A stretch of 64,000 nucleotides of DNA from Strigamia acuminata (lineage: Eukaryota > Arthropoda > Chilopoda > Geophilomorpha > Linotaeniidae): assembly GCA_949358305.1 (NCBI GenBank), contig OX442318.1, positions 1,722,501 through 1,786,500 of the forward strand, given 5' to 3'. Under the pieces are notes generated by a model. It ran no database searches. It worked only from the letters and a program-made list of their open reading frames with translations, and was not told the DNA's origin. The translations under genes and the position numbers were made by a program. Of this stretch, positions 1-64,000 are shown in pieces. Numbering within the stretch: position 1 is the first letter of the stretch; every line of letters begins with the position of its first letter.

Positions 1-6721
<6,721 letters not shown>

Positions 6722-7222
6722 TTTTTGTATTTAATGTAATAATATAAAATATAAATTAATATATATACATAAATTAATTATGTTTTCCAGTTTGATGTTT
6801 GTATATTTGTCTTACAAGTTTTAATAACTTTTTTTTTTTATAAATGTAAAGTTGTAAATTAAAATTAAATTAACCTTTTAAGAGCAAATAAAGATTAAAA
6901 GAGTATTTAAATTTGTGCGTTTTCTTGTTGATTTCTTTTGAATCTTTGGATTAAATGAACAGAAGTGTAAACATTATTTAATGTGGAACTTCTTTTTAGT
7001 ATCAATTGGAATTTAAGATGATAACGGTTAAAAAATATATCCAAGTGAAGGTCAAAAATTAATTGGGAAATTGCAAATTAATTCTTTTTTTTTAAATATT
7101 AAATTTCAAAACAAATTTTTTTTCGACTAGTTTGCTCTTTATTTGACAAAAAGTGAATTCAAATGATTACAATTTTGTAAATTTACTTTCTGAATTCCTG
7201 AGTTTCCCTCGGCTTAATTAAT
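6722..7222. other. FAS 3' region and spacer, no gene seen
   Basis: AT-rich sequence holding the FAS 3' UTR and poly(A) signal, then non-coding spacer. No structured repeat was recognised before the MITE at 7225. Confidence 0.7.
6887..6892 (+). terminator. Candidate poly(A) signal of FAS
   Basis: AATAAA lies 166 bases after the FAS stop codon in an AT-rich 3' region. A weaker AATATAAA-type string lies near 6740. It is the best match but no cleavage site can be proven from sequence. Confidence 0.55.
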
Positions 7223-7224
7223 TA

Positions 7225-7545
7225 CCGTACTGCCTCGATTTAACGCCGGGGCGTTTATTCATTTTTTCTAGTTGACCCCCCCGGCGTTCATTCAAAGCCC
7301 GGCGATTATTCGCGCCGGGCGTCTACCCGAAAAAAAAAATTGGAAAGCCACTCATTGCTAGCTATTCTTCGATGTTTCGACCAAAAGACCTCTCAAAACG
7401 TTTAAAAAACGTTTCAACCCGGCGTTTAAACAAACCCGGCGTTCATTTAAGGCCGGCGTTTATTGCCATTTCGTCCTCAGTTTGCCCGGCGCTTAATCAG
7501 GAGCCGGCGTTTAGATACGACCGGCGTTAAATCGAGGCAGTACGG
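7225..7545. mobile_element. Tigger/pogo-like MITE, copy 1
   Basis: 321 bases with terminal inverted repeats CCGTACTGCCTCGATTTAAC (perfect over more than 20 bases at both ends) and flanking TA on each side. The CTCGATTTAACG core resembles ends of pogo/Tigger elements, which also duplicate TA. The interior is filled with GCCGGCGTTTA-type words in both orientations. There is no open frame. A second copy is at 47425-47592. Confidence 0.8.
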
Positions 7546-7734
7546 TAATTCAAATCGAAGATGTGAATTTTACACAAATGGAAAGTTTCTGCCATTACAA
7601 ATTGCAGCGCCAATTAGTGACGAAATACCAAACTAATATTATAAGTTTTAAATGCGATTATTTTCATTAAACTAGCCTCACCAATTTACTTTTTTATAGG
7701 ACAAAAATTTTTCTGAAAAAGATTTGTTTATTAC

Positions 7735-8640
7735 GGGCTATTATTAAACAAACAACGAAAAATGACAATCAGAATGCAGGGATTGCTGCGGGATTGATTA
7801 TGAAAATTTTTAATACACTACATCTGTTTGTAGTAGAATGAATTTAAAAAGGTACTCCCTGAATAGAAGAAACAGGCCTGTTCGCACAAATATTATTTTT
7901 AAATATGGTACCGAACAACCAGCAACAACATTGATTCCTATATGGAGTATTAGATATCATGCACGGGAGAAATCAATGGTGAAAGGACTGCACTTTTTAT
8001 ATTCTGCCACCATAGCGTGCTGTCAAACATTAAAAATGGTAATTTCAAGGTTGATTGCAATTTTTTTTTTATTGGACAATCAGTTGAGGGAAACTTGATT
8101 AAAATTGGGAAATTTACACTGGAATAATTAATTAATTTAAATTGAAGAAGCAAATGGCAACATTCTGCGCTTCCAAGTTGCAGCGTCAATTAGTGGCGTA
8201 ATACGAAACTAATATCAAGGTTTAAATGCGATCAATTTATTTAACCGATCTCACTAATTTAAATAATAAAAAAACAAAAATACTTATTAAAAACATGGGT
8301 TTTTAAACTCAAAATCAAACATGAAAATTCTAATTTCGGGAATGCTGCGGGATTGATCGCAACCAGTCAGCTTGTGGGAAATGGCGGTTGTTTGTAACGA
8401 GTATTTCTGGCAAATTGAACATCAAACACGGATGGATTTCACCTATGAGTGTGGGTAATCGTCTCGAATAAAGCTACAAACCAATCTACCACCCAATTTC
8501 GTATAAGATCCTAACAAGTTCATTGATTTATTTATTTCTAGTCTGTTTTAATACCACGACACCGGGATGAAGGTGTCCGCCGAGCCAATTCGCGCAATTT
8601 GATCCCATCCTTGCAAGGTAAACAAGATTAATGTATATGA
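7735..8640. repeat. R1 spacer repeat, copy a (fullest with copy d)
   Basis: Shares long stretches with 51280-52200 and shorter ones with 36090-36605 and 40110-40350. Markers are GGTACCGAACAACCAGCAAC, GGAGTATTAGATATCATGCA and GAGCGTGCTGTCAAACATTA. Homology to copy d continues weakly to about 9480 (versus 53100). Each R1 copy lies downstream of a DEG/ENaC gene on the minus strand, so it was probably copied with the gene unit. There is no transposon end structure. Confidence 0.8.
8542..8617 (+). other. Exon-like segment in R1, copy a
   Basis: 76 nt bounded by TTTCTAG before and GTAAAC after. Open in one frame, reading SVLIPRHRDEGVRRANSR then NLIPSLQ. The paralogous segment at 52091-52166 keeps both splice sites, the length and the frame, and differs mainly by amino-acid-level substitutions. 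I do not recognise the protein. It could be an exon of an unknown + strand gene, or a leftover. Confidence 0.4.
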
Positions 8641-9012
8641 ATTTTGGGGAAATATTTGTATTAATAAAGTGCATTCAAAATGCTTAATTATTTTCTTAGC
8701 TTTTAAGGTTCTTCAAGTGCTTTCTGTTGAGATTGGAAATCATTTCCTTCGCTGGCACTCGTCTAGGTCTCTAGATTTTTATGGACCCAATTCAGTTAAT
8801 CAGTTAACCAAGAATAAAATAAAAATAAAATAAAATAAAAATTTTGTTAATTTGTTGTCCATTTGGTGCCAGAGACACTTGAAGAACCAAATTAAACCTT
8901 TTTACATTTTGAATGCAGAATCACGGACAGAATTAAGAAATTAAGCGCATTGAAAATTTATTCTATACCGATGTTTTAAAATATTTTTGAAAATCTGAAC
9001 TGTTTTTTAAAA

Positions 9013-9172
9013 ATGTTTGGAAATTTTAATTATTTTTTAAATTTTTTTGGAAATTTTAATTATTTTTTAAAATTTTTTGGAAATTTTAATTATTTTTTAA
9101 ATTTTTTTGGAAATTTTAATTATTTTTTAAATTTTTTTGGAAATTTTAATTGTTTTTTAAATTTTTTTGTGT
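9013..9172. repeat. ~30-base tandem repeat (TTTGGAAATTTTAATTATTT)
   Basis: Five copies of a 30-base unit with GGAAATTTTAATTATTTTTT, very AT-rich. The unit being a multiple of three explains the open frame with FGNFNYFLNF repeats. No gene is inferred. Confidence 0.88.
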
Positions 9173-9754
9173 ATTATTTAAGAGTAAAACGGTCTCAAAT
9201 GGGAAGTTAAACAAATTGTAAAACATGTTCGAAAACATTCTGCCAGGGGTTGTAGTTCTTGTCCTGTATGTTGATGTTAAATTCAAGTTTCACACTATTG
9301 ATTACTTTTTAATCTTTATCATCAAGTTTATTTTTACAATTTCTACAATTTTGTGCATACAACTGAAATATATTCTCCCGTTAAAGTTCTTGAGATGTGC
9401 TCTGCTGGAATCCGAATCCATTCCCAACAGAGATGCTTCAGAAACAATGAGAGATATAACGAGAATTTAAAAGGTGCTGAAGTAGACACTTCAAGAACAG
9501 TTTAGCAGTGGGGATAACTAGTTACAGTAACTTACAACTAATACTTGAGATGAAACAACGAGAGTTTATTTTATAATTTAGTTCAGAACGTGCAATATTG
9601 ATTTCAAGATTACAGTTAAAATAAGTGTGCTTTTTGTATGTGATGTGTTACTGACACTCAACTATCTACTGGAATGAAATGTTTGTGAAAAGTGATACGA
9701 TAGAATTATATGAAAGATTGAAAAGTTAAAGAGGGTTTTCGTTGTTTTTTTGAA

Positions 9755-12700
9755 TCAGATGAAACATTCGACGAGAGAAAATACCGAAAGACCGGTCAAA
9801 ATACCAATAATTGATCCGATTTGACAGAGTAATGTAACGATGGTAATTTCTTTCAGTTCTTCGATTACTTCTCGGATGTTGCTATCAATTGAGTATCTAA
9901 CGCCTTCATAATTTATGCTTCTGTAGACCACGCCGGTTTCTTTAACTAAGGAAGGTAGGAATATTGTTTCCTCACACGGTGCTACACAGGAGCAGTCTCT
10001 ATGTGGATCTGTCTTGAATTGAATTACAAAATATTGCTCGGTTGTTTCCTTAGCCGTTATGTGATCCTCGCAATAAGGTAATGAATTGTTTTCCATAAAC
10101 GGTAATCTAACGGAATAACATGAATAGTGTCAGTGCATTTCTATTATCAAAAAATGATAAGAACAAAGTATCATATTACCTCACATAAAGCGGCATGCCA
10201 TTGGGCATGGGTTTACCAGGTTTTTAAAATTGTGCACAAAAAGTTTATACCGGCATGCCGGTAAAAGGCGAAACATGCCGGTATAAGTGAAAAAGCGGTT
10301 TTTTTTTTTTTTTTTTTTTTTTTTACTCATTTAAAGAGCCCGGATGAATAATTATGTTGGTTTTTGGGCCTAAAATTTAAGTTTTCCTAATTTTCTGCAG
10401 ATTTTTACTAAAATCTGGGTAAATGTATAGAAATTTAAAGCAATTTCTTACATTTTGAAAATCTAAAAAGGATTTTATGCTTGTTTTGGCTGAATTCTCA
10501 TTTAGAAAAATTTGTACTCACTTACACCGGCATGCCGTTAAAAACGAGGTTTATCAGCATGTTGGTATAACTCGCACTACGCCGGCATTCGGCTTAACGT
10601 GAGTTAATACGGTAATATATTAAATTACAAGAAACTCACTTGCATTCGAATGATTGCTGGTCAAGCTTTGTTTGGAAACATTTCTTTTCACATTCCTTAG
10701 CAAGTTGATTTGCTTGACAGGGACTTTTGGGAGTATTCACTCGAATGAGCTGAAAATGACAAATTTAGCAACTAGCAGTGAGTTTACTACGTACGGAAAT
10801 TCTACTGTTTGACGCCAAAGATCGATGTGACTGTATTTGGAGCTGTCTCTATAAAAAATGTGTTTGGGATGAAAAAATTGATTTTGTGGCAGAATGAAGC
10901 TCTGCAATGAATACAAAGAAATAAACATCGGAATGACGAGTGAATTTACAAAATATCTCACTGGTGTACGTTCACTGCAGGGTTGGTAAATATCCCTACC
11001 ATCCTTAGGTCGCTTCCTAGGTCCATCAATAAACCATACATGGCTTTTCTTTGGAAAATATTTCTCATCAGCTGTAAAAATTTAAAAGATGAAAGAGAAA
11101 ATATATGGCTTACGGTGATTATTTGTACCTTTTTTAATCACTCTGCACTTTCCGAATGCTGTTGACATGTATGATATATTCACAATTTTGGGCGTCAACT
11201 TGTCATTCTGGAAAAATAAATATTTGTTAAAGCAATTGCCAAGCGTAGACAAAATTGTACCACATGTTTTAGTTCTGAATGCCACTGTGATTTTACTGTA
11301 GTTGGCCAGATTGAAATTGTAGCGTAGGCTACAACGAGTATTTTGCAAGTAATATCGTAATTGAACAACAATCTGCACGGTTGTTATTGCCAGGTAATGT
11401 CACATGGCCAACTATAAGAGTGTATCTTTTTCCCATTGGGCGAGCCATTTCACTTGTGTAGTGATACCAAAAAATAGACCAAAACGCTGGCTGACATTTT
11501 GACTGCTTTCCAGACAAAACAACCAATAAAGGGAATAAACATTAATATTGAAATATAAACAGCATAAAACATTGTTTTAAGAATTGAAAAAACATTCTAT
11601 TATAAAAAATGAATCAATTTACATCATTTCAATTATTATAATAATCAAACAAATTAAAAACAGAACAGAACTACTTTTCCTGGTGGGAGTATACAGTCCA
11701 CAGTTAGGAATAATCAGGCTGGGCCAATGGGGAAAAAGTACACTCTTATAGTTGGCCAGAGTATAATAAAGTTTTGCATCCTGTGTTGGGAAAACTCACT
11801 TGAATGGTCCGGACAAAAACAACAATAATGTCAATTTTCTAATGAAGAAGTAATAAAATTAAATACTACAAATTAAAAATTAAAAATTAATTTATTGCCA
11901 GGTTCACAAGGGTTGAAAACATGAAATTCTCGCTAAAAGTATCTTAATGTCACGTACTTTAGGTAATGTGCAAGCTGCTTGTAAGTACATAAAATACGTG
12001 CACATTACGTACGTACTTACAGTGCATTGCCACTTAGCGCTAATTTCGATTTGTGAACCTGGCAATAAATTAATATTTTATTTTAATATAATTTTTAGTG
12101 TTTTCATTTATTTTTATTATAACTTTTATTAGAAAGCTGTGCACAATAATTGCCCAGAAATCTTTCAGTTTAAAATTTCGGTTGCATTGAACCAATCGAT
12201 TGACTTCTTTGTGCCATTCGACAATTTGGTGACATTAATTGTGTATGACTTGATTTGCATAAATATGTGCGATATATTAATTAAATTAATTACTGGGATC
12301 CATATTCCTGAACGTCCCACATATTTTCCACCGTTATCTTCAGAGTCCTTCCATAATTGGAGTGAATTATTTCCGAATCGAGATTTAGGATGGAGTAAAT
12401 CAAAGAGTTGGTAATTAGAGCAAACTGTACGAAGAGTTTCAGCTAACTTCAACTTAGCTGCAGTTATTTCCGATGTTTCTGGACAACTGACAATGACTGG
12501 ATAATGGATAACGTCATCTCTCAGGAGACTAACGGTTTTGACGAGTGGAAAATCCAAATAAGACTTAATTTGATTATAAACATTATAAACCGACATGATG
12601 ATCAGGATTAGGAAAAACGAGTTTTTCAGTATTTGTTGGACAGTAGACTTTTTTCGTGGTTTTTGTTTCTTTTCAAGAATTCTCTCAATTTTGTGTTTCA

Positions 12701-14779
12701 ACTTTAGATTTGCCTTTGTCGATTTCCTGAACTTCATAAAGGGAATTTTGCATCCGTGTACAAATATTTCTACGAGCGTTAAACAAGACATTCCAAAGTA
12801 GAGTCCAATGTTTCCACCAATGTTGCATAGTAAAGAAATTATGTCGTACGAAACACGTTCTTGCAATGTTCGGACATAACTATTGGCAACGAAAACATCG
12901 AGAATAGCTTTGGAACTACACAATTCTTCATAGGTTATGCTTAGTATTGTCAGTTCGCACAATTTGAGACATTTGCATTTTTTTCTCAGATTGGTTGAAA
13001 GGTCAAATTCAGAAAACATTCCATATCGCGACAAGTGAATGAAGTTTCTCAACTCTATGTATTGACGTTTTGCGAGTCGGTAATTGTCACATTTAGGTAG
13101 GTGTGTTTTTTCGTAAAAGGGATATCTAAAAAATAGTTTCACTTACAATTGGGTTTGATTGCTAAATTGAAAATGATCCATCTTACATGTGAAAATCGTA
13201 TTGTTTTACAAGTTTATTTTACTGTGTGACGTAAAACCGTGTTATTTAAAATTTAGCATTAGATAGCGCTGTTTAAAAAAACAGCGCGTAATTTCGAATA
13301 AGTGTAAATAGAATAGGAAAAATGTGCTAGAAATAAACGTATACCTGCACTTAATTGTTTTCTGGATACAAGGTTGTAAGCAGCCAATTAAATTGTCATC
13401 ACAAGGATTTCGTTTTGTGTTGATGAAGTTATACTGAAACATGAAGTTATAGATTGTGAACATGGTGTTCGTATCAGTGAAGCTTCGTTTTCTTAATTAG
13501 ACACAAAGGTTGGACTTTGTTAAAGTTTACGTTCTAACAAAACATTAATTATCGTTTTACCTTTTGCACAGTAGTTGTAGCAATGATATTAACTGATGAT
13601 AATATATGTTTTTTCGTTCCTTTTACCTCACATACCTTCTTCAATGACATTTCAACTGGTTCTTCATACGTAAGATCCGCTACTGGCGACGAATCTATTA
13701 ATACCTATTAATAAAAGCCATTTATGGTAGTAATAATTATATTATTTCATTTATTGAAAATATAATAAGTGATTTTTATTTCCACTTATTTTAATTCATT
13801 TAAGCAAACTTTAAGCATTTGCTTAATTACATTGTACTCTGTGTAGAACGGACATAGGAGCAATGCCAAAAAGTTATCCGGATGGGAGAGGGGATTTAAA
13901 CATTGCTGCGAAAAGGTTGGGACCTCCAAATTTGTCTGAACCACACAACTGTTTGGACAGCGCTATGTCCGATCCACACAGAGTACACTGTATTTGTATT
14001 TGATAATTTGTAGAATTTTAGATACACAAGTGAAAGACTTACTTCAACAGAAAAACATATTTCTGGAAATTTTAAGTTGATAGTCATCTTATTTTTGATA
14101 CTTCCAAATGGAAGTTGCAATGCTAAACAAAAGGAAACTTTGAAATAATAATCGTGCGTGTATTTTTTTTAGTTTTCTAACTTACGACTTGAAACTTGAG
14201 CAACCGGCTGTAGGAGAGTATGGTGGTTTTTAATTGTAAGATTACTGCGTGATTTTCCCTGCAAAGATATTTGCTTATTTATTGGTAAAAATAAAATGGG
14301 AAATGGAGATTTACCATTACAAAGTATGCGTCAGTTATGTAACTTTGTATACTCAAATATTTTAGAATTTCTTCTGCAGAATGCTTACGAGTATCCGTCG
14401 GGTAGTCAAATGCATCACAAGATTTTTTAATCTTTTTGTTGGTTTTAGATAGAATGTCTAGATATTCTTGCGTTGTTCGTGGGAAAATATAAACATTTGC
14501 AAAAGCTCCATGTTTGGTTTCTATGAAATATGCATCGACTGTCGTTGGTTCGCTCAAGTAATGCCAAATACATTCTCCAGTTTGGTAAACACACACTGTC
14601 AGATTCACAACGAGCAACGTAAAAATTAGAATGGACATTTTTTTTTTCTTTTTTGAAATGTTCTTCATCGATTTGGTAAATGCTGGCATCTGCGATTGCT
14701 CTGCCATCACATTGCCTACGAGGTGTCGCATTTTTCTTTCTTGACGTTGCATTACCATTGTGAAAATTTTACTCGCCAT
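9755..14779 (-). CDS. G1: two-module DEG/ENaC channel gene, complete
   Basis: Amiloride-sensitive/degenerin Na+ channel family, plasma membrane. Exons 5'-3': 14779-14315, 14258-14186, 14122-14043, 13704-13561, 13433-13345, 13125-12294, 11207-11129, 11071-10962, 10901-10806, 10749-10640, 10106-9755. They sum to 2,430 nt (809 residues). Module A has a Lys-rich block (SKKKKKMSIL) then TM1 in exon 1, Cys-rich exon 5 (RNPCDDNLIGCLQPC), and TM2 with the family signature IGLYFGMSCLTLVEIF. Module B starts in the same exon: basic linker, TM1 (LKNSFFLILIIMSVYNVYNQ), FP.IVSC strand. It continues with AFGKCRVI, NTPKSPCQANQL and TM2 IGILTGLSVFSLVE, and stops four codons later. The G-x-S filter reads GMS (A) and GLS (B). 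The His-Gly motif usual before TM1 was not found. The start was set at MASKIF by comparison with G4. The exon 6 donor (GTAATT) is weak. Confidence 0.9.
10178..10617. mobile_element. GGCATGCC-rich inverted-repeat segment in last G1 intron
   Basis: Opposed ends TCACATAAAGCGGCATGCC and TCACGTTAAGCCGAATGCC (other strand), several internal CCGGCATGCCGG palindromes and a ~32-base T run (about 10302-10333). It sits between exons 10 and 11. It is MITE-like, but the termini are imprecise and no target duplication is clear. Confidence 0.45.
11405..11758. mobile_element. MITE with TGGCCAACTATAAGAGTGTA ends (G1 intron 6)
   Basis: Inverted ends TGGCCAACTATAAGAGTGTA, perfect over 20 bases, followed by CCCATTGGGCGAGCC-type inner repeats. 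It is related to the element at 46667-47070, sharing CCCATTGGCCGAGCC and TGTGTAGTGAT. No open frame of note and no clear target duplication. Confidence 0.65.
11891..12069. mobile_element. Short MITE with TTAA target duplication (G1 intron 6)
   Basis: 179 bases with inverted ends TTTATTGCCAGGTTCACAA and TTAA on both sides (11887-11890 and 12070-12073). TTAA duplication fits piggyBac- or Kolobok-type insertion. A diverged half copy (TTTATTGCTGGTTTACAA) is seen at about 33478 inside another element. Confidence 0.65.
12294..13125 (-). CDS. G1 exon 6: TM2 of module A joined to TM1 of module B
   Basis: 832 nt, open throughout. On the minus strand it reads YPFYEKTHLPKC, CKCLKLCELT, the degenerin region VRTLQERVSYDIISLLC and the TM2 signature GLYFGMSCLTLVE. 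A basic ~50-residue stretch with HKIERILEKKQKPRKK follows, then the second TM1 FLILIIMSVYNVYNQ and DFPLVKTVSLLRDDVIHYP. No stop or convincing splice pair lies between the two membrane segments. The same arrangement recurs at 24316-25120, 43588-44401 and 61979-62792. Confidence 0.9.
13830..13990. mobile_element. TA-flanked MITE, CAGTGTACTCTGTGT family, copy 1 (G1 intron 3)
   Basis: 161 bases. The left end is CATTGTACTCTGTGTAG and the right end, on the other strand, is CAGTGTACTCTGTGTGG. Both continue to CGGACATAG and both are flanked by TA. This is a mariner/Tigger-like pattern. A related larger copy is at 33232-33645. Confidence 0.75.
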
Positions 14780-15352
14780 ATTGTGTAAAAATAGAACTAT
14801 AAATCGAAATTCATAATAATTAAACCAAATGATACACACAGCGAATAATCGCAGGGTAACTTATTTGAATCACTAAATTTTGGAATGCCAAACATTCACC
14901 AGTGCATTATGGTCAATCTAACCCCATTGGTCAGATTGACCGGAAACGTCCATGCAAATTAATTAATTTGGGTTAAGTTAAATAAGTAGGACAAAAAAAT
15001 TAATTTAGTGGGAAATTCAGTAAGTGGAAAATTTAATATTTTTTTAGTGGGATTCTCAGGAAAATTAGTGAAAATGATTGACTGCAGCACAAATGGCTCG
15101 TTTTAATGTGAGTGGCAGACGGACATCACATGGCATGAGGAATGTCATGGTGATGCTGGACGCATCTCACTATTTGAAACCAACAACTAGAAACTATATT
15201 TTAGTGGTTTATGGCCTTTATTTATACGGTTGTCTAGGGGTTAGTTTCCTGAAGTGTCTTCTGTTACTAGGTCAAGGGACTACGTGGGCAGCGAGATCGG
15301 GGCTTTGCCGTGCCTCTCCACGGGCTTATTGACTGCTTCAGGTCATTCCTAA

Positions 15353-15751
15353 AGGTGGAAACACAAGGGAGCGGGTAAAATTCCAACGCTTGCTAGTCCA
15401 AGTTTAAAGAGGGAGTCATTTACAAGCTCACTTGACCTGGTTTTGGCTTGCCAGCTTAACTGGCAAACTCAAGCTAGCTAGGTAGCTAGCTAGAGATTCC
15501 TGCCAAAATCTCCTCCAAGAATTTCCTCACGATTCTGATTGGCTGTCAAAGTCACATGACCAAAACACCAGCAAGCTTGAAGCTGGTAAATCAAACTCAG
15601 TTTGATCGGAGCGGGTGAGTACAAGCTCACTTCTAAACAAAGCTTTGAATAAAAACGCAAGCTTGTGTTTGCTCAAGCGGGCGAGTTTTTAACTGCTTTT
15701 TCATGTACAAGCAAGCTTTTAAATTTTACCCGCTGCCTTGTGTTTCCACCT
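15353..15751. mobile_element. Harbinger-like MITE, TAA target duplication
   Basis: 399 bases with inverted ends AGGTGGAAACACAAGG(G/C)AGCGGGTAAAATT, flanked by TAA at 15350-15352 and 15752-15754. A 3-base TWA duplication is typical of PIF/Harbinger. The interior has palindromic CTAGCTAGG words and AAGCTTG repeats. No transposase. Confidence 0.72.
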
Positions 15752-16224
15752 TAACTCGGCGCACACGTGTGCAGTTGCGAGACCGCACATGTGTTGCATT
15801 TCCGCACTTGGCACCGTGCACAGGGGGGTGATGGGCACAGAAGGGCACCGGGCACAGAAAAGCGCTGGGCAAGGAGCGCCTAATTTTTATTAGCCCAGGG
15901 CGCTGAAAGTGTTAAGACGATGCTTCATGGAGCGGATCATGAATGTTCTCGTGTTCTGTGTTTCATTGGTCTCTTGATCGGGACTGGCAGCGCCACCTAA
16001 GAGGGTGCACTGCCCAGGACAATTACTAGTATTAGCAGGATTAGTGACCAACAGTTACAAATGTTTTACATTCATTTACTGTAAATGGAAGTACTGTATT
16101 GTCGTTTTCTTCTCGTAAAGTGACAAGCGTGATAACTATGGTAACAATAATTTATAATTGATCGCAATGTGTTGATCAAAGTTTTAATGAACTTTTTCAC
16201 AATTTCGTTAAGGGGTTTACTCGG
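15752..16224. other. Spacer between G1 and G2, nothing recognised
   Basis: Includes a GC-richer stretch with short GGGCAC repeats (about 15825-15905) and plain AT-rich DNA. No gene or end structure seen. Confidence 0.6.
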
Positions 16225-16850
16225 GGCGGGACAAAATGTAATGTGATCGTTTGGCCACCCATGGTGACCCACGTCACTCCACACACTGCTCTCTGGCCCC
16301 TGGTAACCCCTCTTGCGAGGTAGACTGACCCAGTGGGGAAGGAGGGAGCCGAGTGGTGTGGTGCGAGGAGCAGAGAGAGAGAGTTTGGACAGTACAGGGT
16401 GAGGACGTGTGCTTGTGAGGTCCCGTAGCCAGCCTGGGCTATGCAGTGCTCGAGTTGACTCTGCTCTTCTCCCATTCACCACTGTGACGTTCAGTGACAG
16501 GGAGATGTCCTTGTTGCAGCCTTCATGAGTGGCTACATGGGCTGTAGGTAAGTACCACAGCAGAATGTCCTATGCCAACCGACCACGTCATTCACGGGCT
16601 AACCGCCCTGTGAGTGATGGGACGGTTGTAAGCTTAGGTGTGGTGTGCCTAACGGCACCGACACAGGTGATGGGTACTCCGATCCCTAGACAAGGGATTA
16701 AATGCCAACAATTTGGAGTCCTTGGCTCCATTATTCATGTGAGAGCCGGTCCTACCCATGGTAGTCAATCCCCAGATTGCCATGAGAGAGCCAACGCCGT
16801 CACAGTAATTGATAAAATAATTGTCATGGATTAGTCGAGACATTAAATGA
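16225..16850. repeat. R2 dispersed repeat, copy 1 (diverged, long)
   Basis: Shares blocks with 35359-35590 and 50552-50800: GGCCACCCATGGTGACCC with ACGTCACTCCACACACTGCT, the CATGAGTGGCTACATGGGC block, and CCGATCCCTAGACAAGGGAT. GC-rich against its surroundings. One strand carries a B-box-like CTAGGGTTCGGAATTCCC (copy 2), which hints at a tRNA-related SINE. The A-box-like word lies on the wrong side, so the class is unsettled. Confidence 0.6.
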
Positions 16851-17284
16851 GACAAAGGTCAAGTCTTGAGGGCTGGGTTGCAATAACTAAATTACCAGTA
16901 ATAACCAAAGATCAAAATAAGTTTGATAAAAATTACATCATCTGGATATTTTTCTTCCATTTCTTTAAACAGATTGGTTTTGGACCAATGGTCATGATCG
17001 GCTTTTTTTTTTAAATATTGAATTAAAACTCGCATTTTTATATCATTTTAACTTTTATTAATTTTGCTAGTGATGGAAATTGTCCATTCTTGATGATACT
17101 GTACAAATCTGAAACTAAAATTATCTTTTGTTTTTTGTTACGGACACAGTTGGAATTAAGAGCGCCACAAATAGCCGAATGTCGATAAGAAGTGGGAATT
17201 GCGAGAAATTGAATGATTAAAAATGTATTGCTTTTAGATTGAACATTTTGTGTCATTCCAACTACTATTGTTGATAGACTATCT

Positions 17285-17384
17285 CCAGTTATCATCACAG
17301 CTTTTGAGATCTTTTTTTCTGCCACTCATTTTTGCTCTAAAATTATTAAATCCTTGAGTTGTGTGTGGGCAAAAGGTAACATAC
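17285..17384 (-). pseudogene. DEG/ENaC exon-1 fragment
   Basis: The minus strand reads YVTFCPHTTQGFNNF then RAKMSGRKKDLKSCDDN. This aligns with exon 1 of G3 (YVYFFPYTTQEFNNL, KVSGRKEDLESCEG). Only about 33 codons remain, with no TM1 before and no exon 2 after, so it is a relic of another array member between G1 and G2. Confidence 0.75.
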
Positions 17385-17409
17385 TACATCTGTGGACGCT
17401 CCAAATCAA

Positions 17410-17515
17410 TATTTAGAATACAAAAATAAAATGTTTTGCATTTAGAATGCTTGCAACGATCGTTTATTCATGAAATTCATTGCTGGTGCTTTTCATAATC
17501 AATTTTCTGACAGAT
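17410..17515. repeat. Short repeat shared with 33840-33940
   Basis: Both contain TTAGAATGCTTGCAACGATCGT, then TATTC, TGA, and GTGCTTTT.ATAATCA. Each lies in the spacer upstream of a DEG/ENaC gene. Function unknown. Confidence 0.55.
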
Positions 17516-17869
17516 CTTGACACATATGATAAACAAGCGCCAACCATTTCGTTAAAAGGAGACGCCGGCCGATTCACTCGATCTGCCAGAGATTAACTAC
17601 AAGCTCAATTATCAAAATGTGATGTGACTTTCTGGTCCGTGACATAACAATGTGTCACAGACCTGGAACCTAACATTGCTCTCCTAAGCCTATTTAATTT
17701 TTGCGCTTCAACGGCAAGAGGCCGACCTCCAACCTCTTACTCAGGGACCACACTTTGGGAAGCACTGATCTACTCTAGGGATTTACTTCTAGCTCGTCTA
17801 TGTGCTGACACCGCCCAAATGGAGATGTCACATAGCAACAGGCCCATTGCACACAAGGCCAACAGACCA

Positions 17870-18062
17870 CATTTAAATGTCCCATGTACGGTGCGGTCGC
17901 TTACTCTATCTGTTCTTATCACACTTACTTGAACACTCATGTAGGCTGCAACTCGGCCTGAACCAGGTTACTGGGGATCACAGTGGTGAACACTCTGAAC
18001 GGGGAGAAGGTCCCTGGCGTCTGAAAACTCAACTACTAGAATTAAGAAGCGCCTGGCGACAG
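17870..18062. repeat. R3 dispersed repeat, copy 1
   Basis: GTACGGTGCGGTCGCTTACT, CTCATGTAGGCTGCAACTCGG and GGCATCACAGTGGTGAAC-type blocks recur at 39366-39476. A word CGCCTGGCGACAG here returns inverted at about 18285-18300, so the copy may be part of a larger inverted structure. Confidence 0.6.
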
Positions 18063-19112
18063 GAGGCTTTGGACCAATGAAATTACAGACACAAACCAGG
18101 AATGACTAATGCATGCTAACCATACGGCGACTAAATAAGTGCCAAATTCCTCATCACATTAAAAAAACCCAGTTAAGATGAGGTTTGCAGAGGGAGGGGG
18201 GTCAAAGGGGGGTATTCCCCCCCTTGTTAAGAAAAAATGCAAGAACATGCGAAAAACCAAGAACCACTCTTGGCTGAGGAATTCTCTGTCGCCAGGCGTT
18301 ACTCTAGAATTTCCGAGGATATTCATGAATTGTGTGGTCGATGCTAATGAATAAATGAACGAGTTTTGCTCACTTTTCTCGGAGCACGGTTGACATTGAG
18401 ATGGAAATACAACTAAAACACATTTTAATGAATTAAAATATAAAATATTACTTGACTTATTACTTGACTTTTCACTTCCGTAAAAGATGAGTTTTTGATT
18501 GGTTTTCTTCTGTGAGAAAAATAAATTTATGCCCTTTTAACATTTTTGAGTTTGCTCACCATTGATTCAGTCAGGAGAGAACAAGTTGAGCTGTCTGTCT
18601 GGCGCCACAGAAACTCAATAGATTTAGATTGTCACGCCTCTGGTGAGAAAAATTATAACTAATGAAATGAAGGCAATATTTTTTTTCGTGCTTGGGCGTA
18701 CCAAATCAATATATTTTTTGATTAAAATGTGTCCGGTTGACATAAATACAGACATTGCTGAATTGGATTTAAAAAAAATTGATGATGTTGTGATATTGAC
18801 TCGACATAGTTGTCATAAAAGCAGTAATAAACCAACATCAAAAATAAAATCAATATTTGAATTTGTACTCAAAACTCAACTATTTATGGAGTTTTATGAT
18901 TGAAAATGTTTTCCCTGCATTTAAGAAAGGTGGAACACACTTCTCATACACTCATAAATTATATGCCTTGGTGATTGCTTTTGCTGGCAGACTTTCAAAA
19001 GCCAAAAAGTCATTCAATAAAATTCAATTATTTTCATAAAATTTTGGAAATCAGTTTATCGTGATACAAGTAAAGAAAATGAATACTAAAAAAATGCTTG
19101 TATTTAATTAAT
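18063..19112. other. Spacer, no gene recognised
   Basis: Contains a G-rich/C-rich patch (18190-18230) and an 86-codon open frame at 18643-18903 with no recognisable domain. AT-rich and unremarkable otherwise. Confidence 0.5.
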
Positions 19113-19471
19113 TGGGTCGGGTCATTTCCTCGAATCCCGTTTCATCGAATTTTCTTTTTATTGCGTTTTTCGAAATGTGCGAAAACGGGGGTCGTTTCAT
19201 CGAATTCTAAATTCCAATTGGTACGTTTCATCGAATTTTCGGCCATCATCGGGGATGTTATTTGCGTGGCTATGTGGTTAGGTTAGGTTGTGTTAGGTCA
19301 GGTTAGGTCAGGTTAGGTTAGGTTAGGTCAGGTCAGGTTAGGTCCGGTTAGGTCAGGTCAGGTTAGGTCTGGTTAGGTTAGGTTTTTGGTTTTTGGATTT
19401 TTTTTTTACTGTACCGTTTCATCGAAATTTTTGACAGAATGAAACGGGATTCGAGGAAATGACCCGACTTC
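19113..19471. mobile_element. MULE-like MITE with TTAGG/TCAGG array, copy 1
   Basis: 359 bases, 9-base target duplication TTAATTAAT (19104-19112, 19472-19480). Ends GTCGGGTCATTTCCTCGAAT are inverted and near-perfect and continue as CCCGTTTCATCGAA. The core (about 19268-19390) is an array of GGTTA and GGTCA units. Duplications of 9 bases fit Mutator-like elements; no transposase is present. Confidence 0.82.
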
Positions 19472-19480
19472 TTAATTAAT

Positions 19481-20570
19481 ACTAAAATCGAAAATTCGAA
19501 TTTGAGAAGTTTATGGTAATTTTGTGACCATGGCTTACTGGCGCAAGTATTTAACAATGCTTGGCCAAAAACAAGTCAAACTTCCTATTAGTCAGATAAG
19601 TTTAACGAGAGCTAAAATAGTGAACAAATGCGTGAGGTAAAGTAATTTTGGGAGTCGCATGTTTTTCTCTAATCATTGACATTTATATAGACTAATAAAG
19701 TCATATAAAGTCAAATGACCAAATTAATATAATTCATTAAATTATACAATTTGGTGGCTTAAAGCCCTAAAATTATATCATTATATCATTATATCACTTG
19801 GAAGTAACAATGGACTTTTCATTTGGTAACTCGTTAACTGGTGAAGATAGAGCAAAAATTTCAATAAGAAAGTTGTATAGAATCTTAAAATTACCCTATA
19901 AACATTGTTAGCCAATAGAAGGCAACTAAAAAGGAGCTATCATCATTTTCATGACGAATGTCAATACTTATGCCTTAGACTTGTGCCGTATCTCATGTTT
20001 AATTACAACTTGTGCTGATTGATTTCTGAGTTGGAATGGTTCAGTGTGTTTTCCGTTGTGGGCTTGTGTAATCAATATTTGGAATATGATAATGAATTTT
20101 AGATTATTAAATTTTTATTTGTGAATTAATTACTACATACACAATTTGTGTGCGTTACAAACGTCAATGATTTTTTAAACTTAAGTAACAATTATACATA
20201 AAAATAATTTGAAGTTTGAATGACATGTTTTCAGCAAAGGTTAAAGTGTGTATCTACCAATTTACAAATATTTTTTAAATTTATTAGTTTATGTTAGTGT
20301 CAAATTTAAAATACATTTAGGGAAGAAGGAATTAATTCGAATACATTTGCTTGAGAAAAACAAGTGTGCGGAATAAGTAGTTTTAAACATACAACTCCGG
20401 TTGTCGCACTTTTGCTTCTCTCTCTTTTCTTTCTATGCTAACTCGTGGGTGATTCACTTATTCTTTTATCTTACCGCTTTATTCAAGCGGTTGCCCAGGG
20501 AAATGATGTATGCAAATGTATAAATGGTAAAATATAATAGGGGATTTATTATATCGGAAATACAGGTAGA
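19481..20570. other. Spacer, no gene recognised
   Basis: AT-rich DNA with short repeats (ATATCATT ×3 near 19780). No coding signal. Confidence 0.55.
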
Positions 20571-20574
20571 AAAT

Positions 20575-20925
20575 TTGTGGCAAATTTTAGAAAAATTGTG
20601 GCAACTTTTTGAAAAATTGTGTCAAATTTTTGAAAAATTGTGTCAAATTTTTGAAAAATTGTGTCAAATTTTTGAAAAATTGTGTCAAATTTTTGAAAAA
20701 TTGTGTCAAATTTTTGAAAAATTGTGTCAAATTTTTGAAAAATTGTGTCAAATTTTTGAAAATTTGTGTCAAATTTTTGAAAATTTGTGTCAAATTTTTG
20801 AAAAATTGTGTCAAATTTTTGAAAAATTGTGTCAAATTTTTGAAAAATTGTGTCAAATTTCTGAAAAATTGTGTCAAATTTTTGAAAAATTGTGGCAACT
20901 TTTTGAAAAATTGTGGCAAATTTTG
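20575..20925. repeat. 21-base minisatellite (GAAAAATTGTGTCAAATTTTT)
   Basis: About 16 copies of a 21-base unit, nearly perfect, followed by a ~57-base duplication (20890-21005) holding TTTTGCGTTTTTATAATTAG. The unit is divisible by three and stop-free in several frames, so three overlapping open frames of 138-149 codons appear on both strands. They are repeat artefacts. Confidence 0.95.
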
Positions 20926-21769
20926 CGTTTTTATAATTAGTAGTACAACTGTTTTGAAAAATTGTGGCAAATTTTGCGTTTTTATAATTAGTAGTACAAC
21001 AGTTTTGAAAAACATGACCAATATTACAATGTGCAATTAAAACGTGGTAAGTAGTTACTACAGTAAAACAACCAAGTTAACTTAAAACTAATCCTTCAAA
21101 TGAAATAACAAGAGTTTACGTTATAATTTAGTAAATACGAGATAAATTACATTTAAAGTTGTTAAGATTGATTTCATTACTGCACTTAAATGTACTTTTT
21201 AATGCAGTTGCTATTAAAAATCCTTTCATTAAGATGCACGTTGCTGATTCTCAACTATTATTATCTATAGTACATGACATTGTGAATGTTAGTGACATGC
21301 AATGATGGAGCGGATGTATCAGTTTTTGCTTAGACCAGTATGCAATTATATTTATTTGCTTTTTTTATTTCTTGTGCTCTTTTGTGATTTTTGTGCTTTT
21401 CAAAACTACAGTATTCATATCTCAACATTGCAAATGAGTCAAAGTTGCTTGTTGCAGATTGCTGCTGATTTGTTTTAGATATTTCTGATGTTGTTGCATC
21501 ATAATCAGTCTATCATGTTTCTACTTGCAGAGCTTTGCTTTTTTTTACAGCTTTTGAACCTTGTGCAGCAAAATTTAAATGCATTCCCTTTTCTGTTAAG
21601 TATGCTGTGAATAAAACTAAATCAGTTAGAATAATGGATATCATATGTGTACAATTTGTGCTGAAATTTCTATTTAATGTTAACAAATTATGCTAGTTGG
21701 TATAAATTGGTAATTTCTTGCTGTAATTAACAACAGTACATGTCATTGTACTGAGACTGCTTTCTTATG

Positions 21770-24700
21770 TTACTTTTTAGTTACACTTTCAATGCTTCTA
21801 TGAAATACAAACGAAATGTTTGTCAGAAGTGAAATAATCGAGTTACACAAAAGATTGAGAAGTTGCCGAGTGGTTTTGTTGACTTTTGAATCAAATGAAA
21901 TTTCAACAAGAGTAAATATTGAGAGACCGGTCAAAATGCCAAAAATTGATCCGATTTGACAGAGTAATTTGACAACTGAAATTGCTTCCTCTTCTGCAAT
22001 TACTTCTCGGATATTGCTGTCAATACTGTATTGAATAATAGTGCCCGCGCCAAAGGTATCGTAGTATTCTTTAATTTTTGAAGGTATGAATATTGTTTCT
22101 TCACAGCGTGCTGTACAGTTGCAGTCTTTCACGGGATCTGTGTTGAATTGAGTTTCCAAATATTGTTTGATAGTTCTCTTAGATGTTACGTGATCCTCAC
22201 AATACGGGAACAAACCGTTTTTCATAAACGGTAGTCTAACAGAGCAACAGGAATAGTGTTAATACATTGCCATTACCGTACTGAAAAATGATTTAAGCTT
22301 AGCATTGTGAAAATTTGACTTTGATGCTGTTGAAGTGCAAACTCGTACGTTAAATTAACAGAAACTCACTTGCATTCGAATGATTGCTGTTCGACTTTTG
22401 TTTTGTAACATTTCTTTTCACATTCGGTAACAAGTTGATTTGCTTGACAGGGATTTTTGGGAGTATTCACTCGAATGAGCTGAAAACAACAAATTGTCAG
22501 CAAACAGCCGTGAGTTTAGCATGTGCACAAATCCTACCGTTTGTCGCAAAATGTCGATTTGAGCACTGCGTTGTCTGTAAAAAATGTGCTTGGGATGAAA
22601 AAATTGATTTTGCGGCACAATGAAGTTCTGCAATGAATGCAAAGAAATAAACAAACGAAATAAAAAGTGAATTCACAAAATATTCACTGGTCGATGTGGA
22701 CTGCATTTGTCTAAATATATGATTCCATCGTAAAAGAATAAACTATTTTTCTTTGGAAAATAAGGTTCATCATCTGTAAACAATTGAAAGTGAAAGAAAG
22801 TATTTGAGATTTAGTAATTGATCGTACATTTCTGATATGCGGTGCATATTCCAAATGCTGTTGACACATATGATCGGTTGAAAAATGTGCGATTTCCATC
22901 GTTATGCTGGAAAAGAAATAATTTGTATAAGCAATTGCCAAAACACTTGTAGTAAGAAGCAAAGTTGAATGTGTTATACATTCCCATTGTATAATAAATT
23001 CTTCACGTTATTTAAAGTTGGAGGTTGCCTATCAACGCCAACAATTGTAATACAACAATAAACGTACTCTCGCTCCTGCTTGATATCAGCAAGTATTGTG
23101 GAACTAATAGGGTTGAATGTTTTACTCGCTTGAGTCGCAGGCTTTAGTGAGTTTGCAGCTGCGACCTCAAGATTGGCACTTTCCGAGTAAAGGGAGATTT
23201 TGTATTGAATTGTGCCATTTTGTATTGTTAAAATTTTGATTGCTTGCCAGAATAAAATCACTAGGCGCATTCAATAACTCATAAACGGTCGTTTATACCC
23301 GTTTCCATGAACTTTTAAACGAGATTCTCGTTTAAAAGCTCGTTTAAATTGCTTTAAACAGGCTAAAAATAAACGACCTAAATAGGTCGTTTAAATCTCT
23401 GTGCCAATCGGGTATTGTTGGCAGCCATCTTGAATCTCCGTTAGATCGATCGCGACGATCGGAGATATAAGTACAATTTTGCAGCTGTTCTAAATTTTTT
23501 TGTAGTGAATGACGATAATAATCATCATCATAGTAATAATTAGGGGTTGAAACAATAGAAAAATGCGAGGTAAGAAAAATCTCGAAGTAAATACCGTATG
23601 CGACTTGAAATAAATACCCGTATGCGACTTGCAGCAGGATATGATCTAGAACTTGATCTGAAATCCCAGATCAAGTTTGGCAGTTAAACAATCGTTTATT
23701 TGCATTCAAAAACGAGGCTTTTCGTCTAAAAATTCATGCGAGACGAATATTTAGACTAGTGTTGTATTCAAATGCAGATAACTAGAAAACTATGCATCCT
23801 ACAGGGGTATTATTTTGCTCAATCTAGAGCTAAATTATGTCTCTTTTGAGAATATTTTCATTTATTTTAGTGAGAGCTTTCCAGCAATGCCAAAATGCTT
23901 TCTAACAATGATGTGCTCATGAAAATTTGGATTATTCCAAACTTTCTGAACTGACTGTAATTGTGAATATTTTAAAACATGTCTAATTAACATCAAGCAA
24001 TAGTGTTTTCTCTCAAGTTGACCACAGGTTAACCAAACGATGTTTGGCTATGGACACTGGTCCTCACATTAGTACCGTGTGCCAAGAAATCATTTTATGT
24101 GAAATTTTTGTCACATCCAATCAAATGACTGCATTATGCTATGCAACAATTTGATGGCATTAGTTCTGCTTGATTTGCATTGACTGTGCTCTCGCTTTAA
24201 ACGTGATTTAATGAGGATATTGAGGAATTGGATTACGTCAAAGACCCCACAATAAGATTATTTACTTCGTACTGCTGTTACTGTTTGTGTGTGATTTAAA
24301 ATTTCAATTGCTTACGCGAAAAATCGTTACAGGGATTCCGTTTTTGGTTTGCAAGACATATCCTTCAATGTCTATAGAATCGTTCCATAGTTGAAGTGAA
24401 TTGTTTGCGAAATACGATTTAGGGTGGAGTAAATCAAACAGTTGGTAATGAGAGCAATCAGTATGAAGAGTGCGAGCTAACTCAAACTTAGCACTAAATA
24501 TTTTCTCATTATCTCGACAATTGACAATGAGTGGAAAATGGATAATGTCATCTCTTACGAGACTAACAGTTTTGACGAGAGGAAAATCAAAATAATTAGA
24601 TATTTGATTGTATACATTATAAATCGACATAAAGATCAGAATTAGGAAAACTAAGTTTTTCAGTTTCCGCTGGACATTAGATTTCTTTTGTGGTTTTTGA

Positions 24701-27700
24701 TTTTTTTCAAGAATTGTCTCAATTTTGTGTTTCAAATTGGAATTAGCCCTTGTCATTTTTCTGAACTTCACAAAGGGAATTTTGGAGCCGTAAAGAAATA
24801 TTTCAACGAGCATTAAGCAAGACATTCCGAAATAGAGTCCGACGTTCCCACCAATGTCGCACAGTAACGAGACTATGTCGTACGAAATACGTTCTTGTAA
24901 TGTTCGCACATTATTATTGACAATGATAACATCCAGAGCAGGCTCAGATGCATGGATTTCTTCGTATACAATGTTTAGTTTTGTCACTTTGCATACGTCG
25001 CTGCATTTGCAATATTTTGCAATATTAGATAAATTGATTATTTTTTTCGTAATATTGTATTGTTGTCTGAGTTGAGTTTCATTACATTTTGGTAGGTGTC
25101 CTGTTTCGTAAAACGTAGAGCTAAAATTAAAAAATATTGGTAAGTTCATTTATGTTTCATTGTTGATGAATTGAAATTTGACACATAACTTATACACACA
25201 GGTGTACAGAAACATTAACTGCTTTCAAAACATCAGTTAAAAATTGCAGTTACTTGTTACATTGCGACAATGCTGCCCGCAGGCTCAGTGACACTTGAAG
25301 CAGACGAAGCCAACTGCTTTTTGTAAGTTAGATTGAGCAGTCAAGCCGTTTAAAAATGCTATTTAGTCTCAATGACTTTTCGAATACTGCTGTAGTGAAA
25401 ATTGTGTTGTCAACTTGAATGATGACATTGACATTTTTGTTCAATGGGTGAAGGGACAATCAGTGTAGTGCTATTGCTATCTGCTGTTATCTACCAATAG
25501 AGGATGGCTAGCTACAACACGATCTACAGCAGATTGAAATGCGAAGTTTTCAAGTCATTTACTGCTAGTACACAAGCAACTTTTTTTGTTCTTTCGTCCG
25601 TGTAAAGTTTGATGGTGGATTTATAGGTATTTGCAGTTATCGCTGAAAGGCCTCCAGACTTTTAACCTTCCCATAGCCAAGCCTAGTTTCCACCATTGCT
25701 AGCTAAGGTCGGTCAAATCGGCCTTCTTTTAAAATGCTTCTGCGCATGTGCAGAATCACATTTTTCCTGGTGCAATCGCATTTTTCCTGGTAAAAGCACA
25801 TGTTTTAGGACTAATTTTAATACGCCACCTAGTGCAAACAGATGGCAAAGCAGTGTACGGCGCTCCCATTAAGGGTGTTTTATGTTATAAATATTAAATT
25901 ATCTTAATAATAATTGAAAAACTATTTGTATTTAGACATTATAAAATAAGAAAAAAAAGTTTTTGAGGAATACAACTTAACCTCATTAATTAATTATCAG
26001 AAAAAAAAGAATTACAGTGATTTTTCCCCTTCTGTAATTTTTTTGACCTACCATGGCTATGGGAAGGTTAAAATATAATGTATTTAAGTAAATATTTTTA
26101 TTTTTTACTTAAGGCCCCATAAAGTCATTAAGGAATTGTAAAAGTGGACTAATGCCGTTAGGATACTAGGCTCATTCAGATAGTGCTTGTACTATCTTGG
26201 TTGCTATGACATATCAGCGACGGTGTGTGGATAAGTGACCCAGCGCATGAGTTGCTCACGGTGTCGGGTGTATGGCTTAATAGCCTAACCCTAAGCATTA
26301 TCGTGGTGAACAAGAGAGGAGACGGAACAAGATGCTTTTCTTGTAGTTGTCCCATCTAGACTGACTGTCCAATCAAAGTTGAACCCTCTATAATCGAATT
26401 GTGCATCTTTAATTTTGCATTGGTTCCTGAAGTTGACTTCTGGAATCAACAACTCCTCCTGACAGGGTGCAGTTGTACTAATCGTCCCACTTGGGAGCTA
26501 GGTTGTGTCGTAGACAATAAATGTGCAAAGAGTGACTTCCCAGTAATCTTTAAAAAGTAAGCTTAAAAAAACCATACCTGCAAGTAATGTTTTTCATGAG
26601 ACAAGTTTGCAAGCAGCCAATTAAATTGTCATCGCAAGGATTACGTTTTGTATTGATGAAGTTATACTGAAACATTAATTTAGAGTCTGAGTATGACGAA
26701 AATTAAAATATCATGAGGAGAATTTACAGATGGTAATATTGGTTGTATTTAATTTTGCAACCATTCATGTGTAGATGTGTGTATTCGATTGAAGAGAATA
26801 AACTTGCGTGTGAAATCAAACGAACATGTCTCCATGTAATTTACTGTGACAACAATCATATTATTGGCCTGTGGACGATTTTTCATCCACATTTGGCCTG
26901 CTTTGCCAGGACAGTTCCCATTTCACTTTGTTCTTTATTTTAAGCATTTGCTCTTTCAGCCTGCATGATGCCAGAATGCATTTGTTTTGTTTACATGCAG
27001 CACTATGCGTTTTCTATACCTCTAATGTGCTGGTTTGCCACTAGAGTTTTTTGTATCTTCTCTTCTTCTCACTTCTCCATGCGTATTCAAGCTGCCAAGA
27101 TGGCAGCCTCCCTCTGTTATTTTATAGAGCTGTTTAGCTTCCATTCAAACAACTCGCCATTACTCTAAACACAATTGCTCACATTTACGCATCATTTCCA
27201 AGTTTTTTGACGCGTGATGCACAAGTGCGAGCGCACACGAGGTTTAATCCCGAGCACGCATCTTTTCCTCCTACAAATTGGCCTGCATGCTTCCACACAA
27301 ATATTTTCAGCGCATTCAAACATATCACTAGCTGCATTCCAAAAGTTGTGCTGTAAGTGTTTGAGGTGTTTGTGTTTTTGACGTGGGTATGTGACCGTGA
27401 GTACGATTAATTGATTGCGGATAAATCATTTAAAGTTTTTTTTTCCTTCCGAGTACCGTCGACTTTGCTAAAAATGGATAAGGTTAGGTCTGGGGGGGGG
27501 GATCAAGGGAGGTCTCCTTGTAAGACAGTGTAGATACTAGTTGATAGTTACAATTATTGTCACTAGGGCATAAAAAAAAAAAAAACGTTACATTTGATTA
27601 CAAATAACATACGAAATACATAAATAAAATATACAAAATATACAAAAATTGGCAAAAGGTGGACTGCGGAAGGTCGAAACTTGGGCCGCGGAAACGTTTT

Positions 27701-30422
27701 AGCGACGTGTTGTCTTAGCGACGTTTTTCCCTCGGTTTCTTTGGTTTTTCGGTGTTTTTTTCTTGTTTTTCCTGTTTTTTTCATGTTTTTTAGGTATTAT
27801 TTTTATTTTTTGGGTTGTGTTTGTTTATTGGGGGGTTTATTTGGTTTTTAAGTGTTTTTTTCTGGACATCAATAAAAATTGAAAAATTGAAAAAGTGTCA
27901 AAAACGTGCTGATTAGATGTAAAATGATCCAAAAAATCGATTCCCCTGGTCGGAATCTGCATATCTGGCACCGTTGCAGAGATATGGGCAAAAAAATAAA
28001 TTTTTTTATGACTTTTTCTTTTCAAAACTACTTTTTCAATTGCAATTTTCTTAAAAATTTTTAGTACAAAAGATTTGAGAATTAGTCATTTTTAGACTAA
28101 ACAAATTTTGCTCTACAAGTTTACAATTGGAAATTTCTGTCTATCTCTAACGGTTTCCGAGATAATTTCCCAATGACCTTGAAGGAACATCCCAAGGTCA
28201 AATTTCGGGTCACCAAAAGATTGCCCGACCCAACTTTAATACTTTACCATCATTAGATCAGATGAATTGTCAGCACTTTCAGAAATATTTACTATAGTGA
28301 TAGACTTTTTGTTTACCCTGTATATTGATCTGGGATGACTTATTATCAGAATATGTTGAAGCTGGATTAAATGATACCGAAGATGCAGATGCATAAAATG
28401 ATTAAATAAAGATTTTTCCTCCCCTTAATATTGTTGTTGTAATTTTTAAATATTTTAGGACAAAATTCGAATATAACACCATCCTGTACTATTCAAGTGA
28501 AGACGGTAGTAACGTATTAAGAGTTGCAGCGTCTGTGGAACTCACAATTTTCTGATTACTAGTATCCCTGGAATTCAAACTTTCCGAAACTATTGTTACA
28601 AGTCGAATACGACGTGACAAATTGTCTTACTTTTTTCACAGTAGTTGCTGCAACGGTATTAATTGGACGTAACTCCCATCCTACATCGAGTGCAGGATCT
28701 TCTACCAGTATTAGCAATTTTATTGCAACACTTTTTTTATATGTAAGATGCGCTGCTGGCGATGAATCTATTAATATCTATAAAATTAAAGAAAAATAAT
28801 AAACTTTAAATTGTATAGTATACTAGAAAATTACAATTATATACGGATATCATCACAACTTCCTCCTCTGGTAAAAAAATAATAATAATAATAATAATAA
28901 TACATTATTATACAGTATATACGGTATTATACAGTATTTTATTTATGAACATTCACTAAAAAGTCCTTTAATTCTCAGGAGTGTGCATCTCTGCCTGTCC
29001 TACTTCTTCTGTCTCCTCCGAAACTGGTGGATGTCATTCAAATCTGAAAAGTGCATTCGACAGGTCTCAATGCTGAGATCAGGGCTGGCTACTTTTCAGA
29101 TTGAATGTTATTATTAATATACATTTTTAACAATATTTCTTTATTGTTGACAGTTTTCATTAGTTTGTAGGAATAACCTGAGATGGAGTCAGGGTTTTTA
29201 CTCATTTACTCAAATTTTAAGTATTTGCTACCAGGTCGGGTCATTTCCTCGAATCCCGTTTCATCGAATTCTCTTTTTTTTGCGTTTTTTGAAATGTGCG
29301 AAAATGGGGGTCGTTTCATCGAATTCTAAATTAGGCGGTACGTTTCATCGAATTTTCGGCCATCATCGGGGATTGTTATTCAAGTGGCTACGTGGTTAGG
29401 TTAGGTTGTGTTAGGTCAGGTTAGATCAGGTTAGGTTAGGTTAGGTCAGGTTAGGTCAGGTCAGGTCAGGTCAGGTTAGGTCAGGTTAGGTCAGGTCAGG
29501 TTAGGTTAGGTCAGGTCAGGTTAGGTTGTTGGTTTTGATGTTTGTACCGTTTCATCGAATTTTGCGAAAAACGGTACGTTTCATCGAAAAAAACCGGGAT
29601 TCGATGAAACGGGATTCGAGGAAATGACCCGACTTCATTTGCTACTATTTGTTGAGATAATAATTTTAAAATTAAAGATAATTTACTTCAACATCATAAC
29701 ATCGACTAGGAAATTTTAATTTGATAACCATCTTGCTATTTACATTTCCAAATTGAAGTTGCAATGCTAAACAAAAAGGAACTTGAAAATTAAACCAATT
29801 AAACGTGCTTGTTTATTTTAGTTTTCTGACGTACGGCTTGAAATTTCAGCAACTGGCCGTTCAAGAGTAAGGAGGTTTTGAATTGTAAGATTCCAGCGTG
29901 ATTTTCCCTGCAAAGATGTTTGCTTATTTGTTGGCAAAAAAAAAAGAAATGGAGATTTACCGTTGAAATATATGCATCAGTTATGTAACTAAGTATACGC
30001 ATATATTTTAGTTTTTTTTTCATAGTATATTTATGATCTGCCTGTAGTTCGTTAATTCCCTCACACGATTTGCTATTTGGGTATTCTTTTTTGTATTCTT
30101 GCGTTGATCTTGGGAAAATATAAACATTTGGAAAAGCGCCATGTCTGATTTCAATTAAGTAAGCATCAACTGTAGTTGGTTCAGTCGAATAATACCAAAT
30201 TCGTTCTCCTGTTTGCAAAAAACACACTGTCAAATTGATAATGAGCAAGGTAAAAAATAGAATAGACATCTTTTTTTTCTTTTTTGAAACGTTTTCCAGA
30301 GATTTGATAAATGCTGGTATCTCCGATTGCTCTGCCATCACATTGCCAACGAGGTGTCGCATTTTCCGTTCTCGACGTTGTTGGATTCGCTCAAACGGTC
30401 GAATCAGTTTGTGTTTAGGCAT
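21770..30422 (-). CDS. G2: two-module DEG/ENaC channel gene, complete
   Basis: Same family and architecture as G1. Exons: 30422-29961, 29907-29835, 29766-29687, 28777-28631, 26666-26578, 25120-24316, 22906-22828, 22773-22688, 22627-22538, 22479-22370, 22235-21770. They sum to 2,487 nt (828 residues). It starts MPKHKLIRPFERIQQ. TM1-A follows KKKKKMSIL. Exon 5 reads RNPCDDNLIGCLQTC. Exon 6 has GLYFGMSCLMLVE then the second TM1 LKNLVFLILIFMSIYNVYNQ. Exon 7 has AFGICTAY, and exon 11 ends TM2 with IFGILTGLSIFTLVE. Unlike G1, G4 and G5 it does not stop there. A one-base deletion relative to them removes the TGA and adds about 42 residues (SFDSKVNKTTRQLLNLL...). Introns carry a piggyBac-like and a MULE-like MITE. 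Confidence 0.9.
22907..24315. other. G2 intron 6 (1.4 kb)
   Basis: Non-coding. Around 23280-23420 and 23690-23720 there are many opposed AAACGAG/CTCGTTT and AAACGACC/GGTCGTTT words, suggesting a degraded inverted-repeat element without definable ends. The rest shows nothing. Confidence 0.55.
24316..25120 (-). CDS. G2 exon 6: TM2-A / TM1-B fusion exon
   Basis: 805 nt, entered phase 2 and left phase 0 (CGC|GTAAGC). It holds FYETGHLPKC, KYCKCSDVC, the TM2 signature GLYFGMSCLMLVEIF, the basic linker HKIETILEKNQKPQKK, second TM1 FLILIFMSIYNVYNQ and FPLIVNC. The layout matches the equivalent exons of G1, G4 and G5. Confidence 0.9.
25666..26067. mobile_element. piggyBac-like MITE, TTAA target (G2 intron 5)
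   Basis: 402 bases between TTAA (25662-25665) and TTAA (26068-26071). Inverted ends CCTTCCCATAGCCA. TTAA duplication and CCY-starting ends are piggyBac traits. No transposase. Confidence 0.75.
26667..28630. other. G2 intron 4 (2 kb)
   Basis: No coding exon recognised. A ~330-base block with TTTTTCTTG/CGGTTTC words (about 27560-27870) and another with CCGTTGCAGAGATATGGGCA (about 27955) look like old repeat material, but no ends were found. Confidence 0.5.
28871..28902. repeat. (AAT)n microsatellite
   Basis: About nine AAT units in a G2 intron, followed by AT-rich TATACGGTATTATACAG repeats. Confidence 0.85.
29232..29636. mobile_element. MULE-like MITE with TTAGG/TCAGG array, copy 2 (G2 intron 3)
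   Basis: 405 bases, 9-base target duplication ATTTGCTAC (29223-29231, 29637-29645). Same inverted ends (GTCGGGTCATTTCCTCGAAT) as 19113-19471 and a longer GGTTA/GGTCA array (about 29396-29525). Two independent 9-base duplications make the end definition firm. Confidence 0.85.
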
Positions 30423-30706
30423 TATGCTGTAAATTGAAATTTCTAATAAGTAAATCAAAAGGAATGCAGAGCACAGAAAAATTGCAAGACAATTTATTTG
30501 AATTACTAATCACAATATTCTAATTGCAATAAGTTATATGGTAGGGACTATATAAATTATTTTTGTGAATGCATGATGTTTTATTTAAATGATTACTGAA
30601 CAGTCAATACCATTAACGACATGGTTCATTAAGCATGCGTTTTATCACGTCTGCATTTTTGAATTATTCTCCTTAATTTAATTTTATTTTATTTCGCGGT
30701 ACTCGG

Positions 30707-30750
30707 AAAAACGGGAGAAAACACGAGATTCACGTGTTTTCTCCCGTTTT
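30707..30750. other. Perfect 18-base hairpin upstream of G2
   Basis: AAAACGGGAGAAAACACG is followed by 8 bases and its exact reverse complement. It sits about 290 bases upstream of the G2 start. Could be a MITE remnant or a regulatory hairpin; nothing else supports either. Confidence 0.6.
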
Positions 30751-31077
30751 ACATGTTAAAGTCAAAAAGTGTATGTGTACAATCGTTTCAAGTGAGTTGC
30801 AATGAGTTATCGAACGCACCTACTACGCCATCTTTAATTGCGTAATATTTCTCAATTGATTCCACCCCTAACTCGTGTAATAATTGAAATTGATGTTGCC
30901 ATTGGCTAGCTCTGACTGAAGCCAACTCGATCAACAAAATCCATTAACTTTACGTCATATTTGTTTCATGACTCTGTGAGGGACGAGTTGACCACACTGA
31001 GGGCGCCACCATGACGCCAAACCTAGTGGGGGGACGATTTGCCAACACACGATCACCACCATGATGGACACTGGACA

Positions 31078-32060
31078 GCCATCCACATGTCGAGAGATGG
31101 GACAACTTTCTCGAAGTTTTGATAAAGAAGGGCCTGAAGATACATATACGGAAGTGTCAAATGCTACAGAAGGAGGTCAAGTTTCTTGGCTACATTATCT
31201 CTGGGAATGGAAAGAAGCCCGGCCCCAGCAGAATCCAGGCATTCTGGAACGAAAAGAATATTCGCTCATTTTTGGGATTTGCCGGTTATTACTGCAAATT
31301 CATACCAAACTTTTCATAGAAGACAAAGAACTTACAGAAAATGACACGTAAAAATGAGAGATTTCAGTTGACAAAGGAGCACCAACTAACGGTGGACCGA
31401 CTTAAAGAAGAGCTTATTGCAAGAAACTGCCTGGGACACTTCAGAGCAGGATGCGAGATGGTGGTGAGCGTGGACGCCAGCTATGACGGCTTGGGGGCCA
31501 CACTCGAACAAATCCAAGAGGGAAGGAAGATAACTATCGCCTTCGAAAGCTGCGGAATCCCAGACTCCTACGCTACAACACACTCAAATGAGCTGGAGTG
31601 TCTTGCTGTTCATTGGAGCATAACGGAAAAGTTCCGAGATTATTTGCTAGGTCAAAAGAAGTTTGTCGTCTTTACCGACAACTGGGCCGTCGCACACCTG
31701 ATGGAAAAGAAAAACCTAAACCGGAAATATGCACGATGGTCCTTAGAACTACAAGAGTTTGATTTTGTGACGAAACACAAAAATGGGACACAAAATGTTG
31801 TACCAGATGCATTATCACGAGCAGTCGATTTAAAGCACGAAATGGCCAAAACAAGAATTGTAATGGCAGCAATACTGATGCAAGACAAACATCTTGAAAT
31901 CGAACAGGAAAAAGACGAATTCTGCAAGAAAATCAACTGGGACAAAAACAAGAAGTTCGAAAGAAAGAACAACATTATACGCAAACAGAAGTTAATCGAC
32001 GGTCATGTGGTTTGGAGAGCAAGTCTAATTAAATTGACCAGAAATGACACTATCAGGCGA
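31078..32060 (+). pseudogene. Partial Gypsy (Ty3) pol: RT end and RNase H
   Basis: Retrotransposon remnant. One reading frame from 31078 to 32105 has a single in-frame TAG (31317-31319). Before it: RT connection motifs FLGYIISGNGKKPGP, RSFLGFAGYYCKFIPNFS. After it: RNase H with VSVDASYDGLGA, HSNELECLAVHW, VFTDNWAVAHL, and the tether-like NVVPDALSRA. The catalytic RT box (YxDD), protease, gag and integrase are missing, and no LTRs were found around it. It lies between G2 and the R2/K/T spacer block. Confidence 0.88.
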
Positions 32061-32119
32061 GGCATTTTTATTGTATTTCACCACTTTAAGTTTTCCGTTT
32101 TATAAGCTCTACACTTTGC

Positions 32120-32275
32120 CTTTGAACTTTAACTGATGTTTGACACTTAATTATGGGCGTCTGTGTACTTTAAATGATTTTTGACATTTAATTATGGGCG
32201 TCTGTGTACTTTAAATGATGTTTGACACTTAATTATGGGCGTCTGTGTACTTTAAATGATGTCTACACTCTAATG
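32120..32275. repeat. ~41-base tandem repeat
   Basis: Three and a half copies of a unit with GACACTTAATTATGGGCGTC and TGTGTACTTTAAATGATG, just after the Gypsy fragment. Confidence 0.85.
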
Positions 32276-33231
32276 GTAGGATGATTTATTCATTCATAAT
32301 TTATAATTTCCAAAAGAATAAATTATTTTGCATATGAAAGAACCATTTTTTAATTTAGAACGTTTATTTTTTAACTTATAATGTCATTTTGAACAGAACT
32401 GTGCTTAATTTGGCACACAGAAAGGACAAACACTTTTGACTTCCACGAAAATAAAAGTACAGCACCGCGCACAAAGCCATTTTTGCACTTTGATCGAGGA
32501 ATGCAAATTTATTTCACCACTTTTTATAAGTTAAGTTCAGGGCCGCAGCTGCTTCCTGGTGAGGCTCGTCTGTGAACGGCACATCCTGCACACCTGCAGG
32601 CCTGGTTTTAAGTGCTGGTTGGCTTTGTACAACAAAACCATGTAACTAATTTCCGAATGCACCTTTGTGGATTGTCATCACAAAATATCATTCTGTGGTT
32701 CAGGTTTTTTCTTACCTTTAGTAGAGCCACTGGAATCAAGCTGCGTGTCCACCTGGTATCCTGGGAGAGCAAGAAACACTGGCAGAGTAGAAACAAGTTC
32801 GCACCAGAGATGTCGATAACTAGGTGGGGAGAGCGAACATTCGTTATTACAAGAGATGATGTGATTAAAATTGCATTGCTTTTAGATTTGAAATTTGAAA
32901 CAAAATTAATTGACTTTCATTGCTTTTAGATTAGATATTTGATATAAAAATTAATTGACTTTCGTTGCTGTTAGATTAGAAATGTTTCATAAAAATTAAT
33001 TGACTTGCATTGCTGATCTAAAAGCAAATTTAGTTTCAGTTTTTAAATATTATTCTTGAGTGCAATCCTGTTTAATTTTTTTACTTTTCAACATTTTGAA
33101 TTGACACATTGAAACGTTGTTATAACAACTTATCAAAACTGATTTGAATAAAAATGTTTGGAAATGAAAGCAAAGTTTATTTAAAATGCCTAGATCACTG
33201 ATTAGTGTTTAGTGGTTAAAACTACTTCGTA
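32276..33231. other. Spacer with a repeated donor-like segment
   Basis: At about 32715-32870 a segment (ACTGGAATCAAGCTG, GATAA, AACATTCGTTATT) resembles 39790-39950 and, more weakly, 35215-35350 and 17140-17240. On the minus strand it runs into a GTAAG donor (CTACTAAAG|GTAAGAAA at ~32718; CTAAAG|GTAAGC at ~39796). These might be 5' exons of array genes, but no continuous frame was proven. The rest is plain. Confidence 0.4.
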
Positions 33232-33645
33232 CAGTATACTCTGTGTAGCCCGGACATTGTGCCGTTCGGACAGGTTTGCACAGATGTAGACCCAAACAAT
33301 ACCCAGCAATGGGAAATTAGTTCCGCCGTCCGGACAGCTCTCTCCTCCGCACAAAGCAACGCGTCCCGTATGAGGAAAAATCGTTGTGTAGTCCGACCAA
33401 AAACCGACAATGCCGATTTTATAATGAAAGAAATTATAACAAAAAATTAATAACACTAAAATTAAATTTAAAATTAATTTATTGCTGGTTTACAAGGGCT
33501 GGAAACTGAAATTCGCGTTAAAGGTATCGTTATGTCATGTGCACATGAGTTACGTAATATGGCATTTGTCCGCACCAGAGAACCTACGCTCTACTGCACA
33601 AGTTTTTAGGATCCATCCTACGTTTGGGTTACACAGAGAACACTG
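33232..33645. mobile_element. TA-flanked MITE, CAGTGTACTCTGTGT family, copy 2
   Basis: 414 bases, ends CAGTATACTCTGTGTA and CAGTGTTCTCTGTGTA (inverted), TA on both sides. Longer than the copy at 13830-13990. Its interior includes a half copy of the TTTATTGCC-ended element of 11891-12069. Confidence 0.68.
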
Positions 33646-35358
33646 TACAGGTAGATGATTGAAAAGTTGAATGAAAATACAGTAACATGTGTGCTAACTT
33701 TGATTTACAACAGGAAGGGGAGAAGAACTTTTATTTTTACTTAAATTATTATGTGAGGTGGTTTAATCTCAACTTGGAGAGGAAATATGAAAACAATAAA
33801 TTTATATCTGTGGATATTCAAAAACGATATTTTGAATGCACAAATAAAACGGTTTGGATTTAGAATGCTTGCAACGATCGTATATTCGTGAGTGTCATTG
33901 CCAGTGCTTTTGATAATCATTTTCTGATGTGCAGAATTTAGTTTTCAATCTAAAACCATTTCTTTTGAGTTTCATTTAATTGACTTGTGTTGCAGTTTTG
34001 AAAAATTATTTTCAATCACCAAAAACGTGATGAATATGACTCAAAATCGAAGAAATACAGAAAATCTACTATCGATATCGACTACGGAAACCTGCTGTTC
34101 GATTCCTGACACCTGACGTTTAGTTCATCTCGCAAAAACCAAACTCTTTAAAGCTTTGAGTAGAATCCACATTCTGGATTGTCTCTATATTAACTGAGTG
34201 AACGAGAAAAATGCCAACTGCTTCTTACCTGTTATCTTAAAAATCGCTTCGTGACCGTTCAGGATGATAGCTTAACTCGATTGCATCCATCCACAGAAGA
34301 CAAGAGGCACAGCCCAGGGCTCCCAACTTGGAGCTCTCTGGGAAAATTGGACAAGTTTTGTTTTGTTTGTAATTAAAATGAACTTGTGAATTAGAATATT
34401 GTTACTTGTATGTAAACAAATGCTTAAGGCTGCAGCTTACTTTCTCTAACTGATGCCAACGTTGTATCAGCTACAAGTTTTTAGAAGCAGTTATCGGCTC
34501 AAGAAACTAAGGAGAAATGTTGCAAATTGAATATTTAAAATTGTATGAATAGTTAACATTTGAATGCAGTGTGTGACTCAGTGTGTACATAGAATGAATG
34601 GAAAAAAGGAATAATTTACACGTTTTCAATGCTGAAATACACAGGACGCTTACTACGGTATGTCAACATGAAACTGAAAAGAATGAGAGAGATTTCAATG
34701 GAGTTTCTCATCTTTTTTAATCATTTTCTAAAACTTTTGATGTGGAGGCGTTTGATGTAGAGGGCGTTTGATGTGGAGGGCGTTTGTTGAATTAAGACAT
34801 TGACTGAATGTAGCAAAGTACACACATTTCCGACTTGTCACGTTATTTGCTTATTTGCTTTTTAAGTTTTCAGCAATGTTGATTTACCTTTCACGAAATG
34901 AGAGTAAACATTGCTTTGAAATATTTTCCAAGAAAGTTTCTTTAGCTTTTATGCATTTTAGGAGGCGTGTCTCCGGGTGCGAAAATTCAATACCGCGTAG
35001 TATATGTGTTTCAGTGACTGCCAATCGGTCACAAGTCCTGGATGATACACCATAGAAAGACTAATTTCTTTATCAAACACAATAACCAGAATTCTCCTGG
35101 TACAATTAGGACTATAAATGGACTTTTGGAGAAATGTGTCTCAAATTAGTTGTTACCGTGCTAAATTTAATAAAATAAACAGTTTTTCCGGGCTGGGCAT
35201 TTGCTTAGCTTTATTCTAGCTGTTTGGACCAAGCTGCGCGTCCAGGGTGTGTTTAGGGAGAACAATAAAAACGGACACAGCCCGAAATAAGTGCTCCACT
35301 AATAGCTGAAAGTCTAAATGAAACGAGGGTTGCAAGGGATTAGATGATTAGAAATGTA
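33646..35358. other. Spacer, mostly unrecognised
   Basis: Holds the repeat of 33840-33940 (partner 17410-17515) and a short GATGTGGAGGGCGTTT triplet repeat (34739-34790). No gene was seen; an open frame of 66 codons at 34855 has no recognisable features. Confidence 0.5.
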
Positions 35359-35590
35359 TTGTAACCGCTAGGCCAACCAAGGGTGACTTGCGTCACTGAC
35401 ACACACTGCTTAATGGCCCCTCCATGAGCGGCCGCATGGGCAGAGGTTGTTACAACACAACAGTAAAGCCCGTAAACCCCGTAAACCATGAGGATAACCT
35501 CCCTGTTGGTTGCTGTGTGGCGTGCCCAAGAGGCACAGCCAGCATGTGGGTTAAACAAGGGAATTCCGAACCCTAGACAACAGACTACAG
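35359..35590. repeat. R2 dispersed repeat, copy 2
   Basis: Blocks GGTGACTTGCGTCACTGACA, CACACACTGCTTA, CCATGAGCGGCCGCATGG and GAATTCCGAACCCTAGACAA. Close to copy 3 (50552-50800). In both cases it stands ~55-60 bases from the T exon-like segment, so both were copied together. Confidence 0.7.
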
Positions 35591-35645
35591 GTCACAAATT
35601 TTCCAATTCTTGTGAACTTTTTTTTGATTAGCTTTCTGTACTTAC

Positions 35646-35725
35646 AGTTTGAAGTTGCGATGAATGGAAGTGCGGCACTTCATCTGTTCGTATTGCCACT
35701 GCAATGCAGTATACTGACGTTGTGT
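35646..35725 (-). other. Exon-like segment T, copy 1
   Basis: 80 nt on the minus strand, AACAG before and GTAAGTAC after, open as TQRQYTALQWQYEQMK then CRTSIHRNFK. The paralogue at 50861-50940 keeps length, splice sites and frame. It follows segment K in compatible phase. I do not recognise the protein. Confidence 0.5.
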
Positions 35726-35940
35726 CTGTTGGAAGAGTAATTTAAAATTAATGACAACTTAAATAATTTATCACAAAGACTTGATTATAACTAATCACCA
35801 GTTGAATGTCAGAAAACCAACCATTAAAATGTCTTAAAAGACATTGCTAGATAAAATAATGAGTTTACTCTGTAATAACTATGTTCATGTTTCTTCTGGA
35901 CAGAAAACATCAATAATATTTTACAAAGAAATACGATTAC

Positions 35941-36031
35941 ATCTTCTATGCACTTGACCCAAATGCCAGGAGCGATTGAACAATATGCTAGTGCACCAGA
36001 AAAATGTATATATGAAACCAGTTCACGCTTA
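35941..36031 (-). other. Exon-like segment K, copy 1
   Basis: 91 nt, CTCAG before and GTAATC after, open as KRELVSYIHFSGALA then YCSIAPGIWVKCIED. Two Cys and a PGxxVK stretch. The copy at 51143-51232 is one base shorter and so frameshifted. K then T read continuously after splicing. Gene identity unknown. Confidence 0.48.
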
Positions 36032-36089
36032 CTGAGAGAATACAGGTATTGTGTAGACATTTTTTTGTGTGTACATTGTTCTGGCGTAC

Positions 36090-36605
36090 CGTACTCTGTA
36101 TTTGTTGAAATGAGAATGAAAAATTTTAATACACTAGATCTGTTTGTAGTACAATGAATTTTCAAAGGCCACTCCATGAATAGAAGCAACTGGTCTATTC
36201 GCTTAAATGTTATTTTTAATCGTGGTACCGAACAACCAGCAACAACATTGATTCCTATTACGGAGTATTAGATATCACGCACGGGAGAAATCAATGGTGA
36301 AAGACTGCACTTTTTATATTCTGCCACCAGAGCGTGCTGTCAAACATTAAAAATGGTAATTTCAAGATTGATTGCTATTTTTTTTATTGGACAATTAGTT
36401 GAGGGAAAATTGATTAAAACTGGAAAATTTCCACTGGAATAATTAATTAATTCAAATTGACGAAGCATATGGCAACGTTCTGCGCTTCCACGTTGAAGCG
36501 ACAATTAGTGGCGTATTACGAAACTAAATATTAAGGTTTAAATGCAATCAATTTATTAAACTTATCTCACTAATTTAAATTTTAAAAGAATAAAAACACT
36601 TTTTT
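36090..36605. repeat. R1 spacer repeat, copy b
   Basis: Holds the R1 marker words GGTACCGAACAACCAGCAAC and GAGCGTGCTGTCAAACATTA. It ends where the probable solo LTR begins. Confidence 0.78.
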
Positions 36606-36612
36606 CAAAATA

Positions 36613-37439
36613 TGTTGTCGCGTCCTACTTGGTATAGGTTTAAATAGCGCTAACGTATAATACTTTACCTGTGATCAATTATGCAAATACCCAATGAATA
36701 CCATATGTATTTAAATGAACAAGTAATTTATTCAATAGGCTTGAAGGCCTTAAAATACACTCAGTAATAATTCTATAGTCGACGTGGTCAGCGTCGAACA
36801 AAGGATTTCTCAAGATGGCGTCGTCGGTTCCGCGTGGTCGGCGGAACAAAGGCGGCGTCTCGAGTTGTCGTTAATTCGTCACGGATTCGTCTTCACGGAC
36901 GCGGTGGAATGCTCTTTCGAGTCTTCTATCCGTGCCTGTTGTCTAGGGTTTGGTTTAGCGTCGCAGAGGCCTCGTCTAGGAACTTTGGGGTTCCCTACAA
37001 AGCACTCGGACACTTACTTCGGCGAATAATCGTCTGGGCGATTATTCTGGGTGATTTCACAAGGGCTATTCTCTTGCTTTCGCCGGAATAGCTCTCAAGT
37101 GACTTCGTGAGAGTTACAGTTTGCACTTTACTCAGCGATCCTCGATCAATCCTAACTTGTAGTTGAAGTTGGCCTGACGGTGAGGTAGTTGCTGTGTTCT
37201 TGGTGTCGTTTGTGTAAGTTCTGTCTTTTAGGCGGGAAACACAGCCTTTTATGCAGTGGGGTGAAGGGCCGGCGATCAACCAATGGGGGCTGACCACCAG
37301 CCGCTTCCTCCCCCTCGGGGCGCACACCTGCCATGGGGAGGCGGAGCCAACTCGGGGGGGGAACGACTCTTCAATCATAGTGACTCAGAAGACAAGTATC
37401 CGCCCTGGGGGGACACCTATCCATCTGGGTCACCACAAT
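36613..37439 (-). mobile_element. Probable solo LTR
   Basis: ~827 bases, GC-rich against its surroundings. On the minus strand it starts TGTGGTGACCCAGATGG and ends GACGCGACAACA (TG...CA). A TATA-like GCATAAAAGGCTGTG lies about 200 bases in, and an AATAAA near the 3' end (TTGAATAAATTACTT). No internal retroelement genes adjoin it and the flanking bases do not form a target duplication. It separates truncated G3 from R1, so a rearrangement at or through the LTR is likely. Confidence 0.5.
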
Positions 37440-37444
37440 GTGTT

Positions 37445-39180
37445 TATTGTACGGTTTTGAACATGATGAACGGTAATTTGCAGCAGTGAACAAATATTTT
37501 GACGAGTGCCAAACAAGACATTCCGAAGTAGTATGATGTTTCCGCCAATGTCGCATAGCAAAGAGATTATGTCGTAAGAAAATTGTTCTTGCAACGTACG
37601 TACAAAATTATTCTGAAGAAAAACATTGAGGATATTCTCAGAATAGGGTATCGTATCAAAGGATGTGCTTAGTTCTGTCACATGGCATAAATAAGGACAT
37701 TTGCACACTTCTATTGCATTCTCATTATCATTAACATTAACAATTGAACGCATCAATTTTTCACGTTGAAGATATAGTTCATAATTCTCGCATTCTGGTT
37801 GGTTTCGTGCATCGTAAAATGGAAACCTGAAATATGTTTCCGCCAATTTTATGACTGCAATTATAATTGCATGTTTAAGTATACACAAATTTACCTGCAA
37901 GTAAAATTCTTCATAAAACAAGGGAGCAAACAGCCATGTAAATTGTTATCGCAAGGATTTCTCTTCGTGCGGAGGAAGTGATACTGAAAGTCAATTTATT
38001 AAGTTTCAAATGAATGCCTTTGTGATATTTAAATGATTCGTGACTCTACAGGTATGAAATTTAAAATTAATTTTTTTTAAATGTATGCTAGGGGCCCAAA
38101 AAAGTTAAAATAAGATTCTCTGCATCATTTCAAATTGGAATACATCAATTCGGTGCACATGCATTTGACATGAATGACAAAAATATGTTTTGTTTATACA
38201 AATTTTTTTTGTTTTTTTACTTTTTCCAAATTAGTTGTAGCAATATGTCTAGTTGCTGTCAAATTTTCTCCATTTCCATGAATGGTTGCAATGTCTTTTG
38301 CATTCAGTAACAATTTCACTCCTTCAATAAAACCAGATACATAATAGTAGACCGGTGAAGGAATTATTTTTACCTGAAAATTTTAAGAACAAGTCTAACA
38401 GTTAGGGCACTGGACAAATTTTGTAACTTTGGCAACATTATAAAACTACATTAACATTATTGCATAATGCTGGGAATTTTAGTTTGATTACCATCTTGTA
38501 ACCAGAATATCCACACGGCAGCTGTAATGCTAATCAACAATATAGGATTTAGAAATAACAATCGTGAATGCATTTTTTTTACTTAAGACTTGAAACTTGA
38601 GCAGTAGCTTGTACAAAACTATCGTAATTTTGAATTGTCAGATTAATGCGCAATTTTCCCTGCAATAGGATTACTCATTTATTAAACACAGAACAAGAAA
38701 TAGATAGAGCTTTACAATTTTGAAGTGTGCATCAGTTATGTAACTCGGAATACTCATGTATTTTAAAACATCAAGTAGATTATATTTAGGTTTATAATTA
38801 CGGGTATATTTTCCTTCGGCTATTTTTCTACCCTCACAGCTTTCGAGATCTTCTTTTCTTCCACTCACTTTTGCTTTTAAATTATTAAATTCTTGTGTTG
38901 TGTATGGGAAAAAGTAAACATATGGAAAAATGCCATGCACTGTTTCAATGAAATGCGCATTGACTGTTGTCGGTTCATCCATGTAATGCAATATCCGATC
39001 TAGAGTTTGGTAAATGCACACTGCCAAATTGACAATAACTAATGTGAAAAACAGATGAGAATTAAATTTTTCCTTTTTTGAATAGTTTTTCAGAGATTTG
39101 ACAAATGGTGGTATCTCCGATTTTTCTGCTATGACAGTGACAACTATGTGTTGCAGTCTTCTCCTCCTTGAATTCGGCCT
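37445..39180 (-). pseudogene. G3: decayed DEG/ENaC, module A only
   Basis: Recognisable exons: about 39180-38716, 38659-38587, 38529-38450, 38373-38221, 37983-37895, 37826-37445. Exon sizes and phases match G1/G2/G4. Lesions: no in-frame ATG at the exon 1 start and a frame change in the N-terminal region; exon 2 donor TT instead of GT (38585-38586); a frameshift inside TM2 after LLCDIGGN; then truncation at 37440. All of module B (exon 6 second half to exon 11) is absent. Preserved parts include TM1 (FTLVIVNLAVCIYQ) and RNPCDNNLHGCLLPC. It is most likely not functional. Confidence 0.88.
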
Positions 39181-39365
39181 AATGGCTGAAACGCACGCAT
39201 ATTTTTGTCTTCCGTTTTAGCTGTTTAAAGAATTATATGCAGAACTGAATGAATTTACACTTTAAAGGTATCCGATGATTGGTGTTACATTTGATTTATT
39301 GCTTTGTTGCAATGAAACAACAAAATTTATTTTTAGTCTAGCTATATTGTTGACTATAAGGCTGT

Positions 39366-39476
39366 ACGGTGCGGTCGCTTACTCTATCTGTTCTCATCAC
39401 ACTTACTGTACTTGAACACTCATGTAGGCTGCAACTCGGCCTGAACCAGCTTACTGGGCATCACAGTGGTGAACTG
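39366..39476. repeat. R3 dispersed repeat, copy 2
   Basis: GTACGGTGCGGTCGCTTACT and TAGGCTGCAACTCGGCCTGA as at 17876-17990. It leads directly into a tandem array. Confidence 0.65.
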
Positions 39477-39720
39477 ACCAAAAATGGTTAAAACCTATCA
39501 AAAAACATTAGAACTGACCAAAAATGGTTAAAACCTATCAAAAAACATTAGAACTGACCAAAAATGGTTAAAACTTATCCAAAAACATTAGAACTGACCA
39601 AAAATGGTTAAAACCGATCAAAAAACATTAAAAACCGATTATAAATAGGTGAAAATCGTCAAAAAACATTAAAAACCGATTAGAAATATGTGAAAATCGT
39701 CAAAAATTATTAAAAATTGA
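39472..39720. repeat. 40-base tandem repeat
   Basis: Four near-identical 40-base units (GAACTGACCAAAAATGGTTA then AAACCTATCAAAAAACATTA). Two or three diverged units follow, carrying AAAACCGATTATAAATAGGT and GAAAATCGTCAAAAAACATT. Confidence 0.92.
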
Positions 39721-40109
39721 TCAAAAAATCCCCTACACAACACTGATTGCCACTGCCATTGTGGATTGTATATTTCTTTCAGGTGTTTTGCTTACCTTTA
39801 GCATAGCCACTGGAATCAAGCTGTGTGTGTCTACTGGCTGTTTTGACAGAACAAGAAACTCGGTCACTGTAGAAAATTCGATAAGAAGGCGCTAGGTTGA
39901 GACGGTGAGCATTCGTTATTGCAATAATTGATGTCGTTAAAGTTTTATTGCTAGGACAGCAATAAAATTTGCACGAAAAATTAATTTACTTTTTATTTAT
40001 ATTTGAGTGCAAAGCTGATTAGAGAAAATCTAGTTACTTGCTGACACATTTCTGTTCAATGCCTTTCAGTGGGAAAGTACCCAGTTCAATTCCCACTTTT
40101 TCTGCATTT

Positions 40110-40350
40110 TGTGTGTACATTGAACAACCAGCAACAACATTGATTCTTATATGGAGTATTAGATATCATGGACGGGAGAAATCAATGGTGAAAGACTGCA
40201 CTTTTCATATTCTGCCACCAGAGCGTGCTGTCAAACATTAAAAATGGTAATTTCAAGGTTGATTGCTATTTTTTTTTATTGGACAGTCTGTTGAGGGAGA
40301 ATTGATTAAAACTGGGAAATTTACACTGGAAGAATTAATTAATTCAGATT
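40110..40350. repeat. R1 spacer repeat, copy c (partial)
   Basis: Starts at GAACAACCAGCAACAACATT and ends near AGAATTAATTAATTCAGATT. It lies downstream of G4 on the minus strand. Confidence 0.75.
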
Positions 40351-40359
40351 GAAGAGGTG

Positions 40360-40510
40360 TTTGAGCGCTTGAACGCGGCCGGGTGTTATTAAATGTTCCG
40401 CCGCACTGCTCTGTGGCAAAAGCGTAATTTTCCGACCGCGTTTGAGCGCTCGAACGCGGCCGAGTGTTTTTAAATTTTCCGCTGCACGGCTGTGTGGCAA
40501 AAAGGAAGTT
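40360..40510. repeat. ~81-base tandem duplication
   Basis: Two units beginning TTTGAGCGCT(T/C)GAACGCGGCC and ending in TGTGGCAAAA, GC-rich. No coding sense. Confidence 0.85.
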
Positions 40511-40800
40511 CAAATTGCGCATGCGCAACAGTTGGATTTCCAAAAAAAAAATAAGGCCGTTCAAAGTTGAAATCCGATTTTCTTGATTGCAGAAAATCAA
40601 GAAAATCATGATTTTGGAAATCCATTTTATATTGAACGCACCTAATGATTTTCAACGTTCAAATTAAACTATGGATGTTAGTTGGTCTAAATTAGTGTTT
40701 TTTCAAAACTTTTATAAAATACCAGAAAAATGTGGAAAGTGAAATTATGGAATTATATGAGCGATTGAAAAGTTACAGGGTGGTTTTGTTCATTTTTGAA

Positions 40801-41451
40801 TCAAATGAAATATTCAATGAGAGAAAGTATCGAGAGACCGGTCAAAATAGCAAAAATTGATCCGATTTGACAGAGTAATTTGACAATGGAAATTACTTTC
40901 TGTTCTTCTATTACTTCCCGGATGTTGCTGTCCATAGTGAATCTTGTAATCAAGTTGCCTTCGTCGTTAATTATTGAAGATATGAATATTGTTTCTTGAC
41001 AACGTGCTGCACAGAAGCAGTCTTTCTGGGGATTTGTTTGGAATTGGGTTTCCAAATATTGTCTGGTAGTTTTCTTAGCTGTTGTGTGATCTTCGCAATA
41101 AGGCAACGAACTGTTTTCTATAAATGGTAATCTAATAGTATATCATGATTAGTGTCAGTGCATTTCAGTTACTTAAAAATGAATTAAACTTACAAGGGGA
41201 GCACATGTATAAGACACTCACAGATTGTTGTAATATTAAACGTGAAGGATTGTTATATCATGCTGAATGAGACCCTGAAATAATTTCATTCCATAAACAG
41301 CCAACAATATAAACAATGAGCTGAAAGTTTGCACTATTTTGTCTGTGTATACATCCAATCTGAGCAATCAGGCCTAGCGTATGAATACTGTAAACAACAG
41401 TTGCTAGGTAAAAAAATAGTTCCAAGATCCAAGTTGAATTTTATCATTTGA

Positions 41452-41512
<61 letters not shown>

Positions 41513-44500
41513 TCTCTCTCTCTCATCATTGAATCTCAAATGATGAAATGACATCATTGAATCATCTCAAATGATAAAATTCAACTTGGATCTTGGAACT
41601 ATTTTTTTACCTAGCAACTGTTGTTTACAGTATTCATACGCTAGGCCTGATTGCTCAGATTGGATGTATACACAGACAAAATAGTGCAAACTTTCAGCTC
41701 ATTGTTTACATTGTTGACTGTTTATGGAATGAAATTATTTTAGGGTCTCATTCAGCATGATATAACAATCCTTCACGTTTAATATTGCAACAATCTGTGA
41801 GTGTCTCATTTATGTGCTCCCCTTGTTAGTAGTTTGTAATATTTAAAAAAGTTTAAATTATAGTCTTTGATGCTTTGGTGGTATAAAGTAATACTAGCAA
41901 TCTCTCTCATCCTATAAGATAATCAGAGTTTCAGACAAAAATTTGTCACAAAATCCTATTTTTGGTCAGATTTTAATAACAGTTATGCGCGCAAACTAGC
42001 ACGCTTGGGTCCAGGTTCGTGGAAAAATGTCGATTTTTTGCTTAAAATCGTCGACTTGTAGATAGTTGCTTGTGCTAAAAATATGCCAAACGAATGCTAA
42101 ACATAGGACAAACGTGCGCTACAGGAATAAGTAAATGGAAAAAAAAACTTTTATTTTTTTCTTTTTATATTTAAAAATTAGTTATTGTGGGTCCAAGTGA
42201 TTCTTAGTTTTTATTTCTGGTTTAAATTTCTGAATATTTTATTAGGCAATAGTAAAAATAGTAAATATTTCTACAAACTTGTGCAAACGGTTACTAACAG
42301 TATTGTGAAGTATTATTTTTAATATTAATACTAATGTTTTTAATGCACTTAATCCGAAAAGTAGCCAGCCCTGATCTCTGTGCTAAGAATTGTCGGATGT
42401 ACTTTTTGGATTTGAAATCTGTTTATCACTATTTTCGGAGGAGAGAGAGGTCGGACAGACAGACAGACAGACAGATTCCTGATGATTAATGTATAGATGT
42501 TGAATTAATAGAAACTCACTTGCATTGGACTGACTGCTGGTCAAGCTTCATTTTAAAACATTTCTGTTCACATTTGGTAGCACGTTCATTCGTTTGACAG
42601 GGACTTTTACGAGTGTTTATGCGAATAAGCTGAAAATAACTAATTTAGCAAATGGCACTGATATATTTTAGCGTGTGCAAAACTTCTACCGTTAGACGCG
42701 ACAGATCGATTTTAATGCCGAAGGAGGTTGCACGTAAAAAAAAAATGTGTTTGGAGTGGAAAAGTTGATTTTTCGGCAGAAAGAAGACCTGCAATGAGTA
42801 CAAAGAAATAATAATAAACATCTGAATGAAATGTTAATTCACAAGACATCTCACTGGGTCATATTCTTTGCATTTTCGAAGAAACCTTGTAGAGTAAATA
42901 ATGAAAGTGTTATTCTTTGGAAAAAATGACTCTTCAACTGTAAAAATTTATCAGTGAAAGAACTTATTTGATTTTTGGTAATGATTTATACCTTTCTTAA
43001 TCACGGTGCACATTCCAAATGGTGTTGTCAAATATGATATGTTCACAATTTTGGGATCTGCATTTTCATACTGGAAAAGAAATCATTTGTAAAAGTAATT
43101 TCCAAGCCCAGATTACCAAATTGTGTTTTGCATTCACAACTTTTTTATGATCCTGATCAAGCACTTTTGTTTCCACTTAGGTTTTAAAGATGCTGATTTC
43201 TGGCACCTTGGAAATGAACAGTGTACCAAGCACTTGTTGCAGTTATACCGGGTGGCCAACATAAAAGCGGCCTCATAATATTACATACACACATTTTCAG
43301 GCCGCTTTTATGTGGGCCACCCGGTAGCACTTAAGCAGTTAATGCTAAGAAATCGTTAAAGGTAAAATTTCGATTACAGCCAATCAAATGAAATGACTGC
43401 ATTCTACAATGCAATAATTTCATGAAATTAATTTTCTGTGATTTGCATAGTGCTCTCCACTCTCCTTCCAAACACAAGTTAAGAAACAGGGTTGAATGGG
43501 GATATTAAGGAATGGGATGATGTCATAGATCACGTAATAAGATTATTTATATTAGTTGTGTGCGATTTTAAAATTTCAATTGCTTACTTGGGTAGTCTTG
43601 TCAAATCCGCCTACCACCTCCTCTCTGTACTCTCCATTAACCTCTCTAGAATCTTCCCATAATTTCAATGAATTGTTTACGTATCGAGATTTAGGGTGGA
43701 GTAAGTCAAAAAGTTGAGAATTGGAGCAATCTGTACCAAGTTCTTCTGCTAACTTCTGCTTATAGAAATTTATATTACCATGATCGAAACAAGCGACAAT
43801 AAGTGGAAACTGGATAATGTCATCTCTCACGAGACTAACAGTTTTGACGAGTCGAAAATCAAAATATGTAGCAATTTGATTGTAAACATTGTAAAACGAC
43901 ATGAGGATCAGAATTAGGAAAAGTGAGTTTTTCAGTTTCTGCTGCACGGACGATTTTTTTCGCGTGGTGTTCTGATGTTTTTCAAGAATTGTTTGAATTT
44001 TGTGTTTCAACTTGGAATTTGCCTTTGTTATTTTTCTGAACTTCATAAAGGGCATTCTGCAGCCGTGAACAAATATTTGGATGATTGTTAAGCAAGACAT
44101 TCCAAAATAGAGTCCAACGTTTCCACCAAGGTCGCACAGTAAAGAGATGATGTCATAGGAAACATGTTCTTGCAAGGTTCGGACATGATTATTGACAACG
44201 ATAACTTCCAGAGCATACTCAGACTGATGAATATTCAATGTTTCATAGCGTATGCTTAGTTTTGTCACTTCGCATGAATCGGCACATTTGCAATGATTTC
44301 TAAGTTTTGTTGTATGGATAAATTTTGTCCACATTTGATATTGCTGTCTTAGGTAAGTGGCGTTGCATTCCGGTAGGTCTGTCGTTTCGTAAAATGGAGA
44401 TCTAAAAAATAAGTTGAGTTACTTTGTGTTGGTTGTTGACAAATTGAAAATTGATACATACACGTGGGATTCATAGGGCAATACAAATAGCTGTATTTGA

Positions 44501-47459
44501 AAAGTGAGTTTAAAATTTAAGTTGTTGCAGTTGCAGTTGTTTTACTGCGTAAATGGTGCGCGCATGCCCACATACTGAAAGCAGACTATCAGCCATCATT
44601 TAGATAGTCCGACACAACCTTCAGTCGAGCAATTTCAACGTTCACATGATTAAGGGACCACCAGAAAAGTATGGAGTAATTAATTGCCAAAAAAGGATGG
44701 CAAGTTACTTTATATCGGAGAACGAAGCAGACATTTTGTTTTGGGTTACTAAATGTCTATGATTCTTTTCTACCAGCAACGTTTTCTTAACTGCTCTTTA
44801 GTTGGTTAAAATTACACTAGGGGGTTTCATAAATGATGCGCTGAAGGCGCTGAAGCGATTATGACGATTATTCTGCTGAAGCGATTATCATGTGACTTGC
44901 GTGGGCCAATCACATGAATAATCGCTTCAGCGTTTCCGCACTTATTTATAATCACTGAAAAAGGAGCTTTTCATGCTTAAAACATAACATAACATAACCG
45001 GAAGTCATGTGACAGTAGTATAATCAATTGAACCTAGCGTGGGTCTTCAATAATAGAGCGATTGTGATTATTGGAATAATCACTTCAGCGCTTTCAGTGC
45101 ATCATTTATGAAACCCCTTACTTACATGCCAGTTTAAATGTGCAGTTATTTTCTACACAGGCAACTTTTTTGTTATTTTGTTCGTTAATTCATTGTCTCA
45201 CACTGGCACTACAGTTACACAATTTTGCTATTCAGAGTGGAATTATTGGATTTTGCAGTTTACACTGAAAGGGTTTACGAATTCCAAAATAGAAGTTTTC
45301 TAACTAAATATTTTCATGAATAAATAAATAAATAAATAAAAATCCGGAAACTGGTCACAAAATTTACCACAGATTGTAAATCTTGCTCAGAGTAATTTTA
45401 GGGAATGATGTGTTATTAAAACACGTGTACCTGCACTTAATTTTTTTCAAGAGACAAGGATGCAAGCAGCCAATTAAATTGTTGTCGCATGGATTTCGTT
45501 TTGTGTTGACAAAGTTATACTGAAAGAAATTAATATTGTGAATGTTACTCAAATTAAAATATCTGAAGGAGAATTTACACATGATAAGATTAGTTGTATT
45601 TAATTTCACGGCCTTTAGTGTTTATATCAGTGAACGTTAATTTTCGTTTTAGTTAAATTAGACAAGTTGCTTGAGAATGACTAGCGGTACCGGTAGTTGG
45701 ACTTTGGACCTTGTGAGCTTGAAGTCAGGGCATGCAAGCACACCGACCAAACTGATGTAGCTTCAAAACGAGCTTGCTCGAAATTCATCTCACTTCAATT
45801 TACGGGAGACAGATCATTGGAAACAAGCTGGGATTTGTAATGCAGGGAAGCATTACACATTAGACTTCTAAACCCTGTCATTTTGTCCCTAAATAAAACA
45901 CCGAAATAATAGAAAATAAAGTAATTAAAAAAAAAAATTTTTTTTGCCAATATAAAGCAACAACAAACAAAATCCCACCAAAATTTGATATGATATGCTA
46001 CAATCGGGAAATTAATCGCGCGGAAAACTAGAAAATATTTCTAGTTCGATTTTATTTTGCAGCCAATCACAGCTCATTTGCAGCAAACCCCGGATGCAAC
46101 GTATCCGCGGCGTATCCGCAAGTGTGAACCGTCTTCCATGAAAATGACGGAAATGACTTTGTCATAATGACGTCATTTCTGTAATTTTCATGGAATACAC
46201 CGCTAAAAGTGCACTAAAACCGGTTTATTAATTCAACCGGAGGTCGGAGAAATCTGAAAATACCTTAGGATACTAATATAGGTATGCTCGACTTAATGCC
46301 GTTGTCCGTTTCACTCTAGCTGCTATAGTTTTTGCGGAATCGTTGACGACGGACGGACGGACGGACAGACGGACATGACCGTTTCATGAGACTTTCTAAA
46401 CATAGAGTTTAGAAGTCTAAAAGTCAACATAGAGTGAAGCACATAGTGTAAAAAAAGGAAGGATTTTCTTTTGGGTGTGTGGATTGGCAACCATTTTCAA
46501 ATTTCTTTTTCATGTCAGTTTTACAATGTAAATTTGACGGCTAGTGCAGTTTGACATTATACAGGGTGAGCCAGAGAGACCTGATGATTTTGAAAATTTA
46601 ATTACTTTGTAACTGATTAAAACTTCTATTGTTGAGCTATTGCTTCCTCCAACAATCTCTACTCTATACTCTTGTTCGATTCAAAAGGATGCTCTTCTCC
46701 CATTGGCCGAGCCGTATCACTGGTGTAGTGATCCAAAAATGTAGACCCAAACACCAGAAATGCATTACAATGTACAGACACTGTAATCGATTGCCTAGGC
46801 AACGGCCAAAAATTCAAACTTGTTTTTCCAGACATAATAACCGATAAACAGTTTTTCAGTTATATGTGCATAGAAATGTTATTTCCGAAAAGGAGATAAC
46901 ATTTCTTTATAAAAATAATCAAAATTATATCAACTTAAATGGTAATAGCAATCACAAAACATAATAAAAATAAAAACTACTTCTCCTAGTGGTAGTAATA
47001 CAGACTGGGGTTAGTAGTAATGCGGCTCGGCCAATGGGAGAAGGGCACCCTTTTGAGTCGAACAAGAGTATAGTCAAAATGGTGACTGATAAATAAGCAC
47101 ATAAATTCTTCAGATTTCTCTGGCCCGTTGAGTTTTGTTATTTTATTGTGTGTTCAATTGATAAATTATTCTTACCTTTTGCACATTCGACATAGCAATG
47201 GTACTTAGATATACTAGTATACGGCTGCTATCTCGTCTATAAATTTTTATTCGAATCTTAACACCACCTTCATATGTAAGATGCGCTACTGGCGACGGAT
47301 GAATTAATAGCTTTAAATTTAGAGAAGAAATAGAACACTTTTAATCGGATTTAAAAATTACAATTATTTACAGTTGCCATCACAACTTTCCATTGTAATA
47401 AATTGTTATTGCAATACTTAAGTACCGTACTGCTTTATTAAAATTTTTTTTTGGGCTGA

Positions 47460-47492
<33 letters not shown>

Positions 47493-48560
47493 AAGTCGGT
47501 TTGGGGCGGCGCGCGGTGCAATAAACGCCGCCCGGCGTTTGTATTCGAGCCCGGCGTCTGAATGAAACGGGCGTTTAAATGAGGCAGTACGGTAATGACC
47601 ATTTTGTCTCCTGAACTAAAATAAATTTAAATTTCTATAAAAATATAAGGTTTATAAAAGCAGTTCTGTTAATCTGCAAAATAGTTTGATTTTAATATCA
47701 ATATACGATGATATAAGCAAAAATATTTTATAATTTTGGCAAAAAAACACAACACTTACTTTAAAATCCCAACAACCTTCAGGAAATTTTAGTTTGATGA
47801 CCATCTTGTAATTAACATTTCCAAATTGAAGTAATGCTAAATAAAAAGGAATTTTACAATAATAAACGTGGATTTGCATTTATCTAGTTTTCTAACTTAC
47901 GGCTTGAAATTTTACCAACTGGCCGTTCAAGATTAAGGAGGTTTTGAATTGTCAAGTTGCTGCGTGATTTTCTCTGCAAAGATATTTTCTTATTGCTTGT
48001 TAAAAAATAATAAAGAAATGAAAATTTACCATTGAAAAATATGCATCAGATATGTAACTAGTTGTATGCAAATATTTTACCATCTCTTGAAGAGTGTATT
48101 TATATTTACCAAATTCCAGTGCGTAAGATCCTTGACACAGGTTTAAAATGTATTTGTTCTGTTTGTTTTTGATATTTAGTTTTTGTTCGTTTTGGAAATG
48201 GAAATTTTGATATTCTTGCGTTGATTCTGGGTAAATATAAACATTTGGAAAATCACCATGACTGGTTTCAATGAAGTACGCATCAACTGTTGTTGGTTCG
48301 CTCATGTAATGCCAAATCCGTTCTCCCGTTTGAAAAACACACACTGTCAAATCTACAATGAGCAATGTAAATAATAGAATGGACATTTTCTTTTTCTTTT
48401 TTGAAATCTTCTTCATCGATTTGAAAAATGCTGGCATCTCCGATTGCTCTGCCATCACATTGGCAACGAGTTGTTGCATTTTTCTTTGTCGACGTTGTTG
48501 GATTCGTTCAAATGGTCGAATCAGTTTGTGTTCACCCATTTGGTATATTTTTATCGCCAT
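40801..48560 (-). CDS. G4: two-module DEG/ENaC channel gene, complete
   Basis: Exons: 48560-48030, 47973-47901, 47836-47760, 47310-47176, 45519-45431, 44401-43588, 43070-42992, 42937-42855, 42788-42690, 42629-42520, 41131-40801. Sum 2,421 nt, 806 residues. Rough residue map: basic N-terminus 1-59 (KKKKKMSILL), TM1-A 60-77, Cys-rich ectodomain, TM2-A about 386-413 (VGLYFGMSCLTIIQIF), basic cytoplasmic linker 414-460, TM1-B about 461-476, ectodomain B with PFGMCTVI and SPCQTNERATKC, TM2-B 777-806 (ILTGLSILSLIEYFI), then stop. The conserved Glu after the GxS filter is Gln in module A (IIQ), but Glu in module B. Start MAIKIY chosen because it precedes the conserved HKLIRPFERIQQR. The gene contains five or more MITEs in introns. 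Confidence 0.93.
41193..41825. mobile_element. Foldback element with ~255-base arms around (TG)n (last G4 intron)
   Basis: 633 bases. Arms 41193-41453 and about 41567-41825 are near-identical inverted copies with ends CAAGGGGAGCACA. The centre is (TG)n then (TC)n (41455-41524). Flanks carry TTA on both sides. The related site near G5 (AAACTTAGCAGTTTG, ~54629) lacks the insert, giving the empty site. A 3-base TWA duplication suggests Harbinger-type mobilisation; no protein. Confidence 0.85.
43248..43324. mobile_element. 77-base MITE present in G4, absent in G5
   Basis: Inverted ends CCGGGTGGCC(A/C)ACATAAAAGCGGCCT, flanked by TA. The duplicate of this region at ~61717 reads GTTATAGCACTT with no insert. 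Mariner-like by the TA target. It lies in G4 intron 6. Confidence 0.88.
43588..44401 (-). CDS. G4 exon 6: TM2-A / TM1-B fusion exon
   Basis: 814 nt with no stop. Contains PFYETTDLPEC, CKCADSCEVTK, SYDIISLLCDLGGN, the TM2 signature, KFRKITKANSKLKHKIQ, FLILILMSFYNVYNQ and FPLIVAC. Its translation from codon 325 on is identical to that of 61979-62792 in G5. Confidence 0.92.
44820..45117. mobile_element. MITE with GGGGTTTCATAAATGATGC ends (G4 intron 5)
   Basis: 298 bases, inverted ends over ~45 bases with imperfect matches, CTA at the left flank and TTA at the right. G-starting ends plus a 3-base target fit PIF/Harbinger. Copied to 63211-63508 by the segmental duplication. Confidence 0.7.
45863..46417. 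mobile_element. TA-flanked inverted-repeat element, GACTTCTAAAC ends (G4 intron 4)
   Basis: Ends GACTTCTAAAC inverted, TA outside both. Inside: poly(A)/poly(T) tract, CGTATCCGC words and a GGACGGAC run (46350-46372). Ends are short, so confidence is limited. Confidence 0.45.
46667..47070. mobile_element. TA-flanked MITE, TACTCTTGTTCGA ends (G4 intron 4)
   Basis: 404 bases, inverted ends TACTCTTGTTCGA(T/C)TCAAAAGG continuing to CTTCTCCCATTGGCCGAGCC. Related inside to the element at 11405-11758. Confidence 0.72.
47425..47592. mobile_element. Tigger/pogo-like MITE, copy 2 (G4 intron 3)
   Basis: 168 bases with ends CCGTACTGC inverted and TA outside both. Shares GCCCGGCGTTT words with 7225-7545. 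Contains a run of about 29 C (47460-47488). Confidence 0.75.
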
Positions 48561-48709
48561 ATTTTCATAAAAATAGACCTGTAAATTGAAATTCATAATA
48601 AATTGTTTTTTGTTGTCATTGCACAGTACACATGCAAGAGGAACACAGGGCAGGAAGTTATTTGAATCGTTAATCATAAATAACATTGTAATTTCAGTAT
48701 AGGTTTATA

Positions 48710-50064
48710 AGGGTGAGGCACAAAAAATTATGAACACATGGGATTTGTTTGTTTTGAGGTCATCTCATTATTTTATTGTTTTCTAACATTTTCAAAACCA
48801 TGACCATAACCATGAAACCTTGTTTTTGAACATGGAAACTCTTAATTTTCGTCGTAATCAACTAAAATGAAAAAATACGTAGGTTCAAAAAATTATGAAC
48901 AGTAGGTTTACAATGATTTATGACAATGTAGGCAATGATTTAGTACCATTTAATACCCAACAAAGTTACCCTTAAGATGACTATGTACACCCTGTCTGAA
49001 ATGGAATTAATTAGTGATTTTAATGAGGAAAAGTAGCTGCAGCTTTGTGGACTGGGCCATTGTCTTGCTGAAAGGTGGCTTTTCTGCCTTTGAGTCAAGT
49101 TTTGTAGGGACGTAAATGTTTCTGTAGTATGTCCTGATATGCATTTGCATACATCCTTCCAGAAATTAAGGCTAAAGATGTTTTTTCTTAAAATTGAAAC
49201 CACTCCATATCATCACAATTCCTCCACCTTTGAAAAATACTCCTCTTCTTCATGTAAATTAAGCCAATAGTGTTTTTTGCCATCTGGGCTATTAAGGTTG
49301 AACTTTTTTATCACTGAAAATTATTTTTCTCTATTCTGCATCCCAGTTTGATATTTTTTGGCACACTTTAATCTGTCTTCTTTTTGCTTCTTTTTCAGGA
49401 ATGGTTTTGCCTTCTTTTTCATCTACTTACAATTGTCATTCTTCTTCAAATCTCGAGTAACTGTAGTTTTTGATACATTTACACTCTATTCACTAGCAAT
49501 TTTTCGATCAAACTGATTTTTATTTACAGCCAAATGGAAAATACGTCGCAGATCATATTGTTTCAGTTTACTTTTTCTCCCGCCACACTTCTTTCTCCCA
49601 GTCAAACTACTTTTGCCATTGATCTATTGTGTTACGGTAGACCTTGCTCTGTTCAACCGACTTGCAATTACACTAAGAGAGACTTTTTCAGCTACTACTA
49701 GTAGGGTATCAATTTGGCAGCATAGGATGAAATTCCCATTTCCACATTAAAATCATTAATTAATTCCATGTCAGACAGGGTGTACATAGTTATCTTAAAG
49801 TAGGGTAACTTTATTGGATATTAAATGGTACTAAATCATTGCCTACATTGTCATACATCATTGGAAACCTATGGTTCATAATTTTTTGAATCTAGGTATT
49901 TTTTTTATTTTAGTTGATTACGACGAAAATTAAAGGTTTCCATGTTCAAAAACAAGGTTTCATGGTTATGGTCATGGTTTTGAAAATGTTAGAAAACAAT
50001 AAAATAATGAGATGACCTCAAAACAAACAAATCCCATGTGTTCATAATTTTTTGTGCCTCACCT
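48710..50064 (-). mobile_element. Degenerate Tc1-like transposon with long IR/DR ends
   Basis: 1.36 kb, TA on both sides. Terminal inverted repeats of about 310 bases start AGGTGAGGCACAAAAAATTA. Each carries an outer and an inner direct repeat with CAAAAAATTATGAACA, the IR/DR pattern of Tc1 relatives. The minus strand between them encodes scattered transposase pieces: an N-terminal helix-turn-helix region with GRKKCGGRKSKL, and a late segment where ATFQQDN.PVH-like residues can be traced (about 49060-49080). Many stops and frameshifts, so it is dead. It stands between G4 and segment T. Confidence 0.82.
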
Positions 50065-50227
50065 TAAAATATATTTCAGCAAATGCTTGTTCTATCTTTT
50101 GAACAACTTTGGTTATGAACATGATTCATCAAGTATGCGTTTAAGCATAACTGCATTTTTGAATTATTCTCCTTGATTAATTTTTCACAAATTTTTTTTG
50201 TGTCAAAGTAGTAATAGTGGAAATTAA

Positions 50228-50526
50228 TAGCCCAAAGTTTAAATCTAGTTCTGGTAGTTGGTGCGAACGCATCTAGCCCAAAATTATCTAGTTTAAAAAT
50301 TGTTAAACTAGGTAATTCTAATCCATTTGTGTGAACTAGATAATTGCCAAAGAACTAGATAACTGCCAAGGTCACTTCCCACAATTCCATGCGTAACCTG
50401 GTCAGTTGGTTGTCTATTGGCTGCATGCTAGCCTAGATACGTGGCTTTTTGCTTTTTGGTGCGAACGCTTTAGCCTGAACTTTTTAAGCTAATATCAGGC
50501 CAGAACTAGATTTAAAGTTTGGGCTA
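50228..50526. mobile_element. Inverted-repeat element, TAGCCCAAAGTTTAAATC ends
   Basis: 26-base opposed arms TAGCCCAAAGTTTAAATCTA... at 50228-50254 and 50500-50525, with smaller AACTAGATAA repeats inside. No target duplication resolved. Confidence 0.55.
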
Positions 50527-50551
50527 GCCCAAACTTTCTGGTGCGAACAAG

Positions 50552-50800
50552 GTATAACCACTTGGCCACCCAAGGGTGACTTGCGTCACTGACACACACT
50601 GCTTACTGGACCCACCACAGCCTCCATGAGCAGCTGCATGGACCGAGGTTATTACGGCAAAACAGTAAAGCGTACTGACCCCTTCACCCATGGGGATAAC
50701 CTCCCTGTTGGTTGCTGTGTGGCGTGCCCAAGAGCCACAGCCAGCTTGTAGGTTAAACAAGGGAACTCCGACTCCTAGACAACAGATTACAGGTCACCAA
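50552..50800. repeat. R2 dispersed repeat, copy 3
   Basis: GGTGACTTGCGTCACTGACA, CACACACTGCTTA and GGAACTCCGACTCCTAGACA, close to copy 2. It adjoins segment T as at 35359. Confidence 0.7.
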
Positions 50801-50860
50801 TTTTCTAATTCTTGTGAACTCTTAAGATGTCAATTTTTTTGATTAGCTTTCTGTACTTAC

Positions 50861-50940
50861 AGTTTGAAGTTGCGATTAATGGAACTGCGGCACTTGATCT
50901 GTTCGTATTGCCACTGCAATGCAGTATATTGATGTTGTGT
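50861..50940 (-). other. Exon-like segment T, copy 2
   Basis: 80 nt, AACAG before and GTAAGTAC after, open as TQHQYTALQWQYEQIK then CRSSINRNFK. It differs from copy 1 by four residues, with frame and splice sites kept. Confidence 0.5.
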
Positions 50941-51142
50941 CTGTTGAAAGAGTAATTTAAAATTAATGACAACTTAAATAATTTATCACAAAGACTTGAT
51001 TATAACTAATCACCAGTTGAATGTCAGAAAACCAACCATTATAATGTTTTCAAAGTCATGAACATAGTTATTACTAATAACTATGATCATGTTTCGTCTG
51101 GACAGTAAAAATCAATAATATTTTGCAAAGAAATATGCTTAC

Positions 51143-51232
51143 ATCTTCCATGTACTTGACCCTAATGCCAGGAGCCATTGAGCAATATATAGTTTGCCAG
51201 AAAAATGTATATACGAAATCTGTTCACGCTTA
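51143..51232 (-). pseudogene. Exon-like segment K, copy 2 (frameshifted)
   Basis: One base shorter than copy 1 within the region after YIHFSG, so YCSMAPGIRVKYMED is only reached in another frame. Splice sites CTCAG and GTAAGC remain. Confidence 0.45.
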
Positions 51233-51279
51233 CTGAGAAGATACAGGTTTTGTGTAAACATTTTTTTGTGTAAACATTT

Positions 51280-52200
51280 TTTTGTGTGTATATTGCTCTG
51301 GCGTACTCTGTATTTGTTAAAATGAGAATGAAAATTTTTAATACACTATAGATCTGTTTGTAGTACAATGAATTTTCAAAGGCAATCCCTGAATAGAAGA
51401 AACAGGCCTGTTCGCACAAATATTATTTTTAATTGTGGTACCGAACAACCAGGAACAACATTGATTCCTATATGGAGTATTAGATATCATGCACGGGAGA
51501 AATCAATGGTGAAAGACTGCACTTTTCATATTCTGCAACCAGAGCGTGCTGTCAAACATTAAAAATGGTAATTTCAAGGTTGATTACTATTTTTTTTTAT
51601 TGGACAATAAGTTGAGGGAGAATTGATTAAAATTGGAAAATTTACACTGGAATAATTAATTAATTCAAATTGAAGAAGCAAATGGCAACATTCTGCGCTT
51701 CCAAGTTGCAGCGCCAATTAGTGGCGTAATACGAAACTAATATCAAGGTTTAAATGCGATCAATTTATTAAACCGATCTCATTAATTTAAATTATAAAAA
51801 AACAAAAATACTTATTAAAAATATGTGTTTATTATACGAGTTTTTAAACTCAAAATCAAACATGAAAATTCTAATTGCGGGAATGCTGCGGGATTGATCG
51901 CTACCAGTCAGCTTGTGGGAAATGGCGGTTGTTTGTTATGAGTATTTCTGCCAAATTGAGCATCAAACACGGATGGATTTCACCTATGACTGTGGGTAAT
52001 CGTCTCGAATAAAGCTACAAACCAATCTACAACCCGATTTCGTATAAAATCTTAACAAGTTCATTCATTTATTTATTTATTTATTTCTAGTCTGTTTTAA
52101 TATTACGACACCGTGATGAAAGTCTCCGCCGAGCCACCTCGCGCAATTTGATCCCATCCTTGCAAGGTAAACAACATTTAATTTTGACATATAAATTTGG
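51280..52200. repeat. R1 spacer repeat, copy d
   Basis: Best match of copy a (7735-8640), including the segment at 52091-52166. Homology runs on weakly toward 53100 (GAGATGTGTTCTGTTGGAATCC versus ~9393). Downstream of G5 on the minus strand. Confidence 0.8.
52091..52166 (+). other. Exon-like segment in R1, copy d
   Basis: 76 nt between TTTCTAG and GTAAAC, open as SVLILRHRDESLRRATSR then NLIPSLQ. Partner of 8542-8617. Confidence 0.4.
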
Positions 52201-54244
52201 CACTCGTCTAGGTCTCGAGATTTTTATGGACCTAATTCAGTTAGTCAAAAATAAAAAAAAATCAAATCAAATCAGAATTTTGTTAATTTGATGTCCATTT
52301 TGTGTCATGGAAAATCTATTTTGCTGATGTTCGAAATATTAGACAATTTTAGCTATTTATTTTAAAAATCTTTGAAAATTTTAACTATTTTTTTAAAAAA
52401 AAGTTTGAAAATTTTAACTTTTTTTTAAAAAATTTTGTTTTAGATGTTTTCATGCTACGGATGTGATCAAACCAACTTTTATTATCACGTATAAGATGTG
52501 ATACTTTGAGACAGTTGTTTTCCGTAGAAATGCTTTTGTTTTCCAAATAACCAATACAGACGATTTGATGTCTGTCTTATCAGACATTGAACAGGACGGT
52601 TTAGTTGCGATCTTTGCCCGCATGAATCAGTTATTGATGCACTAACTTCTCGTGACGGATGATTTTTTATCTTTGTCAAGTGAGTTAATTATCTTAATTT
52701 TATCCAATAAAATAAATCGATTAACAAGCTTGCCCGTACCCTGTTGTGTCCATAATTAAGACAGATTTCAAATTCTCTGTTATTATTGATCGTCGAGGAG
52801 ATTAGGTCCAGCCTGCCAAATTTCAACAATAAAACAAGGTAGTTGGTCTTTTTTTTTCTATCATTAGGTTTATTTCTACGATTTACACAATATTACAAAT
52901 AGTGTATTTCAGGTGCACAACTAAAGGTATTCTCCTCTTCAAGTATTTGAGATGTGTTCTGTTGGAATCCGAGGCCATTCCTAGCAGAGACGATTCAGAA
53001 ACAAAAAGAGAGAGAGAGTGTATTTTAAAGTTGTTAACAACCATTGAAACGGAGTTCAGTAGCTGCGACTACTGGTTAGCCAAAGTTAAATTTTAGATGA
53101 AAGATTTTACATTTAAAAACATAGGACATTAAACATATTTACATTTAAATACATAACTTATAAGATTAAATACATTTAGATTTAAAAACATTTAGATTTA
53201 AAATATTTAGATTTTAAAACATTTAGATTTTAAAATATTAGATACTGAAGCAGTTTAGTAACTGGGACCATGAGTTAACCTAAAACTAAAACTTTGATAT
53301 GAAACAACAAGAATTCATTTTACAATTTAGTTCACACGAGACGAAATACATTTAAAGTTTTTGAAATTTTGTTCGAGGCTGAGGTTAAAATTACTTTGTG
53401 AATAATGTGCTTTTAGTAAGCGACATGCATTGATGGAGCCGCCGTATGTGCTTTTGTAACTTAACTCTACTTTTGTGAATATTATTTGCAGTTTTTGCGA
53501 TTAAATGATTTTCAAATTTCAAATTAAATTATTTTAGTTGGTCGAAATTGGTGTTTTTTGCCACAATTAATAAAAATTATGCAATTATGTAGAGAATGCT
53601 TTCTGTCTTACTTTTTGCTTACATTTTCAATACTTATACAATACCAGGCCATTCCCAGCAGAGGCGCTTCAGGAACGAAGAGAGAAAGTGCATTTGAAAC
53701 GTTGATATCAGATACTAAAACAGTTGTAGTTAAAGTATATTGTTTTAGATGAAAGATTTTACATTTTACATTTATATACAAACAAGTTTAAATGTAATTA
53801 TTTGATTAAACAAGTGTTCGAATGCAACTGGTTTGTCAATGTGCTTTTAGAGGTTAAATGTTAAAGATAACTCAACTAGTGTATTTAGTGTATTTGAGAA
53901 TGTGATCAATATAGTGTGCACTGATGTGTCTGCTTGCAATGTTTCCTGTTTCTTAAATAGATTACACAAGTTGTTGCATTGAATAAGCTGCCATATTTGT
54001 TTTTGCATAAATCATAACGCAGTAAAGCTTTTTCGTTGTTTTGTTTTTAAAACTATTGAAGTTTCAACATTGGAAATGAGTCAATTATTTTCAAATTTCA
54101 AATGAAACTATGGATGTTAGTTGGTCTAAATTGGTGTTTTTTTCAAAACTTTTATAAAATACCTGAAAAATGTGCGTGGAAAGTGAAATTATGGAATTAT
54201 ATAAGCGATTGAAAAGTTACAGGGTGGTTTTGTTCACTTTTGAA
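52200..54244. other. Spacer downstream of G5, no gene recognised
   Basis: AT-rich. Short TTTAGATTTAAAACA repeats (53150-53230). The part from about 54090 matches the region just downstream of G4 (from ~40650), reflecting the shared 3' flank. Confidence 0.55.
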
Positions 54245-57200
54245 TCAAATGAAATATTCAATGAGAGAAAATATCGAGAGACCGGTCAAAATACCAAAAA
54301 TTGATCCGATTTGGCAGAGTAATTTGACAATGGAAATTACTTTCTGTTCTTCTATTACTTCTCGGATGTTGCTGTCCATAGTGAATATTATAAAACGGCG
54401 GTCCTCACGTTTAATTATTGAAGGAATGAATATGGTTTCTTCACAACGTGGTGCGCAGGAACAGTCTTTCTGGGGATTTGTTTTGAATTGACTCTCCAAA
54501 TATTGTCTGGTAGTTTTCTTAGCTGTTATGTGATCTTCACAATAAGGCAACGAACTGTTTTCCATAAATGGTAATCTAATAGTATATCATGATTAGTGTG
54601 ACTGCATTTCTATTATTTAAAAATGAATTAAACTTAGCAGTTTGTAAGTTAAAATCATAGTCTTTGATGCTTTGGTCGTACAAAGTAATGCTAGCAATCT
54701 CGCTCATTCTATCAGATAAACAGTTTAAGACAAAAATTTGTCACAAAATCCTATTTTTGGTCAGATTTTAATAACAGTTATGCGCGCAATCTAGCGCACT
54801 TGGGTCCATGTTGGTGGAAAAATGTAAATTTTTGGCTTAATATGTCGATTTTTGGCTAAACTCGTCGATTTGTAGATAGTTACTTGTGCTAAAACTATGC
54901 AAAACGAATGCTAAACATAGGACAAACGTGTGCTACAGCAGGGGTTCCCAAACTTTTTAGCATTGCGCCCCATTTTTAAGCAAGGCAATCTTCCGCGCCC
55001 CACTTCATCTACCGGTGCATTAAATTTTTCAAAAATGAACTACTAAAAAGAAAAAAGAAATTTTTATATAATATTGCATACAATTTTATACAATTTTACA
55101 TATACTAGTAATTTTATGAGCATGAAGGCTTATTTATTAGCCATTTATCCATAATAGAATTGAGCACCCTAACTGAAATGGATTTGAATTTGGCAGTTGT
55201 GTATTGTCTAGATAGAATAGACTCTTCTAGACGACAAGACAAGTGCACTATTCTAGGAGGAGGGCATTATTGTTAGATTTAATCTATTGTTACAAATTAT
55301 CAAAGGTTTTAACGTTATCAAATGTGTGAACGTTGCACGCACGTAATGCACGTGCAATTGAATTGTTGTAAAATTTACCGTAAAGTAAAGACGTGTTATT
55401 TTATGTTCCCGTTACAACGTGTGTTTTCATTACTTGGACATTCGAAATCTTCAAGGAACCTTAGTGGAACCTACAAGTGGTAGCAGAAGGCCGGTTTTTT
55501 CTTCGAAAAGAAGTATCCACGGCACTCAGACGACATTTTTCGAAGATTCGAGTGAGAACGAAGTGCGCACGTGACGGAATTCAAAAATCGAACGTCGTGA
55601 AAAATGGCGGATGCGATTTCGGGCAGTTCATTGAATCGGATTGATCTTCTTACACCGGAGAACTATTTCATCTGGCAGTTTAAGGTTGGAACTTTATTAG
55701 CAGCTAAAAGTTTGAAAAATATGATCACGGACCCAGCGGTGGTGGAACCGGTGGTGGGCTCTGCGGGTTACGCAGATAATCTCGTAAAATATAACACTTG
55801 GGTGAAAAACAACAACGAGGCACTCGGCATCATTATTTTGACCGTTTCGAACGAGGAAGCGACGAATTGCATGGGGAAAACCAGTGCAAAAGAAGTTTGG
55901 GATGCGTTAAAAGCGCTGTACGCCGGAACGACGGAAGAACGTCAAATCGACGCGGCGGCAGAATTAAGCGAATTACGTATGAAACACGACGAGGGAATTG
56001 ACAGCTACTTAAACAGGGCGAAGTCGATTCAATCGAGAGCCAAGGCAGTCGGACGTGACATCAAGGATCGCGAATTGATGATGTACGTGACGCGTGGTCT
56101 CGTGACAAGATTTTCCCACATTGCAAGGAATTTTCGATCGAATGCAGCCGCAACAATTGAAGAATTACGACGTGAACTCAAAATGGAGGACCAATGGTCA
56201 GCGTTTAATTCGAAAGGAGCAGCGACGGAAAGCGGGACAGTGGCGTTCAAGGCACAAGTCGGAAAAAATTCGGGAGGCAGGAAAACAAAAGGTGGGACAA
56301 AATTTGTTTGTTATGAGTGTGGCAAAAGTGGCCATATTGCCAAAGACTGTTGGCAGCGCCATCCAGAGAAGCGCCCCGCGAAAATGGCGCAACGACCAAA
56401 GGAGGCGGCAAAAATGGCGCAGGCCGAAGTAGAATTTGCAACAATACAACACGCGCTAGTGGTTGAATTGGAATCGAGTGATCACCTTGACGACTGGATT
56501 TTAGATTCAGGAGCTTCTGTGCATATGTCGAGCAAGCGCGAGCTGTTTAAAACGTTTGTTGAGATGGAGACAACAATAACCACAGCCAAGAAAGGTGTGA
56601 AGCTTCTAGCAACTGGAAAAGGAAGCATAATTTTGGATTGTCAACTCGACGGAGCAGCAACAATGAAGATTTTGCTGCAAGATGTGCTCTTTGTTCCAGA
56701 GCTAAAAGGAAATTTGCTCTCAATTCCGCGCTTGACGGCAAAGAACTACACCGTTCAATTCAGAGGAAACTGGGCGGACATTAATAGTCCAATTGGAGAG
56801 ACGATTGGAAAGGGAGCGAAGTGTGGCACCATGTATTTATTGCAACTGAAAAAAGAAGAGCAAGCGAATGCGGTTGCCACGACAACTAAACAAACCAAGG
56901 AAATATGGCATAAACGATTGTGTCATGCAAACGAACGAACAATCGACAAGATGACCAACAAGGAATTGGTTTACGGGTTGGAATACAACAATGCACCATT
57001 GGAGAAATGCACCGCGTGCATACTCGGAAAAATGACGAAGAGCCCGTACAAACGAATAAACGAGAAGCAATGGGATGATGTTTTGCAACTAATACACATG
57101 GATTTGATTGGACCATTCAAGACACCATCAATGGGAGGAAGCAGGTACGCTTTTGTAATTACTGAAGACTTCACGCGCAAGAAGTTTGCTTATTTCATGA

Positions 57201-60200
57201 GCGAGAAATCTCAAACATTTGATTTCTTCAAGTCATTTAAAGCAATGGCGGAAAAGCAAACGGGGAACAAATTAAAGCGTATTAGAAGCGACAACGGAGG
57301 CGAGTTTGTCAACGAGAATTTTAAACGTTTATGCAACGATGAAGGCATATTGCACAAGCTCACAGTGCCATTTAATGCAGCCAGCAACGGCATTGCGGAG
57401 CGTACGAATCGAACGCTCATAGAGGCGACACGGACATTACTTTTGGAATCGGGCCTACCGCAAATATTTTGGGCCGAAGCATTTTCAACGTCGATACACG
57501 TAAAAAATCGAACTTTGACGAAACCAAATGGGGATTTAGTTCCAGAAGAAATGTGGATGAAGCGCAAGCAATCAATAAAACATCTTCGAGTTTTTGGTTG
57601 TGAGGCTTTCCTGCACATCCCAGCAGAGAAGAGGCAAAAGCTTGATCAAAAAGCAAAACGCGGAATATTCGTGGGATATTCGACGGATAGAAAGGCGTTT
57701 AGGATTTACGTCCCAGCAGAAAAGAAAATACAAGAAGGTAGAACGGTGGAATTTAATGAAGAAATTCGAGGGGCGGACATCTTTAATTTGACAAAACCGG
57801 ACGAGAATAGGCGTTTTTGTCAAGAATTCGAAGACGAGGCAATTGGAGAAACAAATGCTAACGATGACAACAATGCTCAACAGCCTGCAGTGATTGTTGA
57901 AGATGAACAACAAGAGCTGCAACGAGATCAACCAGCGCAGATTGGCAGACCTCGGGGAACAACACAAGCCGTGCTCGAGCAGCGACACGCGGAACAAATG
58001 GAGCAGCGTGAGCAACAATTGCAACAAGAAGGTGTACGACGATCACAGCGCATCGCAGCACAACATGAAGCAGTAAATGCAGCGGTTGAAGCAGCGAATA
58101 TAGCATTCGAAGGCGTTGACGACTTATTTACACCGGAAACATACGAGCAAGCAATAAATTGCGACGAAAAAGAAAAATGGAAAACGGCGATGGATAGTGA
58201 AATAGACTCATTGCACGTGAACAATGTTTGGACATTGGTGAAGAAGGAAAAACAAATGACTACGATAAAGAGCAAATGGATTTATCGGATAAAACTCAAC
58301 GTGGACAGGAGTGTAAATAAATACAAGGCAAGATTGGTGGCAGTGGGGTATTCCCAGAGAGCAGGCATTGATTACACGGAAACTTTCTCGCCAGTTGTAA
58401 GAGTCGAATCACTCCGCATCATTTTATCCATGGTGGCCAAACACAAATTGATGACGCGTCAATTTGACATAAAAACAGCTTACCTGTACGGCCTGATTGA
58501 TGAAACGATTTTCATGGAGCAGCCGGAGGGATATGAACAGAAGGACTTGATTTGCAGACTTGAACGAAGCCTGTACGGCCTGAGACAATCAGGGAGATGT
58601 TGGAACGAGAGACTGGACACGGAATTGCAGAAAATTGGCCTGACACCACTAATCAACGACAGGTGTGTGTATATTTACAAGAGAAAAAATGACTTTATTA
58701 TTCTGGGGGTGTACGTAGATGACATTTTGGCAGCGTTTACTAGTCAAAAGATATTGGACCGGATTCTAAAGAAGATAAAACGAGTTTTTGAAATTGTTGA
58801 CTTGGGGGAAGTGCATTTTCTTTTGGGAATGGAAATTTCGATAATGGACAACGGAATTCTAATTGGTCAACAAAAATACATAAACGATGTTTTGAAGAGA
58901 TACGAGCTGATGGACGGAGTCACTGCAAACACACCAATGGCTACTGGACAAGACTTAGATGATTTTGAGAAATCGAAAAGAGTCGACCAGCAACTTTATC
59001 AGCAAATGATAGGATCGCTGATGCACGTGATGATAATATCACGACCGGACATATCATTCGCAATAAGTGCGTTGTCAGCATATTCAAGAGATCCGCGCCA
59101 ATTACACTTCAGAGCGGTCAAACGAGTGATGCGATATCTGAAGAAGACGATTGAGATGCGATTGTTTTTCTCAAATGAGGAGGGGAAATTACAAGGATTT
59201 GCGGACGCAAGCTGGAACGTCACCCAAGATGCAAAATCACATACAGGGATGATAGTAAAAATTGGATCAACAACAATAACGTGGAAAACCAAAAAACAAC
59301 GATTAGTCGCGATGTCATCGACAGAAAGCGAGATTTTGGCCATCTGCGAATTGCTGAAATCCATAAAATGGGCGCGAGACTTTTTGAGTGAAGTGGGCGA
59401 AGGAAGCTGTGTGCAGAGAAAAGTACCAATCTTCACGGACAGTCAACCAGCAATGCAGATTTTGTGCGGTTCGAACCAGTTTGGAAGAACTAAACATATG
59501 AACCGACACTTGATGTTCATAAGGGACGAGATAAAACTTGGCAACATTGAATTAATCCATTTACCAACAGGTGACATGATTGCTGATTTCCTGACGAAGG
59601 CGGTCGCGAAAGACAAATTCATGGAGGGACGCGACGGCGTGAGTCTGAGAGGAGAAGTTAAGATAAACGAGGACGAAGAGAAGAACGAAGACGAAGACAA
59701 ATAGTTTTAAGTTCGAAATAATATTTTATTCATGTTTTTTGTTTTTGTTTTCGAATTTCATTGAATGTTAGTTTTAGTTTTTCTTAATTCATTTTAAAAC
59801 TTATAAAAATTTGTAAGGAGGGTTTGTTAGATTTAATCTATTGTTACAAATTATCAAAGGTTTTAACGTTATCAAATGTGTGAACGTTGCACGCACGTAA
59901 TGCACGTGCAATTGAATTGTTGTAAAATTTACCGTAAAGTAAAGACGTGTTATTTTATGTTCCCGTTACAACGTGTGTTTTCATTACTTGGACATTCGAA
60001 ATCTTTGTGGAACCGAATAGGAACCAACAATTATGTCTATAAATTAGTTTGATTGTTAAAATTTTTCAAAAATAATTTTTGTGAGCGATGCGTCGCGCCC
60101 CATCAAAAATCAGCTCGCGCCTCACCGTTTGGGAAACGCTGCGCTACAGGATTAAGTAAATGGAAAAAAAAACTTTCATTTTTTTCTTTTTATATTTAAA

Positions 60201-63200
60201 AATTAGTTATTGTGGGTCACAAGTGATTCTTACAACAATCCTTCACGTTTAATATTGCAACAATCTGTGAGTGTCTCATTTATGTGCTCCCCTTGTTAGT
60301 AGTTTGTAATATTTAAAAAAGTTTAAATTATAGTCTTTGATGCTTTGGTGGTATAAAGTAATACTAGCAATCTCTCTCATCCTATAAGATAATCAGAGTT
60401 TCAGACAAAAATTTGTCACAAAATCCTATTTTTGGTCAGATTTTAATAACAGTTATGCGCGCAAACTAGCACGCTTGGGTCCAGGTTCGTGGAAAAATGT
60501 CGATTTTTTGCTTAAAATCGTCGACTTGTAGATAGTTGCTTGTGCTAAAAATATGCCAAACGAATGCTAAACATAGGACAAACGTGCGCTACAGGAATAA
60601 GTAAATGGAAAAAAAAACTTTTATTTTTTTCTTTTTATATTTAAAAATTAGTTATTGTGGGTCCAAGTGATTCTTAGTTTTTATTTCTGGTTTAAATTTC
60701 TGAATATTTTATTAGGCAATAGTAAAAATAGTAAATATTTCTACAAACTTGTGCAAACGGTTACTAACAGTATTGTGAAGTATTATTTTTAATATTAATA
60801 CTAATGTTTTTAATGCACTTAATCCGAAAAGTAGCCAGCCCTGATCTCTGTGCTAAGAATTGTCGGATGTACTTTTTGGATTTGAAATCTGTTTATCACT
60901 ATTTTCGGAGGAGAGAGAGGTCGGACAGACAGACAGACAGACAGATTCCTGATGATTAATGTATAGATGTTGAATTAATAGAAACTCACTTGCATTGGAC
61001 TGACTGCTGGTCAAGCTTCATTTTAAAACATTTCTGTTCACATTTGGTAGCACGTTCATTCGTTTGACAGGGACTTTTACGAGTGTTTATGCGAATAAGC
61101 TGAAAATAACTAATTTAGCAAATGGCACTGATATATTTTAGCGTGTGCAAAACTTCTACCGTTAGACGCGACAGATCGATTTTAAAGCCTTTCTCCTGTG
61201 AAAATAAAAGTAAAATGTGTTTGGGGTGAAAAAGTTGATTTTGCGGCAGAAAGAAGACCTGCAATGAGTAGAGAGAAATAATAATAAACATCTGAATGAA
61301 ATGTGAATTCACAAGACATCTCACTGGTTCATATTCTTTGCATTTTCGAGGAGAAATTCCACTCCAAATAATGAAAGTGTTATTCTTTGGAAAAAATGAC
61401 TCTTCAACTGTAAAAATTTATCAGTGAAAGAACGTATTTGATTTTTGGTAATTATTTCTACCTTTCTTAATCACGGTGCACATTCCAAATGGTGTTGACA
61501 AGTATGATATGTTTACAATTTTGGGATCTGCATTTTCAAACTGGAAAAGAAATCATTTGTAAAAGGCATTTCCAAGCCCAGATTACCAAATTGTGTTTTG
61601 CATTCACAACTTTTTTATGATCCTGATCAAGCACTTTTGTTTCCACTTAGGTTTAAAAAATGCTGATTTCAGGCACCTTGGAAATGAACAGTGTACCAAG
61701 CACTTATTGCAGTTATAGCACTTAAGCAGTTAATGCTAAGAAATCGTTCAAGGTAAAATTTCGATTACAGCCAATCAAATGAAATGACTGCATTCTACAA
61801 TGCAATAATTTCATGAAATTAATTTTCTGTGATTTGCATAGTGCTCTCCACTCTCCTTCCAAACACAAGTTAAGAAACAGGGTTGAATGGGGATATTAAG
61901 GAATGGGATGATGTCATAGATCACGTAATAAGATTATTTATATTAGTTGTGTGCGATTTTAAAATTTCAATTGCTTACTTGGGTAGTCTTGTCAAATCCG
62001 CCTACCACCTCCTCTCTGTACTCTCCATTAACCTCTCTAGAATCTTCCCATAATTTCAATGAATTGTTTACGTATCGAGATTTAGGGTGGAGTAAGTCAA
62101 AAAGTTGAGAATTGGAGCAATCTGTACCAAGTTCTTCTGCTAACTTCTGCTTATAGAAATTTATATTACCATGATCGAAACAAGCGACAATAAGTGGAAA
62201 CTGGATAATGTCATCTCTCACGAGACTAACAGTTTTGACGAGTCGAAAATCAAAATATGTAGCAATTTGATTGTAAACATTGTAAAACGACATGAGGATC
62301 AGAATTAGGAAAAGTGAGTTTTTCAGTTTCTGCTGCACGGACGATTTTTTTCGCGTGGTGTTCTGATGTTTTTCAAGAATTGTTTGAATTTTGTGTTTCA
62401 ACTTGGAATTTGCCTTTGTTATTTTTCTGAACTTCATAAAGGGCATTCTGCAGCCGTGAACAAATATTTGGATGATTGTTAAGCAAGACATTCCAAAATA
62501 GAGTCCAACGTTTCCACCAAGGTCGCACAGTAAAGAGATGATGTCATAGGAAACATGTTCTTGCAAGGTTCGGACATGATTATTGACAACGATAACTTCC
62601 AGAGCATACTCAGACTGATGAATATTCAATGTTTCATAGCGTATGCTTAGTTTTGTCACTTCGCATGAATCGGCACATTTGCAATGATTTCTAAGTTTTG
62701 TTGTATGGATAAATTTTGTCCACATTTGATATTGCTGTCTTAGGTAAGTGGCGTTGCATTCCGGTAGGTCTGTCGTTTCGTAAAATGGAGATCTAAAAAA
62801 TAAGTTGAGTTACTTTGTGTTGGTTGTTGACAAATTGAAAATTGATACATACACGTGGGATTCATAGGGCAATACAAATAGCTGTATTTGAAAAGTGAGT
62901 TTAAAATTTAAGTTGTTGCAGTTGCAGTTGTTTTACTGCGTAAATGGTGCGCGCATGCCCACATACTGAAAGCAGACTATCAGCCATCATTTAGATAGTC
63001 CGACACAACCTTCAGTCGAGCAATTTCAACGTTCACATGATTAAGGGACCACCAGAAAAGTATGGAGTAATTAATTGCCAAAAAAGGATGGCAAGTTACT
63101 TTATATCGGAGAACGAAGCAGACATTTTGTTTTGGGTTACTAAATGTCTATGATTCTTTTCTACCAGCAACGTTTTCTTAACTGCTCTTTAGTTGGTTAA

Positions 63201-63910
63201 AATTACACTAGGGGGTTTCATAAATGATGCGCTGAAGGCGCTGAAGCGATTATGACGATTATTCTGCTGAAGCGATTATCATGTGACTTGCGTGGGCCAA
63301 TCACATGAATAATCGCTTCAGCGTTTCCGCACTTATTTATAATCACTGAAAAAGGAGCTTTTCATGCTTAAAACATAACATAACATAACCGGAAGTCATG
63401 TGACAGTAGTATAATCAATTGAACCTAGCGTGGGTCTTCAATAATAGAGCGATTGTGATTATTGGAATAATCACTTCAGCGCTTTCAGTGCATCATTTAT
63501 GAAACCCCTTACTTACATGCCAGTTTAAATGTGCAGTTATTTTCTACACAGGCAACTTTTTTGTTATTTTGTTCGTTAATTCATTGTCTCACACTGGCAC
63601 TACAGTTACACAATTTTGCTATTCAGAGTGGAATTATTGGATTTTGCAGTTTACACTGAAAGGGTTTACGAATTCCAAAATAGAAGTTTTCTAACTAAAT
63701 ATTTTCATGAATAAATAAATAAATAAATAAAAATCCGGAAACTGGTCACAAAATTTACCACAGATTGTAAATCTTGCTCAGAGTAATTTTAGGGAATGAT
63801 GTGTTATTAAAACACGTGTACCTGCACTTAATTTTTTTCAAGAGACAAGGATGCAAGCAGCCAATTAAATTGTTGTCGCATGGATTTCGTTTTGTGTTGA
63901 CAAAGTTATA
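54245..63910 (-). CDS. G5: two-module DEG/ENaC gene, 5' exons beyond window
   Basis: Visible exons: 5 (63910-63822), 6 (62792-61979), 7 (61540-61462), 8 (61407-61325), 9 (61258-61160), 10 (61099-60990), 11 (54575-54245). All are in frame with one another in the same phases as G4. Exons 5, 6 and 10 are identical or nearly so to G4. Exons 7, 8 and 9 differ in patches, and exon 11 belongs to an older, more diverged copy (CAPRCEETIFIPS against CAARCQETIFISS). Exon 11 ends IFGILTGLSIFSLIEYFI and stop. The last intron is 6.4 kb because of nested hAT-like and Copia insertions. Splicing across it would be needed for a full protein. Exons 1-4 lie beyond base 64000. Confidence 0.88.
55271..55475 (+). 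repeat. Copia 5' LTR
   Basis: 205 bases, TGTTAG...CCTACA. Followed by TGGTAGCAGAAGG, a Copia-style primer site resembling a tRNA-Met fragment site. Flanked on the left by ATTAT (55266-55270). Confidence 0.93.
55604..59704 (+). CDS. Copia retrotransposon Gag-Pol polyprotein, intact
   Basis: 1,366 codons without interruption. Order: Gag (ENYFIWQFKVGTLLAAKS), zinc knuckle CYECGKSGHIAKDC, protease DSGASVHMS, integrase zinc finger (WHKRLCHANERTID ... CTACILGK), integrase core HMDLIGPF / SDNGGEFVNE / NGIAERTNRTLIEATRTLL. Then reverse transcriptase (FDIKTAYLYGLIDETIFMEQ, YVDDILAAF), then RNase H (GFADASWN, MSSTESEI). All catalytic motifs appear in place. Copia order (integrase before RT) is clear. 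It is inserted in antisense to G5. It may be young and autonomous; activity is not shown. Confidence 0.96.
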   Translation: MADAISGSSLNRIDLLTPENYFIWQFKVGTLLAAKSLKNMITDPAVVEPVVGSAGYADNLVKYNTWVKNNNEALGIIILTVSNEEATNCMGKTSAKEVWDALKALYAGTTEERQIDAAAELSELRMKHDEGIDSYLNRAKSIQSRAKAVGRDIKDRELMMYVTRGLVTRFSHIARNFRSNAAATIEELRRELKMEDQWSAFNSKGAATESGTVAFKAQVGKNSGGRKTKGGTKFVCYECGKSGHIAKDCWQRHPEKRPAKMAQRPKEAAKMAQAEVEFATIQHALVVELESSDHLDDWILDSGASVHMSSKRELFKTFVEMETTITTAKKGVKLLATGKGSIILDCQLDGAATMKILLQDVLFVPELKGNLLSIPRLTAKNYTVQFRGNWADINSPIGETIGKGAKCGTMYLLQLKKEEQANAVATTTKQTKEIWHKRLCHANERTIDKMTNKELVYGLEYNNAPLEKCTACILGKMTKSPYKRINEKQWDDVLQLIHMDLIGPFKTPSMGGSRYAFVITEDFTRKKFAYFMSEKSQTFDFFKSFKAMAEKQTGNKLKRIRSDNGGEFVNENFKRLCNDEGILHKLTVPFNAASNGIAERTNRTLIEATRTLLLESGLPQIFWAEAFSTSIHVKNRTLTKPNGDLVPEEMWMKRKQSIKHLRVFGCEAFLHIPAEKRQKLDQKAKRGIFVGYSTDRKAFRIYVPAEKKIQEGRTVEFNEEIRGADIFNLTKPDENRRFCQEFEDEAIGETNANDDNNAQQPAVIVEDEQQELQRDQPAQIGRPRGTTQAVLEQRHAEQMEQREQQLQQEGVRRSQRIAAQHEAVNAAVEAANIAFEGVDDLFTPETYEQAINCDEKEKWKTAMDSEIDSLHVNNVWTLVKKEKQMTTIKSKWIYRIKLNVDRSVNKYKARLVAVGYSQRAGIDYTETFSPVVRVESLRIILSMVAKHKLMTRQFDIKTAYLYGLIDETIFMEQPEGYEQKDLICRLERSLYGLRQSGRCWNERLDTELQKIGLTPLINDRCVYIYKRKNDFIILGVYVDDILAAFTSQKILDRILKKIKRVFEIVDLGEVHFLLGMEISIMDNGILIGQQKYINDVLKRYELMDGVTANTPMATGQDLDDFEKSKRVDQQLYQQMIGSLMHVMIISRPDISFAISALSAYSRDPRQLHFRAVKRVMRYLKKTIEMRLFFSNEEGKLQGFADASWNVTQDAKSHTGMIVKIGSTTITWKTKKQRLVAMSSTESEILAICELLKSIKWARDFLSEVGEGSCVQRKVPIFTDSQPAMQILCGSNQFGRTKHMNRHLMFIRDEIKLGNIELIHLPTGDMIADFLTKAVAKDKFMEGRDGVSLRGEVKINEDEEKNEDEDK
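59825..60029 (+). repeat. Copia 3' LTR
   Basis: 205 bases, TGTTAG...CCAACA. The first ~180 bases equal the 5' LTR; eight differences fall in the last 24. Confidence 0.93.
61979..62792 (-). CDS. G5 exon 6: TM2-A / TM1-B fusion exon
   Basis: Copy of G4 exon 6, open over 814 nt, encoding the same two membrane segments and linker, including the Gln (IIQIF) in place of the usual Glu after the filter. Confidence 0.9.
63211..63508. mobile_element. Duplicated copy of the GGGGTTTCAT MITE
   Basis: Copy of 44820-45117 carried by the segmental duplication, with the same ends and flanks. Confidence 0.7.
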
Positions 63911-64000
63911 CTGAAAGAAATTAATATTGTGAATGTTACTCAAATTAAAATATCTGAAGGAGAATTTACACATGATAAGATTAGTTGTATTTAATTTCAC

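Follow-up and report, generated by a model that had tools for sequence, protein, structure and literature searches.

A cluster of Strigamia acuminata genes predicted to encode two DEG/ENaC modules in one polypeptide

A channel gene cluster on the minus strand

The window analyzed is a stretch of 64,000 nucleotides from the centipede Strigamia acuminata (GenBank assembly GCA_949358305.1, contig OX442318.1, positions 1,722,501 to 1,786,500 of the forward strand), and all positions given here are counted from its first letter. Its minus strand carries a cluster of genes related to the DEG/ENaC family of trimeric, amiloride-blocked cation channels, comprising four open copies (G1, G2, G4, and G5) and one broken copy (G3). 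We rebuilt the gene models from exon borders that recur between copies; the resulting features are listed in Table 1. G1, G2, and G4 have 11 exons each, with coding lengths of 2,430, 2,487, and 2,421 nt that exactly reproduce the exon sums noted in the first-pass annotation of this DNA, and they encode proteins of 809, 828, and 806 residues, respectively. In these three genes, and also in the partial copy G5, the introns are of the GT-AG type; G1, G2, and G4 each have a single stop, which is terminal. For G5, exons 5 to 11 are in the window and amount to 1,605 nt, exons 1 to 4 being located beyond base 64000. G3 is composed of pieces of the first module (module A) only and loses its reading frame near the second transmembrane segment (TM2); no second module (module B) was found for it within the window.

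The copies also differ at their C-terminal ends. Nine residues follow the GxS motif of module B in G1 and G4 and 49 in G2, so that the G2 tail is 40 residues longer. G2 alone (21770-21900) is without the stop that closes G1, G4, and G5 just past TM2-B, and in the other copies the same frame is closed by stops. Intron 10 of G5 contains a copia-type retrotransposon (55270-60030) in antisense orientation to the gene. This element has a single open gag-pol frame of 1,367 residues (55601-59704, plus strand) and is flanked by 207-bp direct repeats that are 96% alike.

Table 1. Positions of the channel genes, their exons, and the G1 linker in the window
Feature	Position	Strand	Basis
G1, whole gene	9755..14779	-	gene model
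G1 exon 1 (N-terminus, TM1-A)	14315..14779	-	gene model
G1 exon 2	14186..14258	-	gene model
G1 exon 3	14043..14122	-	gene model
G1 exon 4	13561..13704	-	gene model
G1 exon 5 (module A thumb cysteines)	13345..13433	-	gene model
G1 exon 6, fused (module A end including TM2-A, then linker, TM1-B, and first part of the module B ectodomain)	12294..13125	-	
G1 linker, residues 408-449, between TM2-A and TM1-B, inside exon 6	12630..12755	-	from exon borders
G1 exon 7	11129..11207	-	gene model
G1 exon 8	10962..11071	-	gene model
G1 exon 9	10806..10901	-	gene model
G1 exon 10 (module B thumb cysteines)	10640..10749	-	gene model
G1 exon 11 (TM2-B and stop)	9755..10106	-	gene model
G2, whole gene	21770..30422	-	gene model
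G2 exon 1	29961..30422	-	gene model
G2 exon 2	29835..29907	-	gene model
G2 exon 3	29687..29766	-	gene model
G2 exon 4	28631..28777	-	gene model
G2 exon 5	26578..26666	-	gene model
G2 exon 6, fused exon	24316..25120	-	gene model
G2 exon 7	22828..22906	-	gene model
G2 exon 8	22688..22773	-	gene model
G2 exon 9	22538..22627	-	gene model
G2 exon 10	22370..22479	-	gene model
G2 exon 11 (C-terminal extension absent from G1, G4, G5)	21770..22235	-	gene model
G3, broken copy	37430..39216	-	module A pieces
G4, whole gene	40801..48560	-	gene model
G4 exon 1	48030..48560	-	gene model
G4 exon 2	47901..47973	-	gene model
G4 exon 3	47760..47836	-	gene model
G4 exon 4	47176..47310	-	gene model
G4 exon 5	45431..45519	-	gene model
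G4 exon 6, fused exon	43588..44401	-	gene model
G4 exon 7	42992..43070	-	gene model
G4 exon 8	42855..42937	-	gene model
G4 exon 9	42690..42788	-	gene model
G4 exon 10	42520..42629	-	gene model
G4 exon 11	40801..41131	-	gene model
G5, part in window	54245..63910	-	gene model
G5 exon 5	63822..63910	-	gene model
G5 exon 6, fused exon (protein sequence identical to G4 exon 6)	61979..62792	-	gene model
G5 exon 7	61462..61540	-	gene model
G5 exon 8	61325..61407	-	gene model
G5 exon 9	61160..61258	-	gene model
G5 exon 10	60990..61099	-	gene model
G5 exon 11 (separated from exon 10 by the copia-holding intron)	54245..54575	-	gene model

Module architecture and relation to known channels

The spliced products of G1, G2, and G4 encode the unit TM1-ectodomain-TM2 twice. 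The first-pass annotation had described the order GLYFGMSC (TM2-A), YNVYNQ (TM1-B), and ILTGLS (TM2-B), with TM1-B about 50 residues after TM2-A in the same uninterrupted exon. We found this order in G1, G2, G4, and G5; TM2-A and TM1-B are in one stop-free exon in all four open copies (G5 being partial), and the distance from the GxS motif to the start of TM1-B is 55, 55, and 56 residues in G1, G2, and G4, respectively. The two matches to the Pfam family ASC (PF00858) that it expected were also obtained. At a curated cut-off of 23.6 bits, module A of G1 scored 44.6 bits (E = 1.3e-11) and module B 31.9 bits (E = 9.9e-8), and the score for the whole of G4 was 64.9 bits. In each module the match is limited to the thumb, CxC..C, and TM2, which correspond to the C-terminal third of the profile, since the divergence of TM1-A, TM1-B, and the finger regions is too great for a Pfam match; the reading frame of G1 exon 1, which contains TM1-A, matched no Pfam family when searched alone. 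The NCBIfam models for ENaC and deg-1 scored 31.7 and 23.8 bits against G4, far under their cut-offs of 428 and 598. A comparison of module A with module B by HHalign (a single pair) gave a probability of 97.6% and an E value of 3.7e-12 over 136 columns, and 24 to 28% of the aligned residues in the part from thumb to TM2 are identical. A hydropathy scan (19-residue window, threshold of 1.6) detected all four transmembrane segments in G2 only, plus a peak in the G2 tail, and two of the four (TM1-A and TM2-B) in G1 and G4.

We then inspected the hallmarks of the DEG/ENaC family, which include conserved thumb cysteines and a CxC..C motif before TM2, an FPxxxxC strand after TM1, and a His-Gly motif in the cytosolic N-terminus that is typical but not obligatory. 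(i) Eight thumb cysteines in each module align with those of the centipede channel PDPNaC1. (ii) The GxS filter reads GMS in module A and GLS in module B of G1, G2, G4, and G5. (iii) The strand following TM1 is (F/Y)P(L/V)IVxC in module B and F(P/A)NVYI, without the cysteine, in module A, this half of the modules having no significant profile match. (iv) The His-Gly motif is absent before TM1-A in G1, G2, and G4; between the modules, HG occurs only adjoining TM2-A in G1 and G4, is absent there in G2, and in no case adjoins TM1-B. An AlphaFold2 model of G1 exon 6, built with three sequences, had a mean pLDDT of 32 and thus offers no structural support. DEG/ENaC proteins have one unit per chain, whereas the gene models have two, and we therefore consider these proteins a variant and not standard members; the layout of G1, G2, G4, and G5 is a variant form of this known family.

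Profile searches against solved structures retrieved two centipede channels, PDPNaC1 and BRTNaC1 (broad-range thermal receptor 1, from the same centipede as PDPNaC1; PDB entries 8ymr, 8ymw, and 8ymx), which belong to a group of channels gated by heat or by proton release. Module A matched PDPNaC1 (E = 9e-14) and BRTNaC1 (E = 1.8e-11), followed by ASIC2 (1.9e-5), and module B matched three BRTNaC1 chains (best E = 2.2e-11), with nothing else below 0.1. The identity between the G2 modules and these two channels is 23 to 31%, the value for G2 module A and PDPNaC1 being 31% over 138 columns. Module A and PDPNaC1 also share the thumb cysteine pattern and a similar pore helix. A further stretch of BRTNaC1 aligns with TM1-A, with YLSEP in common, and is not significant alone. 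Both known channels have a single module, as opposed to the two found here: passages of PMC12714832 describe PDPNaC1 as a protein of 421 residues, encoded by nine exons and forming a homotrimer by cryo-EM, and passages of PMC12804983 describe BRTNaC1 as a trimeric channel with a 431-residue chain. The gate residues of PDPNaC1 named in the former include Asp372 and Gly375. By alignment to the residues numbered there, Asp372 corresponds to Asp or Asn in module A and to Gln in module B, Gly375 to Gly and Ser, and Ser376 to Asn and Ile, respectively; a ring shared by A and B would therefore contain unlike pore residues from the two modules.

When G1 and the G1-G2-G4 alignment were used as queries, protein searches yielded 7,415 and 7,489 candidates, respectively, none of which was kept (E limits of 1e-3 and 10). 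Divergent relatives may be missed by this search, because it needs exact five-residue words in the first 500 residues. The copia polyprotein, used as a control, produced 249 matches; among the 120 listed, the named ones were mostly from plants, with one from Aedes albopictus and one from Cordylochernes scorpioides, so the protein set holds some arthropod proteins. In viral and prokaryote contigs, where animal genes are not expected, 78 and 67 pattern matches were found, and none was confirmed by tblastn. Among the matches listed from open-licence PubMed Central papers, no title referred to a natural two-module DEG/ENaC chain. Some predicted proteins in domain databases carry two ASC domains, and the layout may thus exist there in the form of unvalidated predictions.

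Linker, gene origin, and assembly of the chain

In all four open copies, TM2-A and TM1-B are connected by a linker of 42 to 43 residues in a single open frame of exon 6. We compared 42 shared linker codons pairwise and obtained dN values of 0.151 (G1-G2), 0.154 (G1-G4), and 0.164 (G2-G4), which are below those of the modules (0.238 to 0.302). The corresponding linker dN/dS ratios were 0.29, 0.14, and 0.38, compared to 0.47 to 0.58 for the modules. Fisher tests on rounded linker site counts gave p values of 0.014 (G1-G2), 1.6e-5 (G1-G4), and 0.038 (G2-G4). In a neutral simulation, the linker stayed open with equally few amino acid changes in 2.3% of the runs for G1-G2 and 0.015% for G1-G4; the 7.9% obtained for G2-G4 is not significant. 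The three pairs share branches, and these values are thus not independent of one another.

The phases of introns 1 to 5, in module A, are 0,1,0,0,2 and are repeated in the same order by introns 6 to 10, in module B, in G1, G2, and G4. Under assumed phase frequencies of 0.45/0.30/0.25, an ordered match of five phases has a chance of 0.0056. Introns 4 and 9 are followed by a shared Asn-Thr as the fifth and sixth codons downstream, and introns 5 and 10, both of phase 2, split the codon after a shared Cys. For the other three intron pairs the flanking sequence is too divergent to align, so that only order and phase can be compared. Because of the matching phases, exon 6 looks like a last exon fused to a first exon, and the plain reading of this intron pattern would be a six-exon, one-module gene form behind both halves. 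An in-frame fusion of two such genes, either copies of one gene or two members of the family, would have removed the stop from the last exon of the upstream gene and the start from the first exon of the downstream gene, leaving 11 exons, and the fused gene would then have multiplied into the tandem cluster. A quartet of A, B, PDPNaC1, and BRTNaC1 singled out no topology (AU p values of 0.41, 0.66, and 0.11), and the duplication of one gene is not distinguishable from the fusion of two different genes by this test. We read G1, G2, and G4 as genes that appear intact and would encode a naturally occurring tandem dimer of DEG/ENaC subunits.

The same exons could instead give rise to two separate single-module proteins if exon 6 or its surroundings provided a promoter and a poly(A) site inside the gene, and the shared exon would then reflect a crowded gene pair. 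Every copy has at least one linker methionine that might start module B, located in a PFM motif in G1, G4, and G5, but the position is occupied by Val in G2, whose own Met lies further on, so that none is common to G1, G2, and G4; the only Met common to all is within TM1-B, and a protein started from it would lack the first half of this segment. Moreover, none of the open copies has a stop at the end of module A, all three pairs give a linker dN/dS below 1, and exon 6 of G1, G2, and G4 is free of AATAAA and ATTAAA. One or the other of these hexamers, which were listed for exons, is present in exons 1, 2, and 7 of G1, exons 3, 4, and 11 of G2, and exons 4 and 9 of G4. We consider the production of two proteins in this manner improbable. 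We likewise give little probability to cleavage of the translated fused chain within its cytosolic linker, which would release two ordinary subunits in a 1:1 ratio. Lysine and arginine are abundant in the linker, and lower bands with engineered ASIC concatemers are mentioned in passages of PMC4529235, but the sequence contains no 2A motif, and the linker protein sequence evolves more slowly than either module, which we judge a better fit to an interacting or helical segment. That the cluster consists of decaying or nonfunctional copies is very improbable in our view, even though G3 is broken, a copia element is inserted in G5 intron 10, and the dN/dS of the modules is high for an ion channel: G1, G2, and G4 have kept frames of 806 to 828 codons open although their synonymous divergence is near 0.5, and every splice site in them is GT-AG.

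Three further candidates were rejected. Alternative splicing inside exon 6 between the modules was discarded, since simple patterns revealed neither a GTRAG donor in G1, G2, and G4 nor an acceptor-like site; a 2A-type break, since the proteins contain no NPGP motif; and an assembly error joining two genes, since the same join is present in four copies, three of which have diverged to a dS near 0.5.

Taken together, the continuous exon in four copies, the slow linker, the lack of a common start in the linker, and the matching phases uphold, at the level of sequence, the central proposal of the first-pass annotation that one polypeptide contains two DEG/ENaC modules. We infer with good confidence that G1, G2, and G4 each make one real fused two-module protein. 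Both ends of a DEG/ENaC module are cytosolic, and a cytosolic linker would therefore keep both ectodomains outside; the protein would cross the membrane four times, with both termini as well as the linker on the cytosolic side. Such a chain is odd, because the channels of this family are normally built from three separate subunits. The general view is that DEG/ENaC channels are trimeric and built of single-module subunits; a minority position holds that ASIC1a forms tetramers (passages of PMC4529235).

Our tentative proposal for the assembly, to which we give somewhat less than even chances, is that A and B of one chain would lie next to each other in the same channel and that the ring would be completed by a third member, either a single-module subunit or a module from a second chain. 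If the fusion is kept, three chains might alternatively form a ring of A modules and a ring of B modules, resulting in a double-barreled channel. The identity between A and B in the part from thumb to TM2 (24 to 28%) is like that between the G2 modules and PDPNaC1 or BRTNaC1, so pairing of each module with its own kind is conceivable; however, the 42- to 43-residue linker would have to span two trimers in all three chains, judging from the usual channel dimensions, and we regard the double-barreled form as rather unlikely. Passages of PMC4529235 report that engineered ASIC1a chains of two, three, and four subunits gave typical currents in oocytes, and a two-subunit chain can therefore be functional. 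The unusual stoichiometry that the first-pass annotation expected of a fused chain may thus not be obligatory, provided that the channel tolerates spare modules. In the engineered concatemers covered by passages of PMC4529235 and PMC10329638, subunits are joined head to tail as they are here, but those chains are man-made and composed of identical or closely related subunits, with added linkers of 19 residues (PMC10329638), whereas the present chain has a natural linker and modules that are only 24 to 28% identical in the aligned part.

The more specific form of this idea is a natural A-B concatemer in which (i) the fused chain must recruit a third subunit, from another gene or as a module of a second chain, (ii) the position of A beside B is fixed by evolution, (iii) what the channel senses is determined by the identity of the third subunit, and (iv) the slow linker is a working part of the gate that replaces the missing His-Gly motif. 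We put it forward as a possible but rather doubtful scheme. Natural repeats of pore units in one chain are known from K2P, two-pore, and four-repeat voltage-gated channels; their repeats divide evenly into a fourfold ring, whereas here a two-unit chain occurs in a threefold family. A natural two-module chain would amount to evolution's own experiment on subunit order and number; it would open the count of chains in each pore to direct testing and reveal how a fusion can persist though two does not divide three. The fast change of the modules (dN/dS of about 0.5) and the cluster layout would suit peripheral sensory receptors.

Neighboring elements and recent changes in the cluster

The window contained no RNA families or tRNA genes. 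Exons of a fatty acid synthase are located at 216-6587 on the plus strand and cover pseudo-KR, KR, ACP, and thioesterase domains. A tandem array of a 21-bp unit, with 17 copies, is found at 20569-20924, and the long open frames over it on both strands (20524-21076) are probably spurious. The segment 31320-32105 is a retroelement fragment with RNase H-like domains of reverse transcriptase. Intron 3 of G2 contains an interstitial array of the pentamer GGTTA (29394-29527); TTAGG is the telomere unit of arthropods.

G4 and G5 share a block of 2,285 bp (43325-45609 and 61716-64000) with 99.96% identity, introns included. Outside this block, the neighboring 1,487 bp are 96.9% identical, and the stretch of the last exon is 91% identical. 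The pattern is suggestive of a gene conversion event or a mosaic of duplications, recent in either case, but it may also stem from an error of assembly.
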